Shown piece by piece: positions 1 to 64,000 of a DNA stretch of 64,000 nt. The position numbers and the translations under genes were made by a program. This DNA comes from Candidatus Mediterraneibacter excrementigallinarum. Lineage in GTDB: Bacteria > Bacillota > Clostridia > Lachnospirales > Lachnospiraceae. The notes beneath the pieces were generated by a model. The model was given only the letters and a program-made list of their open reading frames with translations, was not told the DNA's origin and made no database searches. The DNA is taken from contig DWVT01000020.1 in NCBI GenBank assembly GCA_019120075.1, positions 21,463 through 85,462 on the forward strand, read 5' to 3'. Positions within the stretch are counted from its first letter, which is position 1, and each line of letters opens with the position of its first letter.

Positions 1-533
1 CCGCGTTTGATCTTCTGCTCCCACAACACAATCTCTCCGCTGTCCATGCTTTTCTTCACATCAATCACCCGCTGATTGGAAGAGCCCCGGAATACAAGGG
101 TGATATCCTTAAGCGATTCCACAAACCGGCCGTCTACCAGGATATCGAGCATGGACAGCATCTCATCGGTCCACTCACACCTTGCACGGCTCTCCCCGAG
201 CAGTTCTTTATCAAAAAGATATCCGCTGTAGCACCAGATGGTCTTCTCCGGATATCTTTCTCTTACTTTTCTGAGAAACGGGACAAGCACAGCCTGATTC
301 TGAGGTTCAAAAGGCTCCCCTCCAAGCAGGGACAGCCCGTTGATATAACCGGGCTCCAGAGCTTTTAACAGTTCGTCTTCCGTTTCCTTCGTAAACTCTT
401 TTCCATAACAGAAGTCCCAGGTCTCTCTGTTAAAGCACCCGGGACAGTGATGAGTACATCCGGAAACGAAGAGGGAGACTCTCACTCCCTCCCCGTTCGC
501 GATGTCACATTTCTTGATTTCTCCGTAATACAT
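1..533 (-). CDS. nrdG: Anaerobic ribonucleotide reductase activating protein (partial)
   Basis: Radical-SAM activase that installs the glycyl radical on NrdD. The frame starts at the ATG at 533-531 (MYYGEIKKCDIANGEG) and runs off the window start after about 177 codons, so the stop is not seen. It is probably near complete, since family members have about 155-180 residues. The SAM cluster motif is visible early as SGCTHHCPGC (CxxxCxxC), followed by SLLGGEPF, the GGEP-type SAM-binding strand. It lies 60 bp downstream of nrdD on the same strand and is almost certainly its operon partner, as in most anaerobes. The family assignment is secure; only the C-terminus is unknown. Confidence 0.93.
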   Translation of the reverse strand, partial: MYYGEIKKCDIANGEGVRVSLFVSGCTHHCPGCFNRETWDFCYGKEFTKETEDELLKALEPGYINGLSLLGGEPFEPQNQAVLVPFLRKVRERYPEKTIWCYSGYLFDKELLGESRARCEWTDEMLSMLDILVDGRFVESLKDITLVFRGSSNQRVIDVKKSMDSGEIVLWEQKIKR

Positions 534-593
534 CTTTTTCGTTTCCTGTTCTCTTATGCTGGACGCGCTTACTGTGAATAGTAATGCTGTATC

Positions 594-2753
594 CTACAGA
601 TGCAGCACCCTTTCCTTGATTTCCTGTGTCCTTCCCTGATTCCAGAACTGTGTACCGATGTATCCACAGGTACGTCTCGCCACATTCAGGGTGTTCTGAT
701 CACGGTTTCCGCAGTGAGGGCATTCCCACTCCAGTTTTCCGTCTTCCCCCGTTACGATCTTGATCTCTCCGTCGTATCCGCACGCCTGGCAGTAATCACT
801 CTTTGTGTTCAGTTCCGCGTACATGATATTGTCATAAATGAACCGGATGACCTGAAGCACCGCCGGGATATTATCCTGCATATCCGGCACCTCCACATAG
901 CTGATGGCTCCTCCGGTGGAAAGGGCCTGGAACTGAGACTCAAATTTCAGCTTGGAGAACGCGTCGATCTCCTCCGCCACGTTAACGTGGTAGCTGTTGG
1001 TGATATAACTCTTGTCCGTCACCCCCGGAATGATACCGAACCGCTTCTGAAGGCATTTTGCAAACTTGTATGTTGTACTTTCGATGGGAGATCCGTAAAT
1101 GCTGAACGCGATGTTTGTCTCCTCTTTCCACTTGTCACAGGCATCGTTCATATGCTGCATTACTTCCAGGGCAAACGGTGTCGCTTCCGGATCCGTATGC
1201 GACTTTCCTGTCATGTACTTCACACACTCATACAGTCCGGCATATCCCAGAGAAATGGAAGAATATCCGCCATAGAGCAGCTTGTCGATGGGTTCTCCCT
1301 TCTTCAGACGAGCCAGCGCTCCGTACTGCCACAGGATCGGCGCCGCGTCCGAGAGCGTCCCCTTCAATCTGTTATGCCTGCACATCAGAGCACGGTAGCA
1401 CAGGTTCAGTCTCTCGTCAAATACCTTCCAGAACTTTTCCTTGTCTCCGCCCGATGAAAGCGCCACATCTACCAGATTGATGGTGACCACGCCCTGGTTG
1501 AACCTTCCGTAGAACTTATAGTTCCCGTTCTCGTCCTTCCATGGATTCAGTGCGCTCCTGCAGCCCATCACAGGGAAGCAGTTTCCTTCTTTTAATTCTT
1601 TCATCTTCTTCTCAGAGATATAGTCCGGAACAAGCCGCTTTGCCGTACACTTTGCCGCAAGCTCTGTCAGGTAGTAGTATGGCTGCCCCTCCTCGATATT
1701 GTCCTCCTCAAGGACATAGATCAGTTTCGGGAATGCCGGCGTAACCCAGACGCCCGCCTCATTCTTCACGCCCTGATAGCGCTGCTTCAGCGTCTCCTCG
1801 ATGATCATGGCAAGATCTTTCTTCTCCGCCTCGCTCTTCGCCTCGTTCAGATACATGAACACGGTCAGGAAAGGTGCCTGTCCGTTGGTCGTCATCAGAG
1901 TGATCACCTGATATTCAATGGTCTGGACTCCCTTTGTGATCTCCCTTTTCAGCCTGCGTTCTACAATCTCATGGAGCACTTCCTTCGGATACTCCATTCC
2001 CACCAGTTCCATCTCCTGGAGCACTTCTGTGCGGATCTTCTCTCTGGACACCTGGACAAAAGGCGCAAGATGCGCCAGGGAAATGCTCTGTCCGCCGTAC
2101 TGGTTGCTGGCCACCTGAGCGATGATCTGGGTCGCGATGTTGCAGGCTGTTGAAAAGCTGTGCGGTTTCTCGATCATGGTCCCGCTGATGACCGTTCCAT
2201 TCTGGAGCATATCCTCCAGGTTGACCAGATCACAGTTGTGCATGTGCTGTGCATAATAATCGGAATCATGGAAATGGATGATCCCCGCTTTGTCCGCCTC
2301 GACGATATCCTCCGGAAGGAGCATCCTCTGTGTCAGGTCACGGCTGACCTCTCCCGCCATGTAGTCTCTCTGCACACTGTTGACCGCCGGGTTCTTATTG
2401 GAGTTTTCCTGCTTCACATCCTCGTTGTTGCACTCGATCAGCGAAAGGATACGGTTGTCCGTAGTGTTCGCCCGGCGAACGAGGGAGCGTTTGTAACGGT
2501 ATCTCACATAACTTCTCGCCAGGTCAAAAGCCCCTGTCGCCATGATCTGATTCTCCACCATATCCTGGATCTCCTCCACGGATACGGCACGGTTCAGTTT
2601 ATTACATTTAAATTCCACATATTCCGCGATGTCCTCGATCTGACCGTCACTGAGGCTTCTGTTCTCAGCGTTTGTATCCGCCTTTGTGACCGCGGTGATG
2701 ATCTTTTTAATATCAAATACTTCTTCCGAGCCATTTCTCTTGATAATCTTCAT
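594..2753 (-). CDS. nrdD: Anaerobic (class III) ribonucleoside-triphosphate reductase
   Basis: Glycyl-radical enzyme that reduces ribonucleoside triphosphates to deoxynucleotides without oxygen, in the cytoplasm. The 719-residue length is normal. The N-terminal 90 or so residues are an ATP-cone (MKIIKRNGSEEVFDIKKI), the allosteric domain. Near the C-terminus are the zinc-ribbon cysteines CQACGYDG and CPHCGNRD, then RRTCGYIGTQFWNQGR, which carries the glycyl-radical glycine. The start ATG at 2753 has a good AGGAGA ribosome site. nrdG follows 60 bp downstream. The upstream promoter carries two NrdR-like boxes, so repression by NrdR when dNTPs are plentiful is expected. Confidence 0.97.
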   Translation of the reverse strand: MKIIKRNGSEEVFDIKKIITAVTKADTNAENRSLSDGQIEDIAEYVEFKCNKLNRAVSVEEIQDMVENQIMATGAFDLARSYVRYRYKRSLVRRANTTDNRILSLIECNNEDVKQENSNKNPAVNSVQRDYMAGEVSRDLTQRMLLPEDIVEADKAGIIHFHDSDYYAQHMHNCDLVNLEDMLQNGTVISGTMIEKPHSFSTACNIATQIIAQVASNQYGGQSISLAHLAPFVQVSREKIRTEVLQEMELVGMEYPKEVLHEIVERRLKREITKGVQTIEYQVITLMTTNGQAPFLTVFMYLNEAKSEAEKKDLAMIIEETLKQRYQGVKNEAGVWVTPAFPKLIYVLEEDNIEEGQPYYYLTELAAKCTAKRLVPDYISEKKMKELKEGNCFPVMGCRSALNPWKDENGNYKFYGRFNQGVVTINLVDVALSSGGDKEKFWKVFDERLNLCYRALMCRHNRLKGTLSDAAPILWQYGALARLKKGEPIDKLLYGGYSSISLGYAGLYECVKYMTGKSHTDPEATPFALEVMQHMNDACDKWKEETNIAFSIYGSPIESTTYKFAKCLQKRFGIIPGVTDKSYITNSYHVNVAEEIDAFSKLKFESQFQALSTGGAISYVEVPDMQDNIPAVLQVIRFIYDNIMYAELNTKSDYCQACGYDGEIKIVTGEDGKLEWECPHCGNRDQNTLNVARRTCGYIGTQFWNQGRTQEIKERVLHL

Positions 2754-2792
2754 TCTGATATTCTCCTATTGTATCAATTTGGTACAGGCATT

Positions 2793-2845
2793 ATTCTAAT
2801 ACAAAATGTAGTGTTTGGCAATCCCAAAAACACACCATCATGTAT
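2793..2845 (-). promoter_or_regulatory. nrdD promoter with two NrdR-like boxes
   Basis: On the minus strand the -35 TTGCCA (2821-2816) and -10 TAGAAT (2798-2793) are 17 bp apart. Two 16-bp sites resembling the NrdR consensus ACACTATATATTGTGT lie at 2799-2814 (about 13/16) and 2830-2845 (about 11/16). Their starts are exactly 31 bp apart, three helical turns, the known NrdR arrangement. The proximal box fills the -35/-10 spacer, so NrdR binding would block RNA polymerase. NrdR itself is not in the window. Confidence 0.75.
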
Positions 2846-2918
2846 TTTCAGAACAAACGCCGCATTTTCAGAGAATTTCTTTTTCCGGAAACATTTCACA
2901 GATTCTGTTATATAAAAA

Positions 2919-2955
2919 CAGACAGGAAGTTGAATTTTCTGTCACTTCCTGTCTG
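2919..2955 (-). terminator. Intrinsic terminator after the ZIP transporter gene
   Basis: A 12-bp perfect stem (CAGACAGGAAGT with ACTTCCTGTCTG) has a 13-nt loop. On the minus strand it is followed at once by TTTTTATATAA. It lies about 75 bp past the stop of the ZIP gene and would also insulate the nrdD promoter from read-through. A weaker T-run on the other side could make it work in both directions. Confidence 0.75.
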
Positions 2956-3029
2956 AACGACTTTTTTCCCTTATTCGGCTGTTCTCCAACTTTTTATTTC
3001 AGAAATATTCTGACAACGGCCGTTCCCTT

Positions 3030-3812
3030 CTATCCCAGCGCCACATCCAGGATCATCATGAGTGTAAAACCAAGGGCGACTCCCACCGTGCCGATATTGG
3101 AATGGGCTCCGGTCTGAGCCTCCGGGATCAGTTCCTCTACCACTACATAGATCATTGCTCCTGCCGCAAAGGCAAGGAGATAAGGAAGAAGCGGGACCAC
3201 CAGCCCGGTCAGAAGGATTGTCAGGAACGCCGCAACAGGCTCCACAATCCCGGACAACGCGCCGTATACAAAGGCTCTTTTTCTCGAAATCCCCTGTCCT
3301 TTCAAAGGCATGGAAATGATCGCCCCCTCAGGAAAGTTCTGGATCGCGATCCCCACGGAAAGCGTGAACGCCCCGGCGAGAGTCATCGCAGTATTTCCGG
3401 TCATGGCTCCGGCGAAGGTAACGCCCACTGCCATTCCCTCAGGGATATTATGGAGCGTCACTGCAAGGACAAGCATGGTTGTTTTTTTTAAATGGGAGGG
3501 CATTCCCTCCGGCTTCTCTTCCGTAAAATGAAGATGAGGCGTCAGTGTGTCAAGGATGAGCAGGAAGCCCATTCCCAGCAGAAAGCCTGCCGCTGCGGGG
3601 ATCCATGCGATCCCTCCCGCCTCCTCCGACATATCGATCGCCGGGATAAGCAGGGACCACACAGATGCCGCGATCATCACTCCTGACGCGAATCCCAGAA
3701 GAAGCTTCTGAAGTTTCTGGTTCATCTCCTTTTTCATAAAAAATACCATTGCCGCCCCCAGGGCAGTTCCTGCAAATGGTATCAGGATCCCGAATAATAT
3801 GTTTTTATCCAT
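3030..3812 (-). CDS. ZIP family divalent metal transporter (ZupT/GufA-like)
   Basis: Inner-membrane importer of zinc or other divalent metals. The protein has 260 residues and about eight hydrophobic segments. The two metal-path motifs are present: HNIPEGMAVGV near residue 120 and NFPEGAIISMP near residue 160, matching the HNxPEG and xxPEGxxxS signatures of ZIP helices 4 and 5. A basic/acidic loop precedes the first motif. The start ATG at 3812 has a GAGGGAGAG ribosome site that lies inside one arm of a 13-bp inverted repeat (see the leader entry), so translation may be controlled. It could be co-transcribed with the upstream flavodoxin gene, 130 bp away. The metal specificity cannot be read from the sequence. 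Confidence 0.9.
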   Translation of the reverse strand: MDKNILFGILIPFAGTALGAAMVFFMKKEMNQKLQKLLLGFASGVMIAASVWSLLIPAIDMSEEAGGIAWIPAAAGFLLGMGFLLILDTLTPHLHFTEEKPEGMPSHLKKTTMLVLAVTLHNIPEGMAVGVTFAGAMTGNTAMTLAGAFTLSVGIAIQNFPEGAIISMPLKGQGISRKRAFVYGALSGIVEPVAAFLTILLTGLVVPLLPYLLAFAAGAMIYVVVEELIPEAQTGAHSNIGTVGVALGFTLMMILDVALG

Positions 3813-3819
3813 CTTTTCT

Positions 3820-3935
3820 CTCCCTCTGATGCCCCCTCGAAGCAGTATGCATGGCTGCAGACCGCTTTTACTGGAAAGGGACTTCTTTTATTGTTCATTT
3901 TTTACCGCTGCTCTTATGATATGCATCAGAGGGAG
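3820..3935 (-). promoter_or_regulatory. Structured leader of the ZIP gene that can hide its ribosome site
   Basis: A perfect 13-bp inverted repeat (arms 3923-3935 and 3820-3832, CTCCCTCTGATGC on the minus strand) encloses about 90 nt. The 3' arm contains the Shine-Dalgarno sequence AGGGAG, 8 nt before the ATG. A second helix inside can form between AAGAGCAG and CTGCTT. The 5' arm begins 6 nt after the flavodoxin stop codon. This looks like a translational switch or riboswitch-like leader. I could not match it to the czcD or yybP-ykoY metal riboswitches by eye. Confidence 0.45.
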
Positions 3936-3941
3936 TTTTTG

Positions 3942-4373
3942 TCAACGATTCTCCGCCAGTTCTTTTCCCGCGGCGCGGCATTCTTCCAGCGTCTCCTCGT
4001 CAGGAGCCTCATTGGCGATAATCCCTTCTTCCCTGACGAGCACTGCTCCGGCTTCCTTCATGCGCTGTGCCCAGTCTCTCATCCACTCTCCGTCTCCCCA
4101 CCCGTAGGATCCGAAAAGAAGGATCTTTTTTCCAGATACCAGAGGTTCCAGCTCCGCAACGAAAGGTTCCATTTCGGACTCCTCCAGCTGCTCCGCGCCC
4201 ATAGACGGGCAGCCCAGGGCAAATGACTCCTCCCCCGAAAGTGCTCCTGCGTCAGCTTCCGATACTTCCATCACCGCAGCATCAGCGCCCGCTTCCCGGA
4301 TTCCTTCTGCGACAGCCTCCGCCATTGCCTGAGTGTTTCCTGTTCCGCTCCAGTAAACTACTGATATACTCAT
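3942..4373 (-). CDS. Flavodoxin
   Basis: Small FMN electron carrier that replaces ferredoxin under iron limitation. From the ATG at 4373 the protein is 143 residues, the usual flavodoxin length. It begins MSISVVYWSGTGNTQAMAE, with the phosphate-binding loop SGTGNTQ at residues 9-15. Later flavin-contact loops include GCPSMGAEQLE and FGSYGWGDGEW. An in-frame upstream ATG at 4451 exists, but the chosen start has the ribosome site GAGGAG at the right spacing. It lies 80 bp downstream of the Fur-controlled DUF3793 gene on the same strand, and the pair is probably one iron-starvation operon. Confidence 0.92.
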   Translation of the reverse strand: MSISVVYWSGTGNTQAMAEAVAEGIREAGADAAVMEVSEADAGALSGEESFALGCPSMGAEQLEESEMEPFVAELEPLVSGKKILLFGSYGWGDGEWMRDWAQRMKEAGAVLVREEGIIANEAPDEETLEECRAAGKELAENR

Positions 4374-4453
4374 CTTATTCTCCTCCGTTTTCATTCCGGC
4401 TTCTGCCGGTGTTTCTTTCTGCGGTCCTTTTATCCCGCTGTCCTGACCCACAT

Positions 4454-5041
4454 CTACAGAGCAATCTCCCGAATGCTCTTTCCGGTCAGAAATTCATTCA
4501 CCGCGCAGTCTTTTGCACGGTCATATCTATTGAAGATCATTTTCGCAGCCGGAACATTGCCGTACACCTTCCAGTACCCGGTCATAAGAGCCCCTTTTCC
4601 CCTGTTCCGTATAAAGCCTATGACGTCTCCCGCCGGATAACCGAGAAAAGCCCCGATCTCGTGCGGAAATCCTATTCCCTGCTCCGCGCATTCCTCTACC
4701 CTGTGCGCCAGTCTTTCCAGCATCTCCTCCAGATCCATGGAACTGTATCCATATTCACGGATCAAAGATCGCACCTCCGGTCTGTTCAGGTATGCTTCCA
4801 GTTCTTTCGGGCGGTAAAAAAGGACAAGGCATCTGCCCCCGGATTCTGAAAGCCGGTGATACTCTATGCCCAGACCATCAAGGAGTTCTCCCAGCGATGT
4901 GTAGAGCTGCGAATCCACGGTTATGACACAGGATACTTTCAACCCTTTCAGAAACGGCGCACACTGAAGTACGACCTGAAACCCGAGGCGTATCCGTCTG
5001 TCACTGTTTTTTAAGAAATAAGACAATACTTCTGCCGGCAT
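4454..5041 (-). CDS. DUF3793 family protein
   Basis: Cytoplasmic protein of 195 residues without membrane segments. Its layout matches the DUF3793 family of Clostridia: an N-terminal segment of the type FQVVLQCAPFLKGLKVSCV, a central CLVLFYRPKELEAYLNRP block, then the conserved HEIGAFLGYP segment and GYWKVYGN. The biochemical role of the family is unknown. A promoter with a near-consensus Fur box lies just upstream and a flavodoxin gene follows, so a role in iron limitation is inferred. The family's late HEIGxFLGYPxxDV motif is intact, which suggests the gene is functional. Confidence 0.8.
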   Translation of the reverse strand: MPAEVLSYFLKNSDRRIRLGFQVVLQCAPFLKGLKVSCVITVDSQLYTSLGELLDGLGIEYHRLSESGGRCLVLFYRPKELEAYLNRPEVRSLIREYGYSSMDLEEMLERLAHRVEECAEQGIGFPHEIGAFLGYPAGDVIGFIRNRGKGALMTGYWKVYGNVPAAKMIFNRYDRAKDCAVNEFLTGKSIREIAL

Positions 5042-5059
5042 TGCTCCCTCCTTTTATTT

Positions 5060-5113
5060 TGAGAATGATTTTCAACTGCTAAAAATACTATCATATCATG
5101 ATACTTTTTTCAA
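5060..5113 (-). promoter_or_regulatory. DUF3793-flavodoxin promoter with Fur box
   Basis: On the minus strand, -35 TTGAAA (5113-5108) and -10 TAGTAT (5090-5085) have a 17-bp spacer. The 15-bp sequence TGAGAATGATTTTCA at 5060-5074 matches the 7-1-7 Fur consensus TGATAATNATTATCA at 13 positions and covers the likely transcription start. Repression by Fur with Fe2+ is the natural reading. Confidence 0.75.
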
Positions 5114-5170
5114 TACAGTTTTTGATAACATTTCTCAAAATTTATTTTTTGTTTTTTATCCTTTTTTTAG

Positions 5171-5199
5171 TTGTTCCCCACATTGCTTTAGTGTATAAT
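5171..5199 (+). promoter_or_regulatory. Sigma-A type promoter of the small P-loop gene
   Basis: -35 TTGTTC (5171-5176), 17-bp spacer, -10 TATAAT (5194-5199), in an A/T-rich region. The gene starts 63 bp downstream after the ribosome site AAGGAGAG. No regulator site is recognised. Confidence 0.6.
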
Positions 5200-5262
5200 G
5201 GATTTAAGATATTTGAGAGGTGAGAATTCTCAAACAATACATACATAAAGGAGAGATTCGCC

Positions 5263-5685
5263 ATGGTAAACTTAATTACAGGCCCAAGAGGCAGCGGAAA
5301 AACACAGCAAATGATCGAACTTGCAAATGAGAAGGTGAAAACTTCCAACGGTAACGTAGTATTTATCAAAAAGAGCCACAAAGATACATACACGGTAGAC
5401 TTTAATATCCGTGCGATCCGGATGGCTGATTATCCAGATATCCTTACACTCGAAGAATTCGTCGGGTTTCTTTACGGCATGGTGGCAGGCAACCATGATA
5501 TTGATACGATCTTTATCGACAGCGTGTTAAAACAGGCTAACATCACACTGGAAAGCCTTCCGGCATTTCTCCAGAAACTGAGCAAGATTTCCAATGAAAA
5601 CAATATTGATTTCTACCTCAGCATCGGCGCTGAGAAGAAAGATATACCAGATATAGATTCTTCTGACTATAATGTGATCAGCTAG
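5263..5685 (+). CDS. Small P-loop ATPase-like protein of unknown role
   Basis: A 140-residue cytoplasmic protein. Residues 3-14 are LITGPRGSGKTQ, a clear Walker A motif directly at the N-terminus, and DTIFIDSVL near residue 85 is a plausible Walker B strand. It lacks the domains of a complete AAA, ABC or RecA protein, so it is a minimal P-loop domain. Similar short proteins are, from memory, often annotated ATP-binding or PilT-like in Lachnospiraceae, but no pili genes are nearby and I assign no function. It is monocistronic, with its own promoter, a strong ribosome site (AAGGAGAG) and a strong terminator, which suggests a well-expressed housekeeping gene. Confidence 0.8.
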   Translation: MVNLITGPRGSGKTQQMIELANEKVKTSNGNVVFIKKSHKDTYTVDFNIRAIRMADYPDILTLEEFVGFLYGMVAGNHDIDTIFIDSVLKQANITLESLPAFLQKLSKISNENNIDFYLSIGAEKKDIPDIDSSDYNVIS

Positions 5686-5710
5686 ATGAAAACAGGGTCC
5701 TGCCCTAACA

Positions 5711-5755
5711 AAAAGCTGCCGGTTTCAGCATTCTTTGCTGAAACCGGCAGCTTTT
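5711..5755. terminator. Bidirectional intrinsic terminator
   Basis: A 19-bp perfect stem (5711-5729 with 5737-5755) with a 7-nt loop has A-tract and T-tract flanks. It ends both the plus-strand P-loop gene and the convergent minus-strand membrane-protein gene. Confidence 0.9.
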
Positions 5756-5785
5756 AACTTTTTATTCTCTTTTTTCTGACACACG

Positions 5786-7435
5786 TCACTGCTCTTCCAT
5801 ACCGTCATCGCCGGTGCCGTTCTCGGATTTCCCGACACCGTTCAGAGACAGGACCGTGTTGCTCTGATTTCCTTCTTTGTATTCGATCGTCACTTCATCC
5901 CCGACGTCAAACCGGATAATGTCAATAAAATCCACGACCGGAATATCAAAAATCTCATCAGATCCATCCAGCATGATATAGTAATGAGAATTTCCCTCAA
6001 TGACCCCCTGCGCGATCTTCGTGATCGGCGCTGTAACAGTACGGATCTCTCTCGTATCCTCCGCGGTCTCTTTTATACCATTCTCATACATCAGATCCGT
6101 ATAGGCTTCCTCACACTTGCTGACCGTATCTCCGGTTGCAACGATCTGATATTTCTGAACATTGACCATGGCGTACATCTTCACAAGTCCCGCATCGTCT
6201 TTCAGAGCGATAAAATACGTTGGTTCCCCGGAAATATTTAAAAGCAGCGGGAACGTGGCAGTATAATGAAGATTCTGCACCTGCCCTTCCGCTGAAGACA
6301 TGGCCGAAGCTTCTGTGGCGCCTTCCACCTCGTAAAACCTTGTCTCCATTGTTCTCTGGTTCATGAGCACAAATCCTACATTGGACTGATCACCACTCAC
6401 TGACGTCACGCCCGTATAGACCCAGACATCGTCATCGATCGCCAGATAATTATACCCTTCCGTTGTCTCCAGACAGTCCTTCTGGCCCAGTACGCTGTTG
6501 AGGAATCCATGTTTCAGCGTCCCGTAATAATCATAGAGCTGCACAAGAAGATCCGCGGAATAAGCTCTGTCGATCCACTGGGGCGCATCCTCTACGGCAT
6601 AGTCCTGTGTTTCGCCTGTGATCGCATTACACAGCACCACTCTTCCGATAGTGACTCCGCCAAAGAGCCCGATATTGTACTTTCTTACCGGACAGATCCA
6701 GTAGGGCACTCCTTCCTCATCCACCTCAAAGCTCAGGTCGTTAAAAATATAGGTCGGATATCGAAATCTAAGATGCCGGTAGATGTTCCGGTTAAAATGA
6801 TCGCTGGCGGTATATTTCATCCCGTTATCCAGCTTCACCAGCTCAGTATCCTGCGTCGCCATATCGATCATAATGTAGGCGGGTATTCCCTCACTCTGAT
6901 TGGTAAACCACTTGATCAGGCTGGCATATCTTAAAGGTGATACACGGACCGGCCGGTCATTATAATTGATCTGGGAGTAAAGTCCATCCACCTCAAACTG
7001 TGACACCATATCAACCATGCTCCCCATCTTCCTGTTTCCCAGAAGGGTTGCTGAATCACGGTCGAGGAGAGGGATCTGATCAAAGGACAGCTCCTCGATA
7101 TCTGTCGTAAACTCTCCGTTTTCCACAGTCATAAGCTGCTGATATTTTTTTGCGTTGACGACCGGGGACGAAAGCAGGGTCCCCGCGAGATAAACTATGA
7201 CCACTGCCGCCAGAAGTCCAAGGATCACTTTCAGTCCTTTTGACTCCTTCAGCTCATACCTGTCCAGATTCTTTTTACGTACAAAGAGCAGCCCGGCCAG
7301 AATGATCAGGATGATAAGAAACACCCAGAACTCCGTCGCATGGATATTGATCGCCGGCAGCGCCGTATAGTAATAAATTCCCAGCACAAGGATCACCAGG
7401 ACTGCAATAAGAAGTTTTGTCTTAATCTTTTTCAT
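5786..7435 (-). CDS. Membrane-anchored protein with large soluble domain, unknown function
   Basis: The protein has 549 residues. There are three hydrophobic segments in the first 100 residues (about 8-27, 36-52 and 68-88), each followed by charged residues, and the remaining 450 residues are predicted soluble, probably outside the membrane. The soluble part has no motif I recognise. It contains repeated beta-strand-like stretches such as YIMIDMATQDTELV and YYIMLDGSDEIFDIP, suggesting beta-rich domains, and ends in an acidic tail. The start ATG at 7435 follows GAAAGGGGAAAT. It lies downstream of trkH-trkA on the same strand but is separated by a hairpin, so a link to potassium transport is only positional. 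Confidence 0.7.
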   Translation of the reverse strand: MKKIKTKLLIAVLVILVLGIYYYTALPAINIHATEFWVFLIILIILAGLLFVRKKNLDRYELKESKGLKVILGLLAAVVIVYLAGTLLSSPVVNAKKYQQLMTVENGEFTTDIEELSFDQIPLLDRDSATLLGNRKMGSMVDMVSQFEVDGLYSQINYNDRPVRVSPLRYASLIKWFTNQSEGIPAYIMIDMATQDTELVKLDNGMKYTASDHFNRNIYRHLRFRYPTYIFNDLSFEVDEEGVPYWICPVRKYNIGLFGGVTIGRVVLCNAITGETQDYAVEDAPQWIDRAYSADLLVQLYDYYGTLKHGFLNSVLGQKDCLETTEGYNYLAIDDDVWVYTGVTSVSGDQSNVGFVLMNQRTMETRFYEVEGATEASAMSSAEGQVQNLHYTATFPLLLNISGEPTYFIALKDDAGLVKMYAMVNVQKYQIVATGDTVSKCEEAYTDLMYENGIKETAEDTREIRTVTAPITKIAQGVIEGNSHYYIMLDGSDEIFDIPVVDFIDIIRFDVGDEVTIEYKEGNQSNTVLSLNGVGKSENGTGDDGMEEQ

Positions 7436-7457
7436 TCATTTCCCCTTTCTTTCAAGA

Positions 7458-7483
7458 ATACCCTGCAATCGCTCGCAGGGTAT
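7458..7483 (-). terminator. Hairpin between trkH and the membrane-protein gene
   Basis: A 9-bp perfect stem (ATACCCTGC with GCAGGGTAT) with an 8-nt loop lies about 85 bp after trkH and just before the next gene's ribosome site. There is no good U-run, so it may be a weak terminator or an mRNA processing or stabilising hairpin. Confidence 0.4.
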
Positions 7484-7568
7484 CTTCAGTATCTCCCCGG
7501 CGGTATATCCGGGAAGGCATCCTATTCAGTTATAAATGTATCTGTCCGGCCTGAAGCATGATACATCC

Positions 7569-9014
7569 TCAGAACCTCCTGCGCCACAGATCCGGTGAAA
7601 ACATCAGAAGGTAAGGGATGATCTCAAGACGTCCCACCAGCATGTCAAAGCTGAAAACAATCTTGGACAGGGGCGAAAACATATGGAAGTTTTCCACCGG
7701 CCCGACTTTTGAGATTCCCGGCCCCACATTGTTTATTGTTGTCAGAACACCGCTGAAAGATGTGGCAAAATCAAAATTATCTATAGATACAATGAGTACG
7801 GATGCAGCCAGTATAAATACATATGCAGCAAAATACACATTGATACCCCGGAGCGTATCCGCTCCCACTCTCTTTCCGTTCAGCTTGATCACTGTCACCG
7901 CATTGGGATGGAGGATCTTTTTGATCTCCTGCCGGATTGATTTGCAAAGAACCACAAATCTGCACACCTTGATACCGCCTCCGGTAGATCCGGCACAGGC
8001 ACCGATGAACATGATCGTCAAAAGGACTGCCTTAGACAATTCCGGCCACAGTTCATAATCCGCCGTATAGAAACCTGTCGTCGTGATCACAGATGCGACC
8101 TGGAACGACGCATAGCGGAATGCATGAAGTACATTTCCGTATATGTTCAGTATATTAACAGTGATTACAGCGATGGATGCCGCGATGACTCCGAGATACG
8201 CCCTCAGTTCTTCGTTTTTCAGAACGCTCTTCCAGTCCTTCATCAGGAGCAGGAAATACAGGTTGAAGTTGACTCCGAACAGGATCATAAACACGGTGAT
8301 CACACCGTCTATGTACGCGCTGTCATAGAAGCTTACGCTTGCATTCCTGTTTGAAAAGCCTCCTGTTCCGGCCGTACTGAATGAATGAACCAGCGCATCG
8401 TACAGATTCATCCCGCCAAACATGAGCAGGATAACTTCCACTGCCGTCAGTGCGAAATACATCCCGTAAAGGATCTTTGCCGTCTCCCTCGCCTTTGGCA
8501 CCAGTTTATCCGCCTCCGGCCCAGGCATCTCCGCCCTCATCAGAGGCATGGAATTCTCATCGTCAAGGGACGTGATCATCATGACAAAAACGAGCACTCC
8601 CATTCCGCCGATCCAGTGTGTAAGGCACCGCCAGAAATTGATCCCCATCGGAAGGCTCTCGATATCCTGAAGGATCGTGGACCCCGTTGTAGTAAATCCT
8701 GATACCGTCTCAAAAAACGCATCAATATAGTTCGGGATACTCCCGGTGATATAAAAGGGCAGCGCTCCGAAAAGGGACCACAGGATCCATGCCAGTCCGA
8801 CGATCACAAAGCCTTCCTTTCCGTAGATCTTGGTATTCTTCGGTCTTTTTCTTCCCAGGATCAGAAAGATAATTCCCAGCACTGCTCCCACGATCAGGAA
8901 GGAAAATCCGCTCTTCTCCCCGTAAATGAGGGAGACGAGGGCAGGGATCAGAAGGACAGCTCCTTCCACCCCCAGCATTTTCCCCAAAATATAAACTGTC
9001 ATTTTCTTATTCAT
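7569..9014 (-). CDS. trkH: TrkH family potassium uptake channel subunit
   Basis: Membrane potassium-translocating subunit, 481 residues with about ten hydrophobic segments, normal for TrkH. Four pore-loop signatures of the SKT superfamily are visible in order: GFTTTGSTIL, AGTGGFSNRN, TTTGFYTADY and NNVGPGISKVGP. Each glycine lies where the selectivity filter sits. GACAGSTGGGIKVCR precedes the third to fourth repeat link, as is typical. It lies 10 bp downstream of trkA on the same strand, so the two subunits are co-expressed. A second, distinct potassium channel subunit is encoded at 42.3-43.6 kb. Confidence 0.95.
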   Translation of the reverse strand: MNKKMTVYILGKMLGVEGAVLLIPALVSLIYGEKSGFSFLIVGAVLGIIFLILGRKRPKNTKIYGKEGFVIVGLAWILWSLFGALPFYITGSIPNYIDAFFETVSGFTTTGSTILQDIESLPMGINFWRCLTHWIGGMGVLVFVMMITSLDDENSMPLMRAEMPGPEADKLVPKARETAKILYGMYFALTAVEVILLMFGGMNLYDALVHSFSTAGTGGFSNRNASVSFYDSAYIDGVITVFMILFGVNFNLYFLLLMKDWKSVLKNEELRAYLGVIAASIAVITVNILNIYGNVLHAFRYASFQVASVITTTGFYTADYELWPELSKAVLLTIMFIGACAGSTGGGIKVCRFVVLCKSIRQEIKKILHPNAVTVIKLNGKRVGADTLRGINVYFAAYVFILAASVLIVSIDNFDFATSFSGVLTTINNVGPGISKVGPVENFHMFSPLSKIVFSFDMLVGRLEIIPYLLMFSPDLWRRRF

Positions 9015-9024
9015 TTTTCTGCAC

Positions 9025-10383
9025 CTACACCAGTATGTCTTCCAAATCTTCTATTCCCTTTTCCATCGTGACAACGATCACACTGTCGCCCACCTGCATA
9101 TAATCATCTCCGCCAGGGATGATGATCTGGTGTTTTCTGGCGATACATGCGATCAGGTTGTTTGACTTCAGGGACAGATCCTTCAGCGGGATCCCCGTGT
9201 ATCGTGTTTCCGACTTGATGATGAACTCCAGTGCTTCCACCTGCTCATCCACCAGCTGATACATGGTCTCTATATTGGCGCTTGCCTGAGAATTTTTTCT
9301 TGCCCTCACATAACTGAGGATTGCGTCTGCCGTTGCCGTCTTCGCGGAAACAATACTGTCAATCCCGAAATCTTCCACCATGCGGGCGCGCCTGTCCTCA
9401 TTGACCTTTGTTATGATCTTGTCGATTCCCTGACTCTTCGCAAAGAGCGCAGTAATGATATTTTCCTCGTCCATTCCGGTCAGAGCCACAAACGCATCTG
9501 CCTCGTCCACGCCCTCTTCGATGAGCAGGTCATGATCCGTCGCATCGCCGTTGATGATCGTAGCCTTCGGAAGGAGTTCGCACAGCTCCTCGCATCGCGC
9601 CTCATCTCTCTCAATGATCTTCACCTGCATCCCCAGAGAACAAAGCTGAACAGAAAGATAATAGGCAACCCTTCCGCCTCCGCAGATAATGACTTTTCTG
9701 ATCTTATCCTTGTGTTTTCCGAGGACCTTGAAGAACAGCTCCACTTCTCTGTGTGAAGCGGCGATATGTAAGCGGTCACCTTCCCGTATCACATAATCTC
9801 CATCCGGAATAAGGACCTCATCGCAGTGCTCCACCGCACAGACAAGAATCTTGATCTGGAATCTGTTGTACATATCAGCAAGAGACATTCCTACAAGCTG
9901 GCTGTCTTTTATGATCGGAAATTCGATCAGTTCCACTCTTCCCTTTACAAATGTCTCGATCTTGCTCGCATCCGGAAACAGCAGCAGCCTGCTGATCTCA
10001 TCCGCCACGATCAGTTCCGGATTAACCGCCATGCTCAGATGAAGGTCTTCCTTCAGAAGACCGATCTGGTGGTAGTAGACCGGATTTCTCACCCGGGCGA
10101 TCGTATGTCTCGCCCCCAGCCGCCTGGCGATCAGACAGCTCAGCATGTTGCACTCGTCAGCTGACGTACAGGCGATCACAAGATCCGCGTGGGGAACATC
10201 CGCCTGCTTCTGCACATCCGCGCTCGCACCGTCTCCGGTCACACATGCAATATCCAGCCGGTCCACGGCAAAGCGCATCTTCTTTTCATTATTATCGATC
10301 ATCACTACATCATAGTTCTCGACGGAAAGCTGTTTTGCAAGTTTGTATCCCACTTTTCCGTTCCCAATAATAACAATTTTCAT
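9025..10383 (-). CDS. trkA: Trk system potassium transporter regulatory subunit TrkA
   Basis: Cytoplasmic gating ring subunit, 452 residues with two tandem RCK units. The first Rossmann motif is IIGNGKVGYKLAKQL at the N-terminus and the second is ICGGGRVAYYLSVQL near residue 230. Each is followed by an acidic ribose-binding strand (MIDNNEKK, IIERDEAR) and a C-terminal RCK_C domain, for example GVPLKDL-like turns around residues 150 and 395. NAD(H) or ATP binding controls TrkH. The start at 10383 follows the ribosome site AGGGAA. Upstream lies an 855-bp gap dominated by repeat elements A and B. Confidence 0.95.
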   Translation of the reverse strand: MKIVIIGNGKVGYKLAKQLSVENYDVVMIDNNEKKMRFAVDRLDIACVTGDGASADVQKQADVPHADLVIACTSADECNMLSCLIARRLGARHTIARVRNPVYYHQIGLLKEDLHLSMAVNPELIVADEISRLLLFPDASKIETFVKGRVELIEFPIIKDSQLVGMSLADMYNRFQIKILVCAVEHCDEVLIPDGDYVIREGDRLHIAASHREVELFFKVLGKHKDKIRKVIICGGGRVAYYLSVQLCSLGMQVKIIERDEARCEELCELLPKATIINGDATDHDLLIEEGVDEADAFVALTGMDEENIITALFAKSQGIDKIITKVNEDRRARMVEDFGIDSIVSAKTATADAILSYVRARKNSQASANIETMYQLVDEQVEALEFIIKSETRYTGIPLKDLSLKSNNLIACIARKHQIIIPGGDDYMQVGDSVIVVTMEKGIEDLEDILV

Positions 10384-10497
10384 TTTCTTTTCCCTCTGTA
10401 AAATTATTATTGAAAATCCTCCTGCTTACGCAGCAGAGCAATTATAGCACCTTTAATTCTAAAGTACAATAATCTTAGCGCTTTCTTTACACTGGGG

Positions 10498-10785
10498 AAA
10501 TCTGGCGGGGTGAGAGAGAGTTTCTGCAGGCGGTTCTGCCGTCAGGAGGGATTTTCTGCGCCAGGAGGATAGGGGGTCCGCCGGAGGTGTGTGTCGCCTG
10601 CGGACCCGCTCCCGCTCGGAAAACAACGCAGCGGTACGTAGGCGCGCAAAGGACGCGCGCCAAGTGCCGGCGTTGTTTTACGGTCCTTGGCTGACACACA
10701 CCTCCGGCTGCTGTATTCCCTGCGCTGACAGATCCGAAGACGGCAGGGACGCGCGGGGAAGGTTTTCTCTCACTCCGACAGATTT
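10498..10785 (-). repeat. Dispersed structured element, copy A (core 10576-10708) with extended outer helix
   Basis: The core reads on the minus strand. P1 is a 16-bp perfect helix (10693-10708 with 10580-10595), P2 is 10 bp (10670-10679 with 10620-10629), and P3 is 7 bp (10655-10661 with 10641-10647). The GNRA loop GGGA is at 10613-10610, closed by GC on both sides, and the 3' tail GGCGGAC is at 10582-10576. Outside the core, 10498-10516 can pair with 10767-10785 (17 of 19 plus one G-U), and 10537-10543 with 10739-10745, giving a much larger fold than other copies. A short ORF can be drawn across it but has no protein-like features. The gap from 10384 to 11239 holds only copies A and B and one further hairpin. 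Confidence 0.8.
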
Positions 10786-10942
10786 TTTTAGGGGGCGGTA
10801 GGGAGGACGCGCCCGGGCGGGCGCTGCTCCCTGGGGAATGAGAAAACAGAGAGAGGAACTGCAAAAAGGGAACGGGATTTTCGTGACCGCCGTCCGGGGA
10901 TCGCCAAGGCTCCCCCTGATTTAATAAGTGAGTACATTAAAA

Positions 10943-11045
10943 AAGTGAGTGTGTCAAAAAAAAGAGCGCACCAAAAGCGGGAGCGTTTCTGGCTGCATGA
11001 GTTTTTACCTCATACGGCCGGAATCGTTCCCGCTTCTCCTCACTT
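10943..11045. repeat. Long imperfect hairpin between elements A and B
   Basis: Arms 10975-11001 and 11009-11035 form about 27 positions with 22 or more Watson-Crick pairs and three G-U pairs (plus-strand reading), around the 7-nt loop TTTTTAC. An outer pair, AAGTGAG (10943-10949) with CTCACTT (11039-11045), extends it. The sequence does not carry the P2/P3/GNRA core of the dispersed family. It could be a terminator region or a different structured element. Confidence 0.55.
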
Positions 11046-11083
11046 CATATTTCTGGAAATTGCCGGGGAAGGGATCTGCCCAA

Positions 11084-11216
11084 CCGGGTGTGTATACTGA
11101 TCGAAGGCTGTAGAACAGCGCCGGCACTTAGAACGCGTCCTTTACGCTCTTATGTGTCCGCTGCGCTGTTCTCCAGGCGCAAGCGTGCCTGCGATCAGTA
11201 TATACACCCGGCGGAC
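11084..11216 (+). repeat. Dispersed structured element, copy B
   Basis: P1 is 20 bp (11084-11103 with 11192-11211), 19 Watson-Crick and one G-U. P2 GAACAGCGC/GCGCTGTTC is at 11113-11121 with 11163-11171. The P3 loop is GTCCTTT. The GNRA loop GCAA at 11179-11182 is closed by GC/GC and an outer CAGG/CCTG. The 3' tail is GGCGGAC. It sits 24 bp beyond the stop of the EF-G paralogue, in antisense to it. Confidence 0.85.
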
Positions 11217-11239
11217 GCATCCCTCTCCCCGCCAGTTTC

Positions 11240-13315
11240 TTAATTCTCCTCTGCTCTCGCCGCGATTTCTTTCTCCTGTACATCAGACGGTGCCTGCTCA
11301 TAGCGCGCAAACGTATACTCATAGGTTCCCCGTCCGCCTGTCATGGAGCGCAGTGTAGTACAGTATCCGAACAGACCTGTCATCGGAATGTCCGCCTCGA
11401 TCACCTGTTTTCCTCCCGCGATCGGATTCATGCCCAGCACACGTCCGCGCCGCTTATTAAGATCTCCCATCACATCCCCGGTATAATCGTCCGGAACTGT
11501 GACCTTAAGAGAAGCGATAGGCTCAAGAAGTACCGGAGAAGCCTCCATAAACCCTTTCTTGAATGCCTGGATCGTAGCAGTCTTGAATGCCATCTCAGAA
11601 GAATCCACCGGATGATAGGATCCATCGTACAGGATCGCCTTTACGCCGACTACCGGATATCCGGCGAGAGGCCCCTTCACAACGGATTCCTGAAGTCCTT
11701 TTTCCACAGCCGGGAAATAGTTCTTTGGAACCGCACCGCCGACAACGCACTCTTCAAATACATACGGCGTCTCCAGATTCCCGGACGGCTCGAATTTCAT
11801 CTTGACATGACCATACTGTCCGTGTCCTCCGGTCTGTTTCTTATACTTCATATCCACGTCTGAATTCTTGCGGATAGTCTCACGGAACGCCACCTTCGGT
11901 GTGGACAGTGTGATCTCCACTTTATATCTGGCTGCCAGCTTGCTGGCTGTGATCTCAAGATGCTGATCTCCCATACCATACAGGAGACTCTGTCTGTTCT
12001 CACTGTCATTTACCACTTTCAGCGTGACATCTTCCGCAGTCATCCTAGCGAGTGCCTGAGAAACCTTGTCCTCATCACCTTTCTTGTTGACCGTGTATTT
12101 CATATATGTATATGGCACAGAATAGTCTGTCTTCGCATAAGTCACCTGAGTCGCCTTGGTGGACAGCGTATCGCCGGTACGTGTGTTGGAAAGCTTGGCG
12201 ATGGCACCAATATCACCCGCAAACAGTTCGGAAACCTCTGAAGGCTTGTTTCCGCACATGGTATACAGTTTGCCCGGCTTCTCCTCTGATTCGGTATTTG
12301 TATTGTAGAGTACATCATCCCCTTTGAGCACACCGGAGCATACCTTTATAAAGGAATATTTTCCGATGAACGGATCCACCATCGTCTTAAACACATATGC
12401 GCTCTTTGCCTTTGAGAAGTCATAGTTTGCTTCAAAAATATCATTTGTCGTGCGGTTGATTCCCGCGCAGCTCCTCTTGTCCGGGCTCGGGAAGAATCTC
12501 ACGATATCTGACAGAAGGTTTGCAACACCCTGTGCCTGGATATTAGAACCCATTGCCACCGGAACGATATCTCCGTCCATAACCTCTGTACGCATCGCCG
12601 CGCGGATTTCTTCGATAGAGAATTCCTCGCCGTTAAAGTAACGTTCCATGAACTCCTCGCTTGTCTCCGCAACAGCTTCCATCAGTGAATCTCTCAGGAT
12701 CTCCAGATTCGGTTTACAGTAATCCGGGATCTCGCACTCTTCTCTCTGTCCGATCCCTGTGTATCTTCTTCCCGCGTTCTTAATGACATTGATGTATCCG
12801 ACAAGCTTCTCATTCTCACGGATTGGCTGGAAATGAGGCGCGATCTTCTTGCCGTATCTCGCGGTCAGGTCCTCCACTACCTGGCGGAAACTTGCATCGT
12901 CCACGTCCATCTCTGTGACATATACCATTCTCGGAAGATTGTATTTGTCGCAGAGTTCCCATGCTTTCTCTGTTCCCACCTGTACGCCGGCCTTACCGGA
13001 AACCACGATGACTGCAGCGTCCGCAGCGCTCACCGCTTCCTCCACCTCACCGACGAAATCAAAGTATCCCGGGGTATCCAGTATATTGATCTTTGCTTTC
13101 TCCCACTCAATAGGGATCAGGCTTGTGCTGATTGAAAATCCACGTTTCTGCTCCTCTTTATCAAAATCGCTGACCGTATTAGATTCCGAAATCTTTCCCA
13201 TACGGTTTGTAGCCCCCGATACATACAGCATCGCCTCGACAAGACTCGTCTTGCCGCTTCCGCCGTGTCCGAGCAGGACCACGTTCCTAATTTCGTCTGT
13301 TCTGTAAACCTTCAT
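11240..13315 (-). CDS. Elongation factor G paralogue (EF-G2-like GTPase)
   Basis: Translational GTPase of 691 residues counted from the ATG at 13315 (MKVYRTDEIRNVVLLG), which has an AAGGAGG ribosome site; an in-frame ATG at 13372 lacks one. The G1 loop is GHGGSGKTS (residues 16-24) instead of the AHIDAGKT of housekeeping EF-G. G3 is DTPGYFDF. G4 is TEMD, departing from NKMD. Domain IV/V signatures such as GGHGQYGHV and EPIASLKVTVPDDYTGDVMGDL are present. These departures place it in the divergent EF-G2-like subfamily rather than essential fusA. EF-G2 proteins elsewhere may act in stress or ribosome recycling, but the role here is unknown. The gene is a single transcription unit. Confidence 0.9.
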   Translation of the reverse strand: MKVYRTDEIRNVVLLGHGGSGKTSLVEAMLYVSGATNRMGKISESNTVSDFDKEEQKRGFSISTSLIPIEWEKAKINILDTPGYFDFVGEVEEAVSAADAAVIVVSGKAGVQVGTEKAWELCDKYNLPRMVYVTEMDVDDASFRQVVEDLTARYGKKIAPHFQPIRENEKLVGYINVIKNAGRRYTGIGQREECEIPDYCKPNLEILRDSLMEAVAETSEEFMERYFNGEEFSIEEIRAAMRTEVMDGDIVPVAMGSNIQAQGVANLLSDIVRFFPSPDKRSCAGINRTTNDIFEANYDFSKAKSAYVFKTMVDPFIGKYSFIKVCSGVLKGDDVLYNTNTESEEKPGKLYTMCGNKPSEVSELFAGDIGAIAKLSNTRTGDTLSTKATQVTYAKTDYSVPYTYMKYTVNKKGDEDKVSQALARMTAEDVTLKVVNDSENRQSLLYGMGDQHLEITASKLAARYKVEITLSTPKVAFRETIRKNSDVDMKYKKQTGGHGQYGHVKMKFEPSGNLETPYVFEECVVGGAVPKNYFPAVEKGLQESVVKGPLAGYPVVGVKAILYDGSYHPVDSSEMAFKTATIQAFKKGFMEASPVLLEPIASLKVTVPDDYTGDVMGDLNKRRGRVLGMNPIAGGKQVIEADIPMTGLFGYCTTLRSMTGGRGTYEYTFARYEQAPSDVQEKEIAARAEEN

Positions 13316-13446
13316 GCTGCTGCCTCCTTGTATAGTTATTGTGCACACTCTCTTTCTTACACAGTCATGCACGCTATGGATATATTGTACTAAAACTTTG
13401 CTGTAAATACAACTATTTTATTCATTTTTCACATATTCAGAAAGAG

Positions 13447-13475
13447 TTTACTTTTATAGAGCAACGTGTTAAAAT
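13447..13475 (+). promoter_or_regulatory. tyrA-aroA promoter
   Basis: -35 TTTACT (13447-13452), 17-bp spacer, -10 TAAAAT (13470-13475). It lies about 105 bp upstream of tyrA and leaves room for a transcribed leader. Confidence 0.55.
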
Positions 13476-13482
13476 GTTTCTA

Positions 13483-13547
13483 TGTGTGCAGTTCCATGCT
13501 TCTGACAGTTCCGGCGCTCTTTTGCGCAGGGACAGGGCATGTACACA
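13483..13547 (+). promoter_or_regulatory. Structured leader upstream of tyrA
   Basis: Nested pairings can form: TGTG/CACA at the ends, CATGC/GCATG, GTTCC/GGGAC, and an inner CGC/GCG around TCTTTT. Together these make an imperfect hairpin covering most of the leader. No T-box specifier region or known riboswitch core was recognised. It may modulate expression of the aromatic operon, or may be incidental. Confidence 0.35.
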
Positions 13548-13580
13548 GATCATATAAAATAATGAAAGGATCATACATCT

Positions 13581-14678
13581 ATGGCTTCAGCAAAAATAGG
13601 CTTTATCGGACTCGGGCTCATCGGCGGTTCCATCGCGAAAGCGATCCGCAGATATTACCCGGATTATCAGATCATCGCCTTTGACAAAAACAGAGAGACT
13701 CTTGCCCTTGCCGTGCAGGAGGGAACGATCCATATCTCCTGTTCCTCCATTGACGATAATTTCCGGGGATGCGCTTACATTTTTCTGTGCGCTCCGGTTT
13801 CCTATAACACTGCGTACCTGGCGCAGCTCAAAGAACTTGTAGATCCGGACTGCCTCCTCACTGATGTGGGGAGTGTCAAGACTTCCATCCACGAGGAGGT
13901 CACTGCCCTGGGAATGGAGAGAAACTTTATCGGCGGTCATCCCATGGCGGGATCGGAAAAGAGCGGGTTTGCCAATTCCAAGGCTCACCTGATCGAGAAC
14001 GCTTATTATATCCTCACTCCCACTTCAAAAGTAGCGGAAGAAAAGGTTGCTGCCTACCGGGATTTTGTGGCATCTTTGAAGGCTCTTCCGGTCATCCTTG
14101 ACTATCGGGAGCACGACCGGATCACCGGGACCATCAGCCATCTCCCCCACATCATCGCTTCCACGCTTGTGAACTTTGTACACGATACAGATTCCAGGGA
14201 TGAGCTGATGAAAGCGCTGGCCGCCGGGGGATTCAAGGACATCACGAGGATCGCTTCTTCCTCTCCTGTCATGTGGCAGCAGATCTGTCTGAAGAACGGG
14301 AAAAATATCTCTTCCATCCTTGGACAATACATCGAGGCACTGAACCGGGCGAAACAACTTGTCGACTCCGCGGACGAGGAGGAACTCTACAGCATGTTCG
14401 AATCCTCAAAGGATTACCGGGATTCCATGCCAAACAGTTCCGCAGGTCCCATCAAAAAACAGTTTGCCCTGTACTGCGACATCATTGACGAGGCGGGAGG
14501 AATCGCTACTATCGCCACCATACTTGCAAGCAATAATATCAATATCAAGAATATCGGCATTGTACACAACAGAGAATTTGAGGAAGGAGTTCTCCGCATC
14601 GAGTTCTACGATGAAGAATCATCTTCCAAAGCAACAGCACTGCTCCAGAAATATCATTATATCGTATATGAAGTTTAA
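13581..14678 (+). CDS. tyrA: Prephenate dehydrogenase with ACT domain
   Basis: Oxidative decarboxylation of prephenate to 4-hydroxyphenylpyruvate, the tyrosine branch of aromatic synthesis. The protein has 365 residues. The Rossmann motif GFIGLGLIGGSIAKAI is at residues 6-21. The substrate loop GGHPMAGSEKSG is near 113-124, and HDRITGTISHLPHI carries the catalytic-region histidine near 180. The last 70 residues (GIATIATILASNNINIKNIGI) form an ACT domain, expected to bind tyrosine for feedback control. The start follows GAAAGGAT. It leads a two-gene unit with aroA, whose start lies 48 bp downstream. Confidence 0.95.
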   Translation: MASAKIGFIGLGLIGGSIAKAIRRYYPDYQIIAFDKNRETLALAVQEGTIHISCSSIDDNFRGCAYIFLCAPVSYNTAYLAQLKELVDPDCLLTDVGSVKTSIHEEVTALGMERNFIGGHPMAGSEKSGFANSKAHLIENAYYILTPTSKVAEEKVAAYRDFVASLKALPVILDYREHDRITGTISHLPHIIASTLVNFVHDTDSRDELMKALAAGGFKDITRIASSSPVMWQQICLKNGKNISSILGQYIEALNRAKQLVDSADEEELYSMFESSKDYRDSMPNSSAGPIKKQFALYCDIIDEAGGIATIATILASNNINIKNIGIVHNREFEEGVLRIEFYDEESSSKATALLQKYHYIVYEV

Positions 14679-14726
14679 CGAGTTGTGCAGGATCATTTAA
14701 ATCAGAGAGAAAGAAGGATTATTACA

Positions 14727-16019
14727 ATGGAATTATGCAGTATCAGCGGATTAAGAGGAAAGGTCACTGTGCCGGGAGACAAATCCATCTCCCACCGGAG
14801 TGTCATGTTCGGCTCTATTGCACAGGGTACTACAGAAATCCACCATTTTCTGAATGGCGCAGACTGTCTCGCCACCATCCGCTGCTTTCGGACAATGGGC
14901 ATTGATATAGAAGAAAACGGCTCTGCTGTCATCGTACACGGGAAAGGACTCCACGGGCTCTCAGCTCCGGACCATATCCTGGATGTAGGTAACAGCGGTA
15001 CCACAACCCGTCTGCTCTCCGGTATCCTGGCCGGACAGCCTTTCGACTCCAAACTGTCCGGAGACGAATCACTCAACTCGCGTCCCATGAAGCGGATCAT
15101 GACTCCCCTCACTCAGATGGGCGCAAATATCTCCAGCATCCTGAGGAATGACTGTGCCCCGCTCTATATCACGCCGGGCAGACTCCACGGGATCCACTAC
15201 GATTCACCGGTGGCATCAGCTCAGGTTAAATCCTGCGTTCTGCTGGCAGGGCTTTACGCAGAAGGTGAAACTTCTGTCACAGAGCCTTCCCTCTCCAGAA
15301 ACCATACTGAACTTATGCTCAAAGAATTCGGCGCGGACATCCGCTCTACTTTTGAGATCGGCAGCACCCGGGCAACGGCTTCCATCCGCCCCGGAAATGA
15401 ACTGTACGGGCAGAAACTTACCGTTCCCGGGGATATCTCCTCCGCCGCTTATTTCATCGCGGCAGGACTGATCGTTCCGGATTCCGAGATCCTGATCCGG
15501 GGAGTCGGGATCAACCCCACCCGCGCAGGCATCCTCAAAGTGTGCGAGGACATGGGCGGGGATATCACCCTGCTGAACGAACGGACGGAAGGCGGAGAGA
15601 AAATCGCCGACATCCTTGTCCGCACCAGCCAGCTGCACGGCATCCGGATCGAAGGGGATATCATCCCCACCCTGATCGACGAGATTCCGATCATCGCTGT
15701 CATGGCAGCCGCGGCGGAGGGAACCACTGTCATCAAAGACGCCGCGGAACTCAAAGTGAAAGAGACCGACCGGATCGAGACCGTCACCGACAACCTGAAG
15801 GCAATGGGATGCAAAGTGACCCCTACCGACGACGGCATGATCATCACCGGAGGAACGCCTCTGAAAGGCGCGAATATCCACACACTTCTCGATCACCGCA
15901 TTGCTATGGCGTTCAGCATCGCCGCACTCATCGCAGAAGGGAATACAAAAATCCTGGACAGCAAATGCATCGAGGTGTCTTATCCGGATTTCTACGACAC
16001 CTTTGAGCAACTGCTGTAA
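14727..16019 (+). CDS. aroA: 3-phosphoshikimate 1-carboxyvinyltransferase (EPSP synthase)
   Basis: Joins phosphoenolpyruvate to shikimate 3-phosphate, the sixth shikimate-pathway step. The protein is 430 residues from the ATG at 14727 (MELCSISGLRGKVTVPGDKS), with an AAGGA ribosome site; the in-frame upstream ATG at 14685 lacks one. Hallmarks are GDKSISHRSVMFGS, the PEP-binding loop DVGNSGTTTRLLSGIL, SRPMKRI and the catalytic KETDRIETV. The last codons run into repeat element C, 52 bp downstream. The other aro genes are not in the window. Confidence 0.97.
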   Translation: MELCSISGLRGKVTVPGDKSISHRSVMFGSIAQGTTEIHHFLNGADCLATIRCFRTMGIDIEENGSAVIVHGKGLHGLSAPDHILDVGNSGTTTRLLSGILAGQPFDSKLSGDESLNSRPMKRIMTPLTQMGANISSILRNDCAPLYITPGRLHGIHYDSPVASAQVKSCVLLAGLYAEGETSVTEPSLSRNHTELMLKEFGADIRSTFEIGSTRATASIRPGNELYGQKLTVPGDISSAAYFIAAGLIVPDSEILIRGVGINPTRAGILKVCEDMGGDITLLNERTEGGEKIADILVRTSQLHGIRIEGDIIPTLIDEIPIIAVMAAAAEGTTVIKDAAELKVKETDRIETVTDNLKAMGCKVTPTDDGMIITGGTPLKGANIHTLLDHRIAMAFSIAALIAEGNTKILDSKCIEVSYPDFYDTFEQLL

Positions 16020-16071
16020 AAATTTTAAAAACGTATTCGTGCAGAGAGTCTGCCGGAGTGAGGACGGACCA

Positions 16072-16206
16072 GCCGGAGGGGATGTGTTGCCAGAAAGCTG
16101 TAGAACGGCGCCGGCACTTGGAGCGCGTTCTGTGCGCTCCTATGTACCGCTGCGCCGTTCTCCAAGCGAGAGCGGGCTTGATGGCAATACATCCCCTCCG
16201 GCGGAC
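16072..16206 (+). repeat. Dispersed structured element, copy C
   Basis: P1 is 21 bp (16072-16092 with 16182-16202) with one G-U. P2 GAACGGCGC/GCGCCGTTC is at 16103-16111 with 16152-16160. P3 GGAGCGC/GCGCTCC encloses the loop GTTCTGT. The GNRA loop GAGA at 16168-16171 is closed by GC/GC. The tail is GGCGGAC. An additional 10-bp outer helix, 16054-16063 with 16211-16220, passes over the stop codon of folBK. It sits in the convergent gap between aroA and folBK and may terminate both. Confidence 0.87.
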
Positions 16207-16212
16207 GCCCCC

Positions 16213-17034
16213 TCACTCCGCCAGCTCTGCCAGCATCTCTTTTACCGTCTTCCCGTACACCGGATGTCTCTTATACGGCGCTATCTCCGCAAGCGGCTCC
16301 AGCACAAACTTCCTCTTATGCATTTCCACATGGGGAATACACAGATCATCCTCCTCACAGACCAGATCATCGTAAAAGATAATATCCAGATCCAGCGTCC
16401 TTGGACCCCAGTGTATGATCCTTTCACGTCCCGCCTCCTGTTCGATGCGGTGAAGTTCCTCCAGAAGTTCCCGCGGGTACAAAAGGGTTTCCATTTTCAG
16501 GCATCCGTTCAGAAAATCTGCCTGGTCAGTCACTCCGTAAGGAGGCGTCTCGATAAAGCCCGAAACCTTTTCAATCCTGCAGTCACGCAGGGATCTCAGT
16601 GATTCCACGGCATTGTTCAGATACGCCTCCCGATCTCTCATATTGGAACCGAGAGCGATATATGCCGTATGCCATCCCCGCTCAACTGATACGCTCACTG
16701 TTTTAAGCGGAAGCCGGACCGGCGCCCAGGGCTTCTTGATCGTCAGTCTCACTTTTCGGAGCAGCGGAATGGACAGGAGCATCTCTTCCGCCAGGCTCTC
16801 CGCTGCACGTTCCAGTAAATGGAAGGTATGTTCCCTTAAATATTTCTCTATAAAAGCACTTACCTCTCCGTAGTGGATGGACGCGGTAAGCTCATCTGTC
16901 TTTCCGGCTCTCCGCGTATCCGTATAAAGAACTGCTGTCACAAGAAATTTCTGTCCCAGCACGTTTTCTTCGGGGAATACCCCGTGATTGGCAAATACTT
17001 CCAGCTCTTCGATCCTGATCTCATCCAGTCTCAT
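16213..17034 (-). CDS. folBK: Dihydroneopterin aldolase / HPPK fusion
   Basis: A bifunctional folate enzyme of 273 residues counted from the ATG at 17034 (MRLDEIRIEELEVFANHGVF). Residues 1-118 are FolB: EVFANHGVFPEEN carries the substrate-binding region and VRLTIKKPWAPV the end of the fold. Residues 120-273 are FolK: AYIALGSNMRDREAYL, then FLNGCLKMET and the signature RTLDLDIIFYDD with HPHM-like IPHVEMHKRKFVLEPL. It cleaves dihydroneopterin and then pyrophosphorylates the product. It is the last gene of the fol operon, 38 bp after folP. Its stop codon lies in an outer helix of repeat element C. Confidence 0.96.
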   Translation of the reverse strand: MRLDEIRIEELEVFANHGVFPEENVLGQKFLVTAVLYTDTRRAGKTDELTASIHYGEVSAFIEKYLREHTFHLLERAAESLAEEMLLSIPLLRKVRLTIKKPWAPVRLPLKTVSVSVERGWHTAYIALGSNMRDREAYLNNAVESLRSLRDCRIEKVSGFIETPPYGVTDQADFLNGCLKMETLLYPRELLEELHRIEQEAGRERIIHWGPRTLDLDIIFYDDLVCEEDDLCIPHVEMHKRKFVLEPLAEIAPYKRHPVYGKTVKEMLAELAE

Positions 17035-17072
17035 CTTTTTTCCCTCACTCTTTCTGTGAATCCCAGGCATGA

Positions 17073-17888
17073 TCACAGGTTATGTTCCCTCATCAGCGCC
17101 TGTGTCATCCGGATCGCTCTCTTATTCTTTTCCACATCATGGACACGAACAAAAGCACATCTCTTCTGCACTCCGTACACCGTTGTCACCAGTGTGCCCT
17201 CTTCCCGCTGATCCGCCGGAAGGTCCAGAGTCAGTCCGATCACGGATTTCCGGGATGTGCCGAGAAGGATAGGATACCCAAGTTCATGCATGATCTCCAG
17301 CCGGCTGATGATCTCCAGGTTCATTTCGCAGGTTTTCCCGAATCCCACGCCCGGATCAAGCAGTATCCCATCTCTCCGGATCCCTGCATTTTCCGCGAGA
17401 CGGATACACTCCCGCATATCCTCCATAAAATCCGGGAGAAATGCATGATACTCCGCTTTCTCCCTGTTATGCATCAAACAGCACGCTGCACTGTATTCCG
17501 CAATGACTGAAGCCATCCGCCCGTCGTACTTCAGTCCCCAGATGTCATTGACCAGATCTGCTCCCGCATCCAGAGCAGCTTCCGCCACATAACTCTTATA
17601 TGTGTCAACCGATACAGGAACATCGAACTCTTTTTTCAGTGCCCGGATCACCGGCACAACTCTCTGTGCTTCCTCCTCATCCGAAATCTGTACATGTCCC
17701 GGCCGTGTTGACTCCCCGCCCACATCCAGGACATCCGCACCCTCTCTTACCATCTGTTCTGCGTGGCGCAGCGCCGCGTCCATTGTATTGTACTTTCCTC
17801 CGTCAGAAAAGGAATCCGGTGTGACATTGAGGATTCCCATAATATAGGTATTGTTTTCTGTGTCAAATTCTTTTCCGCCTATGATCAT
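17073..17888 (-). CDS. folP: Dihydropteroate synthase
   Basis: Condenses 6-hydroxymethyl-dihydropterin pyrophosphate with p-aminobenzoate; the sulfonamide target. The protein is 271 residues from the ATG at 17888 (MIIGGKEFDTENNTYIMGIL). This start overlaps the upstream HD gene's stop by four bases (ATGA) and has a GGAGA site, so an upstream in-frame start at 17957 is unlikely. Signatures are GILNVTPDSFSDGGKY and DVLDVGGESTRPG, followed by DIWGLKYD and LLDPGVGFGKT, all intact. It is the fourth gene of the fol operon. Confidence 0.97.
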   Translation of the reverse strand: MIIGGKEFDTENNTYIMGILNVTPDSFSDGGKYNTMDAALRHAEQMVREGADVLDVGGESTRPGHVQISDEEEAQRVVPVIRALKKEFDVPVSVDTYKSYVAEAALDAGADLVNDIWGLKYDGRMASVIAEYSAACCLMHNREKAEYHAFLPDFMEDMRECIRLAENAGIRRDGILLDPGVGFGKTCEMNLEIISRLEIMHELGYPILLGTSRKSVIGLTLDLPADQREEGTLVTTVYGVQKRCAFVRVHDVEKNKRAIRMTQALMREHNL

Positions 17889-18376
17889 ACCTTTATCTCC
17901 AAATTCTTTTTCTCTTTGCTCCAGTCGCACTGTTTCTCCGCAGGACAGGCAAAACACATTCTGGATGCCTTGTCGCTCTCATAGAGAAGCCGTTCCAGAG
18001 GCTCCGCGTCTTCCCTGAGCCTTCGGTGTCCTTTTATGGCTGTCAGGATCTGCCTTTTTTCTGTTTCTGTAAATGAAAACTCCCCGGGAAGCCCCGACAG
18101 AATCTTCTCTGCGATCTCTGTTCCCGCAATCTCATGAGGGATCTTCTTTTCATATTGGAAGGATTTTCCGATATCGTGGAGGACTGCTGCCGTGTAGATC
18201 ACATCTCTTGGAAATCCCAGTCCCTCCTCCAGGTTCCGTATATAGGCTATCCTCGCCACATCCAGAAGATGGGGCATCTGATGCCGGCAGAAGATCCTGC
18301 CCTCTTCCAGCTTTTCCAGCCGTTCATAATACTCCCGGTAGAGCGGATGCTCCCGGACTGCATTGACTCTGTCCAT
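17885..18376 (-). CDS. HD-domain phosphohydrolase in the folate operon
   Basis: The protein has 163 residues. The start at 18376 is chosen because GCAGGAGG lies just before it and because longer frames would invade folE. The HD metal site is complete: HLLDVARI with an early His, AAVLHDIGKSF (HD) near residue 68, and a later aspartate in YESDKASR. The C-terminus has three closely spaced cysteines (RMCFACPAEKQCDW), possibly a metal site. It lies between folE and folP and is coupled to folP by ATGA. Folate synthesis needs a phosphatase for dihydroneopterin triphosphate, and no Nudix enzyme is present here, so that step is a reasonable but unproven role. Confidence 0.8.
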   Translation of the reverse strand: MDRVNAVREHPLYREYYERLEKLEEGRIFCRHQMPHLLDVARIAYIRNLEEGLGFPRDVIYTAAVLHDIGKSFQYEKKIPHEIAGTEIAEKILSGLPGEFSFTETEKRQILTAIKGHRRLREDAEPLERLLYESDKASRMCFACPAEKQCDWSKEKKNLEIKV

Positions 18377-18458
18377 CTGTTTTCCTCCTGCAGCATGCCC
18401 TGTACTTTTTGTTTCCCGACCTTCTTTTCCGCCCAATACCGGGTCTGTTCTCTGCTTT

Positions 18459-19016
18459 CTATCTTCCCAGCATCCGGAAAAACCGCTCCTCCAATGCCGG
18501 ATCCTCTTCAAACAGCCCCCGCCTTGCCAGAGTCACGGTCCGGCTTCCCGGCTTTTTGATGCCGCGCATGGTCATACACATATGTTCCGCCTCCAGCATG
18601 ACAATGGCTCCTTTTGGCTGCATATATTCCATCAGTGCATCCGCGATCTGCCCGGTAAGCTGTTCCTGGATCTGAAGCCTTCTGGCAAACACCTCCACTG
18701 TCCTTGCCAGTTTGCTTAAGCCGACCACTTTCCCGTCCGGGATGTAGGCGATATGCGCCTTCCCGTAAAAGGGCAGTGCGTGGTGCTCGCACATGGAATA
18801 AAATGTGATGTCCTTTTCCAGTACCATCTCGCTTTTATCCGCGGAGAATGTCCTAGCCAGATGCACTCCCGCATCCTCATCCATTCCTCCGAACAGTTCA
18901 CTGCACATTCTCGCGATCCGGTCCGGCGTATCCTTTAACCCTTCCCGCTCAGGATTCTCTCCGATTCCCTCCAGGAAAAGGCGGACCGCCTGTCTGATTT
19001 TCTCCTGATCTGTCAT
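18459..19016 (-). CDS. folE: GTP cyclohydrolase I
   Basis: Opens GTP and forms 7,8-dihydroneopterin triphosphate, the first folate step. The protein has 185 residues, typical for bacterial FolE. Zinc and catalytic motifs are [11 protein letters not shown] (Cys and His ligands, residues 66-76) and CMTMRGIKK, which supplies the second zinc cysteine and substrate contacts. [19 protein letters not shown] and [12 protein letters not shown] are the conserved core. It overlaps the end of folC by four bases (ATGA), showing translational coupling. Confidence 0.97.
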
Positions 19017-20344
19017 CTTCCCACTCCTCTTTCCTGATCCAGCGCTTCTTTTACCTGTTCCAGATAGGACAGGGAACCAAAAGCCAGGATCACATCTTCT
19101 TTTCCAGCCTCGGCAAGTGCCTCCCGGACCGCCTGGTCAACACTCCCGTCTGCCTTCACGTGGACATCCGGGCATCTTCCCCGCACGGTCCCCGCCAGTT
19201 TTGCAGCAGGAAGTGTCCTTTTTGCATCCGGCAGATTTACCGTGTGTACCGTGGATGCCAGCGGGCACATGATGTCTGTGATCTTTTCATATTCTTTATC
19301 CTTAAAGACGCCCATGATACAGATCAGTTTCTTTTCCGGGAAATAGCTCTCCACCGATTCTCTGAGCCGCAGCGCCGCATCCTCATTGTGGGCACCGTCC
19401 AGCAGGAACACAGGATGTTCCATGACACAGGAAAATCTTCCCTGCCATACAGTCCCGGCGACGCCGTTTTTCACCGCGTCCGGGGTGATCCTGTACCCTT
19501 TCTTTCTCAGAGTCCGGATCACTTCCAGAGCTGCCGCCACATTCACGATCTGACTCTTTCCAGCCAGAGGACTGTAAAGCTCCGGGAATTCTTTATAGGA
19601 AAACCGGATTCCCCGGTAATCCTCTCGGATGATCTGAGCGCGCCCCGCCTGGGCGAATTCCAGTCCCAGCTTCTCTGCCCTTCTTTTCAGGATATCTGTC
19701 ACTTCCGGCTTCTGTACTGCTGAGATCACAGCACAGCCCGGTTTTATAATACCGGCCTTATTCTCCGCAATCTCCTCCAGCGTATTTCCAAGCACACCGA
19801 TGTGATCCATACTGATGCTGGTAAACACAGCGCAGACTGTATTTTTCACGATATTGGTGGCATCCAGTTCACCGCCAAGACCTGCTTCCAGGACAACAAG
19901 GTCACAATTCATTTCCTTAAAATATAAAAAAGCTATCGCCGTCTCTGCTTCAAACACGGTGGGGGAATGCTCCCCGGCCACTTCCATTCGGGCGATAGCA
20001 TCTCTTACTTTCTCTGTCAGATCCGCAAATTTCTCTTCCGGTATCCATCTTCCGTCTACCTGGATCCGCTCCAGATAGGAAACCACTGTCGGTGAAACAT
20101 ACCGCCCGATCCTGTATCCTGCCTCACTCAGTATCGTCGAAGTGTATGCAAGCACAGATCCCTTGCCATTCGTTCCTGCAATATGTATGAACTTCAAGTC
20201 ATCCTGGGGATTCCCAAGTTCACGCAACAGACCTCGAATCGTATCCAAGCCAAGTACACTTCCGTATTTCGACATTTCGTCCAAATATACCCTTGCTTCT
20301 TTATAGGTCACGTTCTTCGTTTCCTTTCTCTGTTCAGTTATCAT
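19013..20344 (-). CDS. folC: Bifunctional folylpolyglutamate / dihydrofolate synthase
   Basis: Adds glutamate to dihydropteroate and folates with ATP. The protein has 443 residues. The P-loop [11 protein letters not shown] is near residues 54-64, and [14 protein letters not shown] and the Mur-ligase-like C-terminal domain follow. [16 protein letters not shown] is the second conserved block. An alternative GTG start at 20311 ([17 protein letters not shown]) has an AAAGGA site and fits many homologues. It is first in the operon folC-folE-HD-folP-folBK. Upstream, 20350-20368 has a short imperfect palindrome that could be an operator. Confidence 0.95.
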
Positions 20345-20429
20345 ATCTCGTGCGAAACTTTTTCACACAGCGTTCATGATACCACTAAATGCCGGTATCT
20401 ACAAGTCTTTTTCCCAAGCGGAAGAATTC

Positions 20430-21433
20430 TTATACCTTCACATCTTCTTCGATCACGCACGTATGCTCCTTTGTCTTTTTATCATAATTCACTCCAACCA
20501 GCAGGATATCGCCCTGATAATCCGACAGGCTTTGGCAGTATTCCTTGCTTTTTATCTGTTCCAGAGCTCCTTGCGCGCTCTGATTCCACTTCAGTTCCAC
20601 AGCGAGATCGTATAACTCAGAGCATTCTCATCATTATATTGAATATGCGATGTTTCAAAATGTGCCTCCCTGATTCCTTCCGCCACCTGCGCTTCCTTCT
20701 TCTGCCAGACAACATTTAAAGTATCTGCAGAATCTTTCAGTGCCATGGAGACCTCTCTCCAATCCGACACGGACACAGCGTTAATATACTCTGCTCTCAC
20801 CTCACTGTTCGGGATAAACACACACCTCTCTCCCGGGTCATACCCCAGATATCCGAGGTGAATCAACAGTGTCAGCACATCATCCTCCGTGCGAAACGTG
20901 ACCATATCATTCGTAAAGCTTCCCGTATTTACCGGAACCCGCTCTCCAGCCATCATACTGAGCACGTCATCTTTAAGACCTTCGTAGTTCATATCAATAT
21001 ACATCTGAAGCGCCTCAAATGTCTCCGTCTGATTCCAGTAATTTCCGATTTTTCGGAACCGCATACAGTTCACCACAGAGCGAGGACTGTATACAGACAG
21101 AACATTTTCAAAGGAGTATCCATCATACCACTCTTTTACTTCTTCGGGATCCATGCTGTAGCGTTCACACAAATCCTCCACTTCTTTTTCTGTAAATCCT
21201 ACGTATTCGGCAAGAGGACCGGGATCGATCATGGAGAACTCGTCAAACATGTTCAGGGCAGAATGGGTCCCATACTATATCTTTGCTGCGGCTTAAAGGC
21301 TGACGCAAATATATTTCTGCATCGTATTTACAACACTGTTTGTATAACGAAGCAGCCCGGTCTTATCCACATAGATTTCCGATCTCACGATTTCCTCAAA
21401 CTGCTCGGCTCCCGGATTCAAATAGATTCCCAT
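20430..21433 (-). pseudogene. Degraded AAA-ATPase-like / PD-(D/E)XK nuclease gene
   Basis: Remnants are co-linear with the family that has an AAA-ATPase-like N-terminus and a PDDEXK-9 nuclease C-terminus. The start, with ribosome site GGAGGAG, reads MGIYLNPGAEQFEEIVRSEI and continues to NTMQKYICVS, just before where the Walker A (RPRRFGKS in intact relatives) should be. The sequence then jumps to YGTHSALNMFDEFSMIDPG near 21280, so the Walker A and B core is deleted. A second junction near 20598 joins SYTISL directly to AVELKWNQSAQGALEQIK, removing the first half of the nuclease domain and shifting frame. The protein cannot be active. These genes are common multi-copy families in gut Clostridia. 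Confidence 0.85.
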
Positions 21434-21603
21434 TTTGCTCCTCCCGTCATCCTGTCTCTTCTTTAATACTCTTTTTATTATATCCCAGCCCCGGGATTCC
21501 GGCAATGGAATCTTGACACCCGCTCCCTTTTCATGATATCCTAACTGTACCATTTATATTAGTACACTTCAAACACCGAAAAAAAACAGAGAAGAGGGAT
21601 GAT

Positions 21604-21996
21604 ATGATCACCATCGATTACCAGAGCAAGCTCCCCCTGTACGAACAGATCGCGGGGCGGTTCCAGGCCCTGATCCTGCGCGGGGTCCTTCCGCCGGACC
21701 GGCAGATGCCGTCCGTGCGCTCCCTTGCCGTGGAGCTGTCCATCAATCCCAACACCATTCAGAAAGCATATTCCCTTCTGGAACATCAGGGGTATATCTA
21801 TTCTGTCAAGGGCAAAGGGAATTATGTGTCAGACGTCACCGCGTTGGCAGAGCAGAAAAGAAAACTCATTCTGAAGGAAACAGAGCGTCTCCTCTCCAGC
21901 GGAAAGGAAATGGGGATCGCGCGCTCGGAATACACCGCAGTCCTCGACAGGCTTTACGGAAAGGAGGATCCAGATGATCGAACTGAAAAACCTTGA
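21604..21996 (+). CDS. GntR family (YtrA-type) transcriptional regulator
   Basis: A 130-residue regulator with an N-terminal winged helix: MITIDYQSKLPLYEQIAGRF, MPSVRSLAVELSINPNTIQKAY (recognition helix) and LLEHQGYIYSVKGKGNYV (wing). It has only about 50 residues after the DNA-binding domain, as in the YtrA subfamily, which controls ABC transporter operons and responds to envelope stress or antibiotics. It overlaps the following ABC ATPase gene by 23 bp and likely represses its own operon. The start at 21604 follows AGAGGGAT. Confidence 0.92.
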   Translation: MITIDYQSKLPLYEQIAGRFQALILRGVLPPDRQMPSVRSLAVELSINPNTIQKAYSLLEHQGYIYSVKGKGNYVSDVTALAEQKRKLILKETERLLSSGKEMGIARSEYTAVLDRLYGKEDPDDRTEKP

Positions 21997-22876
21997 CAAA
22001 ACATTCCAGGACATCCACGCCGTGGACCATATATCCGGCTCCATCCGGGAAGGCATGGTGTTCGGCCTGATCGGTTCAAACGGTGCTGGCAAAAGCACTC
22101 TCCTGCGCATGATCTCAGGCATTATCCGGCCTGACAGCGGAGAGGTCCTGGCGGACGGCAAACCGGTATACGAAAATCCTGAAATAAAATCACAGATCTG
22201 CTTTTTGTCGGATTCACCTTACTATTTTCCAAATGCGGACATCCGGCAGATGCGGGACTACTACGCAATGATCTACCCGTCTTTTAACCGGAAACTGTTT
22301 GATTCTCTGACAGAAAAATTCAAGCTGGAGCCCAAACGCAGGATCAGTTCCTTTTCCAAAGGAATGAAAAAACAGGTGTCGATCCTTCTAGGCATCTGTT
22401 CCGGCACCAGATACCTGCTCTGCGACGAGACCTTTGACGGACTGGACCCGGTGATCCGCCAGGCAGTGAAAAGTCTGTTTGCCTCGGAGATCATGAACCG
22501 GGATTTGACTCCGGTGATCTCCTCCCACAATCTGCGGGAGCTTGAGGACATCTGCGACAGCATCGGGCTCCTTCACCAGGGAAAACTTCTGCTCACACAG
22601 GATCTGGATCAGATCAAGTGCAGCATCTGCAAACTCCAGTGCGTTATCCCCGACTCCCACAGGGAGCAGGAACTGATCCGCCGCCTGCGGATCCTCCGGA
22701 TGGAGCGCACCGGCTCCCTTCTGACCCTGACCGTGCGGGGAGACCGCACAGAAGTTCTGAAACTGGCTCAGGCACAGAGTCCTCTTTTTGCGGAGGTCCT
22801 TCCCCTTACCCTGGAAGAAATATTTATCAGTGAAACGGAGGTGGCAGGCTATGACATTAAAGATTTCCTGCATTAA
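21974..22876 (+). CDS. ABC transporter ATP-binding protein
   Basis: The protein has 300 residues. Walker A is GSNGAGKSTLLR (near residue 34), and the Q-loop region, CFLSDSPYYFP, is atypical. The signature is SSFSKGMKKQ in place of LSGGQ. Walker B is YLLCDETFDGLD, with an H-loop in VISSHN. The FSKGM-type signature is common in the BcrA/YtrB-like export ATPases. The next gene encodes the membrane partner and starts 26 bp inside this gene. Together with the GntR regulator, this suggests efflux or envelope-stress export; the substrate is unknown. Confidence 0.93.
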   Translation: MIELKNLDKTFQDIHAVDHISGSIREGMVFGLIGSNGAGKSTLLRMISGIIRPDSGEVLADGKPVYENPEIKSQICFLSDSPYYFPNADIRQMRDYYAMIYPSFNRKLFDSLTEKFKLEPKRRISSFSKGMKKQVSILLGICSGTRYLLCDETFDGLDPVIRQAVKSLFASEIMNRDLTPVISSHNLRELEDICDSIGLLHQGKLLLTQDLDQIKCSICKLQCVIPDSHREQELIRRLRILRMERTGSLLTLTVRGDRTEVLKLAQAQSPLFAEVLPLTLEEIFISETEVAGYDIKDFLH

Positions 22877-24968
22877 ACTGATCCGGGAGGATATCCGGCA
22901 CAGAGGATGGGCGGCTGCGCTTTCCTGCATCGCGCTTTTTCTTCTGATGCCCGTATATGCCCTCCTTTATATGAGTACATTTTCCGATATTACACCCGAA
23001 TCCTTTAACTATCAGTATCTGACGGACTTCTTTCCCGGACTGCTCAACGGAGGGAGTATACAGATTCTCGCTGTGGGGATCGCGGTACTTGCCATTCTCT
23101 TCGCACTTACCGGATTCGGATATATCCATTCCAGAGAGAAGCTGGATCTTTACCACTCTCTTCCCATAACCCGTTCACGCTGGTTTATATCCGGATATCT
23201 GTCCGGGCTGCTTCTGTTTCTTGTTCCCTATCTGATCTGCTCCGGACTGACTCTTGCTGCCGGGGCTTCCAGGGGGATCATGTCGCCGGAGCTCGCCCTG
23301 CGGTGCGCCGAGGCAGTTGCTGGAGGGATCCTTGCCTACCTCGTTATTTACAGCGGATGCCTCCTTGCCGTCATGCTGACCGGAAGGACTGTTATAGGGC
23401 TTCTTGCTTCCGTTGTCATCATCGTGCTTCCGTTCATAATGCTGACATTATTTTCCGCTCTTCAGTCCGCCTTTTTCAAGAGCTACTACACGGCGGGTGT
23501 TCCGCTGGCCCAGAAACTTGCAGACTACCTTTCTCCGCTTGGGACTTTTTCTGAGCTGATCACTCAGAGCAGCGCCGGACACCTGACTTTTTCACTCCTG
23601 ACATCCGCAGTCGTCATGGCTTCGCTGCTGACCGTGATCTCCCTTTTTCTGTATAGGATCTATCCTTCAGAAGCCGCAGGGAGCGCCATCGCATTTCCGG
23701 TCATTGCACCGGTGCTGAAAGTCATCATCTGCATCCCCGCCTCCGTATTCGCCGGTCTTATGCTCAGGACGCTGATGGGGATTACAGACAATAATCTGAT
23801 CTGTCTGATCAGTCTTCTTGCCTCTGTAGTAGTCTGCGCCTTTATCGAGTTTATCTACACGGCAGATCTGAGGCTCCTGCTGAGAAACTGGCGTTCTACT
23901 CTTGTTTCCGTTGCCGGTGTACTGGTCATCCTGTGTATCTTCCGGTTCGATCTGACCGGATACGACACTTACCTGCCTGCCGAAGACCGGATCGAGGGCA
24001 TAAGCTTTTATCCAGACTCCTTTTCCAGTTATTTTTCTTATCCTGACACAAATTTTCCTTCCGAAGCCAATCTGGGATATTATGTGCCGGATGAGGAGAA
24101 AGATCTGGTCTATGCTCTGGCACAGTCCGGCATCGCCAATCTGGAAAACGGGATCACCGCAGATGATTTTTATAATAGACAGGAAAGCCAGATTCCTGAG
24201 GACAGCCTCCCTGTGGTCTTCCGTTATCGTCTTTCCGGCGGGCGCACCGTTTTAAGGCAGTATGCCGTAGAACGGGAGAAAATATCAGAAACACTGACAC
24301 AGCTGATGGAAGACAATGAATACAGAAAGGATCTTTTCCCCGTATTCCATATTGACCGCGATACAGTCTCTGCAATTGAACTCAGCGATGTCTATGGACA
24401 ATGGGAAAAATTGCAGCTGAATAAAGATCAGATAGATGCGCTGCTCGATGCATACGAAAAAGACGTTATGAAAATAAGCGCTGATACACTGATCAATGAG
24501 ACCCCCATCGGAGAACTCACCGTGGACTTTCCGTCCTCTGAAGGGATCGGGGAGCCCGATGTGATCGATCCGAGGTCAACCTACAGCAGTGCCGGTTATA
24601 CAATGTCGGTTCCCATGCTGTACCTTTATCCGGAATACGAAAACACACTGCAGCTCCTGGAAGAGTACGGTCATCCGGTTCATACGGAAATCAATCCCGC
24701 AGATGTGGCTTCCGTCTCCCTCTCCCTTTCCCGTGAAACCCTTGAGGCCGGAACATATGACGATCTTATCTCATCCCTGTCAGCCTCAGCAGAGAGGACA
24801 GATTATGAAGACATTTCTGAGATCACTGTCACCTCAGAAGAAGACATCAGCCTGATGCTGGGAACTGTTCACGGATATTACAGCAGGATACTGGATCTGG
24901 GATACAATTATACGAATTATCTGGATATCCAGTACAGAGATGGGAACTTCTACGGATATTCCTTCTGA
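22851..24968 (+). CDS. ABC transporter permease with large extracytoplasmic domain
   Basis: The protein is 705 residues from the ATG at 22851 (MTLKISCIKLIREDIRHRGW), chosen because it follows GGAGGTGGCAGGCT and gives a normal ABC-2 N-terminus. Residues 1-400 hold about ten membrane segments; FGYIHSREKLDLYHSLPITR is the typical ABC-2 cytoplasmic loop (residues 92-111). The last 320 residues or so are polar, contain no motif I recognise, and probably face the outside. It overlaps the ATPase gene by 26 bp, so the two are translated together. Elements H and D lie downstream. Confidence 0.85.
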   Translation: MTLKISCIKLIREDIRHRGWAAALSCIALFLLMPVYALLYMSTFSDITPESFNYQYLTDFFPGLLNGGSIQILAVGIAVLAILFALTGFGYIHSREKLDLYHSLPITRSRWFISGYLSGLLLFLVPYLICSGLTLAAGASRGIMSPELALRCAEAVAGGILAYLVIYSGCLLAVMLTGRTVIGLLASVVIIVLPFIMLTLFSALQSAFFKSYYTAGVPLAQKLADYLSPLGTFSELITQSSAGHLTFSLLTSAVVMASLLTVISLFLYRIYPSEAAGSAIAFPVIAPVLKVIICIPASVFAGLMLRTLMGITDNNLICLISLLASVVVCAFIEFIYTADLRLLLRNWRSTLVSVAGVLVILCIFRFDLTGYDTYLPAEDRIEGISFYPDSFSSYFSYPDTNFPSEANLGYYVPDEEKDLVYALAQSGIANLENGITADDFYNRQESQIPEDSLPVVFRYRLSGGRTVLRQYAVEREKISETLTQLMEDNEYRKDLFPVFHIDRDTVSAIELSDVYGQWEKLQLNKDQIDALLDAYEKDVMKISADTLINETPIGELTVDFPSSEGIGEPDVIDPRSTYSSAGYTMSVPMLYLYPEYENTLQLLEEYGHPVHTEINPADVASVSLSLSRETLEAGTYDDLISSLSASAERTDYEDISEITVTSEEDISLMLGTVHGYYSRILDLGYNYTNYLDIQYRDGNFYGYSF

Positions 24969-25079
24969 TGTCCCGGGAGAATGGCTGGAGCTTTCTGATT
25001 GAAGGAATCCGAAAACAACGGGAATGGAAGACGTATTCGCAGGAGAGGTGCATGGGCTCCGGTTCCGTTCCGAAAGCTA

Positions 25080-25200
25080 AGAAAATTCTAAAAACTCTGG
25101 GAACTGACTAAAAACAATCTGCAAGGCAACACAACTCGCTTACGCTCAAACAATATTGCCTTGCAGATTAACGTCAGTTTCCAGAGTTTTAACATTTTCT
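25080..25200 (-). repeat. Reduced member of the structured-element family, copy H
   Basis: A long hairpin has arms 25091-25108 with 25173-25190 (17 of 18 plus a wobble) and 25116-25129 with 25156-25169 (14 bp perfect), and an A/T-rich extension to 25080 and 25200. Its apical part, read on the minus strand, is GAGC-GTAA-GCGAG, a GNRA loop (25143-25140) closed by GC/GC exactly as in the full copies. P2, P3 and the conserved internal loop are missing. It lies 111 bp past the ABC permease stop, and 245 bp past the SpoIIE-type gene in the sense orientation. Confidence 0.6.
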
Positions 25201-25291
25201 ATCACTTTCTCCAACCGGGCCGTTCCCCCGGGAGGCAGCGCGCGTCCCAGACTGTAAGGAATAACTGAAATCTGCCGGCCGGATGCACCCA

Positions 25292-25426
25292 GCCGGGAAG
25301 GTATGCTGCCTGAGGGCCGTTAAAACAATGCCGGCACTTAGGCCGCGTCCTTTGCGGCCTTACGTGTCTGCTGCATTGTTTTCCGAGCGGGAGCGTGTCC
25401 GAGGGCAGCATACCTCCCCGGCGGAC
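25292..25426 (+). repeat. Dispersed structured element, copy D
   Basis: P1 is 19 positions (25292-25310 with 25404-25422), 18 paired. P2 AAAACAATGC/GCATTGTTTT is at 25322-25331 with 25373-25382. P3 AGGCCGC/GCGGCCT encloses the loop GTCCTTT. The GNRA loop GGGA at 25389-25392 is closed by GC/GC. The tail is GGCGGAC. An outer helix, 25264-25274 with 25439-25449 (10 of 11), passes over the stop codon of the convergent phosphatase gene. The 476-bp gap 24969-25444 holds only copies H and D. Confidence 0.87.
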
Positions 25427-25444
25427 GCCCCTCGCCCACAGATC

Positions 25445-26620
25445 TCAGTAATACCTCACCGTCACTCTCTTCTCCATCTCCTCCGCAGTCCTTACCAACT
25501 GCTCCACCAGATTCTGCCTCATGCTCAGATCAAAGTTGAGTTCTGTCTCCTTGTGCGCGTCATTGACTGCCGTGCCCACGAAAAGGTTCAGTTCCGTGCA
25601 CTCTTCGATCAGAAGTTTTGCAAGTCGTGATGCACCGTTATCCGCATCCAGTTCATCGAAAAATTCCGCGTCAAATTCGCCCCGGACATATTTTTTCAGA
25701 AGTTTCAGGCATTTTCCAAGGGTCAGCACACCCTCGGTGACCAGATCGATCCCGTCGATCACCGCCGTGGGCGGCACATCCGGTCCGGCAGTGCTGATCT
25801 CTGTCACGATCTTTTTTCCCAGAACCCTTGCCGCGATATTGGCGCTGGTTCCCCCGGAGATAACTTTTTTCCCCTCAGCATGCATGAAATCATATATGAT
25901 TCTCTCATCATCCGCTTTCTTTGCGGGAGGTCCGGTGAAGATGCTGACCACCCGGCGCTCGATCACTCTCGCCACCGCCACGGTGGTATCATCCTCGGGC
26001 TTCTCCTCATACAGCTCATCGCACGCCTGGCAGAGCATCACCGCAAGACGGGATGCCGACAAGGTTTTCTTCGTACATTTCAGTGTATACTCGGACATCG
26101 CCTCCCAGGTCCAGCCCTGAAGATTCAGGATGGAACCTGCTCCTGCATAGATCACCCCGTCGCTCATCAGAGTAAAACAGTCGTTCTTTTTCACCTGGAA
26201 CCTGGATTCATGGACTTTTTTCCCCTCGATTTCCCGTACCTCATATGGATATTTCACAATCTTTCCGTCACGGATAAACACACAGGAGGGATTGTCGAAC
26301 TCCGCCAGATACGCCTCGCCGCTATGAAAAATCTGAAGGATACTGAAGGCGGCGTAGGCGACCTTGCGGACCTTGCAGATCGGAAGTGTCTTTGCCACGG
26401 TCTCCACGCAGGACTCGATGGATGCGCCTTCCCGGAGCATGGTTCCCAGGATCTTGGACGTCAGAGTGGCAAGGATATTCGCCTTCACCCCGCTCCCCAT
26501 ACCGTCCGCAAGGATCACAATATCCGAATCTTCGGTCCTGAGCACCTCCACCTTATCGCCGCAGAGTTCCTCTCCCTGTTTGTTCAGGCTTTTCCAGGAC
26601 ACATCGATACTGAAACTCAT
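25445..26620 (-). CDS. SpoIIE-type (PP2C) protein phosphatase linked to the hydrogenase sensor
   Basis: The protein has 391 residues. The PP2C-like metal site is visible as ILADGMGSG (residues 36-44), LMSDGVIYAG and PEDDTTVAVA. The phosphatase fold covers about residues 1-215. A further 170-residue C-terminal domain beginning VVSIFTGPPAKKADDERII is not part of SpoIIE and I do not recognise it; KVISGGTSANIAARVLG is its most conserved-looking segment. It follows the PAS-containing H-cluster protein gene by 12 bp in the same operon. Such phosphatases next to group C [FeFe] hydrogenases are thought to relay an H2 signal to a serine-phosphorylated target. Element D's outer helix covers its stop codon. 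Confidence 0.87.
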   Translation of the reverse strand: MSFSIDVSWKSLNKQGEELCGDKVEVLRTEDSDIVILADGMGSGVKANILATLTSKILGTMLREGASIESCVETVAKTLPICKVRKVAYAAFSILQIFHSGEAYLAEFDNPSCVFIRDGKIVKYPYEVREIEGKKVHESRFQVKKNDCFTLMSDGVIYAGAGSILNLQGWTWEAMSEYTLKCTKKTLSASRLAVMLCQACDELYEEKPEDDTTVAVARVIERRVVSIFTGPPAKKADDERIIYDFMHAEGKKVISGGTSANIAARVLGKKIVTEISTAGPDVPPTAVIDGIDLVTEGVLTLGKCLKLLKKYVRGEFDAEFFDELDADNGASRLAKLLIEECTELNLFVGTAVNDAHKETELNFDLSMRQNLVEQLVRTAEEMEKRVTVRYY

Positions 26621-26632
26621 ATCCTGCCCTCC

Positions 26633-28342
26633 TCACTCTTCCTCATTCAGGATGGAATCCCGCAGCTTTGTCAACGTCACCTTTGTCTCCGCCGTGGTCT
26701 CACCGAGAAGCCCGGCGATCTCCTGTGCCACCATCATCTGTTTTTCAATGACCTTCTGTGCCATCTCTACGGTTTCCACTTTCAGATTGTAGTGCTGCTC
26801 CTTTATCTTCTCCTCCCGGGTCACATCCTGAAACAGGACAAGCACGGCATCCAGATCCGCGATATAGACAATGGTCTCCTCCGCAACGATCCTTCCCTGA
26901 TCCAGACGGATCTTCTTGTGGAATACCGGTTCTCTTGTGAGGAGAGCGGTCTCGATATCCTCTTCCTCGATGAACTCGAAAATATATCTCTGCACCGCCT
27001 CATCGTGTCCCACGCCAAGCAGTTCCTGTCCCTTTTTGTTACAATCCAGGATCCGCATGTCATTTCCGATGATAAAGATCATGTTCGGCGTCATGTCCAT
27101 GACAACATTGGACATGGACTCTGCCCGGGTCAATGCATAAGGCATGCACATGGTCACTTCCGCCTTTCCCCGGAACACAGCCACGGCCTTCTCCCGGCAG
27201 GTAGAGTACCCGCAGGCGCCGCAGTTCAGTTCATCCTCTTTTGAATATTTTCCCGTGGACATCAGGATCCTTCGGATCTGTTCCTCGGTGGGCATCCGGT
27301 CATCCAGCCCCCGGTTTCCAAATTTCTTCGCGAGCTCTTCTGTACCCATATCCGGCAGGTCCCGGGCTGCTTTGTAGGAGACCCCGTTCTCGATCTTTAC
27401 CTTTGTCTTCACATAGGACGTATTCCAGTGTGCGGAAGCAGGGCCTTTCGCACAGCCGCCCTCGCAGACATTTGCCTCGATAAAGCAGTGGTCCAGCTCG
27501 CCTCTCCTTAGACATTCCAGCATCTCCATACAGTTCTCCAGGCCGTCCACGAACACCTTGTGATATCCGTCCGCTTCTTCCTCTGTGATGACAGACTGGA
27601 TCACGCCTCCGCTGACCGGGTAGAGCCGGTTGATCCTGGGATCCGGATTCCCCATAGGTTTCTCCTCACAGGAACGAAGATCGATTCCCTCTTCTTTCAG
27701 CCACAGCGCAAGTTCTTCAAATGTCAGTATGGCATCCACCGCTCCCGTCACCCGGTCATCCCCTTCCGCCTCCTGTTTCTTGGCAATGCAGGGGCCCAGA
27801 AAGACCACTTTCGCGTCCGGTCCGTAAATCTTCTTTATATAGCGTCCATGCGCGATCATGGGGGATACCACCGGAGCCATCAGATTTGCACAGTGGGGAT
27901 AGTATTTCTCGATCAGATCATTCACGCTGGGGCAGCATGTGGTGATGATATTCGGCATCTTCCCTTCCCGAACCAGTTTCTTATACTCGTTCGTCACCAG
28001 AGCCGCGCCCTCCGCCGTCTCCCTGACCTCCGCAAATCCAAGTCTCTGCAACGCGTCAACCACCTGCCCCGGCCTGTCAAACTCCAGCACCCCCGCATAG
28101 GACGGTGCGATGGAGATCACGGTTCGGCATCCCCGGCGCAGGTATCCTTTCACCCGGTCCAGGTCACTGGCAAACGTCTTTGCGTTCTGGGGACAGACCT
28201 CCAGGCATCTTCCGCAGTTGATGCAGTGATCCACCATGATGCGCGCCTGCTCGTCCCGCACAGAGATTGCCTTCACCGCACAGTGACGGACACATTTGTA
28301 ACAATGGCGGCATTTTGCGTCCTTAAAGTCAATGACTCTCAT
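26633..28342 (-). CDS. Sensory [FeFe] hydrogenase-like protein with PAS domain (HydS, group C-like)
   Basis: The protein is 569 residues from the ATG at 28342 (MRVIDFKDAKCRHCYKCVRHC), which has an AGGAGG site; the longer frame to 28546 has none. Domains in order: two 4Fe-4S ferredoxin motifs (residues 11-50); an H-cluster domain with TTCCPSVND, GPCIAKKQE and VCEGGCAKGP, retaining the cluster cysteines; a PF04060-type FeS motif (CGACGYSTCREKA); a PAS domain (about 435-540); and a short coiled tail. The missing catalytic accessory residues and the PAS suggest H2 or redox sensing rather than turnover. The downstream SpoIIE-type phosphatase is the likely output. Confidence 0.87.
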   Translation of the reverse strand: MRVIDFKDAKCRHCYKCVRHCAVKAISVRDEQARIMVDHCINCGRCLEVCPQNAKTFASDLDRVKGYLRRGCRTVISIAPSYAGVLEFDRPGQVVDALQRLGFAEVRETAEGAALVTNEYKKLVREGKMPNIITTCCPSVNDLIEKYYPHCANLMAPVVSPMIAHGRYIKKIYGPDAKVVFLGPCIAKKQEAEGDDRVTGAVDAILTFEELALWLKEEGIDLRSCEEKPMGNPDPRINRLYPVSGGVIQSVITEEEADGYHKVFVDGLENCMEMLECLRRGELDHCFIEANVCEGGCAKGPASAHWNTSYVKTKVKIENGVSYKAARDLPDMGTEELAKKFGNRGLDDRMPTEEQIRRILMSTGKYSKEDELNCGACGYSTCREKAVAVFRGKAEVTMCMPYALTRAESMSNVVMDMTPNMIFIIGNDMRILDCNKKGQELLGVGHDEAVQRYIFEFIEEEDIETALLTREPVFHKKIRLDQGRIVAEETIVYIADLDAVLVLFQDVTREEKIKEQHYNLKVETVEMAQKVIEKQMMVAQEIAGLLGETTAETKVTLTKLRDSILNEEE

Positions 28343-28487
28343 CTTACATATCCTCCTTGCAATTCCGGCTTCTACCGGACGTTTTACGCACGTTTTTTCT
28401 GTTAGCACCATTTTACCAGAGCCCTGTGGGAATATCCAGTAAAACCCCGGTCCCCTGACCGTCACTGTGAATTTTATTCCTATCTGA

Positions 28488-28516
28488 TGAAACCTTTTGC
28501 CCTCCCGGCATTGTCT
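28488..28516 (+). promoter_or_regulatory. ECF-type promoter of the sigma factor operon
   Basis: TGAAACCTTTT (28488-28498), then TGTCTAA (28512-28518), resemble the -35 AAC and -10 CGTC elements of ECF sigma factor targets, with an 18-nt gap between TGAAAC and TGTC. This suggests autoregulation by the sigma factor encoded 75 bp downstream. Upstream (28343-28487) nothing else is recognised. Confidence 0.6.
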
Positions 28517-28526
28517 AATAGATGTA

Positions 28527-28542
28527 ACCGTTAAACAACGGT
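28527..28542 (+). promoter_or_regulatory. Inverted repeat at the start of the sigma operon leader
   Basis: ACCGTT-AAAC-AACGGT, a 6-bp perfect inverted repeat, begins 11 nt after the putative -10 and thus covers the transcription start. It could be an operator or a small leader hairpin. Confidence 0.4.
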
Positions 28543-28591
28543 ACAAAGCGCTGCAGCACAGATCCGCCGGAAAGGAGTAGGAAATGCTATA

Positions 28592-29134
28592 ATGGAACTC
28601 TCAAAGAGGAAGGAGGGGATCTCTCTGAAATACCTTGTCATCAAAGCCCAGAAAGGGGATGCCCAGGCATTCATCGAACTGATCGAACGGAACAAGCAGA
28701 GCATGTACAAAGTGGCCCGGAGTTATTTTCAGAACGAGGAAGATATCGCGGATGCGCTTCAGGATACGATCGAGGCCTGTTACCGGTCCATACCGCATCT
28801 GGTAAATCCGGAATACTTCCGGACCTGGCTGATCCGCATCACGATCAATAAATGCATCGATATCATCCGCAAAAACAGGCGGGAACACCCGACAGCGGAA
28901 TTCCCGGAGCAGGGAGAGATCTGTATGGAACTGAAAAACTGTGAATTCGAGGAACTGATGCGCTCTCTCGACGAAAAATACCGCACGGTCCTTCTTCTCT
29001 ATTATGGAGAAGGCTTCAAGATCAGCGAGATCGCACAGCTTCTCGACATGGAAGAAAATACGGTAAAGACCCGTCTGACCCGGGGACGGAAAAAATTCCG
29101 GGAGATCTGGTCCGCACAGAGCGCGGCGACCTGA
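28592..29134 (+). CDS. ECF-type RNA polymerase sigma factor
   Basis: The protein has 180 residues. Region 2 is FIELIERNKQSMYKVARSYF, with NEEDIADALQDTIEACYRSI (2.2/2.3) and FRTWLIRITINKCIDIIRKN (2.4). Region 4 is LDEKYRTVLLLYYGEGFKIS and EIAQLLDMEENTVKTRLTRG (the recognition helix-turn-helix). There is no sigma region 1 or 3, as in ECF factors. The start is uncertain: the ATG at 28592 is 14 nt from its SD, while a CTG at 28625 has AAGGAGG at good spacing and gives the common start LKYLVIKAQKGD. A two-codon ORF (28584-28592) overlaps the ATG. The next gene encodes a membrane protein that is probably its regulator. Confidence 0.9.
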   Translation: MELSKRKEGISLKYLVIKAQKGDAQAFIELIERNKQSMYKVARSYFQNEEDIADALQDTIEACYRSIPHLVNPEYFRTWLIRITINKCIDIIRKNRREHPTAEFPEQGEICMELKNCEFEELMRSLDEKYRTVLLLYYGEGFKISEIAQLLDMEENTVKTRLTRGRKKFREIWSAQSAAT

Positions 29135-29197
29135 TACAGTATGTTGCCCGAAACAGATGTTATGATACAAGGCCATGATCCGAAAGGAGGAATCATT

Positions 29198-30637
29198 TTG
29201 AAAAAAGAATTTTCACAGGAAGAAATGGAACAGATCCTGAAAAACGACGCTGTCATCCCTGCATCTGTGGATGAAAAGATAAAAGAAACCTATGACAGAC
29301 TGGGACTGACCGCAGCCGCCCCGGAAGAGCATGACAAAGGCAGCACTTCTAAGAAAACGCGCCCGGTCCGGATGAAAAAGAAAAAGGTATGGGTCACCAT
29401 CGCAGCGGCCGCTGCCCTGACTGCAGGACTTGGCATCACCGCATTCGCGGTAAACCAGTTGCTGAAAGTTGACCTCACTGAGAAGGACGGTACGCTCGCC
29501 TACAATATCTCTGTAGATCCTGAGACAAAAGAGGCTCATATAGTCACATCGACCCCCACTTACGTTCCGGAAGGATATAAGTACCAGGAAGAGGGACCAT
29601 ATGAGGGGCAGTGGCATAACAATGATACTGACGGAAACATGAGCATCATTACCCGCAACGCAGCCGACCTCTATCTGATGTCACAGACTGACGGCGGCAC
29701 ATCCTCACCGATAGACAAAGGCGACTACATCAAGACTGTAGAGATCGGAGGAATGAATGTGGATCTGTTCTCTTCCGACAGTATCCATACTGATGATGAT
29801 ACAATACGTCAGGATGTCATTCTCACCAACGAAGAGTACGGCTATATGATCCAGGTCTTTCTGAACGGCACTGATCTCGCTGACGATGAGGCACTGAAAG
29901 TTGCAGAAGGGCTCGATATCCAGGTGTCAGATGAAACGGTCCCCTATGCCACCGATGAAGAGATTGCGAAGATCAAAGACGAGCAGACGGCAGATTTTGA
30001 CTCGGCCTATGACAGTTCTCTCTTCTACAATGTAGGTGATGTGATCACAGATCTGCAGGATAAAGACAATAAGACAGAATTCAAAGTAACTGACGTCAAA
30101 CTTGCCGATTCCCTTCCTCTGGACCAGTTCCCGAAGGAGAATTATGTACCGGATTATGACGGCACCGTTGCCCCGCTCCTGAACGAGGACGGCACACTGA
30201 AGTCTCATGAACGGTATTCGCCCGCCAGCGGCAGCCTCAGCAAGGATAATCTGGAGACCGCCGACTCAAAATTCATCGTCGCGACGGTAGAGATCACAAA
30301 TACCGGAGATTCTTCCACCGAGGAATATATCACCCCCATGCTTGAGTATCTCCGCAAAGATGAGGATGGAAACTATACAAGATTCGACATACAGTCCGCA
30401 ACCGCTGCATATCAGGCTCTGAGTGTGGACGGCGAGCCCCTCTATCAGAGCGTCCAGCAGTACACGGATAACCAGAAGAAACATGTACGGTTTGCCGAGA
30501 TTGGCGCCGGAGAGACTCTGGAATGCACCTTTGCATGGGTGGTAGACGACGACTGCACCGACAATGCATACCTGTCCTTCTTCGATATGTACGGAGGAAT
30601 GACCAACTCCTATCCAAGGGTGAAAGTGACGGAGTAG
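29198..30637 (+). CDS. Membrane-anchored partner of the ECF sigma factor (putative anti-sigma factor)
   Basis: The protein is 479 residues from a TTG start at 29198 (KKEFSQEEMEQ after the first residue), with AAAGGAGG eight bases before it; the ATG at 29141 lacks a site. Residues 1-75 are charged and cytoplasmic, ending in RMKKKKV; one membrane helix follows (WVTIAAAAALTAGLGITAFAV, about 76-97). The rest, about 380 residues, is predicted outside and is rich in acidic residues and beta strands. The position after an ECF gene and the single-span topology fit an anti-sigma or envelope-sensing protein. No known anti-sigma motif is seen, so the role rests on context. Confidence 0.75.
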   Translation: MKKEFSQEEMEQILKNDAVIPASVDEKIKETYDRLGLTAAAPEEHDKGSTSKKTRPVRMKKKKVWVTIAAAAALTAGLGITAFAVNQLLKVDLTEKDGTLAYNISVDPETKEAHIVTSTPTYVPEGYKYQEEGPYEGQWHNNDTDGNMSIITRNAADLYLMSQTDGGTSSPIDKGDYIKTVEIGGMNVDLFSSDSIHTDDDTIRQDVILTNEEYGYMIQVFLNGTDLADDEALKVAEGLDIQVSDETVPYATDEEIAKIKDEQTADFDSAYDSSLFYNVGDVITDLQDKDNKTEFKVTDVKLADSLPLDQFPKENYVPDYDGTVAPLLNEDGTLKSHERYSPASGSLSKDNLETADSKFIVATVEITNTGDSSTEEYITPMLEYLRKDEDGNYTRFDIQSATAAYQALSVDGEPLYQSVQQYTDNQKKHVRFAEIGAGETLECTFAWVVDDDCTDNAYLSFFDMYGGMTNSYPRVKVTE

Positions 30638-30667
30638 ATTTAAATCCGCAAGTGAAGCAAAGCATCC

Positions 30668-30800
30668 GCCGGGGAGGTGTGTTGCCTGAAGACTGTAGAA
30701 CGGCGCCGGTACTTAGAGCGCGTCTTTTGCGCTCTTATGTACCGCTGCGCCGTTCTCCAAGCGGAAGCGGGTCTGAAGGCAATACACCTCCCCGGCGTAC
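30668..30800 (+). repeat. Dispersed structured element, copy E
   Basis: P1 is 20 bp (30668-30687 with 30777-30796) with one G-U. P2 GAACGGCGC/GCGCCGTTC is at 30698-30706 with 30747-30755. The internal GGTAC/GTACC pairs fully here, whereas other copies have GGCAC with GTACC or GTGTC. P3 AGAGCGC/GCGCTCT encloses the loop GTCTTTT. The GNRA loop GGAA is at 30763-30766. It sits 30 bp past the sigma-partner stop, in sense, and 29 bp from the convergent hydA stop. A weak outer helix (30637-30645 with 30822-30831) again reaches the hydA stop codon. Confidence 0.88.
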
Positions 30801-30829
30801 GCCGTCTGCTCCCTCCCGCCAATTTCAAA

Positions 30830-32572
30830 TCAGTTGATCGTCCTCTTCACATACGTGGTATGCAGGATCTGATGCGCCCGCTCGCTGCCCGGCTCTCCCA
30901 GATACTCTTCATATACCTTTCTGATCGCCGGGTTCTCATGGGACTTCCGGATCGTCTTTGCCGCATCGTTATCGTACAGCGCTTTCGCCCGGATTGCCTT
31001 CACATCTTCAAAATTCCTCACATCCGCATGCACCCGGGGCTGGCCTCCGCCGTTGACGCAGCCGCCCGGACAGCACATGATCTCGATAAAGTGATAATCC
31101 GCCTCGCCGGCGCGGACTTTATCCATGATGATCTTCGCGTTGCCAAGGCCTGATGCTACCGCAACTTTCATATCCATCCCCGCCACATTATAAGTTGCTT
31201 CCTTGATCCCGTCCGTGCCTCTCACTTCCGTAAATTCCGGTTTCTCCAGTTCTTTTCCCGTCAGTTTTTCCACTGCGGTCCGCAGAGCCGCCTCCATAAC
31301 TCCTCCGGTTGCTCCAAAGATCACACCGGCTCCCGTGGACTCTCCCAGCGGATCGTCAAATCCCTCGTCGGGAAGACTGCGGAAATTGATCCCCACCTTG
31401 CGGATCAGCCTTGCCAGTTCTCTTGTAGTGATAGAGATATCCACATCCGGCACTCCTGCCGCATACTGATCATCCCGCTGGAGTTCGAACTTCTTCGCTG
31501 TGCAGGGCATGACGCTGACGCAGACAATATCCTCCGGCGGGATCCCCATCTTCTCCGCATAGTAGGTCTTGGTGATCGCCCCGAACATCTGCTGGGGAGA
31601 TTTACAGCTTGAGAGGTGGGCAAGCTGATCCGGGTAATAATGTTCACAGTATTTGATCCATCCCGGAGAGCAGGACGTCATCATGGGCAGGACTCCGCCA
31701 TTCTGTACCCGGTCAAGAAATTCATGTGCCTCTTCCATAATGGTCAGGTCCGCGCTGAAATCCGTATCAAACACCTTGTCGAATCCGATCCTCCGGAGCG
31801 CCGCGGCCATCTTTCCTTCCACATCGGTGCCCATGGGATATCCGAACTCTTCTCCCAGCGCCGCACGGACCGCGGGCGCCGTCTGTACCACCACATGTTT
31901 CGACTCATCCGCGATCGCCGCAAGGACGTCGTCCGTATTATCTTTTTCATAGAGCGCTCCCGTAGGACAGGCGGCAATACACTGACCGCAGCCCACACAA
32001 CTGGTATCTCCCAGTCCCATTTCAAATGCCGATCCGATGAATGTGGCAAACCCACGGTTATTCGGTCCGATCACGCCCACGGACTGTACTTTTTCGCACA
32101 CTGCGGAACACCTGCGGCAGAGGATGCATTTATTATTGTCACGGATCATATGTACCGCGCTGGTGTCCGGCTCATAGTGATTTCTCTCCCCGGCGAAATG
32201 ATCCTCGTCCTCCACACCCAGTTCCTGACACAGTTCCTGGAGCTCGCAGTGTCCGCTCCTGACACAGGACAGGCATTTCTTGTCATGAGTTGACAGGAGA
32301 AGCTCAAGAGTCCTTTTCCTTGCATCCAGGAGCCGCTTTGTATTCGTCCTTACTTCCATGCCTTCCGCCACCGGATAGACACAGGCGGCCACAAGCCCCT
32401 TCGCCCCTTTTACCTCTACCACGCACATACGGCACGCGCCGATCTCATTGATCTCTTTCAGCCAGCACAGCGTAGGAATATGGATCCCCGCTCCGTGGGC
32501 CGCTTCCAGGATCGTGGAGCCGGCAGGCGCGGTGACGTTCAGACCGTTGATCTTTAAATTCACATTTTCCAT
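30830..32572 (-). CDS. hydA: NADH-linked [FeFe] hydrogenase catalytic subunit (group A, HydA/HndD type)
   Basis: Interconverts H2 and protons. The protein has 580 residues with domains in order: plant-type 2Fe-2S (GACRMCVVEV), His-ligated 4Fe-4S (KKCLSCVRSGHCELQELC), two 4Fe-4S (CILCRRCSAVC, CVGCGQCIAACPTGA), the H-cluster domain, and the C-terminal small-subunit region. All three active-site motifs are canonical: TSCSPGWIKYCE, MPCTAKKFE and CCPGGCVNGGGQP. This shows it is catalytic, unlike the two sensor-type proteins nearby. It is the last gene of the operon hydC-kinase-ferredoxin-hydB-hydA, 15 bp after hydB. It probably bifurcates electrons between NADH and ferredoxin. Confidence 0.96.
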   Translation of the reverse strand: MENVNLKINGLNVTAPAGSTILEAAHGAGIHIPTLCWLKEINEIGACRMCVVEVKGAKGLVAACVYPVAEGMEVRTNTKRLLDARKRTLELLLSTHDKKCLSCVRSGHCELQELCQELGVEDEDHFAGERNHYEPDTSAVHMIRDNNKCILCRRCSAVCEKVQSVGVIGPNNRGFATFIGSAFEMGLGDTSCVGCGQCIAACPTGALYEKDNTDDVLAAIADESKHVVVQTAPAVRAALGEEFGYPMGTDVEGKMAAALRRIGFDKVFDTDFSADLTIMEEAHEFLDRVQNGGVLPMMTSCSPGWIKYCEHYYPDQLAHLSSCKSPQQMFGAITKTYYAEKMGIPPEDIVCVSVMPCTAKKFELQRDDQYAAGVPDVDISITTRELARLIRKVGINFRSLPDEGFDDPLGESTGAGVIFGATGGVMEAALRTAVEKLTGKELEKPEFTEVRGTDGIKEATYNVAGMDMKVAVASGLGNAKIIMDKVRAGEADYHFIEIMCCPGGCVNGGGQPRVHADVRNFEDVKAIRAKALYDNDAAKTIRKSHENPAIRKVYEEYLGEPGSERAHQILHTTYVKRTIN

Positions 32573-32587
32573 ACTTCTTACGCCCTC

Positions 32588-34375
32588 CTATTCTTTGTAG
32601 ATCGCGCCGAAGCGGCATTTTTCCATACATGCGCCGCACTTCAGACATTTCTCCGGATTGATCATATGGATCTCTCTCACCTTGCCGATGATTGCATCCG
32701 CAGGACAGGTCCTTGCGCAGAGCGTACATCCCTTACATTTATCCGGATCGATCCGGTACTGGACAAGATCCTTGCAGACGCCTGCCGGACATTTCTTATC
32801 CACGATATGCGCGATATATTCATCCCGGAAATAGCGCAGGGTGGAAAGCACCGGGTTGGGCGCCGTCTGTCCCAGAGCGCACAGGGAATTTTCTTTCAGA
32901 TGGTAACAGAGTTCCTCCAGTTTATCCAGATCTTCCATAGTCGCCTGTCCCTTAGTGATCTTCTCCAGGATCTCCAGCATCCGCCTGGTCCCGATCCGGC
33001 AGGGCGTACATTTGCCGCAGGATTCATCCACAGTAAATTCCAGGAAAAACTTGGCGATGTCCACCATGCAGGTGTCCTCATCCATGATGATCAGCCCGCC
33101 GGACCCCATCATGGAGCCGATGGCGATCAGATTGTCATAATCAATGGGGACGTCAAAATGCTCCGCCGGGATACATCCTCCGGAGGGTCCCCCGGTCTGG
33201 GCCGCCTTGAACTTCTTTCCGTTCGGCACGCCGCCTCCGATCTCCTCCACGATCTCCCGCAGGGTCGTTCCCATGGGGATCTCCACAAGACCGGTGTTGT
33301 GGATCTTTCCGCCCAGGGCGAACACCTTGGTCCCCTTGGACTTCTCGGTTCCCATGGAGGCGAACCACTCGGGCCCGTTCACGATGATCTGAGGAATATT
33401 TGCATAGGTCTCCACGTTGTTCAGGATCGTCGGTTTCTGGAACAGCCCTTTCAGCGCCGGGTAGGGCGGACGGGGCCTGGGCTCGCCTCTGTTTCCCTCG
33501 ATGGACGTCATAAGAGCCGTCTCCTCGCCGCAGACGAACGCGCCTGCGCCCAGCCTCAGTTCAATGTCAAAATCAAATCCGGAGTCAAATATATTTTCCC
33601 CGAGAAGGCCGTACTCCCTTGCCTGCGCGATCGCGATCTCGAGACGTTTTACCGCGATGGGATACTCGGCGCGGACATAGATATATCCCTGGGAAGCACC
33701 GATGGCGTAACCCGCGATAGCCATGGCCTCCAGCACTGCATGGGGATCCCCCTCCAGGATGGAACGGTCCATGAATGCCCCCGGATCTCCCTCGTCTGCG
33801 TTGCAGCAGACATATTTCTGATCCGCCTCATTTGCCGCCGCGAACTTCCATTTCAGTCCTGTCGGGAATCCTGCGCCGCCCCTTCCCCTCAGGCCGCTGT
33901 CCAGAAGGATCTGGATCACATCCTCCGGCTTTTTCTCCGTCAGGACGATACCAAGAGCCTCATATCCACCGGTCCCTATGTATTCTTCGATTTCTTCCGG
34001 GTTGATGACGCCACAGTTGCGGAGCGCTACCCTGTGCTGCTTTTTGTAAAAATTCGTCTCATTGAGAGGGATGATCTTCTCTGTCTTTGTGGTCTCATCA
34101 TAGAGGAGACGGCGGACGACCCTTCCCTTGAGCAGGTGCTCGGACACGATCTCCGGAATGTCATCCTCCTGGACCATGGAATAAAACGTTCCCTCCGGAT
34201 AGACGATCATAATGGGACCCAGAGCACACAGTCCGAAACACCCTGTCTTCACTACGCCGACTTCCTCAGCCAGGCCATTCGCCGCGATCTCTTTTTCCAG
34301 CCGGTCTATGATCCTCTGGCTGCCCGAGGAGGTACATCCGGTACCGCCGCAGACAAGTACATGTGAACGATACAT
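32588..34375 (-). CDS. hydB: NADH-binding flavoprotein subunit of the hydrogenase (HydB/NuoF-like)
   Basis: The protein has 595 residues. The N-terminal 100 residues form a thioredoxin-like 2Fe-2S domain (VCGGTGCTSSGS and TGCFGLCALGP). The FMN/NADH module follows, with GRGGAGFPTGLKW near residue 165 and the NADH loop region VCCNADEGDPGAF. ESCGKCTPCRIGTRRM binds a 4Fe-4S cluster. The C-terminus adds two ferredoxin motifs (CKGCTLCARTCPADAI and CLKCGACMEKCRFGAI). This is the diaphorase of multimeric [FeFe] hydrogenases and can carry out flavin-based bifurcation. It lies 16 bp downstream of the small ferredoxin gene. Confidence 0.95.
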   Translation of the reverse strand: MYRSHVLVCGGTGCTSSGSQRIIDRLEKEIAANGLAEEVGVVKTGCFGLCALGPIMIVYPEGTFYSMVQEDDIPEIVSEHLLKGRVVRRLLYDETTKTEKIIPLNETNFYKKQHRVALRNCGVINPEEIEEYIGTGGYEALGIVLTEKKPEDVIQILLDSGLRGRGGAGFPTGLKWKFAAANEADQKYVCCNADEGDPGAFMDRSILEGDPHAVLEAMAIAGYAIGASQGYIYVRAEYPIAVKRLEIAIAQAREYGLLGENIFDSGFDFDIELRLGAGAFVCGEETALMTSIEGNRGEPRPRPPYPALKGLFQKPTILNNVETYANIPQIIVNGPEWFASMGTEKSKGTKVFALGGKIHNTGLVEIPMGTTLREIVEEIGGGVPNGKKFKAAQTGGPSGGCIPAEHFDVPIDYDNLIAIGSMMGSGGLIIMDEDTCMVDIAKFFLEFTVDESCGKCTPCRIGTRRMLEILEKITKGQATMEDLDKLEELCYHLKENSLCALGQTAPNPVLSTLRYFRDEYIAHIVDKKCPAGVCKDLVQYRIDPDKCKGCTLCARTCPADAIIGKVREIHMINPEKCLKCGACMEKCRFGAIYKE

Positions 34376-34391
34376 AGCTTTCCCTCCTTTT

Positions 34392-34775
34392 CTATTTCAG
34401 TCCGTCCTGAACAGCGCTCAGCGTGTATTTTGTGACCACCTGACCTCCCAGCAGGTGCATGCGAAGCACCTCCAGTGCTTTCTCGGGCGTCATCTTTACA
34501 TACGTCACCTTCTCTTTCCCCGGTTCCATTACTTCCACGATGGGTTCATACTGGCACAGTCCGATGCAACCGGTCTGTGTCACACAGATCTTCTCCGACA
34601 GGTTCTGCTCCTGTACCGCGTCAGAAAGAGCAGTAAGGACTGGCCGCGCCCCGCTGGCGATCCCGCAGGTCGCCATTCCCACGACGACCCGGATCTGGTT
34701 CTCATTCTCCGCGCGCACGCCCACCTTTCCCTGCATTTTTGCCCTGATGGCACGCAGTTCTTCCAATGATTTCAT
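34392..34775 (-). CDS. Small thioredoxin-like 2Fe-2S ferredoxin
   Basis: The protein has 127 residues. The four cluster cysteines are in MATCGIASGARPV (Cys53; the second ligand position is less typical) and CVTQTGCIGLCQYEPIVEV. The N-terminal helix (MKSLEELRAIRAKMQGKVGV) is charged. Homologues are standard members of hydABC-type operons, where they may form a fourth subunit or an electron carrier. The start ATG at 34775 has GGAGG upstream. It lies between the kinase-like gene and hydB. Confidence 0.88.
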   Translation of the reverse strand: MKSLEELRAIRAKMQGKVGVRAENENQIRVVVGMATCGIASGARPVLTALSDAVQEQNLSEKICVTQTGCIGLCQYEPIVEVMEPGKEKVTYVKMTPEKALEVLRMHLLGGQVVTKYTLSAVQDGLK

Positions 34776-34793
34776 ATATTACCTCCATTCTTA

Positions 34794-35354
34794 CTATATC
34801 TCAGTTCCCCCATCCGTCTCTTCTTTCCCTGTCTCCAGGTATTCCCGGATAAACGCCGATACCTCAGGTTCTCTGAATGAGATCTCCGTTCCGAGTATCT
34901 CCCTCATTTCCCTGGTATCCAGCACAAAGCTTTTTTCTCCGTACCTGTATGTATATCTGAAATCGACCGGTTCGTTGAACACGATCAGCGTATGGATGAC
35001 AGAGCTGATATCTCCCAGCGGCATCCTGTCGATATGGGACAGCCGGAACACCGCCGTTACTTCAGTTCCTTTCCCTATCTCTGAATCGATCTGAAAACTG
35101 CCTCCCGCGCTCTCTGCCGCCTGCTTGAAAAAAGGGACCCCAAGCCCCACTTTTCTCGTCGTCCTCGTTGTAAAGAAGGGATCCAGCACTTTTCCTGCCT
35201 CCTCCGGCGTCATGCCGCATCCGTCGTCCTTTATACTGACGGTGAGCGTATCTTCTTCCGGCTGCACAGAAACCGTGATCCCGATCAGGGAAGCGTCCGC
35301 CCGCACAGAGTTTTCCGCAATATCCAGAATATTCAGAGCGATCTCCGGCATCAT
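34794..35354 (-). CDS. GHKL ATP-binding protein of the hydrogenase operon
   Basis: The protein has 186 residues and consists mainly of a HATPase_c domain with no histidine phosphoacceptor domain. The N-box is DIAENSVRADAS, G1 is DDGCGMTPEE, and the lid is FFTTRTTRKVGLGVPFF. The last 70 residues form a separate small domain. It lies within the catalytic operon, 4 bp after hydC. Such GHKL proteins can act as serine kinases (RsbW-like), so it may set the phosphorylation state that the SpoIIE-type phosphatase reverses. Its substrate is unknown. Confidence 0.85.
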   Translation of the reverse strand: MMPEIALNILDIAENSVRADASLIGITVSVQPEEDTLTVSIKDDGCGMTPEEAGKVLDPFFTTRTTRKVGLGVPFFKQAAESAGGSFQIDSEIGKGTEVTAVFRLSHIDRMPLGDISSVIHTLIVFNEPVDFRYTYRYGEKSFVLDTREMREILGTEISFREPEVSAFIREYLETGKEETDGGTEI

Positions 35355-35358
35355 CGGC

Positions 35359-35853
35359 CTACTCGTACTTTGCCAGGATGCCGTCCAGGTCGTCCACGGT
35401 CAGGCGCCCGTAGACTTCCTCGTTGATCATCATGACCGGCGCCAGTCCGCAGGCGCCGACACACCGGCACGCATCCAGAGAAAACTTTCCATCCGGCGTG
35501 CACTCGCCTCCCACGATCCCCAGCTTTTCCATCAGGGCATTGTAGATATCTCCGGACCCTTTCACATAACATGCCGTACCCAGACAGACAGAGATCCGGT
35601 ATCTTCCCTTCGGATTCAGCGTGAACTGGGAGTAAAAAGTTGCCACTCCGTAGATCTTTTCCATCGGGATACCGGTCTCATCCGAGATCATCTTCTGCAC
35701 TTCCCTTGGAAGGTAACCATATATATCCTGAGCCTTCTGCAGGATCGGCATAAGAGCCCCCTTCTCGCCCTTAAGTTCATCGATCGCCTTCTTCAGCGCC
35801 TCCTCCTGTTCCTTCGTCCCCGCGAATGGAACAGCCGCTTTCTTATCAGCCAT
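35359..35853 (-). CDS. hydC: NuoE-like 2Fe-2S subunit of the hydrogenase (HydC)
   Basis: The protein has 164 residues and is the first gene of the hydrogenase operon. The thioredoxin-like fold carries the 2Fe-2S ligands in CLGTACYVKG and DACRCVGACGLAPVM, a CxxxxC and CxxxC pattern as in NuoE. It passes electrons between HydB and HydA. The start ATG at 35853 follows CGGAGGTT, and 265 bp of A/T-rich sequence separate it from the divergent sensor operon. Confidence 0.95.
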   Translation of the reverse strand: MADKKAAVPFAGTKEQEEALKKAIDELKGEKGALMPILQKAQDIYGYLPREVQKMISDETGIPMEKIYGVATFYSQFTLNPKGRYRISVCLGTACYVKGSGDIYNALMEKLGIVGGECTPDGKFSLDACRCVGACGLAPVMMINEEVYGRLTVDDLDGILAKYE

Positions 35854-35937
35854 TCTTCAACCTCCGTTTCTGTTCGCTTTCGCTCAGCCATGCGCCACGG
35901 ATCTGGCGCTGCATGATTGAACTGTCGTCATTTTGTA

Positions 35938-36084
35938 TATGATATCATACAAGATTACAAACTTCTACTGTTATAATATTAATTTTTTGTGTATATTTAA
36001 CTCATAACGCATATTTTGTCAGACTCTTTTATTGCTTTTTGCACATACGGCTGATATACTGAATATAACTTTTTGTAACAAAAA
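35938..36084. promoter_or_regulatory. Divergent control region between the two hydrogenase-related operons
   Basis: For the plus-strand operon: -35 TTGCTT (36032-36037), 17-bp spacer, -10 TATACT (36055-36060), then the 15-bp palindrome TTTTTGTAACAAAAA (36070-36084) over the likely start site. A 12-bp perfect palindrome, TATGATATCATA, at 35938-35949 lies nearer the minus-strand hydC. They differ from each other, and neither matches Rex (TTGTTAANNNNTTAACAA) well. The minus-strand promoter is not assigned. Confidence 0.45.
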
Positions 36085-36118
36085 ACAGATTCTGGATTTT
36101 CTTTTATCAGGAGGAATT

Positions 36119-36463
36119 ATGACCATCAGAGAAATGCAGGAAGTCCTTGACGCCAGGTTCCTATACGGCGAGGAGATGGCGGATCTGGACGTAGAGTTTG
36201 TTTTTTCCGCCGACATGATGAGCGACGTGCTCGCATACGGTTCCAGATGTTCCGTACTCATCACCGGACTTTGCAATCCTCAGGTCGTGCGCACCGCCGA
36301 GATGCTGGACATCGTCTGTATCATCTTTGTACGTGGAAAAATGCCGGATGAGAACATGCTTGCGCTTGCGGTGGGCAAAGGGATCTCCATCCTCGCGACC
36401 GAGCACTATATGTTCACTGCCTGCGGCATTCTGTATGAGCACGGATTAAGAGGAGGTGCTTAG
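36119..36463 (+). CDS. DRTGG domain protein (first copy)
   Basis: The protein is 114 residues from the ATG at 36119 (MTIREMQEVLDARFLYGEEM), which has an AGGAGG site. It is a single DRTGG-type domain: FVFSADMMSDVLAYGSRCSV, then LITGLCNPQVVRTAEMLDI and ILATEHYMFTACGILYEHGL. DRTGG domains are found beside CBS and phosphotransacetylase domains and are thought to bind nucleotides or sense. The stop codon touches the next start (TAG-ATG), so the genes are coupled. It is the first of two DRTGG genes in this operon. Confidence 0.85.
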   Translation: MTIREMQEVLDARFLYGEEMADLDVEFVFSADMMSDVLAYGSRCSVLITGLCNPQVVRTAEMLDIVCIIFVRGKMPDENMLALAVGKGISILATEHYMFTACGILYEHGLRGGA

Positions 36464-36886
36464 ATGAGCCAGGCTCTGACATTCCGATATGAAATAGACG
36501 GAGATGATTTCACCAGGGCAGGTGAGGCCAGCAGTTCAATGAAAAACAAGCTGAAGCAGCTCGGCCTTGACAGCGATGTGATCCGGAAAGTCGCCATCGC
36601 AATGTATGAAGGCGAGATCAATATGGTCATCCACGCGGACGGCGGGAAGATCACGGTCACTGTCTCCGACACGGAGATCACCATGGTCCTTTCTGACACC
36701 GGTCCGGGCATCCCCGACGTGGAAAAGGCCATGCAGGAGGGGTACTCCACCGCACGGGCAGAGGTTCGCTCTCTGGGCTTCGGAGCCGGCATGGGACTCC
36801 CGAATATGAAAAAATATACGGATGAAATGCAGATCGACACCACAGTGGGGAGAGGGACCACGATCACCATGAAGGTATATATCTGA
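36464..36886 (+). CDS. RsbW-like ATP-binding protein (GHKL anti-sigma/serine kinase type)
   Basis: The protein has 140 residues. The GHKL motifs are complete: N-box AIAMYEGEINMVIH (residues 45-58), G1 VLSDTGPGIPD, and G2 GFGAGMGLPNMKKY. It has no phosphoacceptor histidine. This is the fold of the serine kinases RsbW and SpoIIAB, which bind or phosphorylate a partner. It lies between a DRTGG gene and the second H-cluster protein, so it may pass on that sensor's signal. No STAS-domain anti-anti-sigma target was seen in the window. Confidence 0.88.
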   Translation: MSQALTFRYEIDGDDFTRAGEASSSMKNKLKQLGLDSDVIRKVAIAMYEGEINMVIHADGGKITVTVSDTEITMVLSDTGPGIPDVEKAMQEGYSTARAEVRSLGFGAGMGLPNMKKYTDEMQIDTTVGRGTTITMKVYI

Positions 36887-36917
36887 CTTTCAAAGAAAGG
36901 AGGCGGCGGCATATCCT

Positions 36918-38333
36918 ATGAACACGAATAAATTCATACGTTCGGTCAGGCTGAAGGAGTCTGCCTGCCGGGGCTGCATCAACTGTATCAAGCACTGCCC
37001 CACTCAGGCAATCCGGGTACATAATGGAAAGGCTCATATCATAGACAGGTTCTGTATCGACTGCGGCAGATGCATTTCCTACTGTCCTCATCATGCAAAG
37101 ATCCCGGTCTATGATCCTCTTTCTGTCATCAACAATTTCAAATATACCGTGGCTCTGCCGGCGCCTTCCCTCTACGCCCAGTACAATAATCTGACAAACG
37201 CGGACATCGTGCTGAACGCGCTGCTGAAACTCGGATTCGACGATGTCTATGAGGTCAGCGCAGCGGCGGAACTTGTCTCGGAGGCTACAAGAGAATACAT
37301 TAAAACGCATGCGGAAGATGCCCCGTTTATCAGTTCCGCCTGTCCTTCCGTCGTGAGGCTGATCCGGGTGAAATTTCCTTCCCTGGTGGCCCGTCTTCTT
37401 CCCATCAAGGCGCCTGTGGAAGTGGCTGCGGAGATTGCGCGTGCCCGTGCCCTGAAGAAGACCGGGCTGAAACCGGAGGAGATCGGGATCATTTTTATCT
37501 CTCCCTGCCCCTCAAAGGTTTCCTATGCCAAGGCTCCTCTGGGAATCGAAAAGAGCAGCATCGACAATGTGGTAGCCATCAAGGACGTCTACCCTCTCCT
37601 TCTGCCCCATATGAAGCACGATGAGTCTCAGCTCAAGCCTCTCTCTGCTTCCGGACGGATCGGCATCGGCTGGAGCAATGCCGGCGGGGAGGCCGGCGGA
37701 CTTCTGGTGGATAACTATCTCGCCGCGGACGGGATCGTCAACATCCTTCAGGTACTGGAAGAGCTGGAGGATGAAAAGCTTCACGGTCTGACTTTCGTGG
37801 AGCTGAACGCCTGCAGCGGAGGATGTGTGGGCGGGACCCTCACTGTTGAAAACGCTTATATCGCCGCGGCAAAAACGAAAAGGCTGGTCCGCTATCAGCC
37901 TGTTTCCAAGAATCATCTGGCAGACACCCCGGAACTTACAAACATCTACTGGGCGGACAACGTAGAGTATGAGCCTGTATTCCGCCTCGGCAATACGTTC
38001 AGGGAAAGCCTTCAGATGATGGGGAAAGTAGAAGAACTGACGGCAAGATTCCCCGGACTGGACTGCGGCTCATGCGGAGCGCCTACCTGCCAGACACTGG
38101 CGGAGGATATCGTGCGGGGTGACGCCACGGAGAACGACTGCATCTATGTGCTCCGCGCAAACATCGCGGACCTGTCCCGGAAGATCGGACATCTGACAGA
38201 CTCTTCCGGTTCGGGGACCTCCCTTTCTGAAGAGGAGGACAGACTGCTCCACAGATACATTAAAGAACTGACCACTGAGCTCGCCTCTTTCGGCGTGCCC
38301 GAAACTGCCGGAAAGGAGGAACCTGCGTCATGA
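36918..38333 (+). CDS. Second sensory [FeFe] hydrogenase-like protein without PAS (group D-like)
   Basis: The protein has 471 residues: two 4Fe-4S motifs (CRGCINCIKHCPTQAI, CIDCGRCISYCPHHAK), then an H-cluster domain with SSACPSVVRL, SPCPSKVSY and NACSGGCVGGT, which keep the cysteine ligands but depart strongly from the catalytic consensus. A PF04060-type cluster motif follows (CGSCGAPTCQTLAEDIVRGD). It has no PAS domain. This is the layout of the HydS-like proteins called group D. It overlaps the following DRTGG gene by four bases. It is likely a redox or H2 sensor; enzymatic turnover, if any, should be poor. Confidence 0.85.
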   Translation: MNTNKFIRSVRLKESACRGCINCIKHCPTQAIRVHNGKAHIIDRFCIDCGRCISYCPHHAKIPVYDPLSVINNFKYTVALPAPSLYAQYNNLTNADIVLNALLKLGFDDVYEVSAAAELVSEATREYIKTHAEDAPFISSACPSVVRLIRVKFPSLVARLLPIKAPVEVAAEIARARALKKTGLKPEEIGIIFISPCPSKVSYAKAPLGIEKSSIDNVVAIKDVYPLLLPHMKHDESQLKPLSASGRIGIGWSNAGGEAGGLLVDNYLAADGIVNILQVLEELEDEKLHGLTFVELNACSGGCVGGTLTVENAYIAAAKTKRLVRYQPVSKNHLADTPELTNIYWADNVEYEPVFRLGNTFRESLQMMGKVEELTARFPGLDCGSCGAPTCQTLAEDIVRGDATENDCIYVLRANIADLSRKIGHLTDSSGSGTSLSEEEDRLLHRYIKELTTELASFGVPETAGKEEPAS

Positions 38334-38662
38334 AATTAGAGACTGTTTTGAAACTGCCTGGATTTCGGACTCTCGTAAAGGGAGATCCGGGCCGTGAAAT
38401 CTCCAGGATCTTCTGCTGCGACCTTCTGAGCATCGCCATGGGTAAAGCTCCTGCGGACGGCGTCTGGGTGACTGTGATGGGGAACCGGAACACCCTCGCC
38501 GTAGCTTCCCTGACTGACACGGCATGTATCGTTCTCGCGGAAGGCGTGTCTCTGGATGACGGGACACTAAAAAAAGCCGGGGCGGAGGGGATCGCCGTCC
38601 TCTCCACAGATCTTCCGGTCTTTGACGCGGCGCTTGCAGTCTATCAGGCGGGTGACCTATGA
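38330..38662 (+). CDS. DRTGG domain protein (second copy)
   Basis: The protein has 110 residues. GDPGREISRIFCCDLLSIAM corresponds to the first half of a DRTGG domain and AVASLTDTACIVLAEGVSLD to the second. It is paralogous in layout to the 36.1-kb gene but has little identity with it. Starts overlap neighbouring stops by four bases on both sides (ATGA), so it is made in fixed proportion to the sensor and the PHP protein. Function unknown. Confidence 0.82.
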   Translation: MKLETVLKLPGFRTLVKGDPGREISRIFCCDLLSIAMGKAPADGVWVTVMGNRNTLAVASLTDTACIVLAEGVSLDDGTLKKAGAEGIAVLSTDLPVFDAALAVYQAGDL

Positions 38663-39372
38663 TTCCCCTTTTCTATGACCTGCATATTCATTCCTGCCTC
38701 TCCCCATGCGGGAATGACGATATGACACCGGCAAATCTGGTTGGAATGGCTGCAGTAAAAGAACTGGATGTGATTGCCCTGACAGACCACAATTCCTGTG
38801 CCAACTGTCCTGCTGCCATGTATCACGGAAAAAACTACGGTGTCACCGTGATCCCCGGCATGGAACTGACCACAGCAGAAGAGGTCCACGTCATCTGCCT
38901 GTTCCCCGCCCTGGACGCGGCGATGGAGTTTGACCGTCTCGTATACGGACGTCTCCTCCCTGTCCCGAACCGGGAGGACATCTTCGGAAAGCAGCAGATC
39001 ATGGACGAACAGGACGAAGTCGTCGGAATCAAAGAACATCTCCTGATCAATGCGACCACCATCTCCTTTGACGAAGCCTTCTCCCTGGCGGAGAGTTTTG
39101 GCGGAATCGCGTACCCGGCACATGTAGACAAATCTTCCAACAGCGTGATCTCCAACCTGGGCTTTGTCCCGCCGGAGAGCACCTTCACCTGCGCGGAGTT
39201 CCATGACTTTAAAAATCTCCACCGGCTGCGTCGGGAGCATCCCTACTTTGAGAAATGCAATGTGGTCTGCTGCTCGGACGCCCACTACCTGGGGGACATC
39301 CATGAGCCGGAGTATCAGCTCTTCGCCCGGTCGCGGAATATCCCCGACATCCTGGATTCCCTCCGCGGATGA
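38659..39372 (+). CDS. PHP domain phosphoesterase-like protein
   Basis: The protein has 237 residues. All the PHP metal motifs are visible: FYDLHIHSCLSPCG (residues 5-18), LTDHNSCANC, PGMELTTAEEVHVI, AYPAHVDKSSN and CCSDAHYLGDIHE. The PHP fold hydrolyses phosphate esters with three metals. No extra domain is present, so it resembles stand-alone PHP phosphatases. In this operon it may degrade a nucleotide signal or dephosphorylate a small molecule; I know of no proven role. It is convergent with the response regulator gene, leaving a 15-bp gap and no terminator. Confidence 0.9.
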   Translation: MIPLFYDLHIHSCLSPCGNDDMTPANLVGMAAVKELDVIALTDHNSCANCPAAMYHGKNYGVTVIPGMELTTAEEVHVICLFPALDAAMEFDRLVYGRLLPVPNREDIFGKQQIMDEQDEVVGIKEHLLINATTISFDEAFSLAESFGGIAYPAHVDKSSNSVISNLGFVPPESTFTCAEFHDFKNLHRLRREHPYFEKCNVVCCSDAHYLGDIHEPEYQLFARSRNIPDILDSLRG

Positions 39373-39387
39373 AAACAGCTTCTCTTT

Positions 39388-40074
39388 TTATTTAAACCGA
39401 TACCCCACTCCGACCTCCGTGATGATATGCTGGGGGTCGGAAGGGTTTTTCTCGATCTTTCTGCGTAGTGTCGCCATGAACACGCGGAGCGTCCCCGCTT
39501 CCACTCCCTCTGCATATCCCCAGATCTCTTTCAGGATATAGTGGTGTGTCAGCACTTTGCCCCGGTTTGCGATGAGCAGATTTAATATCTTATATTCGAT
39601 GGGTGTCAGATGGACTTCCGTTCCGCCCACCTCTACTCTCCGTTTTTCATAATCCACCAGCAGATCCCCCTGCTCAAAGCAGGATTCTTTCTCCTGGGGA
39701 TAGATCTCCGCCTTCCGAAGCGCCGCCCGGATCCGCGCCAGAAGTTCTCCCATATAGAACGGCTTTGTCACATAGTCATCCGCCCCGGCATCCAGGGCAT
39801 GGATCTTTTCCTCTTCCTCCTGCCTCGCAGAGACAACGATCACCGGTGTGTCCGCGATCTCCCGGATACTGCGTATCACTTCCATTCCGTCACCGTCCGG
39901 AAGTCCCAGGTCCAGGATCACAAGATCCGGACGGTTTGCATAGAACAGGCTCACCGCCTCTTTCACTGTCCCTGCCACCTGAAACGCGTAGGCTTCTTCC
40001 TTAAAACTCATTGACAGAAAATGTATGATATATTTGTCGTCCTCCACGATCAGGATCATCTTTTTATTTTCCAT
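39388..40074 (-). CDS. OmpR-family response regulator (KdpE-like)
   Basis: The protein is 228 residues from the ATG at 40074 (MENKKMILIVEDDKYIIHFL). The receiver domain has the acidic pair EDD and the phosphoacceptor in LVILDLGLPDGDGMEV, with the conserved Lys in VTKPFYMGEL. The C-terminal winged helix (LTPIEYKILNLLIANRGKVL, then EAGTLRVFMATLRRKIEKNP and a VGVGYRF end) is OmpR type. It is paired with the histidine kinase immediately upstream. A longer frame from 40101 has no ribosome site. Likely targets are the potassium genes next door. Confidence 0.93.
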   Translation of the reverse strand: MENKKMILIVEDDKYIIHFLSMSFKEEAYAFQVAGTVKEAVSLFYANRPDLVILDLGLPDGDGMEVIRSIREIADTPVIVVSARQEEEEKIHALDAGADDYVTKPFYMGELLARIRAALRKAEIYPQEKESCFEQGDLLVDYEKRRVEVGGTEVHLTPIEYKILNLLIANRGKVLTHHYILKEIWGYAEGVEAGTLRVFMATLRRKIEKNPSDPQHIITEVGVGYRFK

Positions 40075-40081
40075 GATTCTG

Positions 40082-41560
40082 TCAGCCCGCCGCTTCCGCA
40101 TTCAGCCAGAATGTAAAGCGGGCACCTCCTTCCAGTCTGTTTTCCGCCCAGATCTTTCCTCCGTGGGCTTCCACCACTTCTTTGCATATCGCAAGTCCCA
40201 GCCCGATCCCCCGTTTCTGGTCCGGACTTTTTTCACTCACAGAGACAAACTCCCCGAAGATCTGCCTCTCCATCCCGGGCTGGATCCCCTTCCCGTTGTC
40301 TTCCACGACAAAGTACGCTTTATTGTCCTGAAAAGAAAGGCTCAGACGGATCGTACCGCCTTCCTCTGTATTTTTCATGGCATTATCCAGAAGATTTACG
40401 AGCACCTGTATAATCAGCCTTCCATCCACCTCCGCCGTTAGGACTTCCTCCGGCACGGAGTTCTGAAATCTCCGGTGTTCCCGAAGCCCTGTGATATGCC
40501 TCTCCGCCTCATAGACGAGGTCCTCCAGGACTTCCTGTCTTCGGTCGATAAAGTCCGTACCGCCCTCCAGCTTTGTCATGCTCAGGATATTCTCCATCGT
40601 CCTTGTAAGCCACATGCTCTGCTCCCGGATATCCTTTACAAGGCTCTCTTTCTCCTCCTCATCCGCATCCCGGCTTGCCAGAATCATGTCGCAGTCGCCG
40701 ATGATCCCGGTCAGCGGCGTACGAAAGTCATGAGAGATGCTGCGCAGCATGCTGCTCTTTAAGTGCTCCCGTTCCACCTCAAGCCGGGTCTTTTCCTGTT
40801 CGGAATAGATCAGTTCCCGGTCCAGCGCGATCCCGATCTGTCCCGCCGCAGCCCGGATAAAGATCTCCTGTTCAGGTCCAAGTCCGTTGTCGTCCGTAAA
40901 CACTTTCAGTTCCCCGATCTTCTGCAGGATGCCTCCTATGGGAAAGATGACATACCCGGTTTCATCCTCTTCCTGTCCGTTCTTATCCCCATAGATCTCC
41001 ACAGATGCCCTGTATCCCGTATTCTCCCGGATATACCGGATCCCCAGTTCGATGATATGGTCTTTTCCGGTGACATTGATAAACTTTTCCGACATCTCGG
41101 ACATACGCCGCGCCGCTCTCTCATTCTCCTCCGCGATCGCCGCCTGTTTCCGGAACCTGGCGGTCATCCCCGACGAGATGAAGGAAACAGCAAGGAACAG
41201 TGCCATCAGTACCACATCGTCCGGATTCATGATCGCAAACGTGTGGACAGGGATCGTAAAAAAGTAATTGAACAGCAGAACGCTGACCACCGCCCCGATG
41301 ATGCCGTACTCGTAGCCTGATGTAAAGGCGCCGATCAGAAGGACTCCGATCAGGAATACCATCAGCACGTTTTCTTTCATAACCCCCGCCTGGTTCAGGA
41401 GCAGACAGACCAGGCTTGCCGCGGCGACGATAAAAAGTGTATACAGGATATCTGCAAACCGTTCCTTCCACTCTGTTTTTCTGACCAGAACGCCGATTTT
41501 TTTCATAACACTCTTCATCTCCTGTCCCATGATCACATACCGGCGCCGGCACAGTATCAT
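40082..41560 (-). CDS. Sensor histidine kinase with DUF4118 membrane domain (KdpD-like, N-terminally short)
   Basis: The protein has 492 residues. Four membrane segments, about residues 30-125, form the DUF4118 domain. A GAF-like region follows (about 165-260), then HisKA with SISHDFRTPLTGIIGD, N-box VLVNLLDNAMKNT, G1 VVEDNGKGIQP and G2 GIGLGLAIC. It resembles the C-terminal two thirds of KdpD and lacks the N-terminal KdpD/Usp part. The start may be a later ATG (MKSVMKKIGVLV). No kdpFABC is in the window; the Ktr-type genes directly upstream are the probable targets, with potassium or turgor as signal. Confidence 0.9.
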   Translation of the reverse strand: MILCRRRYVIMGQEMKSVMKKIGVLVRKTEWKERFADILYTLFIVAAASLVCLLLNQAGVMKENVLMVFLIGVLLIGAFTSGYEYGIIGAVVSVLLFNYFFTIPVHTFAIMNPDDVVLMALFLAVSFISSGMTARFRKQAAIAEENERAARRMSEMSEKFINVTGKDHIIELGIRYIRENTGYRASVEIYGDKNGQEEDETGYVIFPIGGILQKIGELKVFTDDNGLGPEQEIFIRAAAGQIGIALDRELIYSEQEKTRLEVEREHLKSSMLRSISHDFRTPLTGIIGDCDMILASRDADEEEKESLVKDIREQSMWLTRTMENILSMTKLEGGTDFIDRRQEVLEDLVYEAERHITGLREHRRFQNSVPEEVLTAEVDGRLIIQVLVNLLDNAMKNTEEGGTIRLSLSFQDNKAYFVVEDNGKGIQPGMERQIFGEFVSVSEKSPDQKRGIGLGLAICKEVVEAHGGKIWAENRLEGGARFTFWLNAEAAG

Positions 41561-41598
41561 ACTGCGCCGGCACTCCTGTCACACCCCATCTTAGCATC

Positions 41599-42252
41599 TT
41601 AATCAATACTTGCCAAGATACGCTCTATGTCTTTTTTCATCCCCACGATCATCAGGTGATCCTCCTGTTCCAGCACCCGCTCCGGGTGAGGCAGAAACTG
41701 GAGATGACCGTTCACCTTGATCCCGAGGATACTCACATGGTACCGGGAGCGGATCGCCAACTGTCCGATGCTCTTTCCGACCCATCCCCGCATCGGCGGG
41801 ATCTCAAGGATCGAATATCCTTCTGCCATCTCGATGTAATCAAACACCTTGTTGCTCCCGTATTTCACGGCAAACCGCTCCGCCACATCCCGCTCCGGGT
41901 AGATCACCTCGTCCGCTCCGTTGCGCAGAAGGAACTTTGCCTGTACGTCCCGGTTAGCCTTGCTGACAACATATTTCGCTCCCAGTTCCTTGAGAAGGCT
42001 GGTGATTTCCAGGCTGCTCTGGAAATCGGAACCGATACACACAAAACAGATATCAAAATTTCCCACTCCCAGACTCCTTAAAACGTCTTCTTTCATGCAG
42101 TCCCCGACCTTTGCCATCACTGCCACGGGAAGCAGGTCCTGCATTGACTCCTCATTTTTGTCGACGATCATGACCTCGTTTCCCATTTCCGCCATATTGG
42201 TGCACAGATGATGTCCGAGCCGTCCCATTCCTATGATCAAAACTGATTTCAT
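41599..42252 (-). CDS. ktrA: Ktr-type potassium channel regulatory subunit (TrkA/KtrA family)
   Basis: The protein has 217 residues with one RCK unit: Rossmann motif IIGMGRLGHHLCTNM, the acidic strand MIVDKNEESM, then an RCK_C domain from about residue 135 (YSILEIPPMRGWVGKSIGQL). A single RCK is the KtrA/KtrC size, unlike the two-RCK TrkA at 9-10 kb. It forms the octameric gating ring for the channel subunit 37 bp upstream. RCK_C domains of this type commonly bind cyclic di-AMP, though that cannot be seen here. Confidence 0.93.
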   Translation of the reverse strand: MKSVLIIGMGRLGHHLCTNMAEMGNEVMIVDKNEESMQDLLPVAVMAKVGDCMKEDVLRSLGVGNFDICFVCIGSDFQSSLEITSLLKELGAKYVVSKANRDVQAKFLLRNGADEVIYPERDVAERFAVKYGSNKVFDYIEMAEGYSILEIPPMRGWVGKSIGQLAIRSRYHVSILGIKVNGHLQFLPHPERVLEQEDHLMIVGMKKDIERILASID

Positions 42253-42289
42253 TTTTCTCCTCCTGTCTTCATCCTGTCATATCCGGTCA

Positions 42290-43633
42290 TTATCCGATCA
42301 TTACCTGCTCTTCCGGAAGCTTCACCGGCGGTTCCACTTTATGTCCCTTCAGCGAGAGGGCAAACGTCATGCTTCCGACCCTTCCGCAGAACATGAGGAA
42401 GATCAGGACAAGTTTTGATATGGTATCCAGATCCCTTGTGATCCCTGCCGACATCCCTACGGTGCCCATCGCGGACGCCACCTCAAATATCACGTCTGTC
42501 ACATCCAGGGATGTGGCTGTAACGATGACCAGCACTGCCGCCACGCAGAGCATCAGGTTTGTGCAGAGCACTGTGCTCGCCTTGTGGATCGCGTCCGGAC
42601 TAAGCCTCCGCCCAAACATGCTGCACTCTTTTTTGTCAAAGAGTCCGGAATAGACAGATGCGATGAGCACCACAAACGTTGTCGTCTTGATACCTCCCGC
42701 CGTAGAGCCGGGGCTTCCTCCGATAAACATGAGCAGGGAAGTGAACAGCTTGCTGCTGTCCGTCAGCGCCGCCGTGTCCACTGTGTTAAATCCGGCCGTT
42801 CTCGCCGTCACGGATCCGAACAGGGAACAGAGGATCTGTTCGTCCAGCGGTCTTCCCACCAGCGTATTATCATATTCAAGGACAAATAAAACAGCCGCGC
42901 CCCCGAAGATCAGGATCAGCGTCATCAGGATCGTGATCTTCGTATGCAGCCGCCAGCGCCAGAAATGCAGTTTGTGTTCGGACAGGTCATTCCAGATGAA
43001 AAATCCGATACCGCCGATGATGATCAGCAGCATGATCACAAGGTTGACCACCCAGTCTCCGGAATATCCCGTAAGGGAGACATACTCCCCGTCCTTTCCC
43101 ATCAGGTCGAATCCCGCGTTGCAGAACGCGGATATGGAGTGGAAGATCCCGTAATAGACCGCCTGAACCGGCTCCATCGTCCGGCTGAAATGGATTGACA
43201 GGATCAGGGCGCCTGTCCCCTCAAATATGGCGGTTCCGATGATGATCTTCTTCGCCAGCCGTACGATCCCGCCGGTCTGCATGAAGTTTACGCTCTCCTG
43301 GAGCGTCCCTCTCACCCAGAGACCGATCTTTTTTCTCAGGACCATGGCAAAGAAGACGCCGATGGTCATAAATCCCAGTCCTCCGATCTGGATCAGGCAT
43401 ATGATCACGATTTGCCCGAACGTGGACCAGTACTGATATGTATCTGCGATGATGAGTCCTGTCACACAGGAAGCGGACACCGTCGTGAACAGTGCGTCCA
43501 CCGGCGATGTCACGACGCCTTCCCTGGTAGAGACCGGAAGCATCAGGAGCAGCGTTCCCGTAAGTATGACCAGGCAGAACCCGATCACGATCATCTGCGT
43601 CTGTGTCAGACGACGAATCCATTTTTTCATCAT
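42290..43633 (-). CDS. ktrB: Ktr-type potassium channel subunit (TrkH/KtrB family)
   Basis: The protein has 447 residues with about eight to ten membrane helices. Pore loops are SASCVTGLI, FCNAGFDLMG, ARTAGFNTVD and GTVGMSAG, the four filter glycines of the superfamily, and GGSPGSTAGGIKTTT precedes the last. At 447 residues it is the shorter KtrB form. It overlaps the next upstream gene by four bases (ATGA). With the ktrA gene 37 bp downstream and the two-component genes beyond, it forms one potassium locus. Confidence 0.93.
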   Translation of the reverse strand: MMKKWIRRLTQTQMIVIGFCLVILTGTLLLMLPVSTREGVVTSPVDALFTTVSASCVTGLIIADTYQYWSTFGQIVIICLIQIGGLGFMTIGVFFAMVLRKKIGLWVRGTLQESVNFMQTGGIVRLAKKIIIGTAIFEGTGALILSIHFSRTMEPVQAVYYGIFHSISAFCNAGFDLMGKDGEYVSLTGYSGDWVVNLVIMLLIIIGGIGFFIWNDLSEHKLHFWRWRLHTKITILMTLILIFGGAAVLFVLEYDNTLVGRPLDEQILCSLFGSVTARTAGFNTVDTAALTDSSKLFTSLLMFIGGSPGSTAGGIKTTTFVVLIASVYSGLFDKKECSMFGRRLSPDAIHKASTVLCTNLMLCVAAVLVIVTATSLDVTDVIFEVASAMGTVGMSAGITRDLDTISKLVLIFLMFCGRVGSMTFALSLKGHKVEPPVKLPEEQVMIG

Positions 43634-44100
43634 GCCGCCCCCGCCTCATGCCCCAGTGTGACCAGTTCCATCCGCTGCATCAGGTCCTCTCTGCTGAAAA
43701 AGGAGATCGCCCCTGCCTGTCTGTACAGTTTTCTCACGGCCTGCTCATTACAGATACTGTAGAGTTCTGCCTTTGGGCAGGTCTTTCGGAACAAGCTGCA
43801 AAGAGAAAGATTATCTACATCCGACTCGCCCAGTGCCACCACATACCGGACATCCTTCCATTCCTTCTGCATCTGGATCTCCTCGATAAAGAGTACCTCG
43901 AATCCCGCTGACTCAAACCACTGTTTCAGCTCCGGTTCTTCCCTGCTGCCGAATATGACAGCATACTCTTTTGACTTGTCTTCCTTTTGTTTTTTCCCGT
44001 CATGCTGCTGCGCCAGAAAGTCGTCAAGCATGCCCATGAGCTTCAAACCGTACAGGAATCCTCCTGCCACGATAATAAGTAATAAAAAATCTCTCAACAT
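43630..44100 (-). CDS. Membrane-anchored small protein with NAD-binding-like domain, Ktr-linked
   Basis: The protein is 156 residues from the ATG at 44100, after AGAAGGTGA. A single N-terminal membrane segment (LLLIIVAGGFLYGLKLMGML) is followed by a basic linker (KKQKEDKSKE) and a domain beginning EYAVIFGSREEPELKQWFES, with VRYVVALGESDVDNLSLCSL later. This looks like a degenerate TrkA-N fold lacking the glycine-rich loop. Translational coupling to ktrB suggests an accessory or regulatory membrane subunit. The function is not established. Its SD lies in an upstream terminator-like hairpin. Confidence 0.75.
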   Translation of the reverse strand: MLRDFLLLIIVAGGFLYGLKLMGMLDDFLAQQHDGKKQKEDKSKEYAVIFGSREEPELKQWFESAGFEVLFIEEIQMQKEWKDVRYVVALGESDVDNLSLCSLFRKTCPKAELYSICNEQAVRKLYRQAGAISFFSREDLMQRMELVTLGHEAGAA

Positions 44101-44104
44101 AAAA

Positions 44105-44157
44105 ATCACCTTCTTTTCTTGTCTTTATCATAAGACAATTTTCATTAAGAAGGTGAT
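44105..44157 (-). terminator. corA terminator hairpin that also holds the ribosome site of the next gene
   Basis: Outer 11-bp perfect stem (44147-44157 with 44105-44115) and inner 7-bp stem (44132-44138 with 44119-44125), then TTTTT on the minus strand, 32 bp after the corA stop. The 3' arm AAGAAGGTGAT contains the Shine-Dalgarno sequence of the 44.1-kb gene, which starts 4 nt downstream. It can therefore end transcription or hide the start site. Confidence 0.6.
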
Positions 44158-44188
44158 AATATTGCGCTGTATTATGTTCAGATTCTGT

Positions 44189-45100
44189 TTAGATGATATG
44201 TTTCTTTTTAAATATGATGATACATCCCACGATGACAACGACGCTGAGCGCCACCACCCAGGGATAGCCGTCTTTGAGTCCCGGCATGTTCTGGAAGTTC
44301 ATCCCGAACCATCCGGTGATGAGGGTCAGCGGGAAGAAGATCGTGGATATCACAGTCAGGAACTGCATATTGCTGTTCTGGCGCGCGTCGATCTGCGCCT
44401 GATAAGCCTCCTTGACCTGCTGGGCGTATTCCAGAAGATGGCTCGTCCTGCTCATGAGCCGGTCAGCCCGGTCAGTAAGCGTCCCGAAATATTTCAGCTG
44501 CTTTTTCAGGAAAAATCCGTTCTCATTCTCCTCCAGCTCCTTGGTCAGATCCATGATCTCGTCATAATAGCTGCGCAGGTTCAGAAGCTCCCTGCGGATC
44601 GGCATCAATTTGCTCTGAAAATTGGCGATATGTTCCTGGCTCACGTCCTCTTCCATACGAAGAAGGCGCCGTTCGTAAGCCACGAGCATCTCCAGATCCC
44701 GGCTGATAAATTCCGAGATATAATTATAGATAAACCGTTCCTTTGTCTCACCCTGATGTGTCTTCTTCTGCTGGATCCTGCGGACCAGGCGTTCCGAAAA
44801 ATCTTCATCGTCGACGATAACAACATTGCTCCTGTTGACAAAGAAATACATTCTGTATCTGCTTCCCAGCACATCCAGCAGTTTCGGAATGCAGAGCGTC
44901 CCGACCACACAGTCCTGCTGGTTCTCCAGCCGACAGAACCCGATCTTTGCGATCTGGATCTCATTCTCATAGATGATCCCCGCCCTTGCCAGAGTCTCAT
45001 CCGCATGGCGGGAATCTGTGATAAAGACAGCCGGCGTCTGATCCGCCTCCCATTCCTCCAGACTCACCGGATGAAGCTGCTCTCCAAATTTAAAAATCAT
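44189..45100 (-). CDS. corA: CorA family magnesium transporter
   Basis: The protein has 303 residues. A large N-terminal cytoplasmic domain with long helices (ERLVRRIQQKKTHQG, LLRMEEDVSQEHIANFQSKL) is followed by two C-terminal membrane helices. The signature is WFGMNFQNMP, the GMN filter motif (here GMNF), and a basic tail (FKKKHII) ends the protein. It imports Mg2+ or other divalent ions as a pentamer. No M-box leader was found upstream; the polyphosphate kinase gene ends 41 bp before it on the same strand. Confidence 0.95.
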   Translation of the reverse strand: MIFKFGEQLHPVSLEEWEADQTPAVFITDSRHADETLARAGIIYENEIQIAKIGFCRLENQQDCVVGTLCIPKLLDVLGSRYRMYFFVNRSNVVIVDDEDFSERLVRRIQQKKTHQGETKERFIYNYISEFISRDLEMLVAYERRLLRMEEDVSQEHIANFQSKLMPIRRELLNLRSYYDEIMDLTKELEENENGFFLKKQLKYFGTLTDRADRLMSRTSHLLEYAQQVKEAYQAQIDARQNSNMQFLTVISTIFFPLTLITGWFGMNFQNMPGLKDGYPWVVALSVVVIVGCIIIFKKKHII

Positions 45101-45140
45101 TCTACCACCCTGTTATCTGCTTTTGTCAGTCGGAGATCAT

Positions 45141-47222
45141 TCATTCCTCCGACTCTTTAGGCTCTTTCGCCTGTGCGCGCTCAGCAGCTCTGTCATATGC
45201 TTCCTGATAAAGCATCTCCTGAGAATCCACTGGTTCTCCCTCACATTTCACAAGTGTATACGTTCCGTCCGCATTCTCTGTTCTTGCCTTTTTATTATCG
45301 CTGAGCATCAGATCAAAGATTCCCTGAATACGCTCTTTCAGTTCCGGAGCATAAACCGGAGCCGCCACTTCCACTCTCTTCACTGTGTTTCTCGTCATAA
45401 AATCAGCAGAAGAGATATAGTATTTTCTTTCTTCTCCACATCCGAAGATATAGATCCTTGAATGCTCCAGGAAACGCCCTACAATACTGATGATCCGGAT
45501 ATTCTCAGTCTGACCTTTCACACCGGGGATCAGACAGCAGATTCCCCGGATGATCATATCAATGTGCACACCGGCACAGGACGCGTCCACCAGCTTGTCC
45601 ATGATCTTCTTGTCCGTCAGAGAATTCAGTTTCAGGCCGATATACGCCTCTCCGCCGTTCTTTTTGATCCTGATCTGCTCCTCGATCATGTCGATGATCC
45701 GGGACTGGAGGCACTTCGGTGCCACCAGAAGATGCTCGGACTCTTCCACGGTCTCCCCCTTTGTCAGAGCCTGGAAAACTCTTGCCGCGTCCATCCCGAT
45801 CTGTTCATTGGCAGTCATAAGCGACAGATCTGTATACAGCCTTGCCGTTTTCTCGTTGTAGTTTCCGGTACCGATCTGTGTAATATACTCGATACCGTCT
45901 TTGCCTTTCTTTGTGATCAGACACAGCTTAGAGTGCACCTTGTATCCCTCAAGCCCGTAGATGATCTGGCAGCCTGCCTTCTCAAGCATACGGGACCAGC
46001 GGATGTTGTTCTCCTCGTCAAACCGTGCGCGCAGCTCTACCAGGACCACAACTTCCTTTCCGTTCTCCGCCGCCTCGCAGAGCGCCTCGATGATCTTGCT
46101 CTGTTTTGCCAGACGGTACAGCGTCATCTTGATAGAAATCACACTGTCATCCTCCGCCGCCTCATTGAGCATATGAAGGAAAGGACGGATAGACTCGTAG
46201 GGATAGGACAAAAGCTTGTCCCCCTCCTCGATCTGCTGCAGGATACTCACCCCGTCCCGGAAAGAAGCCGACTTCTGGGGAACTCTCTTCTCATAGAACA
46301 GTTCCGGATTCATGCGCAGAAGATCCTGGATCTTATATACAAAAGAAAGATCCAGCGGAGCTTCGCTTCGGAACACGCGCTCCGGAAGGACGTCCAGATA
46401 ACGGCACAGCGCCTCCACCACAGACTCGTCGATCTCTCTTGACATATCCAGACGGACCGGAGAGAGTTTCTTTCTCTCTTTCATCAGATCAGCCATGAAC
46501 TCACGGTAATCCAGATCTTCATCATAGAGCGCATCCGCATCGATATCTGCATTTCTCACCACACGGATAAGGGATTTTCCTTTTACTTTATATCCCTTGA
46601 ACACTTTTCCGATATAGTGGAGGATGATATTCTCCGAAAGAATGTATCTTCCCTTTCCTCCCGGCAGTTCCACAAGACGTTCTACCATATTGTTGGTGCA
46701 GGGGATGATACCGATCCTCTCTTTTCCGCTCCTCGTCTCAAGGACAACGACCGCATAGCTGTTCTCGTTTTTCAGGAACGGGAAAGGCTGCCTCTTTCCG
46801 ACGATAGTGGGCGAACTTAAGGGTACGATCTCATGGTTGAAATACTGTTCAAGATATTTCTTCTCATCGGATTTCGCCATGGTGAAGTCGATCAGTTTGA
46901 TCCCGTACTTCTCCACCCTTTCCATAAGGTCTTTATAAGCCGCGTCTTTTCTTTTATTCAGCCTTTTTACTTCCTTCAGGATCGCTTTGATCTGCTCCTC
47001 TGAAGTCATATTTGTCTTGTTGTCACGGATCTTTTTATTGACCAGCATCTGATCCTGGAGGGACCCCACTCTGACCATGAAGAACTCGTCAAGGTTGCTC
47101 TGATAGATGGACACAAAATTCATCCTCTCGCAGAGCGGCACCTCCGGATTCTCTGCCTCCTCGATCACCCTCTCATTAAATTTCAGCCAGGATAATTCCC
47201 TGTTCATATAAATATTTTCCAT
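45141..47222 (-). CDS. ppk1: Polyphosphate kinase 1
   Basis: Makes polyphosphate from ATP reversibly. The protein has 693 residues, with N-terminal domain MENIYMNRELSWLKFNERVI, a head domain, and two phospholipase-D-like C-terminal domains. The catalytic region includes KVHSKLCLITKK with the autophosphorylated histidine, IGTGNYNEKTARLYTDLSL, and EHSRIYIFG near the C-terminus. The C-terminal 30 residues are acidic and variable. Its Mg2+ and phosphate chemistry fits the adjacent corA, but no regulator site was seen. Confidence 0.96.
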   Translation of the reverse strand: MENIYMNRELSWLKFNERVIEEAENPEVPLCERMNFVSIYQSNLDEFFMVRVGSLQDQMLVNKKIRDNKTNMTSEEQIKAILKEVKRLNKRKDAAYKDLMERVEKYGIKLIDFTMAKSDEKKYLEQYFNHEIVPLSSPTIVGKRQPFPFLKNENSYAVVVLETRSGKERIGIIPCTNNMVERLVELPGGKGRYILSENIILHYIGKVFKGYKVKGKSLIRVVRNADIDADALYDEDLDYREFMADLMKERKKLSPVRLDMSREIDESVVEALCRYLDVLPERVFRSEAPLDLSFVYKIQDLLRMNPELFYEKRVPQKSASFRDGVSILQQIEEGDKLLSYPYESIRPFLHMLNEAAEDDSVISIKMTLYRLAKQSKIIEALCEAAENGKEVVVLVELRARFDEENNIRWSRMLEKAGCQIIYGLEGYKVHSKLCLITKKGKDGIEYITQIGTGNYNEKTARLYTDLSLMTANEQIGMDAARVFQALTKGETVEESEHLLVAPKCLQSRIIDMIEEQIRIKKNGGEAYIGLKLNSLTDKKIMDKLVDASCAGVHIDMIIRGICCLIPGVKGQTENIRIISIVGRFLEHSRIYIFGCGEERKYYISSADFMTRNTVKRVEVAAPVYAPELKERIQGIFDLMLSDNKKARTENADGTYTLVKCEGEPVDSQEMLYQEAYDRAAERAQAKEPKESEE

Positions 47223-47245
47223 ATTCTACTTTTCCTCCTTCGTAA

Positions 47246-47908
47246 CTAGCACAGTTTGCTTCCGTTTGCCATCAGTTTGAATTTGCAGTTCAGGCGTTCC
47301 GCCGCCCGCCTGCACATGATCATGCGTTTCAGAAATATCTCAAAATAATCCATCACTGTACAGATGGAGTCGTCCAGTTCAAGCTCCATCTGTATAATAC
47401 GCTTTTCTTTCTCAATAATCAACTTCGAAGTTAACGCCGCATAATTTACTCTGTCGTGAATGTCGAATGTCGCTTTGTTCCGGTTCTGCACCCGGTTCCG
47501 CCTGACGTCGGTCTTATCCGCAAGGATGAGGGCGGCCGACACCGGGTCCACCGCCGTTCCCGTGGCCTCGTCATGGTGCCCGATGGCGGTCGACACCACA
47601 AGGATATCCTTCAGCGGGAGTTCCGTATCCTTCAGGATCTGATATGCAAGGATCGCGCCGCTGTGGGCGTGGTCATGACGGTTGATGGCGTTTCCTATAT
47701 CATGCATGTATCCGGCGATCTTTGCAAGTTCTATCTTATGTTTTCCATATCCCAGGTCCTTCAGGATCTTTCCCGCCGTCTCCGCCACTTTGGCGGCGTG
47801 TTTTCTGGAATGCTCTGTGTATCCCAGTTCATTGAGCGTGGCGTTTCCCTGCTCGATCAGGAGATTGATCTCCTCATTTGTCCTGATCTGCCTGTAATCT
47901 GTCTTCAT
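47246..47908 (-). CDS. HD domain protein
   Basis: The protein is 220 residues from the ATG at 47908 (MKTDYRQIRTNEEINLLIEQ), which overlaps the upstream phoH stop by four bases and has a GTGAGGAG site. The HD metal site is clear: HSRKHAAKVA, GYMHDIGNAINRHDHAHSGA (HD and a second HD pair) and TAIGHHDEATG. It resembles small HD phosphohydrolases acting on nucleotides. The C-terminus has two clusters with cysteines (MIMCRRAAERLNC). It is not one of the RelA/SpoT proteins. No substrate can be named. Confidence 0.85.
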   Translation of the reverse strand: MKTDYRQIRTNEEINLLIEQGNATLNELGYTEHSRKHAAKVAETAGKILKDLGYGKHKIELAKIAGYMHDIGNAINRHDHAHSGAILAYQILKDTELPLKDILVVSTAIGHHDEATGTAVDPVSAALILADKTDVRRNRVQNRNKATFDIHDRVNYAALTSKLIIEKEKRIIQMELELDDSICTVMDYFEIFLKRMIMCRRAAERLNCKFKLMANGSKLC

Positions 47909-49278
47909 AGTCTCCTCACCGCCTCCATGGCAAGTGCAGATCTCTCGCACTCTTCCGTGGTCATGGTGATCTGCCAGCAGAGCGGGCTTCCTTTCATATG
48001 TTCCGAGGCGTAGCTCAGTCCGTTGGTCCTCTCGTCAAGGAAGGGACGGTCGATCTGGTTTGGATCCCCCAGCAGGATGATCTTTGTATCCTTTCCCGCC
48101 CGGGTGATGATGCCCTTGATCTGGTCCGGCGTGGTGTTCTGCGCCTCGTCGATGATGAGGTAGGTCTTCACGATAGAGCGTCCCCTGATATAGTTCAGCG
48201 CCTCCGTCTGTATGATCCCCCGGCCGAAGATCTCGTCCAGCTTTCCCTGAAGTTCCTCTTCATCCTTGTAGCGCTCCTCCTCACTGGAATCGATAAGCTG
48301 CTCCAGGTTATCGATAATGGGGCGCATAAGGGGAGATATCTTCTCCTGCTCATCCCCGGGCAGAAAGCCGATGTCATCGTCAAACTGGGCGTTTGGCCGG
48401 CAGACCAGAATCCTTCGGTATTCCTCTGTGGGATGGTTGAGCAGTTTCTCCAGCCCCACCGCCAGGGAATAAAAGGTCTTGCTGGTACCCGCCATTCCTT
48501 TCACGATGACCAGCGGAGCCTTGTCCGCAGGCTGCATCAGCGCCTCCTGCAGGAAATACTGTCCCGCGTTCCTCGGGCTGATCCCGTAGGGAGAGCTCTT
48601 GCGGTAATCCAGCTTACGAATCACGCCGTTCTCAACCCGTCCCAGCTGGGTCTTCTTCGCAGACTGATCTGCCTTCAGGATCACGAACTGATTTTCCTCC
48701 AGCTCCGGTACATAGCTTTCCCCTTCTTCACTGAGCACATACACCTGATCCGCGGGAACACCTTTCTTCTTAAACGACTTAAACAGTTCCTCCGGAACAT
48801 ACACCTCGCATCTTCCGCTGTACTGGTTCTCATGTTCCAGCACCTGATCCGTTGTAAAGTCCTCTGCGCAGATTTCCAGGATCTGCGCCTTGATCCGAAG
48901 GAGGATATCCTTTGTCACAAGGACGACCTGTTCCTCCCTTGATTCAGAAAGTCCGAGGCAGACTCTTAAGATCCGGTTGTCCATGACCTCTGCGGAGAGA
49001 TCCTCCGGCAGCTTCACATTGACAAAGTTTTTTTCCACACGGAGCGTCCCGCCGTTTTCCAGCGGCACCCCTTTGAGAAGGTCTCCTTTCAGCCTCTTCT
49101 GTTCCAGATACCGGATGACCCGGCGTGCATTCGCTCCGATCTCCCCTTCCGCTTTCTTAAAATGATCCAGTTCCTCCAGGACCACCATGGGAAGTACAAC
49201 AGAATTATCTTCAAAGCTGTCCAGCGCATATGGCGCCTGTAGAAGGACATTTGTGTCCACAACATAAATTTTAACCAT
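47905..49278 (-). CDS. PIN-PhoH family ATPase/ribonuclease
   Basis: The protein has 457 residues. The N-terminal PIN domain (IYVVDTNVLLQAPYALDSFE, then VVLEELDHFKKAEGEIGANA) has the acidic residues of a metal nuclease. The C-terminal PhoH ATPase has Walker A GMAGTSKTFYSLAVGL and Walker B TYLIIDEAQNTTPDQ. This is the YlaK-type fusion, thought to unwind and cleave RNA. It is the first gene of the group phoH-HD-ppk1-corA on the minus strand, with coupled translation into the HD gene. Confidence 0.94.
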   Translation of the reverse strand: MVKIYVVDTNVLLQAPYALDSFEDNSVVLPMVVLEELDHFKKAEGEIGANARRVIRYLEQKRLKGDLLKGVPLENGGTLRVEKNFVNVKLPEDLSAEVMDNRILRVCLGLSESREEQVVLVTKDILLRIKAQILEICAEDFTTDQVLEHENQYSGRCEVYVPEELFKSFKKKGVPADQVYVLSEEGESYVPELEENQFVILKADQSAKKTQLGRVENGVIRKLDYRKSSPYGISPRNAGQYFLQEALMQPADKAPLVIVKGMAGTSKTFYSLAVGLEKLLNHPTEEYRRILVCRPNAQFDDDIGFLPGDEQEKISPLMRPIIDNLEQLIDSSEEERYKDEEELQGKLDEIFGRGIIQTEALNYIRGRSIVKTYLIIDEAQNTTPDQIKGIITRAGKDTKIILLGDPNQIDRPFLDERTNGLSYASEHMKGSPLCWQITMTTEECERSALAMEAVRRL

Positions 49279-49377
49279 ATGGATTCCTCTCAGGTTTCTT
49301 ATTTTTGTATCAGTACTATTTTATAATAAAGACCCGGAGGATAGGGTAAGAGAAACGTTAAATATAAGTAAAAGATA

Positions 49378-49417
49378 CCGGATCCATGCTGTATCATAAA
49401 ATACAGCACAGATCCGG
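49378..49417 (-). terminator. Terminator of the ABC importer operon
   Basis: A 16-position stem (49402-49417 with 49378-49393) with one central mismatch and an 8-nt A/T loop, followed on the minus strand by TATCTTTTACTT. It lies 55 bp past the ATPase gene and separates that operon from phoH. Confidence 0.75.
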
Positions 49418-49471
49418 CACAAATACCTTTTCCGGCAAGATCCTGATTTCAGTTCTTCCTGAGAGCCGCTC

Positions 49472-50275
49472 TCAGCTCAGCATCATCCGGTCATTGGCAA
49501 ACTCTCCGCCGCTGACTTCCTCAAATTTATTCAAAAGATCCGAAACATGAAGTCTTTTCTTCTCCTCTCCGGACACATCATATATAATGCGCCCCTCATG
49601 CATCATCACGAGACGGTTTCCGTGAGCGATGGCGTCCTTCATATTATGAGTCACCATCATCGCCGTCAGATTATGCTCCTCAATGATCTTATCCGATATG
49701 GCAAGGACCTTTGCGGCAGTTTTCGGATCGAGCGCTGCCGTGTGCTCATCGAGAAGCAGCAGCTTTGGTTTCTTCGCCGCAGCCATCAGCAGTGTAATGG
49801 CCTGGCGCTGACCTCCCGAAAGCAGGCCGACTTTAGACGAAAGCCGGTCTTCCAGTCCCAGGTCAAGTGTCTTCAGCTGTCTTTTATATTCTTCTCTTTC
49901 TTTTCTGGTAATTCCCCAGCCGAGACCTCTGTGCTCACCCCTTCTGGATGCAATGGCCATATTTTCTTCGATGGACATTGTCGCCGCAGTCCCGGTCATC
50001 GGGTCCTGAAATACCCTTCCCAGATACACAGCTCTTTTGTGCTCCGGCAGTCTTGTGATATCTGTTCCGTCCACAATGATCTTTCCTTCGTCTACCAGCC
50101 ATGTGCCCGCGATCGCATTCAGGGTAGTCGACTTTCCCGCTCCGTTTCCTCCGATGATCGTAACGAAGTCGCCCGGATTCAGGTTCAGGTTTACACCGTC
50201 CAGAGCCTTCTTCTCGTTGATCGTACCTCTGTTGAATGTTTTGTATATATTCTGTATCTCAAGCATATATCCCAT
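49472..50275 (-). CDS. ABC importer ATP-binding protein (TrpXYZ-like system)
   Basis: The protein has 267 residues. Walker A is GGNGAGKSTTLNAI, the signature is LLSGGQRQAITL, Walker B is KLLLLDEHTAALD, and the H-loop is MVTHNMKDA. The neighbouring permease and binding protein belong to the PF04392 type of importer, whose best-known members carry tryptophan, though other small aromatics or unknown substrates are possible. The gene starts 1 bp before the permease stop region, so the three genes form one operon. Confidence 0.93.
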   Translation of the reverse strand: MGYMLEIQNIYKTFNRGTINEKKALDGVNLNLNPGDFVTIIGGNGAGKSTTLNAIAGTWLVDEGKIIVDGTDITRLPEHKRAVYLGRVFQDPMTGTAATMSIEENMAIASRRGEHRGLGWGITRKEREEYKRQLKTLDLGLEDRLSSKVGLLSGGQRQAITLLMAAAKKPKLLLLDEHTAALDPKTAAKVLAISDKIIEEHNLTAMMVTHNMKDAIAHGNRLVMMHEGRIIYDVSGEEKKRLHVSDLLNKFEEVSGGEFANDRMMLS

Positions 50276-50276
50276 G

Positions 50277-51215
50277 TCAAGACCTCCTTTTGAGTGCTCT
50301 CTGCTCTTTCAGGTAGGGAACTGCAAGGAACAGCGCCACCACCAGCGCAGAAAACAGTTTCATGTAATCAGAAGGCATCTTGAACCACAGTACAAGTGCG
50401 TACGCCACATAATAGAGGATCGCGCCCACAAACACAGCCGCCAGAGTATAGGCAAATGCGATCTTTCTTCCTGCGCAGAGTTTTCCGAAGATCACTTCGC
50501 TGATAATGACTGCTGCCAGTCCGATAACGATCGCGCCCCTGCCCATATTGACATCCGCCGCTCCCTGATACTGAGCCAGTACGCCTCCGCACAGTCCGAC
50601 AAGTCCGTTTGAGATCATCAGGGCCAGCACCTTCGCATAATCCGTGTTGATCCCCTGGGCGCGCGCCATCTGAGGATTGCACCCGGTCGCCCGGATCGAC
50701 GCCCCCATCTCGGTCCCGAAGAACCAGTAAACCACAGCAACCAGGACAAGACATGCCAGGATCAGCTTGAGAAAGAAGAAAACGCTGTCGTCAGCTGTTA
50801 CATATCTTGAAGAAGCAACCAGTCCCTGCTGTGTCAGGCTGATACCCTGATTCGATTTTCCCATGATCACAAGGTTGACCGAGTACAGAGATACCTGAGT
50901 CAGGATACTTGCCAGAATGCCCGGAATCCCCAGTGCAGTGTGAAGGATCCCGGTCACAAATCCTGCCGCCATTCCCGCGAGAAGTGCGAAAACAAGAGAA
51001 AGCGCGGGATGCATTCCTCCCTGGATCAGCATGACCGCTGTGGCGGCTCCTGTCGCAAGAGAGCCGTCCACCGTCAGATCCGGAAAATCAAGGATCCTGT
51101 ATGTGATATAAACTCCAAGGGCCATAATTCCCCAGATCAGTCCCTGGGCCGCTGTTCCCGGCATTGCGCGGAGCAGCGCCATGGGATCCAGCGACATAAA
51201 ATAATCTAAAACCAT
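50277..51215 (-). CDS. ABC importer permease (TrpXYZ-like system)
   Basis: The protein has 312 residues with eight to nine hydrophobic helices. GILHTALGIPGILASILTQV and ATGCNPQMARAQGINTDYAK are the conserved loops of the branched-chain/ribose-type permease family (BPD_transp_2), the latter being the ATPase contact (residues 185-204). It lies between the binding protein, 27 bp upstream, and the ATPase, 1 bp downstream. The start MVLDYFMSLDPMALL is typical. Confidence 0.92.
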   Translation of the reverse strand: MVLDYFMSLDPMALLRAMPGTAAQGLIWGIMALGVYITYRILDFPDLTVDGSLATGAATAVMLIQGGMHPALSLVFALLAGMAAGFVTGILHTALGIPGILASILTQVSLYSVNLVIMGKSNQGISLTQQGLVASSRYVTADDSVFFFLKLILACLVLVAVVYWFFGTEMGASIRATGCNPQMARAQGINTDYAKVLALMISNGLVGLCGGVLAQYQGAADVNMGRGAIVIGLAAVIISEVIFGKLCAGRKIAFAYTLAAVFVGAILYYVAYALVLWFKMPSDYMKLFSALVVALFLAVPYLKEQRALKRRS

Positions 51216-51242
51216 TTTTCTCTCTGCCTTTCTGCTGAAATA

Positions 51243-52247
51243 CTATTCCGTCTCGATAGCTGTATAGTCATCCGGAACTGAGATTCCAAGTTCTTCGCAG
51301 ATGGTCGGATTATACATTTTTGTCACTTCCGGTGCTGTCTCGATCGGCATGGTCGTAATGTCCGCTCCCTCTGCAAGGATTTCATAAGCCATCTCTCCTG
51401 CGCGGTATCCGATATCATAATAGCTGATAGACAGGGTCGCAACTCCGCATCCGCTGCAGATTCCCTGCTCTCCCGCGATCACCGGTACCTTTGCCGGCAG
51501 GCAGATGTTGTTGATGATCTGCGTGTTTGCCGCCATCGTATTATCCGTCGGAATGTAGATCGCGTCGCACTCTTCCACCGCGTTTGTCACAACAGACTGG
51601 ATCTCATTGGAGTCCGCCGCCGTATACTCTTTATATTCTACTCCGTCTGCCTCAAGTTCAGCCTCGAACAGCTCTGCCTGATATTTTGAGTTGGACTCTG
51701 CTGAACAGTACAGGATTCCTACCGTCTTCACATCCGGAAGAAGCTCCATCATCATATCTTCCTGCTCTTCGATGGGAGCCAGGTCACAGGTTCCCGAGAT
51801 ATTCACTCCTGTAGTCCCTGTCCAGTCCGTAATCCCGAGTGCAGTCGCATAATCTGTAACAGACGTGCCCAGGATCGGGATATCCGCTGTCGCCTGTGCG
51901 GCTGTCTGAAGCGGGAGCGTAGCATTTGCAAGGATCAGGTCTACATCCGCAGAGACAAAGTTATTAATGATCGTAGAGCACATGTTCTGTTCTCCCTGTG
52001 CATTTTCCACATCAAATTCTACATTTTCCTCTCCGAACTTTTCAGTACATGCATCCTGAAATCCTTCTGTAGCCGCGTCCAGCGCCGCGTGTTCCATCTG
52101 CTGGCAGATACCGATCGTATATTTTCCGGCCGCATCGGCGCTTCCGCTTTCTGAAGTACTGGTGGAAGAAGAATCACTTCCACAGGCCGCCAGAGAAGCG
52201 GTCATTGCTGCTGCCATTAAAAGTGCTGCTGCCTTTTTCTTTTTCAT
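51243..52247 (-). CDS. ABC importer substrate-binding lipoprotein (PF04392 family)
   Basis: The protein is 334 residues from the ATG at 52247, with GGGAGGA upstream. The signal peptide ends in a lipobox (TASLAAC), giving a lipid-anchored lipoprotein. A Ser/Gly-rich linker follows, then two periplasmic-binding lobes: KYTIGICQQMEHAALDAATE, LILANATLPLQTAAQATADI, ILGTSVTDYATALGI, and late IYIPTDNTMAANTQ. This is the fold of TrpX-like binding proteins. The substrate is not proven. A promoter with -35 TTGACT and -10 TATAAT precedes it. Confidence 0.93.
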   Translation of the reverse strand: MKKKKAAALLMAAAMTASLAACGSDSSSTSTSESGSADAAGKYTIGICQQMEHAALDAATEGFQDACTEKFGEENVEFDVENAQGEQNMCSTIINNFVSADVDLILANATLPLQTAAQATADIPILGTSVTDYATALGITDWTGTTGVNISGTCDLAPIEEQEDMMMELLPDVKTVGILYCSAESNSKYQAELFEAELEADGVEYKEYTAADSNEIQSVVTNAVEECDAIYIPTDNTMAANTQIINNICLPAKVPVIAGEQGICSGCGVATLSISYYDIGYRAGEMAYEILAEGADITTMPIETAPEVTKMYNPTICEELGISVPDDYTAIETE

Positions 52248-52277
52248 TTTCAATCATTCCTCCCTGTTTGCTTTATT

Positions 52278-52358
52278 GCACCAAAGCGTTGCGCTTTAAT
52301 GTAACAAAGCATCAAAATCACAAATCGTATTATACACCAGAGGGATCGTCAGAGTCAA
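52278..52358 (-). promoter_or_regulatory. Promoter and leader of the ABC importer operon
   Basis: -35 TTGACT (52358-52353), 18-bp spacer, -10 TATAAT (52334-52329) on the minus strand. In the leader, AAAGCG-CAA-CGCTTT (52278-52292) can form a short hairpin. No T-box was found, which argues against tRNA-Trp control. Confidence 0.65.
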
Positions 52359-52510
52359 TTTTATTTTTCTACATTTTTTCCCTCTCTTTCATTCTCTCGT
52401 TATACAAATCTTCCAACTGATATGTTATCATACTCTTTGTACACTGAAATGCATGTGTGTTCCGGTGTATCTGATAATATTTGAAAGGAGAATTTTACAA
52501 AAGAGAATCT

Positions 52511-53809
52511 ATGCAATATACTTTTACACAACTGTTCTGGCTGCTCCTCGTTTATTCCTTCATCGGATGGATCATCGAGGCGATGGTCGGATCGATCAAA
52601 AACAGACATTTTACCAACCGCGGATTTTCCACCGGCCCCTTCTGTCTCGTCTACGGAGTCGCCGTTGTCATCATGGAACTGACCCTGTCCGAACTGATGG
52701 ACAATCCGGTCTTTCTTCTCATTGGGTGCGGACTTCAGGCAACTATCATCGAATGGATCACCGGAAAAGTCCTGGAACGGCTGAACCATCACAAGTGGTG
52801 GGATTATTCAAAAAAGAAATGGAATTTTGACGGATATATCTGTCTTCAGTACTCCCTGCTTTGGGCTGTCCTGGGCGCTGTTGCCCTCCGATACGGGAAC
52901 ACGTTCTTTTTCTTCCTGTACAGCCTGATCCCGACGCCTCTTCGGGATATTCTCGTATGGGGACTGGTGATCTATCTTGCGGCTGACACGCTGGTCTCCT
53001 TTACCGCTGTACTTCATCTGCAGCACGGCAGGGGGCCTTCCGGCCGTCATCACAGAAAATTTACCGTTCTGCTCTTCCGCGCTTCCCGAACCTTCATCGG
53101 TTATGTGGAACGCCGTATGGAAAAGGCCTATCCGATCATTCAGGAACGTGCCGAAGAAATTCTGAAAGAAGGGCATTTCGCGGAGGGCTGCGGTTTCTAC
53201 AAGCTGTTCTGGCTCTTCCTGATCGGCTCCCTTCTCGGCGATATCACGGAGACCATCTTCTGCCGGATCACTGCCGGCGTGTGGATGAGCAGGAGCAGCC
53301 TGGTATGGGGGCCGTTCAGTATCGTATGGGGCTTTGCCATCGTCCTTGCAACGATCCTCCTCTATAAAGACAGGGACAAACCGGACCGGCATATTTTCCT
53401 CATCGGCACACTCTTGGGAGGAGCCTATGAATATATGTGCAGTGTTCTGGGCGAGCTTGTCTTCGGTCAGGTCTTCTGGGATTACAGCGAGATTCCCTTT
53501 AATCTGGGCGGAAGGGTCAACCTTCTGTACTGTTTCTTCTGGGGAATCGCGGCCGTTGTCTGGATCAAGGGGCTGTATCCTCATTTTTCAAAATGGATCG
53601 AGAAGATCCCGAAACTGACCGGATACATAGCCTCCTGGATCCTGATCGTGTTCATGACCGCGGATCTGATGGTCTCCGCGGCGGCGCTGATCCGTTATGA
53701 CCAGAGAGCGGGCGGCCCTCCTGCCAAAAGCGGCTGGGAACAGGTCATAGATACGAATTTTGATGATGCGAGGATGAAAGAGATCTATCCTAATGCGAAG
53801 TTCCGGTAA
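52511..53809 (+). CDS. Duplicated PF06541 membrane protein (putative ABC-type permease)
   Basis: The protein is 432 residues from the ATG at 52511 (MQYTFTQLFWLLLVYSFIGW); a TTG start at 52481 would add ten residues. Residues 5-60 (LFWLLLVYSFIGWIIEAM, then TGPFCLVYGVAVVIM) and 232-290 (LFWLFLIGSLLGDITETI, then WGPFSIVWGFAIVL) are two copies of the same half, separated by a polar segment. Each copy has about four helices. PF06541 members are annotated as ABC-transporter type IV or CmpB-like membrane proteins of unknown role; no ATPase gene is adjacent in this orientation. Element G begins 16 bp after the stop. Confidence 0.85.
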   Translation: MQYTFTQLFWLLLVYSFIGWIIEAMVGSIKNRHFTNRGFSTGPFCLVYGVAVVIMELTLSELMDNPVFLLIGCGLQATIIEWITGKVLERLNHHKWWDYSKKKWNFDGYICLQYSLLWAVLGAVALRYGNTFFFFLYSLIPTPLRDILVWGLVIYLAADTLVSFTAVLHLQHGRGPSGRHHRKFTVLLFRASRTFIGYVERRMEKAYPIIQERAEEILKEGHFAEGCGFYKLFWLFLIGSLLGDITETIFCRITAGVWMSRSSLVWGPFSIVWGFAIVLATILLYKDRDKPDRHIFLIGTLLGGAYEYMCSVLGELVFGQVFWDYSEIPFNLGGRVNLLYCFFWGIAAVVWIKGLYPHFSKWIEKIPKLTGYIASWILIVFMTADLMVSAAALIRYDQRAGGPPAKSGWEQVIDTNFDDARMKEIYPNAKFR

Positions 53810-53825
53810 ATAATATAAGACATAC

Positions 53826-53954
53826 GCAGGAAGAGGGGCTCCCTCCCGGACTCATTTTCATTCGGAGTTCAGCGCAGCGGTACATAAGACCGCAAAAGAC
53901 GCGCTCAAAGTGCCGGCGCTGCCCTACGGTCCGGGCGGGAGCCCCTCTTCCTGC
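53826..53954 (-). repeat. Dispersed structured element, copy G
   Basis: P1 is the longest, 26 positions (53929-53954 with 53826-53851) with one mismatch. P2 keeps CAGCGC/GCGCTG (53916-53921 with 53870-53875). P3 is weakened. The loop is GTCTTTT. The apical GNRA is GAAA (53859-53856), closed by AT/AT instead of GC/GC. The GGCGGAC tail is missing. It lies 81 bp past the symporter stop in the sense orientation, and convergent with the PF06541 gene. Confidence 0.8.
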
Positions 53955-54035
53955 TCGTTTATATCCAGCCGGAGCATATCCTCAGAAATCAGCGCTCTTC
54001 CAGTATGGATAAAACGAGTCCCCGGGGACGTCCTT

Positions 54036-55232
54036 TTATCTACTAATATTATGCTTCTTCGCGTACCCTGACAGGATCAGTGTCAGCGCACCGTCTCCGG
54101 TGATATTGCATGCTGTCCCGAAACTGTCCTGGAGAGCAAAGATCGTGAGCATCAGCGCAGTCCCGGTTCCGTCAGATCCAAGTACACCGGTGATCAGTCC
54201 CAGGGACGCCATGACAGTTCCTCCCGGAACCCCCGGAGCACCGATGGCAAACACTCCAAGCAGGACACAGAACAAAATCATGGTTCCCAGCCCGGGCAGA
54301 TTCCCGTACAGGATCCGAGACACAGTCATAACGAAAAACACCTCGGTCAGAACCGACCCGCACAGGTGGATGTTTGCGAACAGAGGAATCCCGAAATCCA
54401 CCATATCATCCCGGAGCGGCGGGACGGACTTCCTTGCACAGCGAAGAGCAACTGCCAGGGTTGCCGCCGAAGACATGGTTCCGATCGCCGTGAGATACGC
54501 CGGGCCGTAATTCTTCACCACGTCCAGCGGATTGGTCCCGGAATAGATCCCCGCTGCGATATAAAGCACTGCAAGCCAGAGATAATGCCCCAGGATCACG
54601 ATCAGGATGACCTTAAGAAAGACCGGGAGCTGTTTTGTGATCATACCCTCATAGGAAAGGGCACAGAACGTAAAGCCGATGAATGCCGGAAGAACCGGGA
54701 TCACAACCCTTGTCACGATCTCCAGCACGATCTTCTGAAATTCCTCCAGCAGTTCCGTCATGACAACCGCTTTCGTCCAGGTGCATGCGAGTCCCAGGAG
54801 AACCGACAGCACAAGCGCGCTCATGACAGACATGACCGCCGGGATCTCCAGTTGAAATACAACCTCCGGAAGTTCTCTTAGTCCTTCCGCCTCCGATACG
54901 ACAGACAGACGCGGAATGATCCCGTATCCCGCTGCCATGGAAAGGACGGCTGCCAGGATCGTGGACACATAGGCGCACAGCAGCGCGATCCCCAGCATTC
55001 TTGACGCAGTTCGTCCCAGTCTGGTGATCGACGGCGCGATAAATCCGATGATGATCAAAGGCACACAGAAATTGATCAGTTCCGACAGGATAAACCTCAC
55101 AGTCACAACAACATTCATCCATGCGGTTCCCGCCGCCCCGGCAGGCTCCATGCCTGCCAGCCATCCTGCCAGGATCCCGGTCACAACACCGGCCAGAAGG
55201 CGAAAGGGAAGGCCTGTAAATAATTTCTTCAT
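54036..55232 (-). CDS. Dicarboxylate/amino acid:cation symporter (DAACS family)
   Basis: The protein has 398 residues with eight helices and two re-entrant hairpins. GTMSSAATLAVALRCARKSV and the late GAPGVPGGTVMASLGL correspond to the SSS-like first hairpin and the GAxGxPGG motif of glutamate/aspartate and serine/threonine symporters (GltP, SstT). The C-terminal DSFGTACNITGDGALTLIL matches the NMDGT-type region but with NITGD, an unusual variant. It imports acidic or small neutral amino acids with Na+ or H+. The LysR gene upstream on the same strand could regulate it. Confidence 0.92.
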   Translation of the reverse strand: MKKLFTGLPFRLLAGVVTGILAGWLAGMEPAGAAGTAWMNVVVTVRFILSELINFCVPLIIIGFIAPSITRLGRTASRMLGIALLCAYVSTILAAVLSMAAGYGIIPRLSVVSEAEGLRELPEVVFQLEIPAVMSVMSALVLSVLLGLACTWTKAVVMTELLEEFQKIVLEIVTRVVIPVLPAFIGFTFCALSYEGMITKQLPVFLKVILIVILGHYLWLAVLYIAAGIYSGTNPLDVVKNYGPAYLTAIGTMSSAATLAVALRCARKSVPPLRDDMVDFGIPLFANIHLCGSVLTEVFFVMTVSRILYGNLPGLGTMILFCVLLGVFAIGAPGVPGGTVMASLGLITGVLGSDGTGTALMLTIFALQDSFGTACNITGDGALTLILSGYAKKHNISR

Positions 55233-55361
55233 GTAATATCCTCTCTTCTGCTTCTATTTCATTTTCCTTCGGACCACGTCTTTTTTTCAGTATGTCTCAA
55301 TCCTCCGGGAAAATACCTCCCCAGTGTAACCGCTGCCTTCCATCCTGACAAGAAGTATATT

Positions 55362-56252
55362 TCAGGATAACCTTCCTCTTTTTTCCTCCCTGTAATCCAG
55401 ATACTCCAGAAAACGCTTCACGGCAAGGGACGCGCTCTTCTTTTCTTTCAATGCCACGCCTATGCTCCGGTAGGCCGGGATCTCAAGCTCCTTGACGACG
55501 ATCCGGTAGGGGATCCGCTTCAGGATCAGTTCCGGGAGGATACTGATGCCCAGCCCGCTCTCCACCATCGCCATGATGGCATAGTCGTCCCAGGTGGTAA
55601 AATGTACCTTCGGCGTCAGGCCGCACCGCTCGAATATCTCCGACACCTCCGCCCTGGCTCCTTTTTCCAGGAGCATGAAGGGATCTTCCACAAGAGCATT
55701 CACCGGAAATCTTTCACAGTCCGCCAGCCGGTGTCCCTCGGGAAGGACCACCATCAGGCGGTCCTGCTCCAGAAAAACTGTCTCCAGTTCCGCATGAGTG
55801 GGAAGCCTTAAAAAGCCGCAGTCCACTCTCCCCTCCAGGATCCACTCCTCGATCTCACTGTAGTCCCCCAGGAGGAGTTCATAGTCAATATCAGGATAGT
55901 CCTTCTGAAATTCTTTTATGATATTGGGCAGCCACTGTGACGCCACGCTGGAAAAGGCTGCGATCCGGATCAGACCGGACCGCAGTCCGTTCAGTTCGTC
56001 CACCTGCATCTGAAGCTTCTCGTATTCCCTGCAGACATTCTCCGCATAGGGAAGCAGCTTCAGCCCGTCACTTGTCAGGCTGACCCCGCCCCGTCCTCTC
56101 TCCAGAAGCGTCACCTTCCATTCTTTCTCCAGATCATGGATCATACGGCTGATCCCGGACTGGGAGTAATTCAATATTTCCGCCGCCTTTGTAAAACTCC
56201 CATACTCCACAGTCTTTACGAACGCCATATATTTCTGCAGATTCATATCCAT
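55362..56252 (-). CDS. LysR family transcriptional regulator
   Basis: The protein is 296 residues from the ATG at 56252, with AGGAGG upstream. The N-terminal helix-turn-helix is MNLQKYMAFVKTVEYGSFTK, then AAEILNYSQSGISRMIHDLE. The effector domain (residues 90-290) begins GLIRIAAFSSVASQWLPNII. It is transcribed away from proB and ends 130 bp before the symporter gene, so it could control either. The effector ligand is unknown. Confidence 0.95.
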   Translation of the reverse strand: MDMNLQKYMAFVKTVEYGSFTKAAEILNYSQSGISRMIHDLEKEWKVTLLERGRGGVSLTSDGLKLLPYAENVCREYEKLQMQVDELNGLRSGLIRIAAFSSVASQWLPNIIKEFQKDYPDIDYELLLGDYSEIEEWILEGRVDCGFLRLPTHAELETVFLEQDRLMVVLPEGHRLADCERFPVNALVEDPFMLLEKGARAEVSEIFERCGLTPKVHFTTWDDYAIMAMVESGLGISILPELILKRIPYRIVVKELEIPAYRSIGVALKEKKSASLAVKRFLEYLDYREEKRGRLS

Positions 56253-56301
56253 ATATAGAGCCTCCTTCCATCTGGTTTTCTCATGATATTTATGATAAAT
56301 A

Positions 56302-56330
56302 TTCACTTTTGTAATTTATAAGTCTATGAT
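56302..56330 (+). promoter_or_regulatory. Candidate proB promoter
   Basis: -35 TTCACT (56302-56307), 17-bp spacer, -10 TATGAT (56325-56330), 55 bp before proB. The same region contains the divergent lysR start. No LysR T-N11-A box was checked exhaustively. Confidence 0.4.
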
Positions 56331-56384
56331 ACGATATACAGGTGAGCGAATCAAGCTGAAATAACTGTACATAAGGAGAAGATC

Positions 56385-57182
56385 ATGGGACTTTATAATA
56401 ACAGAATCGTAGTAAAGGTAGGAACGTCCACTCTGACCAACGACTCAGGGAAAAGCGACCTGCGCGCCACAGACCGCCTTGTCTGCACACTGGCGGATAT
56501 CCACAACATGGGCTATGAGGTGATCCTCGTTTCCTCAGGCGCCATCGCCGTGGGACGCAATAAACTGAACATGCATGCCAGACCGGACAGCATGAGAATG
56601 AAACAGGCCGCAGCTGCTGTCGGGCAGTGCAGTCTGATGTACCTGTATGATAAATTTTTCGGGGATTATGACAAGACTGTGGCTCAGATCCTTCTGAACG
56701 CAGAGGATATCGAGCAGGAAGAAAAGAAGGAAAATCTGACCAATACCTTCAACGCGCTGTTGGAAATGGGCGTCATCCCCATCGTAAACGAAAACGATTC
56801 CGTCAGCTACACAGAGATTGAATCGGAGGACCGGCTGTTCGGTGACAACGATATGCTCTCCTCCGTCGTCGCCGTCCTCTGCCGCGCAAAGAAGCTGGTG
56901 ATCCTGTCCGACATCGACGGATTCTACGACAGCGATCCCCGTCTGCATCCCAACGCAAAACTGATCGATCAGATCGATGAGATCGACGAAAGCGTCTATT
57001 CTCTGGCAGGCGGAGCGGGAAGCCGCAGAGGCACCGGCGGGATGCGGACAAAACTCCAGGCAGCCCAGCTCGCCACCTCAAACGGCATCGACACCATTGT
57101 CACCAACGGAAAACGCCCGGAAGCCCTCTACGATATTGTAAAGGGCGGGAAAGCCGGAACACTGTTCACCGGGAAAATGTAG
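56385..57182 (+). CDS. proB: Glutamate 5-kinase (short form)
   Basis: Phosphorylates glutamate for proline synthesis. The protein has 265 residues, without the C-terminal PUA domain of the E. coli enzyme (about 367); such short forms are common in Clostridia. Motifs are VVKVGTSTLTNDSGK at the N-terminus, LVSSGAIAVGRNKL, NENDSVSYTEIE, LFGDNDMLSSVVAV and GTGGMRTKLQAAQ. proA is not adjacent. The start follows AAGGAGAAG. Confidence 0.95.
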   Translation: MGLYNNRIVVKVGTSTLTNDSGKSDLRATDRLVCTLADIHNMGYEVILVSSGAIAVGRNKLNMHARPDSMRMKQAAAAVGQCSLMYLYDKFFGDYDKTVAQILLNAEDIEQEEKKENLTNTFNALLEMGVIPIVNENDSVSYTEIESEDRLFGDNDMLSSVVAVLCRAKKLVILSDIDGFYDSDPRLHPNAKLIDQIDEIDESVYSLAGGAGSRRGTGGMRTKLQAAQLATSNGIDTIVTNGKRPEALYDIVKGGKAGTLFTGKM

Positions 57183-57239
57183 AATCTGCAGAAAATGTTC
57201 CCAGAATCACCGGAAGTGCCCAAAGGCATATTCCGGGAT

Positions 57240-57335
57240 TGTAAGCGGTCGCCAGGGTCTCGGGCACGCCCGGGCTTTGGCTCGTCGCCGTTACAAAAAG
57301 AGACCATGCATACGGACTTTGCACGGTCTCTTTTT
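57240..57335. terminator. Bidirectional terminator between proB and ogt, with a GC-rich palindrome
   Basis: AAAAAGAGACC (57295-57305) and GGTCTCTTTTT (57325-57335) form an 11-bp perfect stem with T- and A-runs built in, ending both convergent genes. Just before it, 57240-57294 contains an imperfect palindrome (GTAAGCGG...CCGTTAC with an inner CGGGC/GCCCG) that could be another hairpin. It does not carry the dispersed-element core. Confidence 0.85.
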
Positions 57336-57848
57336 CTATTTTCCACCCTGCTCCAGGGCGAGAAGGCTCTTCTTTTTCTCCACTCCTCCCGCATATCCCG
57401 TCAGACTTCCGTCCGTCCCAAGGATCCGGTGACAGGGGACAATAATGGAAATCGGATTATGTCCCACCGCTCCTCCCACTGCCTGGGCGGACATAGAAGG
57501 AATCCCCCTCTGCGCAGCGACCCGCTCCGCGATTTCTTTATATGTAGTCGTCTTCCCATACGGGATTTTTAATAAAATCTCCCACACCTCTATCCGGAAA
57601 GGGCTTCCCTGGAGATGGAGCCTGGGAGTAAAGTCCGGCTCCTTTCCATCAAAATAGATATCCAGCCACTTCTTTGTCTCTTCAAACACCGGGAGAATCT
57701 CTCCGCTTTCTGTCTGTTCTTCTTCATCCGCAGCCAGCCCCGCACCGAAATATTTCTGCCCGTCAAACCACAGTCCGCTAAGCGACTCCCCGTCAGACGC
57801 CATTGTGATCCCGCCCAGAGGAGAATCGTAATGATATGTGTACTTCAT
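57336..57848 (-). CDS. ogt: Methylated-DNA-[protein]-cysteine S-methyltransferase
   Basis: Repairs O6-alkylguanine by suicidal transfer. The protein has 170 residues. The N-terminal half is the ribonuclease-H-like domain. The DNA-binding half has GSPFRIEVWEILLKIPYGKT, the arginine-finger region IPSMSAQAVGGAVGHNP, and the acceptor in IIVPCHRILG. The last residues end at the terminator stem. It is convergent with proB and unrelated to it. Confidence 0.94.
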   Translation of the reverse strand: MKYTYHYDSPLGGITMASDGESLSGLWFDGQKYFGAGLAADEEEQTESGEILPVFEETKKWLDIYFDGKEPDFTPRLHLQGSPFRIEVWEILLKIPYGKTTTYKEIAERVAAQRGIPSMSAQAVGGAVGHNPISIIVPCHRILGTDGSLTGYAGGVEKKKSLLALEQGGK

Positions 57849-57888
57849 TCTCTTTCTCTCCCTTCTCTCATCGTGAGCCGCAGTGCGG

Positions 57889-58629
57889 TCACATCTGATC
57901 CGGATCCTGCTGTCGCTCTGACGACCTCAGGAATTCCTCCACGATCCGGTTAAACTCCTCCGGATTCTCCTTTGCAATAAAATGACTGCCCTTCATCACC
58001 CGGATCTGCGCGTTTGGAAGGCTGGCATAGATCAGCCTTGTGTGTTCATCCTTTATCATATCCCTGTTTCCCGCGATCACCAGTTTCGGGATCCGCAGGA
58101 AATCCGGATCCCTGTTTTCAGACAGCTCTTCCGGGGTCAGGTTCGGGTCGTTGACCATCAGTCCCAGCATCTCCGCATTTTTACGCGCTGCTTCACTTTT
58201 CCCTGCGAACAGGCACGCAGCATGATACCCTATTATGATGGGAATCTGAATGGACGGTTTTACACCTCTTCCATACAGATTTGCCCCGTTCAAAATCAGT
58301 CTGTCCACCCGCCCCGGATATTTCAGGGCAAATACCAGGGCAATGTTCCCGCCGTCCGAAAATCCGAGGATATCCGCTTTTTCGATTTCCTGCTCATCCA
58401 TAAAATCATGCAGATCCTCCGCGAACTGACGGATCGTAAAAGGTTTGTCCCCTCTCGGGGACTTCCCGTGTCCTCTCGTATCCAGAGCGATCACGCAGTG
58501 CTCTTTTAAAAAATGATTTATCTGGTGAACAAAATATCCGCTGTCCTCCCCGTTTCCGTGGAGAAGGATGAGCGGGGAACCAGTGCCTTTTTCAATGTAA
58601 TGAAGTTTGATGTCCGTATCTTTGCTCAT
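57889..58629 (-). CDS. Alpha/beta hydrolase
   Basis: The protein is 246 residues from the ATG at 58629 (MSKDTDIKLHYIEKGTGSPL), with GGGAGAAAG before it; it does not overlap the RelE gene. The oxyanion segment is LILLHGNGED, the nucleophile elbow is LGFSDGGNIAL (Ser in the sequence FSDGG), and a catalytic histidine is in MKGSHFIAKENPE. It is probably an esterase or lipase of the single-domain type; the substrate is unknown. Confidence 0.9.
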   Translation of the reverse strand: MSKDTDIKLHYIEKGTGSPLILLHGNGEDSGYFVHQINHFLKEHCVIALDTRGHGKSPRGDKPFTIRQFAEDLHDFMDEQEIEKADILGFSDGGNIALVFALKYPGRVDRLILNGANLYGRGVKPSIQIPIIIGYHAACLFAGKSEAARKNAEMLGLMVNDPNLTPEELSENRDPDFLRIPKLVIAGNRDMIKDEHTRLIYASLPNAQIRVMKGSHFIAKENPEEFNRIVEEFLRSSERQQDPDQM

Positions 58630-58646
58630 ATGATCTTTCTCCCTGG

Positions 58647-58961
58647 TCAATTCATCCTGTTTTCGTAATCCTGCAATTCATGAAATATGTTATCTATAAT
58701 AACCAGATTACCGGAAATGCGATACAACATAAAATATCTATGCGCAGTAAAATTAATCCTTTTGTATCCCTGTTCTTTCAACTTGGGATTCTCACAATAT
58801 TTTAAACTTCCTGCAACATTTTGAAGAATCTTTTTTGTAATTTCAAAATCATCAAGCAAGTTTCTTGCTGCTTGATCATTTTTCTTTTCAAAGAGCAAGT
58901 ATCCCACATACTCTTCCAGATCATGTTCTGCATCTGGGGTAACAACCACTTTATAATCCAT
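58647..58961 (-). CDS. RelE/ParE-type toxin
   Basis: The protein has 104 residues: MDYKVVVTPDAEHDLEEYVG, NLLDDFEITKKILQNVAGSL, and the C-terminal HRYFMLYRISGNLVIIDNIF with the RelE-like strands. It is basic and lacks membrane segments. The antitoxin gene overlaps its start by 11 bp. The RelE/ParE split cannot be decided by eye, so both ribosome-dependent mRNA cleavage and gyrase inhibition are possible. Confidence 0.88.
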   Translation of the reverse strand: MDYKVVVTPDAEHDLEEYVGYLLFEKKNDQAARNLLDDFEITKKILQNVAGSLKYCENPKLKEQGYKRINFTAHRYFMLYRISGNLVIIDNIFHELQDYENRMN

Positions 58962-59250
58962 ATTTTTCCCTCAGGTCCTTTACTGCATCATCTGCATCCC
59001 TGTACCTTCCTTGAGCTGCATGCATTCTTGATTTCTCAAGCTTTTCCAGCATAGCTTTCTCCGACATTGCCATATAAGGATTATTTTCAGGTGTTTTTTT
59101 TCTTATTTCAAATGGAAATCCATTATGCGCGACTGCCTGCGTTAAAAAAATCCGAATCGCTGTGGTTGTGTCCGTTCCCAAATCTTTAAATAAATTGTCA
59201 GATTTTTTCTTAAGCTCATCGTCCACTCTTACTTGTATCGTACTTGACAT
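58951..59250 (-). CDS. RelB/DinJ-type antitoxin
   Basis: The protein is 99 residues from the ATG at 59250 (MSSTIQVRVDDELKKKSDNL), with GGAGGGAG upstream; a longer frame starts at 59295 without a site. The ribbon-helix-helix is STIQVRVDDELKKK, followed by DTTTAIRIFLTQAVAHNGFP, the RelB/DinJ pattern. The C-terminal part is the toxin-binding tail. It probably represses the promoter at 59295-59323. Confidence 0.9.
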   Translation of the reverse strand: MSSTIQVRVDDELKKKSDNLFKDLGTDTTTAIRIFLTQAVAHNGFPFEIRKKTPENNPYMAMSEKAMLEKLEKSRMHAAQGRYRDADDAVKDLREKYGL

Positions 59251-59294
59251 ATGGCTCCCTCCAGTTCCTAACAAACGTTGTATTTTACACTGCA

Positions 59295-59365
59295 ATTATA
59301 CTGCATTTTCATTTCTATTGCAATACAAATGCACAGCAACTAGTAGGGAACGGCAACTAGTAGGG
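59295..59365 (-). promoter_or_regulatory. Toxin-antitoxin promoter and repeats
   Basis: -35 TTGCAA (59323-59318), 17-bp spacer, -10 TATAAT (59300-59295) on the minus strand. The -35 lies inside the 10-bp palindrome TATTGCAATA (59315-59324). Upstream, GCAACTAGTAGGG occurs twice (59336-59348 and 59353-59365) with a 17-bp period. The palindrome and direct repeats are plausible antitoxin binding sites. Confidence 0.6.
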
Positions 59366-59406
59366 TAATCTGAGGGAGGAATCCGCACCTGCCCACATCT
59401 TCCCGT

Positions 59407-59567
59407 CTGAGAAAAAAGAAGCCAGGGCAGAGGTTTCCATCAAAGGCCGTAGAGCTGCGCCAGCACTTGGGCTGCGTCTTTTGCAGCCCTATGTACTGTT
59501 GCGCTGCGGCCCGAGCGCAAGCGCGCCTGCGATGGAAATCTCTGTCCTGGCGGACTATTTTTCTCAG
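59407..59567 (+). repeat. Dispersed structured element, copy F (core 59421-59555)
   Basis: P1 is 21 bp (59421-59441 with 59531-59551) with two G-U pairs. P2 keeps GCGC and GC/GC pairs around an internal mismatch (59452-59460 with 59501-59510). P3 GGGCTGC/GCAGCCC encloses the loop GTCTTTT. The GNRA loop GCAA at 59517-59520 is closed by GC/GC. The tail is GGCGGAC. An outer helix CTGAGAAAAA/TTTTTCTCAG (59407-59416 with 59558-59567) overlaps the carB stop codon. The 313-bp gap 59251-59563 otherwise holds only the toxin-antitoxin promoter. Confidence 0.88.
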
Positions 59568-62500
59568 ATCGTCGCAATATCGATCAATGTAAGTTTCTTA
59601 ATATCTGTATTCTCCAGACTGGTGATCAGCGCCTCCGCCGTGTCGATGGCTGTCAGCACGTTTACGCCTGTCTCAATGGCATTTCTCCGGATGACAAATC
59701 CATCCTTGGAGTGCTCTGCTCCCTGTGCCGGGATATCGATGACAAGATCGATCTTATGTCCCAGGATCAGATCCAGAAGGTTCGGTGACTCCTGTTCGAT
59801 CTTGCGGACCGGAGTCGCCTTCACGCCTGCTTCGTTCAGGGCGCGGGCAGTTCCGCTTGTGGCGAAAATGTGGTAGCCGATGTTTGCAAATCTGCGTCCG
59901 ATCTCCACTGCCTCCGGCTGGTCCTCGTCACGGACTGTCATAATCATGTTCTTGAACTTGGGCAGCTTGATTCCTGCGCCAAGGAATGCTTTATAGAGCG
60001 CCTCGTCAAAGGTCTTTGCAATACCAAGACATTCTCCGGTAGACTTCATCTCAGGTCCGAGACTGATATCAGCGCCCCGGATCTTCTCAAAGGAGAACAC
60101 CGGCATCTTGACTGCCACATAGTCTGCCTCCGGCTGAAGTCCCGGTGTGTAGCCCAGTTCTCTGATCTTCTTCCCGATGATGACCTGTGTCGCAAGCGGC
60201 ACGATCGGGATTCCGGTCACCTTGCTGATATACGGCACGGTACGGCTGGAACGCGGGTTGACCTCGATCACATACACATCCTCCTCACCGCAGACGATAA
60301 ACTGGATGTTGATCATACCGATGACGTGGAGGGATTTGGCAAGTCTTCTTGTGTACTCTGCGATCTTCGCCTTTGCCCCCTGTGTCAGGCTCTGAGCCGG
60401 ATAAACGGAGATGCTGTCTCCGGAGTGGATTCCCGCACGCTCGATGTGCTCCATGATACCCGGGATCAGGATGTCTGTTCCGTCGCACACCGCGTCCACC
60501 TCGATCTCCTTGCCCTGCAGGTATTTATCCACAAGGATCGGATGATCCTGCGCGATCCGGTTGATGATGCCGATGAACTGGTCGATGTCGTTGTCATTGA
60601 TGGCAATCTGCATGCCCTGTCCGCCCAGCACGTAAGACGGACGCACCAGCACCGGATAGCCAAGACGGTTTGCCACCTCTTTTGCTTCCTCTGCGGTAAA
60701 TACAGTGCCTCCTGTCGGGCGCGGGATCTGGCATTCTTCCAGGATCTCGTCAAAGAGTTCCCTGTCCTCTGCCTTGTCCACATTCTCCGCGGAAGTTCCG
60801 AGGATCGGCACTCCCATCTTCATGAGGGCCTCTGTCAGCTTGATGGCTGTCTGTCCGCCGAACTGAACCACAGCACCGTCCGGCTTCTCGATATCTACAA
60901 TGCTCTCCACATCTTCCGGTGTGAGGGGCTCAAAATACAGCTTGTCAGCAATATCAAAGTCTGTACTTACAGTCTCCGGATTGTTGTTCACGATGATCGT
61001 CTCATATCCTTCTTTCGCGAACGCCCAGGTACAGTGCACGGAACAGAAATCGAACTCGATTCCCTGTCCGATACGGATCGGTCCGGAACCAAGGACGAGT
61101 ACTTTCTTCTTTCCGGAAGTCTCCTCTACCTCGTTCTCACTTCCGTACACAGAGTAGTAATAAGGCGTCTCCGCCGCAAACTCTGCCGCACAGGTGTCAA
61201 CGATCTTATACGCTGCCACAATGCCGTTTTCATGGCGCATATCGTGAATCTCACGCTCGCTCTTTCCGGTCAGGCGCGCGATCACATTGTCCGGGAACTC
61301 GATCCGTTTTGCTTCTCTCAGGAGATCCGGTGTAAGTTCCTCGTTCTTCAACGTATTCTCCATCTCTACGATGATGGCGATCTTGTCAATGAACCAGCGG
61401 TCGATCCTGGTAATATTGTAAATCGTATCGTAGTCAAAGCCTCTCCGCACCGCCTCCGCAATTCTCCAGATCCGCATATCATCCACGATCGCGAGCTGTT
61501 CGGTCAGTTCTTCCTCCGACAGTCCCGTAAAGTCATAGGACATCAGGCAGTCCACATGCTGCTCCAGAGAGCGGATCGCTTTCATGAGCGCTCCCTCGAA
61601 GTTGTTGCAGATACTCATGACCTCTCCGGTTGCCTTCATCTGTGTCGTCAGTGTCCTCTTGGCGCTGATGAACTTGTCGAAGGGAAGTCTAGGCATCTTC
61701 ACCACCACATAGTCCAGCATAGGCTCAAAGCTCGCATACGTCTTCTGAGTAATCGCGTTCTTGATCTCGTCCAGTGTGTAGCCCAGCGCGATCTTCGCAG
61801 CCACTTTTGCGATGGGGTATCCCGTTGCCTTGGACGCCAGCGCAGAGGAACGGCTGACACGGGGATTTACCTCGATGACGCAGTATTCAAAGGAATCCGG
61901 GTTCAACGCATACTGCACGTTACATCCTCCGGTGATGTTCAGCTCGCTGATGATGTTCAGAGCGGAAGTACGGAGCATCTGGTACTCCTTGTCTCCCAGT
62001 GTCTGAGACGGAGCCACAACGATACTGTCTCCGGTATGCACGCCCACAGGGTCGATATTTTCCATGTTGCAGACCGTGATGCAGTTGCCTGCGCTGTCCC
62101 GCATCACCTCGTACTCGATTTCTTTCCAGCCGGCGATACAGCGCTCTACCAGGACCTGTCCCACACGGGAAAGCCTCAGCCCGTTCTCCAGGATCTCTAC
62201 CAGCTGATGGGAATCATGGGCGATACCGCCGCCGCTGCCTCCCAGTGTATACGCCGGGCGGAGCACTACCGGATAGCCGATCTTGTTCGCAAATGCAAGG
62301 CCGTCATCCACATTCTCTACGACAAGAGATGCCGCCACAGGCTCCCCGATCTTCTCCATGGTCGCCTTGAACTCCAGACGGTCCTCCGCCTTCTTGATGG
62401 TCTCGGAGGTAGTTCCGATCAGGCGCACGCCGTTTGCCTTCAGGAATCCTGCCTCCTCCAGCTCCATGGCGAGGTTCAGTCCTGCCTGTCCTCCCAGCGT

Positions 62501-62764
62501 GGGAAGGACGCTGTCCGGCTTCTCCTTCAGGATGAGCTGCTCCACCACCTCGACGGTAAGCGGCTCAATGTAGACGCGGTCCGCGATGTCTTTGTCTGTC
62601 ATGATGGTCGCCGGGTTAGAGTTCAGCAGAACAACCTCCAGCCCTTCCTCCTTAAGGGAACGGCACGCCTGTGTTCCGGCGTAGTCGAACTCTGCTGCCT
62701 GTCCGATGACGATCGGACCGGAACCGATGACCAGTACTTTCTTTATACTTAAATCTCTAGGCAT
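59564..62764 (-). CDS. carB: Carbamoyl-phosphate synthase large subunit
   Basis: Makes carbamoyl phosphate from ammonia, bicarbonate and two ATP. The protein has 1066 residues, normal, with two homologous ATP-grasp halves: [20 protein letters not shown] at the N-terminus and [20 protein letters not shown] near residue 550. The C-terminal allosteric MGS-like domain starts near residue 930 ([13 protein letters not shown]). It overlaps carA by one base (TAATG), so the two subunits are coupled. Its stop codon lies in an outer helix of element F. Confidence 0.98.
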
Positions 62765-63834
62765 TATTTCGCTCCTCCCATCATCTCAATGAATCTGTCA
62801 AACAGGTATCCTGAATCCTGCGGTCCGGGGCATGCCTCCGGATGGAACTGCACAGTGAAGATATTTTTGCCCACATAGACAAGACCCTCGTTTGTCCCGT
62901 CGTTTACATTTTTAAACGCGGGCACAGCCACCGACGGATCCACGCTCTCCTCATCCACCACGTAGCCGTGATTCTGGGAGGATATATATACCCTTCCGGT
63001 CTTTAAATCCTTGACCGGATGGTTTCCTCCGCGATGACCGTATTTCAGCTTGTGTGTGGACGCACCTGTAGCAAGCGCCATAAGCTGATGTCCCAGACAG
63101 ATAGCGAAGATCGGAATGTCTGTATTATAAAGCTTTCTGATTTCTTCGATTATGGATGTGCAGTCCGCCGGGTCTCCCGGTCCGTTGGAAAGCATGATCC
63201 CGTCGGGCTGTGATGAAATGATCTCTTCCGCGGTTGTGTGAGCCGGATAAACAGTTACTTCGCAGCCACGTTCATTCAAAGATTTTGCGATATTGTTTTT
63301 TGCGCCAAGGTCAAGAAGTGCGACTTTCTTTCCTGTTCCTTCGAGGACATATTTTTCCTGACATGTCACTTTGGAAACCACATCTCCTACTGTATATGCC
63401 TTCAGTTTCGGGATGATCTCGTCCAGGTCATAATCTTCTTTCGTCGTGATCATGCCGTTCATGGTCCCCTTCTCTCTCAGGATTTTTGTGAGAGCCCGGG
63501 TATCAATCCCTGCAATTCCCGGAATATCCTGTTCTTTCAGGAAATCCTGAATCGTGCCTTCACAGCGGAAGTTGCTGGGCATCCTGGAAAGTTCCCTCAC
63601 GATATAGCCGTCCGGCCACGCCTTCTTAGACTCCATATCCGGTGTGATCCCGTAATTGCCGATCAGCGGATACGTCATCACGACTGCCTGTCCCGCATAG
63701 GATGGATCTGTCAGCACCTCCAGATAACCTGTCATAGAAGTATTAAATACGATCTCGCTGATACAGTCCCTCGTTGAGCCGATGCTCGTCCCCGTAAATA
63801 CTGTACCATCTTCCAATATTAGAAACGCCTTCAT
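62764..63834 (-). CDS. carA: Carbamoyl-phosphate synthase small subunit
   Basis: The glutaminase subunit, 356 residues from the ATG at 63834 ([20 protein letters not shown]), chosen for its GGGTGA site over the in-frame start at 63864. The N-terminal domain holds [18 protein letters not shown]. The C-terminal glutamine amidotransferase has the catalytic cysteine in [12 protein letters not shown] and the histidine in [11 protein letters not shown]. The genes feed pyrimidine and arginine synthesis. Confidence 0.98.
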
Positions 63835-63873
63835 CTGTTCACCCTTTCCCTTTGTATAATCCAATAATTAACT

Positions 63874-63990
63874 GTTGCTGTCTGCTATAGCAACTGCTCC
63901 TCTGAGAACTGATATGCCGTCACATAGCAAAGGCACTCTTGGAGTCTTTTGATCCCAGAGCGCCCTCTTTCTCAAATTGTAAAGATTATA
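63874..63990 (-). promoter_or_regulatory. carAB leader with hairpins and promoter -10
   Basis: The -10 TATAAT is at 63990-63985; its -35 would lie beyond the window. The leader can form a hairpin with a 9-bp outer stem (63958-63966 with 63930-63938, two G-U) and a smaller one, GTTGCT/AGCAAC (63874-63894). A T-run typical of a PyrR attenuator was not found, so the mechanism is open. Confidence 0.45.
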
Positions 63991-64000
63991 CTACAACTGA

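Follow-up and report, generated by a model that had tools for sequence, protein, structure and literature searches.

Results

Seven copies of a folded element in the window

The window, by which we mean the whole 64,000-nt stretch of Candidatus Mediterraneibacter excrementigallinarum DNA analyzed here, carries seven full copies of a folded element next to genes that include those for EF-G, [FeFe] hydrogenase, and CarB (Table 1). Both the positions and the strands given for these copies in the original prediction, which was made from the sequence alone, were correct when checked against the sequence and by alignment, and every tetraloop it named for them is present. The internal GCCGGCACUU and UAYGURYC segments are near-constant in the alignment, as had been claimed. 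The loop of the arm, predicted as GUCYUUU, is of that general type, but one copy has GUUCUGU. The statement that the outer helix P1 differs completely between copies holds for the variable middle of the helix and was otherwise overstated, as the outer end is mostly GCCGG/CCGGC. Judged by eye, the extended unit of copy 3 runs from roughly 16049 to 16228. When copy 7 is read in the sense of carB, its P1 forms a hairpin stem with a T-tract after it.

Table 1 Copies of the element and associated features in the window
Feature	Position	Strand	Description	R1 score (bits)
Copy 1	10576..10708	-	GNRA loop GGGA; P1 to P1; left half of divergent pair with copy 2	115.6
Copy 2	11084..11216	+	GNRA loop GCAA; 3' end 24 nt from stop of EF-G gene (11240-13372, -)	111.1
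Copy 3	16072..16206	+	GNRA loop GAGA; flanked by aroA (+) and by a convergent gene that ends at 16213	122.7
Copy 4	25292..25426	+	GNRA loop GGGA; adjoins 3' end of SpoIIE-type domain gene (25445-26620, -)	109.7
Copy 5	30668..30800	+	GNRA loop GGAA; adjoins 3' end of [FeFe] hydrogenase gene (30830-32572, -)	128.4
Copy 6	53826..53954	-	GNRA loop GAAA, A-T closing pairs (compensatory); adjoins 3' end of ORF 52481-53809 (+)	107.5
Copy 7	59421..59555	+	GNRA loop GCAA; adjoins carB 3' end (59564-62764, -)	108.0
Divergent-pair spacer (copies 1/2)	10711..11081	.	Holds further hairpins	
Not a member	25080..25200	-	Different long hairpin, tip TTTGAGCGTAAGCGAGTTG	19.4

A covariance model (R1) was built from the seven full copies. 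On the window it scored these copies at 107.5-128.4 bits, and the next match, at 28.8 bits, was the reverse strand of one of them. The eighth, "reduced" copy that had been proposed (last row of Table 1) was dropped: its E value is 0.025, its score is similar to that of an unrelated hairpin at 5714 (19.1 bits), and only the GAGCGTAAGCGAG tip is in common with the family. From its sequence it looks like another type of hairpin.

A common Y-shaped fold that covaries

Folding of the seven copies, together with pair counts on a structure drawn by hand on their alignment, bore out the claim that they fold alike. The common fold is Y-shaped and consists of P1, a small internal loop that in some copies can be read as tandem G.A, P1b, a three-way junction, a P2-P2b-P3 arm, and a two-pair hairpin with the GNRA loop. 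P1 was modelled with 11 pairs and is longer in predicted folds. P1b, a 4-bp helix between P1 and the junction that covaries, was absent from the helices listed in the original prediction. In the structure of 40 pairs, 93.5% of the 278 cells of the seven-copy alignment are paired, compared with 26-49% in slid controls, and 27 of the 40 pairs show two-sided change, a count reached by none of 500 shuffles. Both hairpin pairs of the copy at 53826 are swapped to A-T and its loop is still GNRA.

The same fold was recovered outside the genus. Other genera gave 63 matches from 48 loci (51 distinct rows) with 95.6% of cells paired, two-sided change in 39 of the 40 pairs, and a covariation score of 0.847 versus 0.222 when shuffled and about 0.1 when slid; this alignment was fitted to R1 and hence leans towards the structure. 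P1b, P2b, and P3 covary across genera. The tetraloop was tallied in 123 matches from 100 of the at least 116 scanned loci: position 1 is G in 119 of 120, position 2 is A, G, or C in 83, 20, and 17 of 120, position 3 is A or G in 75 and 44 of 119, and the final A is present in 119 of 119. Of the proposed selection on an RNA fold, the conserved fold is supported, with covariation in the 51 distinct other-genus sequences; the folding strand may be RNA or single-stranded DNA.

Distribution across Lachnospiraceae

In the window genome (G000), 31 copies reached at least 59.1 bits with R1, and the best of the remaining rows scored 31.3 and 24.8 bits (150 of 421 candidates scored). The covariance-model search of relatives suggested with the original prediction was run on 60 genomes; the family was present in 24 of 36 congeners, at 2-47 copies each, and the 24 genomes that represent the order's other families gave no match. 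A search across the Lachnospiraceae at E 1e-6 found matches in 121 of 397 genomes, which belong to 107 of the 334 genera sampled, and as at most nine candidates were scored per genome, copy numbers from this search are lower bounds. A pattern scan of named genomes gave at least 116 stretches, mostly from Mediterraneibacter; among the matches listed are also Eisenbergiella, Acetatifactor, and Lachnoclostridium MAGs. The cultured strains Mediterraneibacter glycyrrhizinilyticus An427 and M. catenae SW178 are among the carriers. No match was found in viral contigs with one exact pattern, in plasmids with one window copy as the query, or in phages with one unit from G247 (described below) as the query.

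Individual sites differ between relatives. The close relative G079 has a core at all seven window sites, the one at hydA being a half-and-half hybrid. By its sequence this hybrid, found in G071 and G079, appears as if a divergent pair had been collapsed by recombination. G003 has no match genome-wide, and the core motif was absent from five 20-kb stretches of G003 and G062, including three syntenic ones in G003. The carB site of G003 retains P1 with the arm deleted and is thus a remnant, and its aroA site is a short gap with a plain hairpin. Among congeners, the core motif was found no more than about 200 nt from the end of the gene at 7 of 30 hydA, 7 of 30 carB, and 6 of 30 fusA loci, counts that include loci cut by contig ends.

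Inverted ends and target duplications in G247 and G191

Copies in two other genera, G247 and G191, have defined boundaries. Three copies of G247 are alike over 81 nt ahead of the core and over 181-206 nt counted from its start, beyond which they diverge. The units of both genera are delimited by inverted ends around GTGTCAAAAGCC; about 260 bp separate these ends, and the core lies centrally between them. G191 has tandem copies too. They occur as several dispersed copies and encode no transposase of their own. The end-type pattern matched 32 times in G247 and 22 times in G191 (none with the reversed control), and a stricter end pattern was found only in G247 and G191 among the 397 genomes, 121 of which have the core. 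The terminal repeats are lineage-specific and the core is common to lineages.

The ends are bordered by an 8-bp target duplication. At the best of 81 offsets tried, the 25 end pairs (one of which spans two units) had a mean of 5.96 of 8 positions identical versus 3.65 with the right flanks shuffled, and 12 of the 25 had seven or more identical positions versus 1.07 expected. The two genera in which inverted ends with target duplications were seen are those of G247 and G191.

The sequence just outside the units was examined in the 30 ends fetched of the 54 matches; for 8 of these ends a crude motif did not detect an intact core. In 15 of the 30, five or more consecutive T residues occur no farther than 25 nt beyond the 3'-side end, and a corresponding A-run occurs in none (background rates 5.2% and 4.4%, respectively). 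Stable folds of -9 kcal/mol or below precede 14 of these 15 T-runs versus 53 of the 277 T-runs found elsewhere in these loci, the median folding energies being -17.4 and -5.6 kcal/mol. Note that this energy test was run after a strict ungapped stem test, which found a stem before 3 of the 15 T-runs and 28 of the 277 elsewhere; the strict test was replaced because it cannot accommodate bulges and considers only the last T-run. As the T-runs follow stable folds and are confined to one side, units of G247 and G191 seem often to have landed immediately past an intrinsic terminator, the core being in antisense orientation to the gene so terminated.

Placement beside gene 3' ends

In Mediterraneibacter the gene on the 3' side of the core is antisense to it in 106 of 138 placements (simple ORF calling, orthologues included), and in 89 of these 106 its stop codon is within about 55 nt. 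Other genera show less of this bias (32 of 52). Neighboring cores less than 500 bp apart in Mediterraneibacter loci are all divergent with their 5' ends facing (24 distinct spacers, some of them orthologous), as are seven of eight non-array close pairs in other genera. By eye, candidate ends of the Mediterraneibacter elements lie near ATCTGCCGG / CCGCCAGAT.

T- or A-runs were not enriched around 153 Mediterraneibacter copies, which thus do not bear out the terminator link of G247 and G191 for this genus. By this measure the copies as a group do not show the stem plus T-tract of an intrinsic terminator, that at carB being the exception. The carB copy had suggested that P1 is a captured terminator stem in all copies, an idea rejected for the lack of T- or A-run enrichment. 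By sequence, carB looks like the best case for an old copy that may serve a host gene, since its P1 and T-tract resemble the terminator of the gene.

The antisense position, mostly close behind a stop codon, accords with a cis-acting RNA serving the host at gene 3' ends. In such a scheme transcripts entering a gene from its 3' side would fold the core and thereby block, terminate, or process antisense or read-through RNA, mobility being secondary, and the carB P1 and T-tract, which resemble a terminator in the other sense, would fit it. We consider this scheme unlikely. Many congeners lack a core at the same hydA, carB, and fusA genes, T-runs following the core on its own strand are not enriched, no promoter-like site was seen in the one pair spacer tested, and other genera have near-identical copies bordered by target duplications.

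Which strand folds

Isolated mismatches in inner P1 were G.U in 59 cases and A.C in 16 (85 copies); for other genera the counts were 16 and 0 (48 copies). This test covered the 14 pairs next to the core, with the register set by Watson-Crick pairs only and orthologues kept in. In wide flanks, which take in conserved loop mismatches, the bias was weak (G.U versus A.C 89 versus 69 and 29 versus 15; in a second wide-flank test 59 versus 41 and 19 versus 7). The roughly fivefold excess of G.U over A.C in inner P1 argues that one strand folds, either as RNA or as single-stranded DNA, and the sequences suggest a pairing constraint on the strand that runs outward to the 3' end of the core. The asymmetry may also come from strand-biased mutation. 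The strand so marked is the antisense one, in keeping with the cis-acting RNA scheme.

P1 was also compared between orthologous sites, with comparisons limited to clean registers as automated counts of two-sided changes were inflated by register slips. At carB (G007/G065) and at the 53.9 kb site (G000/G007) 13 pairs are the same and two show two-sided change. The fusA site (G079/G065) has 11 pairs the same, three with one-sided and one with two-sided change. At hydA (G065/G007) 11 pairs are the same and four are broken, and at trkA and the 25.3-kb site (G000/G079) 14 are the same and one is broken in each. Pairing held between orthologues could mean that P1 functions at each site, and the clean two-sided changes at carB and the 53.9 kb site again accord with a cis-acting RNA.

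The low number of one-sided P1 changes in clean registers could instead arise if the elements were long DNA palindromes without function, with arms kept complementary by templated correction or recombination and no selection on the folded strand. The hydA hybrids do show recombination inside the palindrome, and the weak strand bias of the wide flanks would be expected. However, neither the conserved unpaired segments and the GNRA rule nor the covariation of P1b, P2b, and P3 across genera fits this explanation, and symmetric correction would not give a G.U count well above that of A.C in inner P1. We regard it as the least probable of the explanations considered.

Search for the mobilizing enzyme

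Y1 transposase domains were found in 43 of 61 genomes. Within the genus, a long Y1 frame (≥240 aa) is present in 19 of 25 carriers of the element versus 4 of 12 non-carriers (Fisher p 0.027, with shared descent left in). As long Y1 frames are commoner in carriers, a Y1 enzyme could be the mover. The IS1595 (PF12762) and IS256/Mutator (PF00872) domains were each absent from the five genomes tested, and no autonomous parent with the same ends was recognized in the fetched loci, which covered 1.5 kb on each side at most sites.

The Y1 association and the strand bias of the fold would both be accounted for if a RAYT/Y1 transposase acted on inverted doublets of structured palindromes and moved them as single-stranded DNA. 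The divergent pairs with their spacer are arranged as in REPINs (PMC3116915). Nevertheless, this seems improbable, as the core motif was found at none of 20 RAYT-type loci, the RAYT-type gene of the window genome is flanked by a different repeat, and six carriers are without a long Y1 frame (some of these assemblies are incomplete). Moreover, inverted ends with an 8-bp target duplication, as found in G247 and G191, are not known as a pattern left by Y1 transposases.

Comparison with named RNA families and known mobile repeats

The element had not been placed in a named family, and the Rfam comparison left it so: no credible Rfam 15 match overlapped a core in the regions scanned. Rfam 15 families gave no matches in the window at gathering score. 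A relaxed scan of 10550-11240 gave weak, implausible matches only, and one of 20 other-genus loci gave nothing credible overlapping the core. The Clostridiales-1 RNA (RF01699; PMC2864571) resembles the element in being a structured candidate RNA from Clostridiales. A match to it lies about 220 nt from a core in locus L306; however, this match scores 40.9 bits against a cut-off of 48 and does not overlap the core. A T-box leader was considered, and the RF00230 T-boxes near leuS are separate from the core. A gene-class leader or riboswitch was rejected because the cores adjoin unrelated genes, even though copies were found repeatedly upstream of ileS and close to leuS. We recognized no description of the element among the papers listed in our literature searches; the supplements to a report of thousands of candidate RNAs from the gut (PMC8040213) may list it without a name.

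Several known repeat systems share some of its features. Bacterial MITEs, as described in PMC10969869, are also short, intergenic, multicopy, and without protein, and in G247 and G191 the resemblance extends to inverted ends and short target duplications. In contrast to MITEs, one Y-shaped core is found here under differing terminal repeats in 107 of 334 genera, and no parent IS was found. REPINs and REP doublets with their RAYT (PMC3116915) are likewise extragenic and pair two palindromic modules in inverted orientation around a spacer, and Y1 genes are commoner in carriers of the present element. The core, however, spans about 110-135 nt and contains a three-way junction, none was found beside 20 RAYT-type genes, and the inverted ends with target duplication seen in two genera are a further difference from the REPINs of that report. 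The SPRITE repeats of S. pneumoniae (PMC3049150) are small, enriched at gene 3' ends, and terminator-related. They differ in being a simple terminator-like hairpin, whereas the element folds around a junction and shows no T-tract enrichment. Group IIC introns insert just after intrinsic terminators (PMC8919778), as the units of G247 and G191 often do. Those units differ from the introns so described in their length of about 260 bp and in having the 3' end of the core facing the gene to which it is antisense; in the relaxed scan of 20 other-genus loci no Rfam match overlapped the core.

Discussion

The element is dispersed, is present or absent between species, has an orientation bias, and keeps its fold while its sequence and terminal repeats change. 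These observations probably reflect small non-autonomous mobile elements that are built on a conserved folded core and form one family across the Lachnospiraceae, a family that has apparently not been described so far. Each element would consist of one core, or of two as a divergent inverted pair with the 3' ends outward, and would sit mainly beside gene 3' ends with the 3' end of the core facing the gene to which it is antisense, in the G247 and G191 genera often just behind intrinsic terminators. A transposase acting in trans would presumably move the element, and the folded strand, whether RNA or the outward-running DNA, may be the module that the mobilizing machinery recognizes or may be kept for some other reason. 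Terminators could offer a safe niche for insertion, and some old copies, such as that at carB, may by now be part of the terminator of the gene.

A more specific version of the mobile-element reading, which we put forward only tentatively, is that the core itself is the mobility module. The folded RNA or DNA strand would recruit the mobilizing enzyme and steer insertion in one orientation at terminators, and this module would have been combined with different terminal repeats across the Lachnospiraceae. If true, this would be a way of building non-autonomous mobile elements that is new.

The conserved fold, which matched no Rfam 15 family in our scans, occurs in 121 of the 397 Lachnospiraceae genomes sampled, or about one in three, and the elements that carry it modify ordinary genes at their 3' ends. 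The element ties small mobile repeats to terminator targeting and to structured nucleic acid. Because some genera have near-identical copies whose ends are intact, the questions of mobility and of RNA can both be tested directly.

Core copies beside aminoacyl-tRNA synthetase genes

Copies of the core, the Y-shaped fold shared by seven copies in the window, repeatedly adjoin one class I aminoacyl-tRNA synthetase cluster (13 loci, some of which are the same site seen twice). The cluster was assigned to the ileS type using Pfam, an assignment made at L173 only. At this locus the 3' half of the core is partly duplicated next to the synthetase gene.

Positions of synthetase-side core copies and of repeats flanking a RAYT-type gene
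Feature	Locus and position	Further loci
Synthetase-side copies	L173 4640-5100	L015, L033, L043, L070, L090, L125, L155, L158
AGGTGCCGTGTACTTT repeats on the flanks of a RAYT-type gene	L265 1-1000	

Altered cores and unusual arrangements

Hybrid palindromes composed of halves from two copies of opposite orientation were seen at the hydA 3' end (L176 and L177), and at L305 and L319 a longer hairpin replaces the P3 loop with the remaining core retained. In G191, a genome outside Mediterraneibacter in which the core-bearing units have inverted ends, units lie head-to-tail in arrays of three and four at L339 and L340, spaced by 187 and 164 bp. At L349, L373, and L375 of this genome the units are about 410-420 bp long or the core is split by another hairpin-bearing insert.

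Other hairpins and repeats

Several spacers of divergent core pairs, as well as 5' flanks, contain a recurrent hairpin, GGGAG-CA-GCGC...GCGC-GTC-CTCCC (for example, L004, L011, and L078). A second hairpin family carries the tip TTTGAGCNNNNGCGAGTTG on long stems of variable sequence and is found at L012, L062, L118, L286, and window positions 25080-25200, the last of which the original prediction had taken for a reduced copy of the core. Its exact pattern was present in 4 of the 398 loci, and looser forms were recognized by eye in L181, L188, and L194. The AGGTGCCGTGTACTTT repeats at L265 are perhaps the REP-like sequence belonging to the RAYT-type gene itself.
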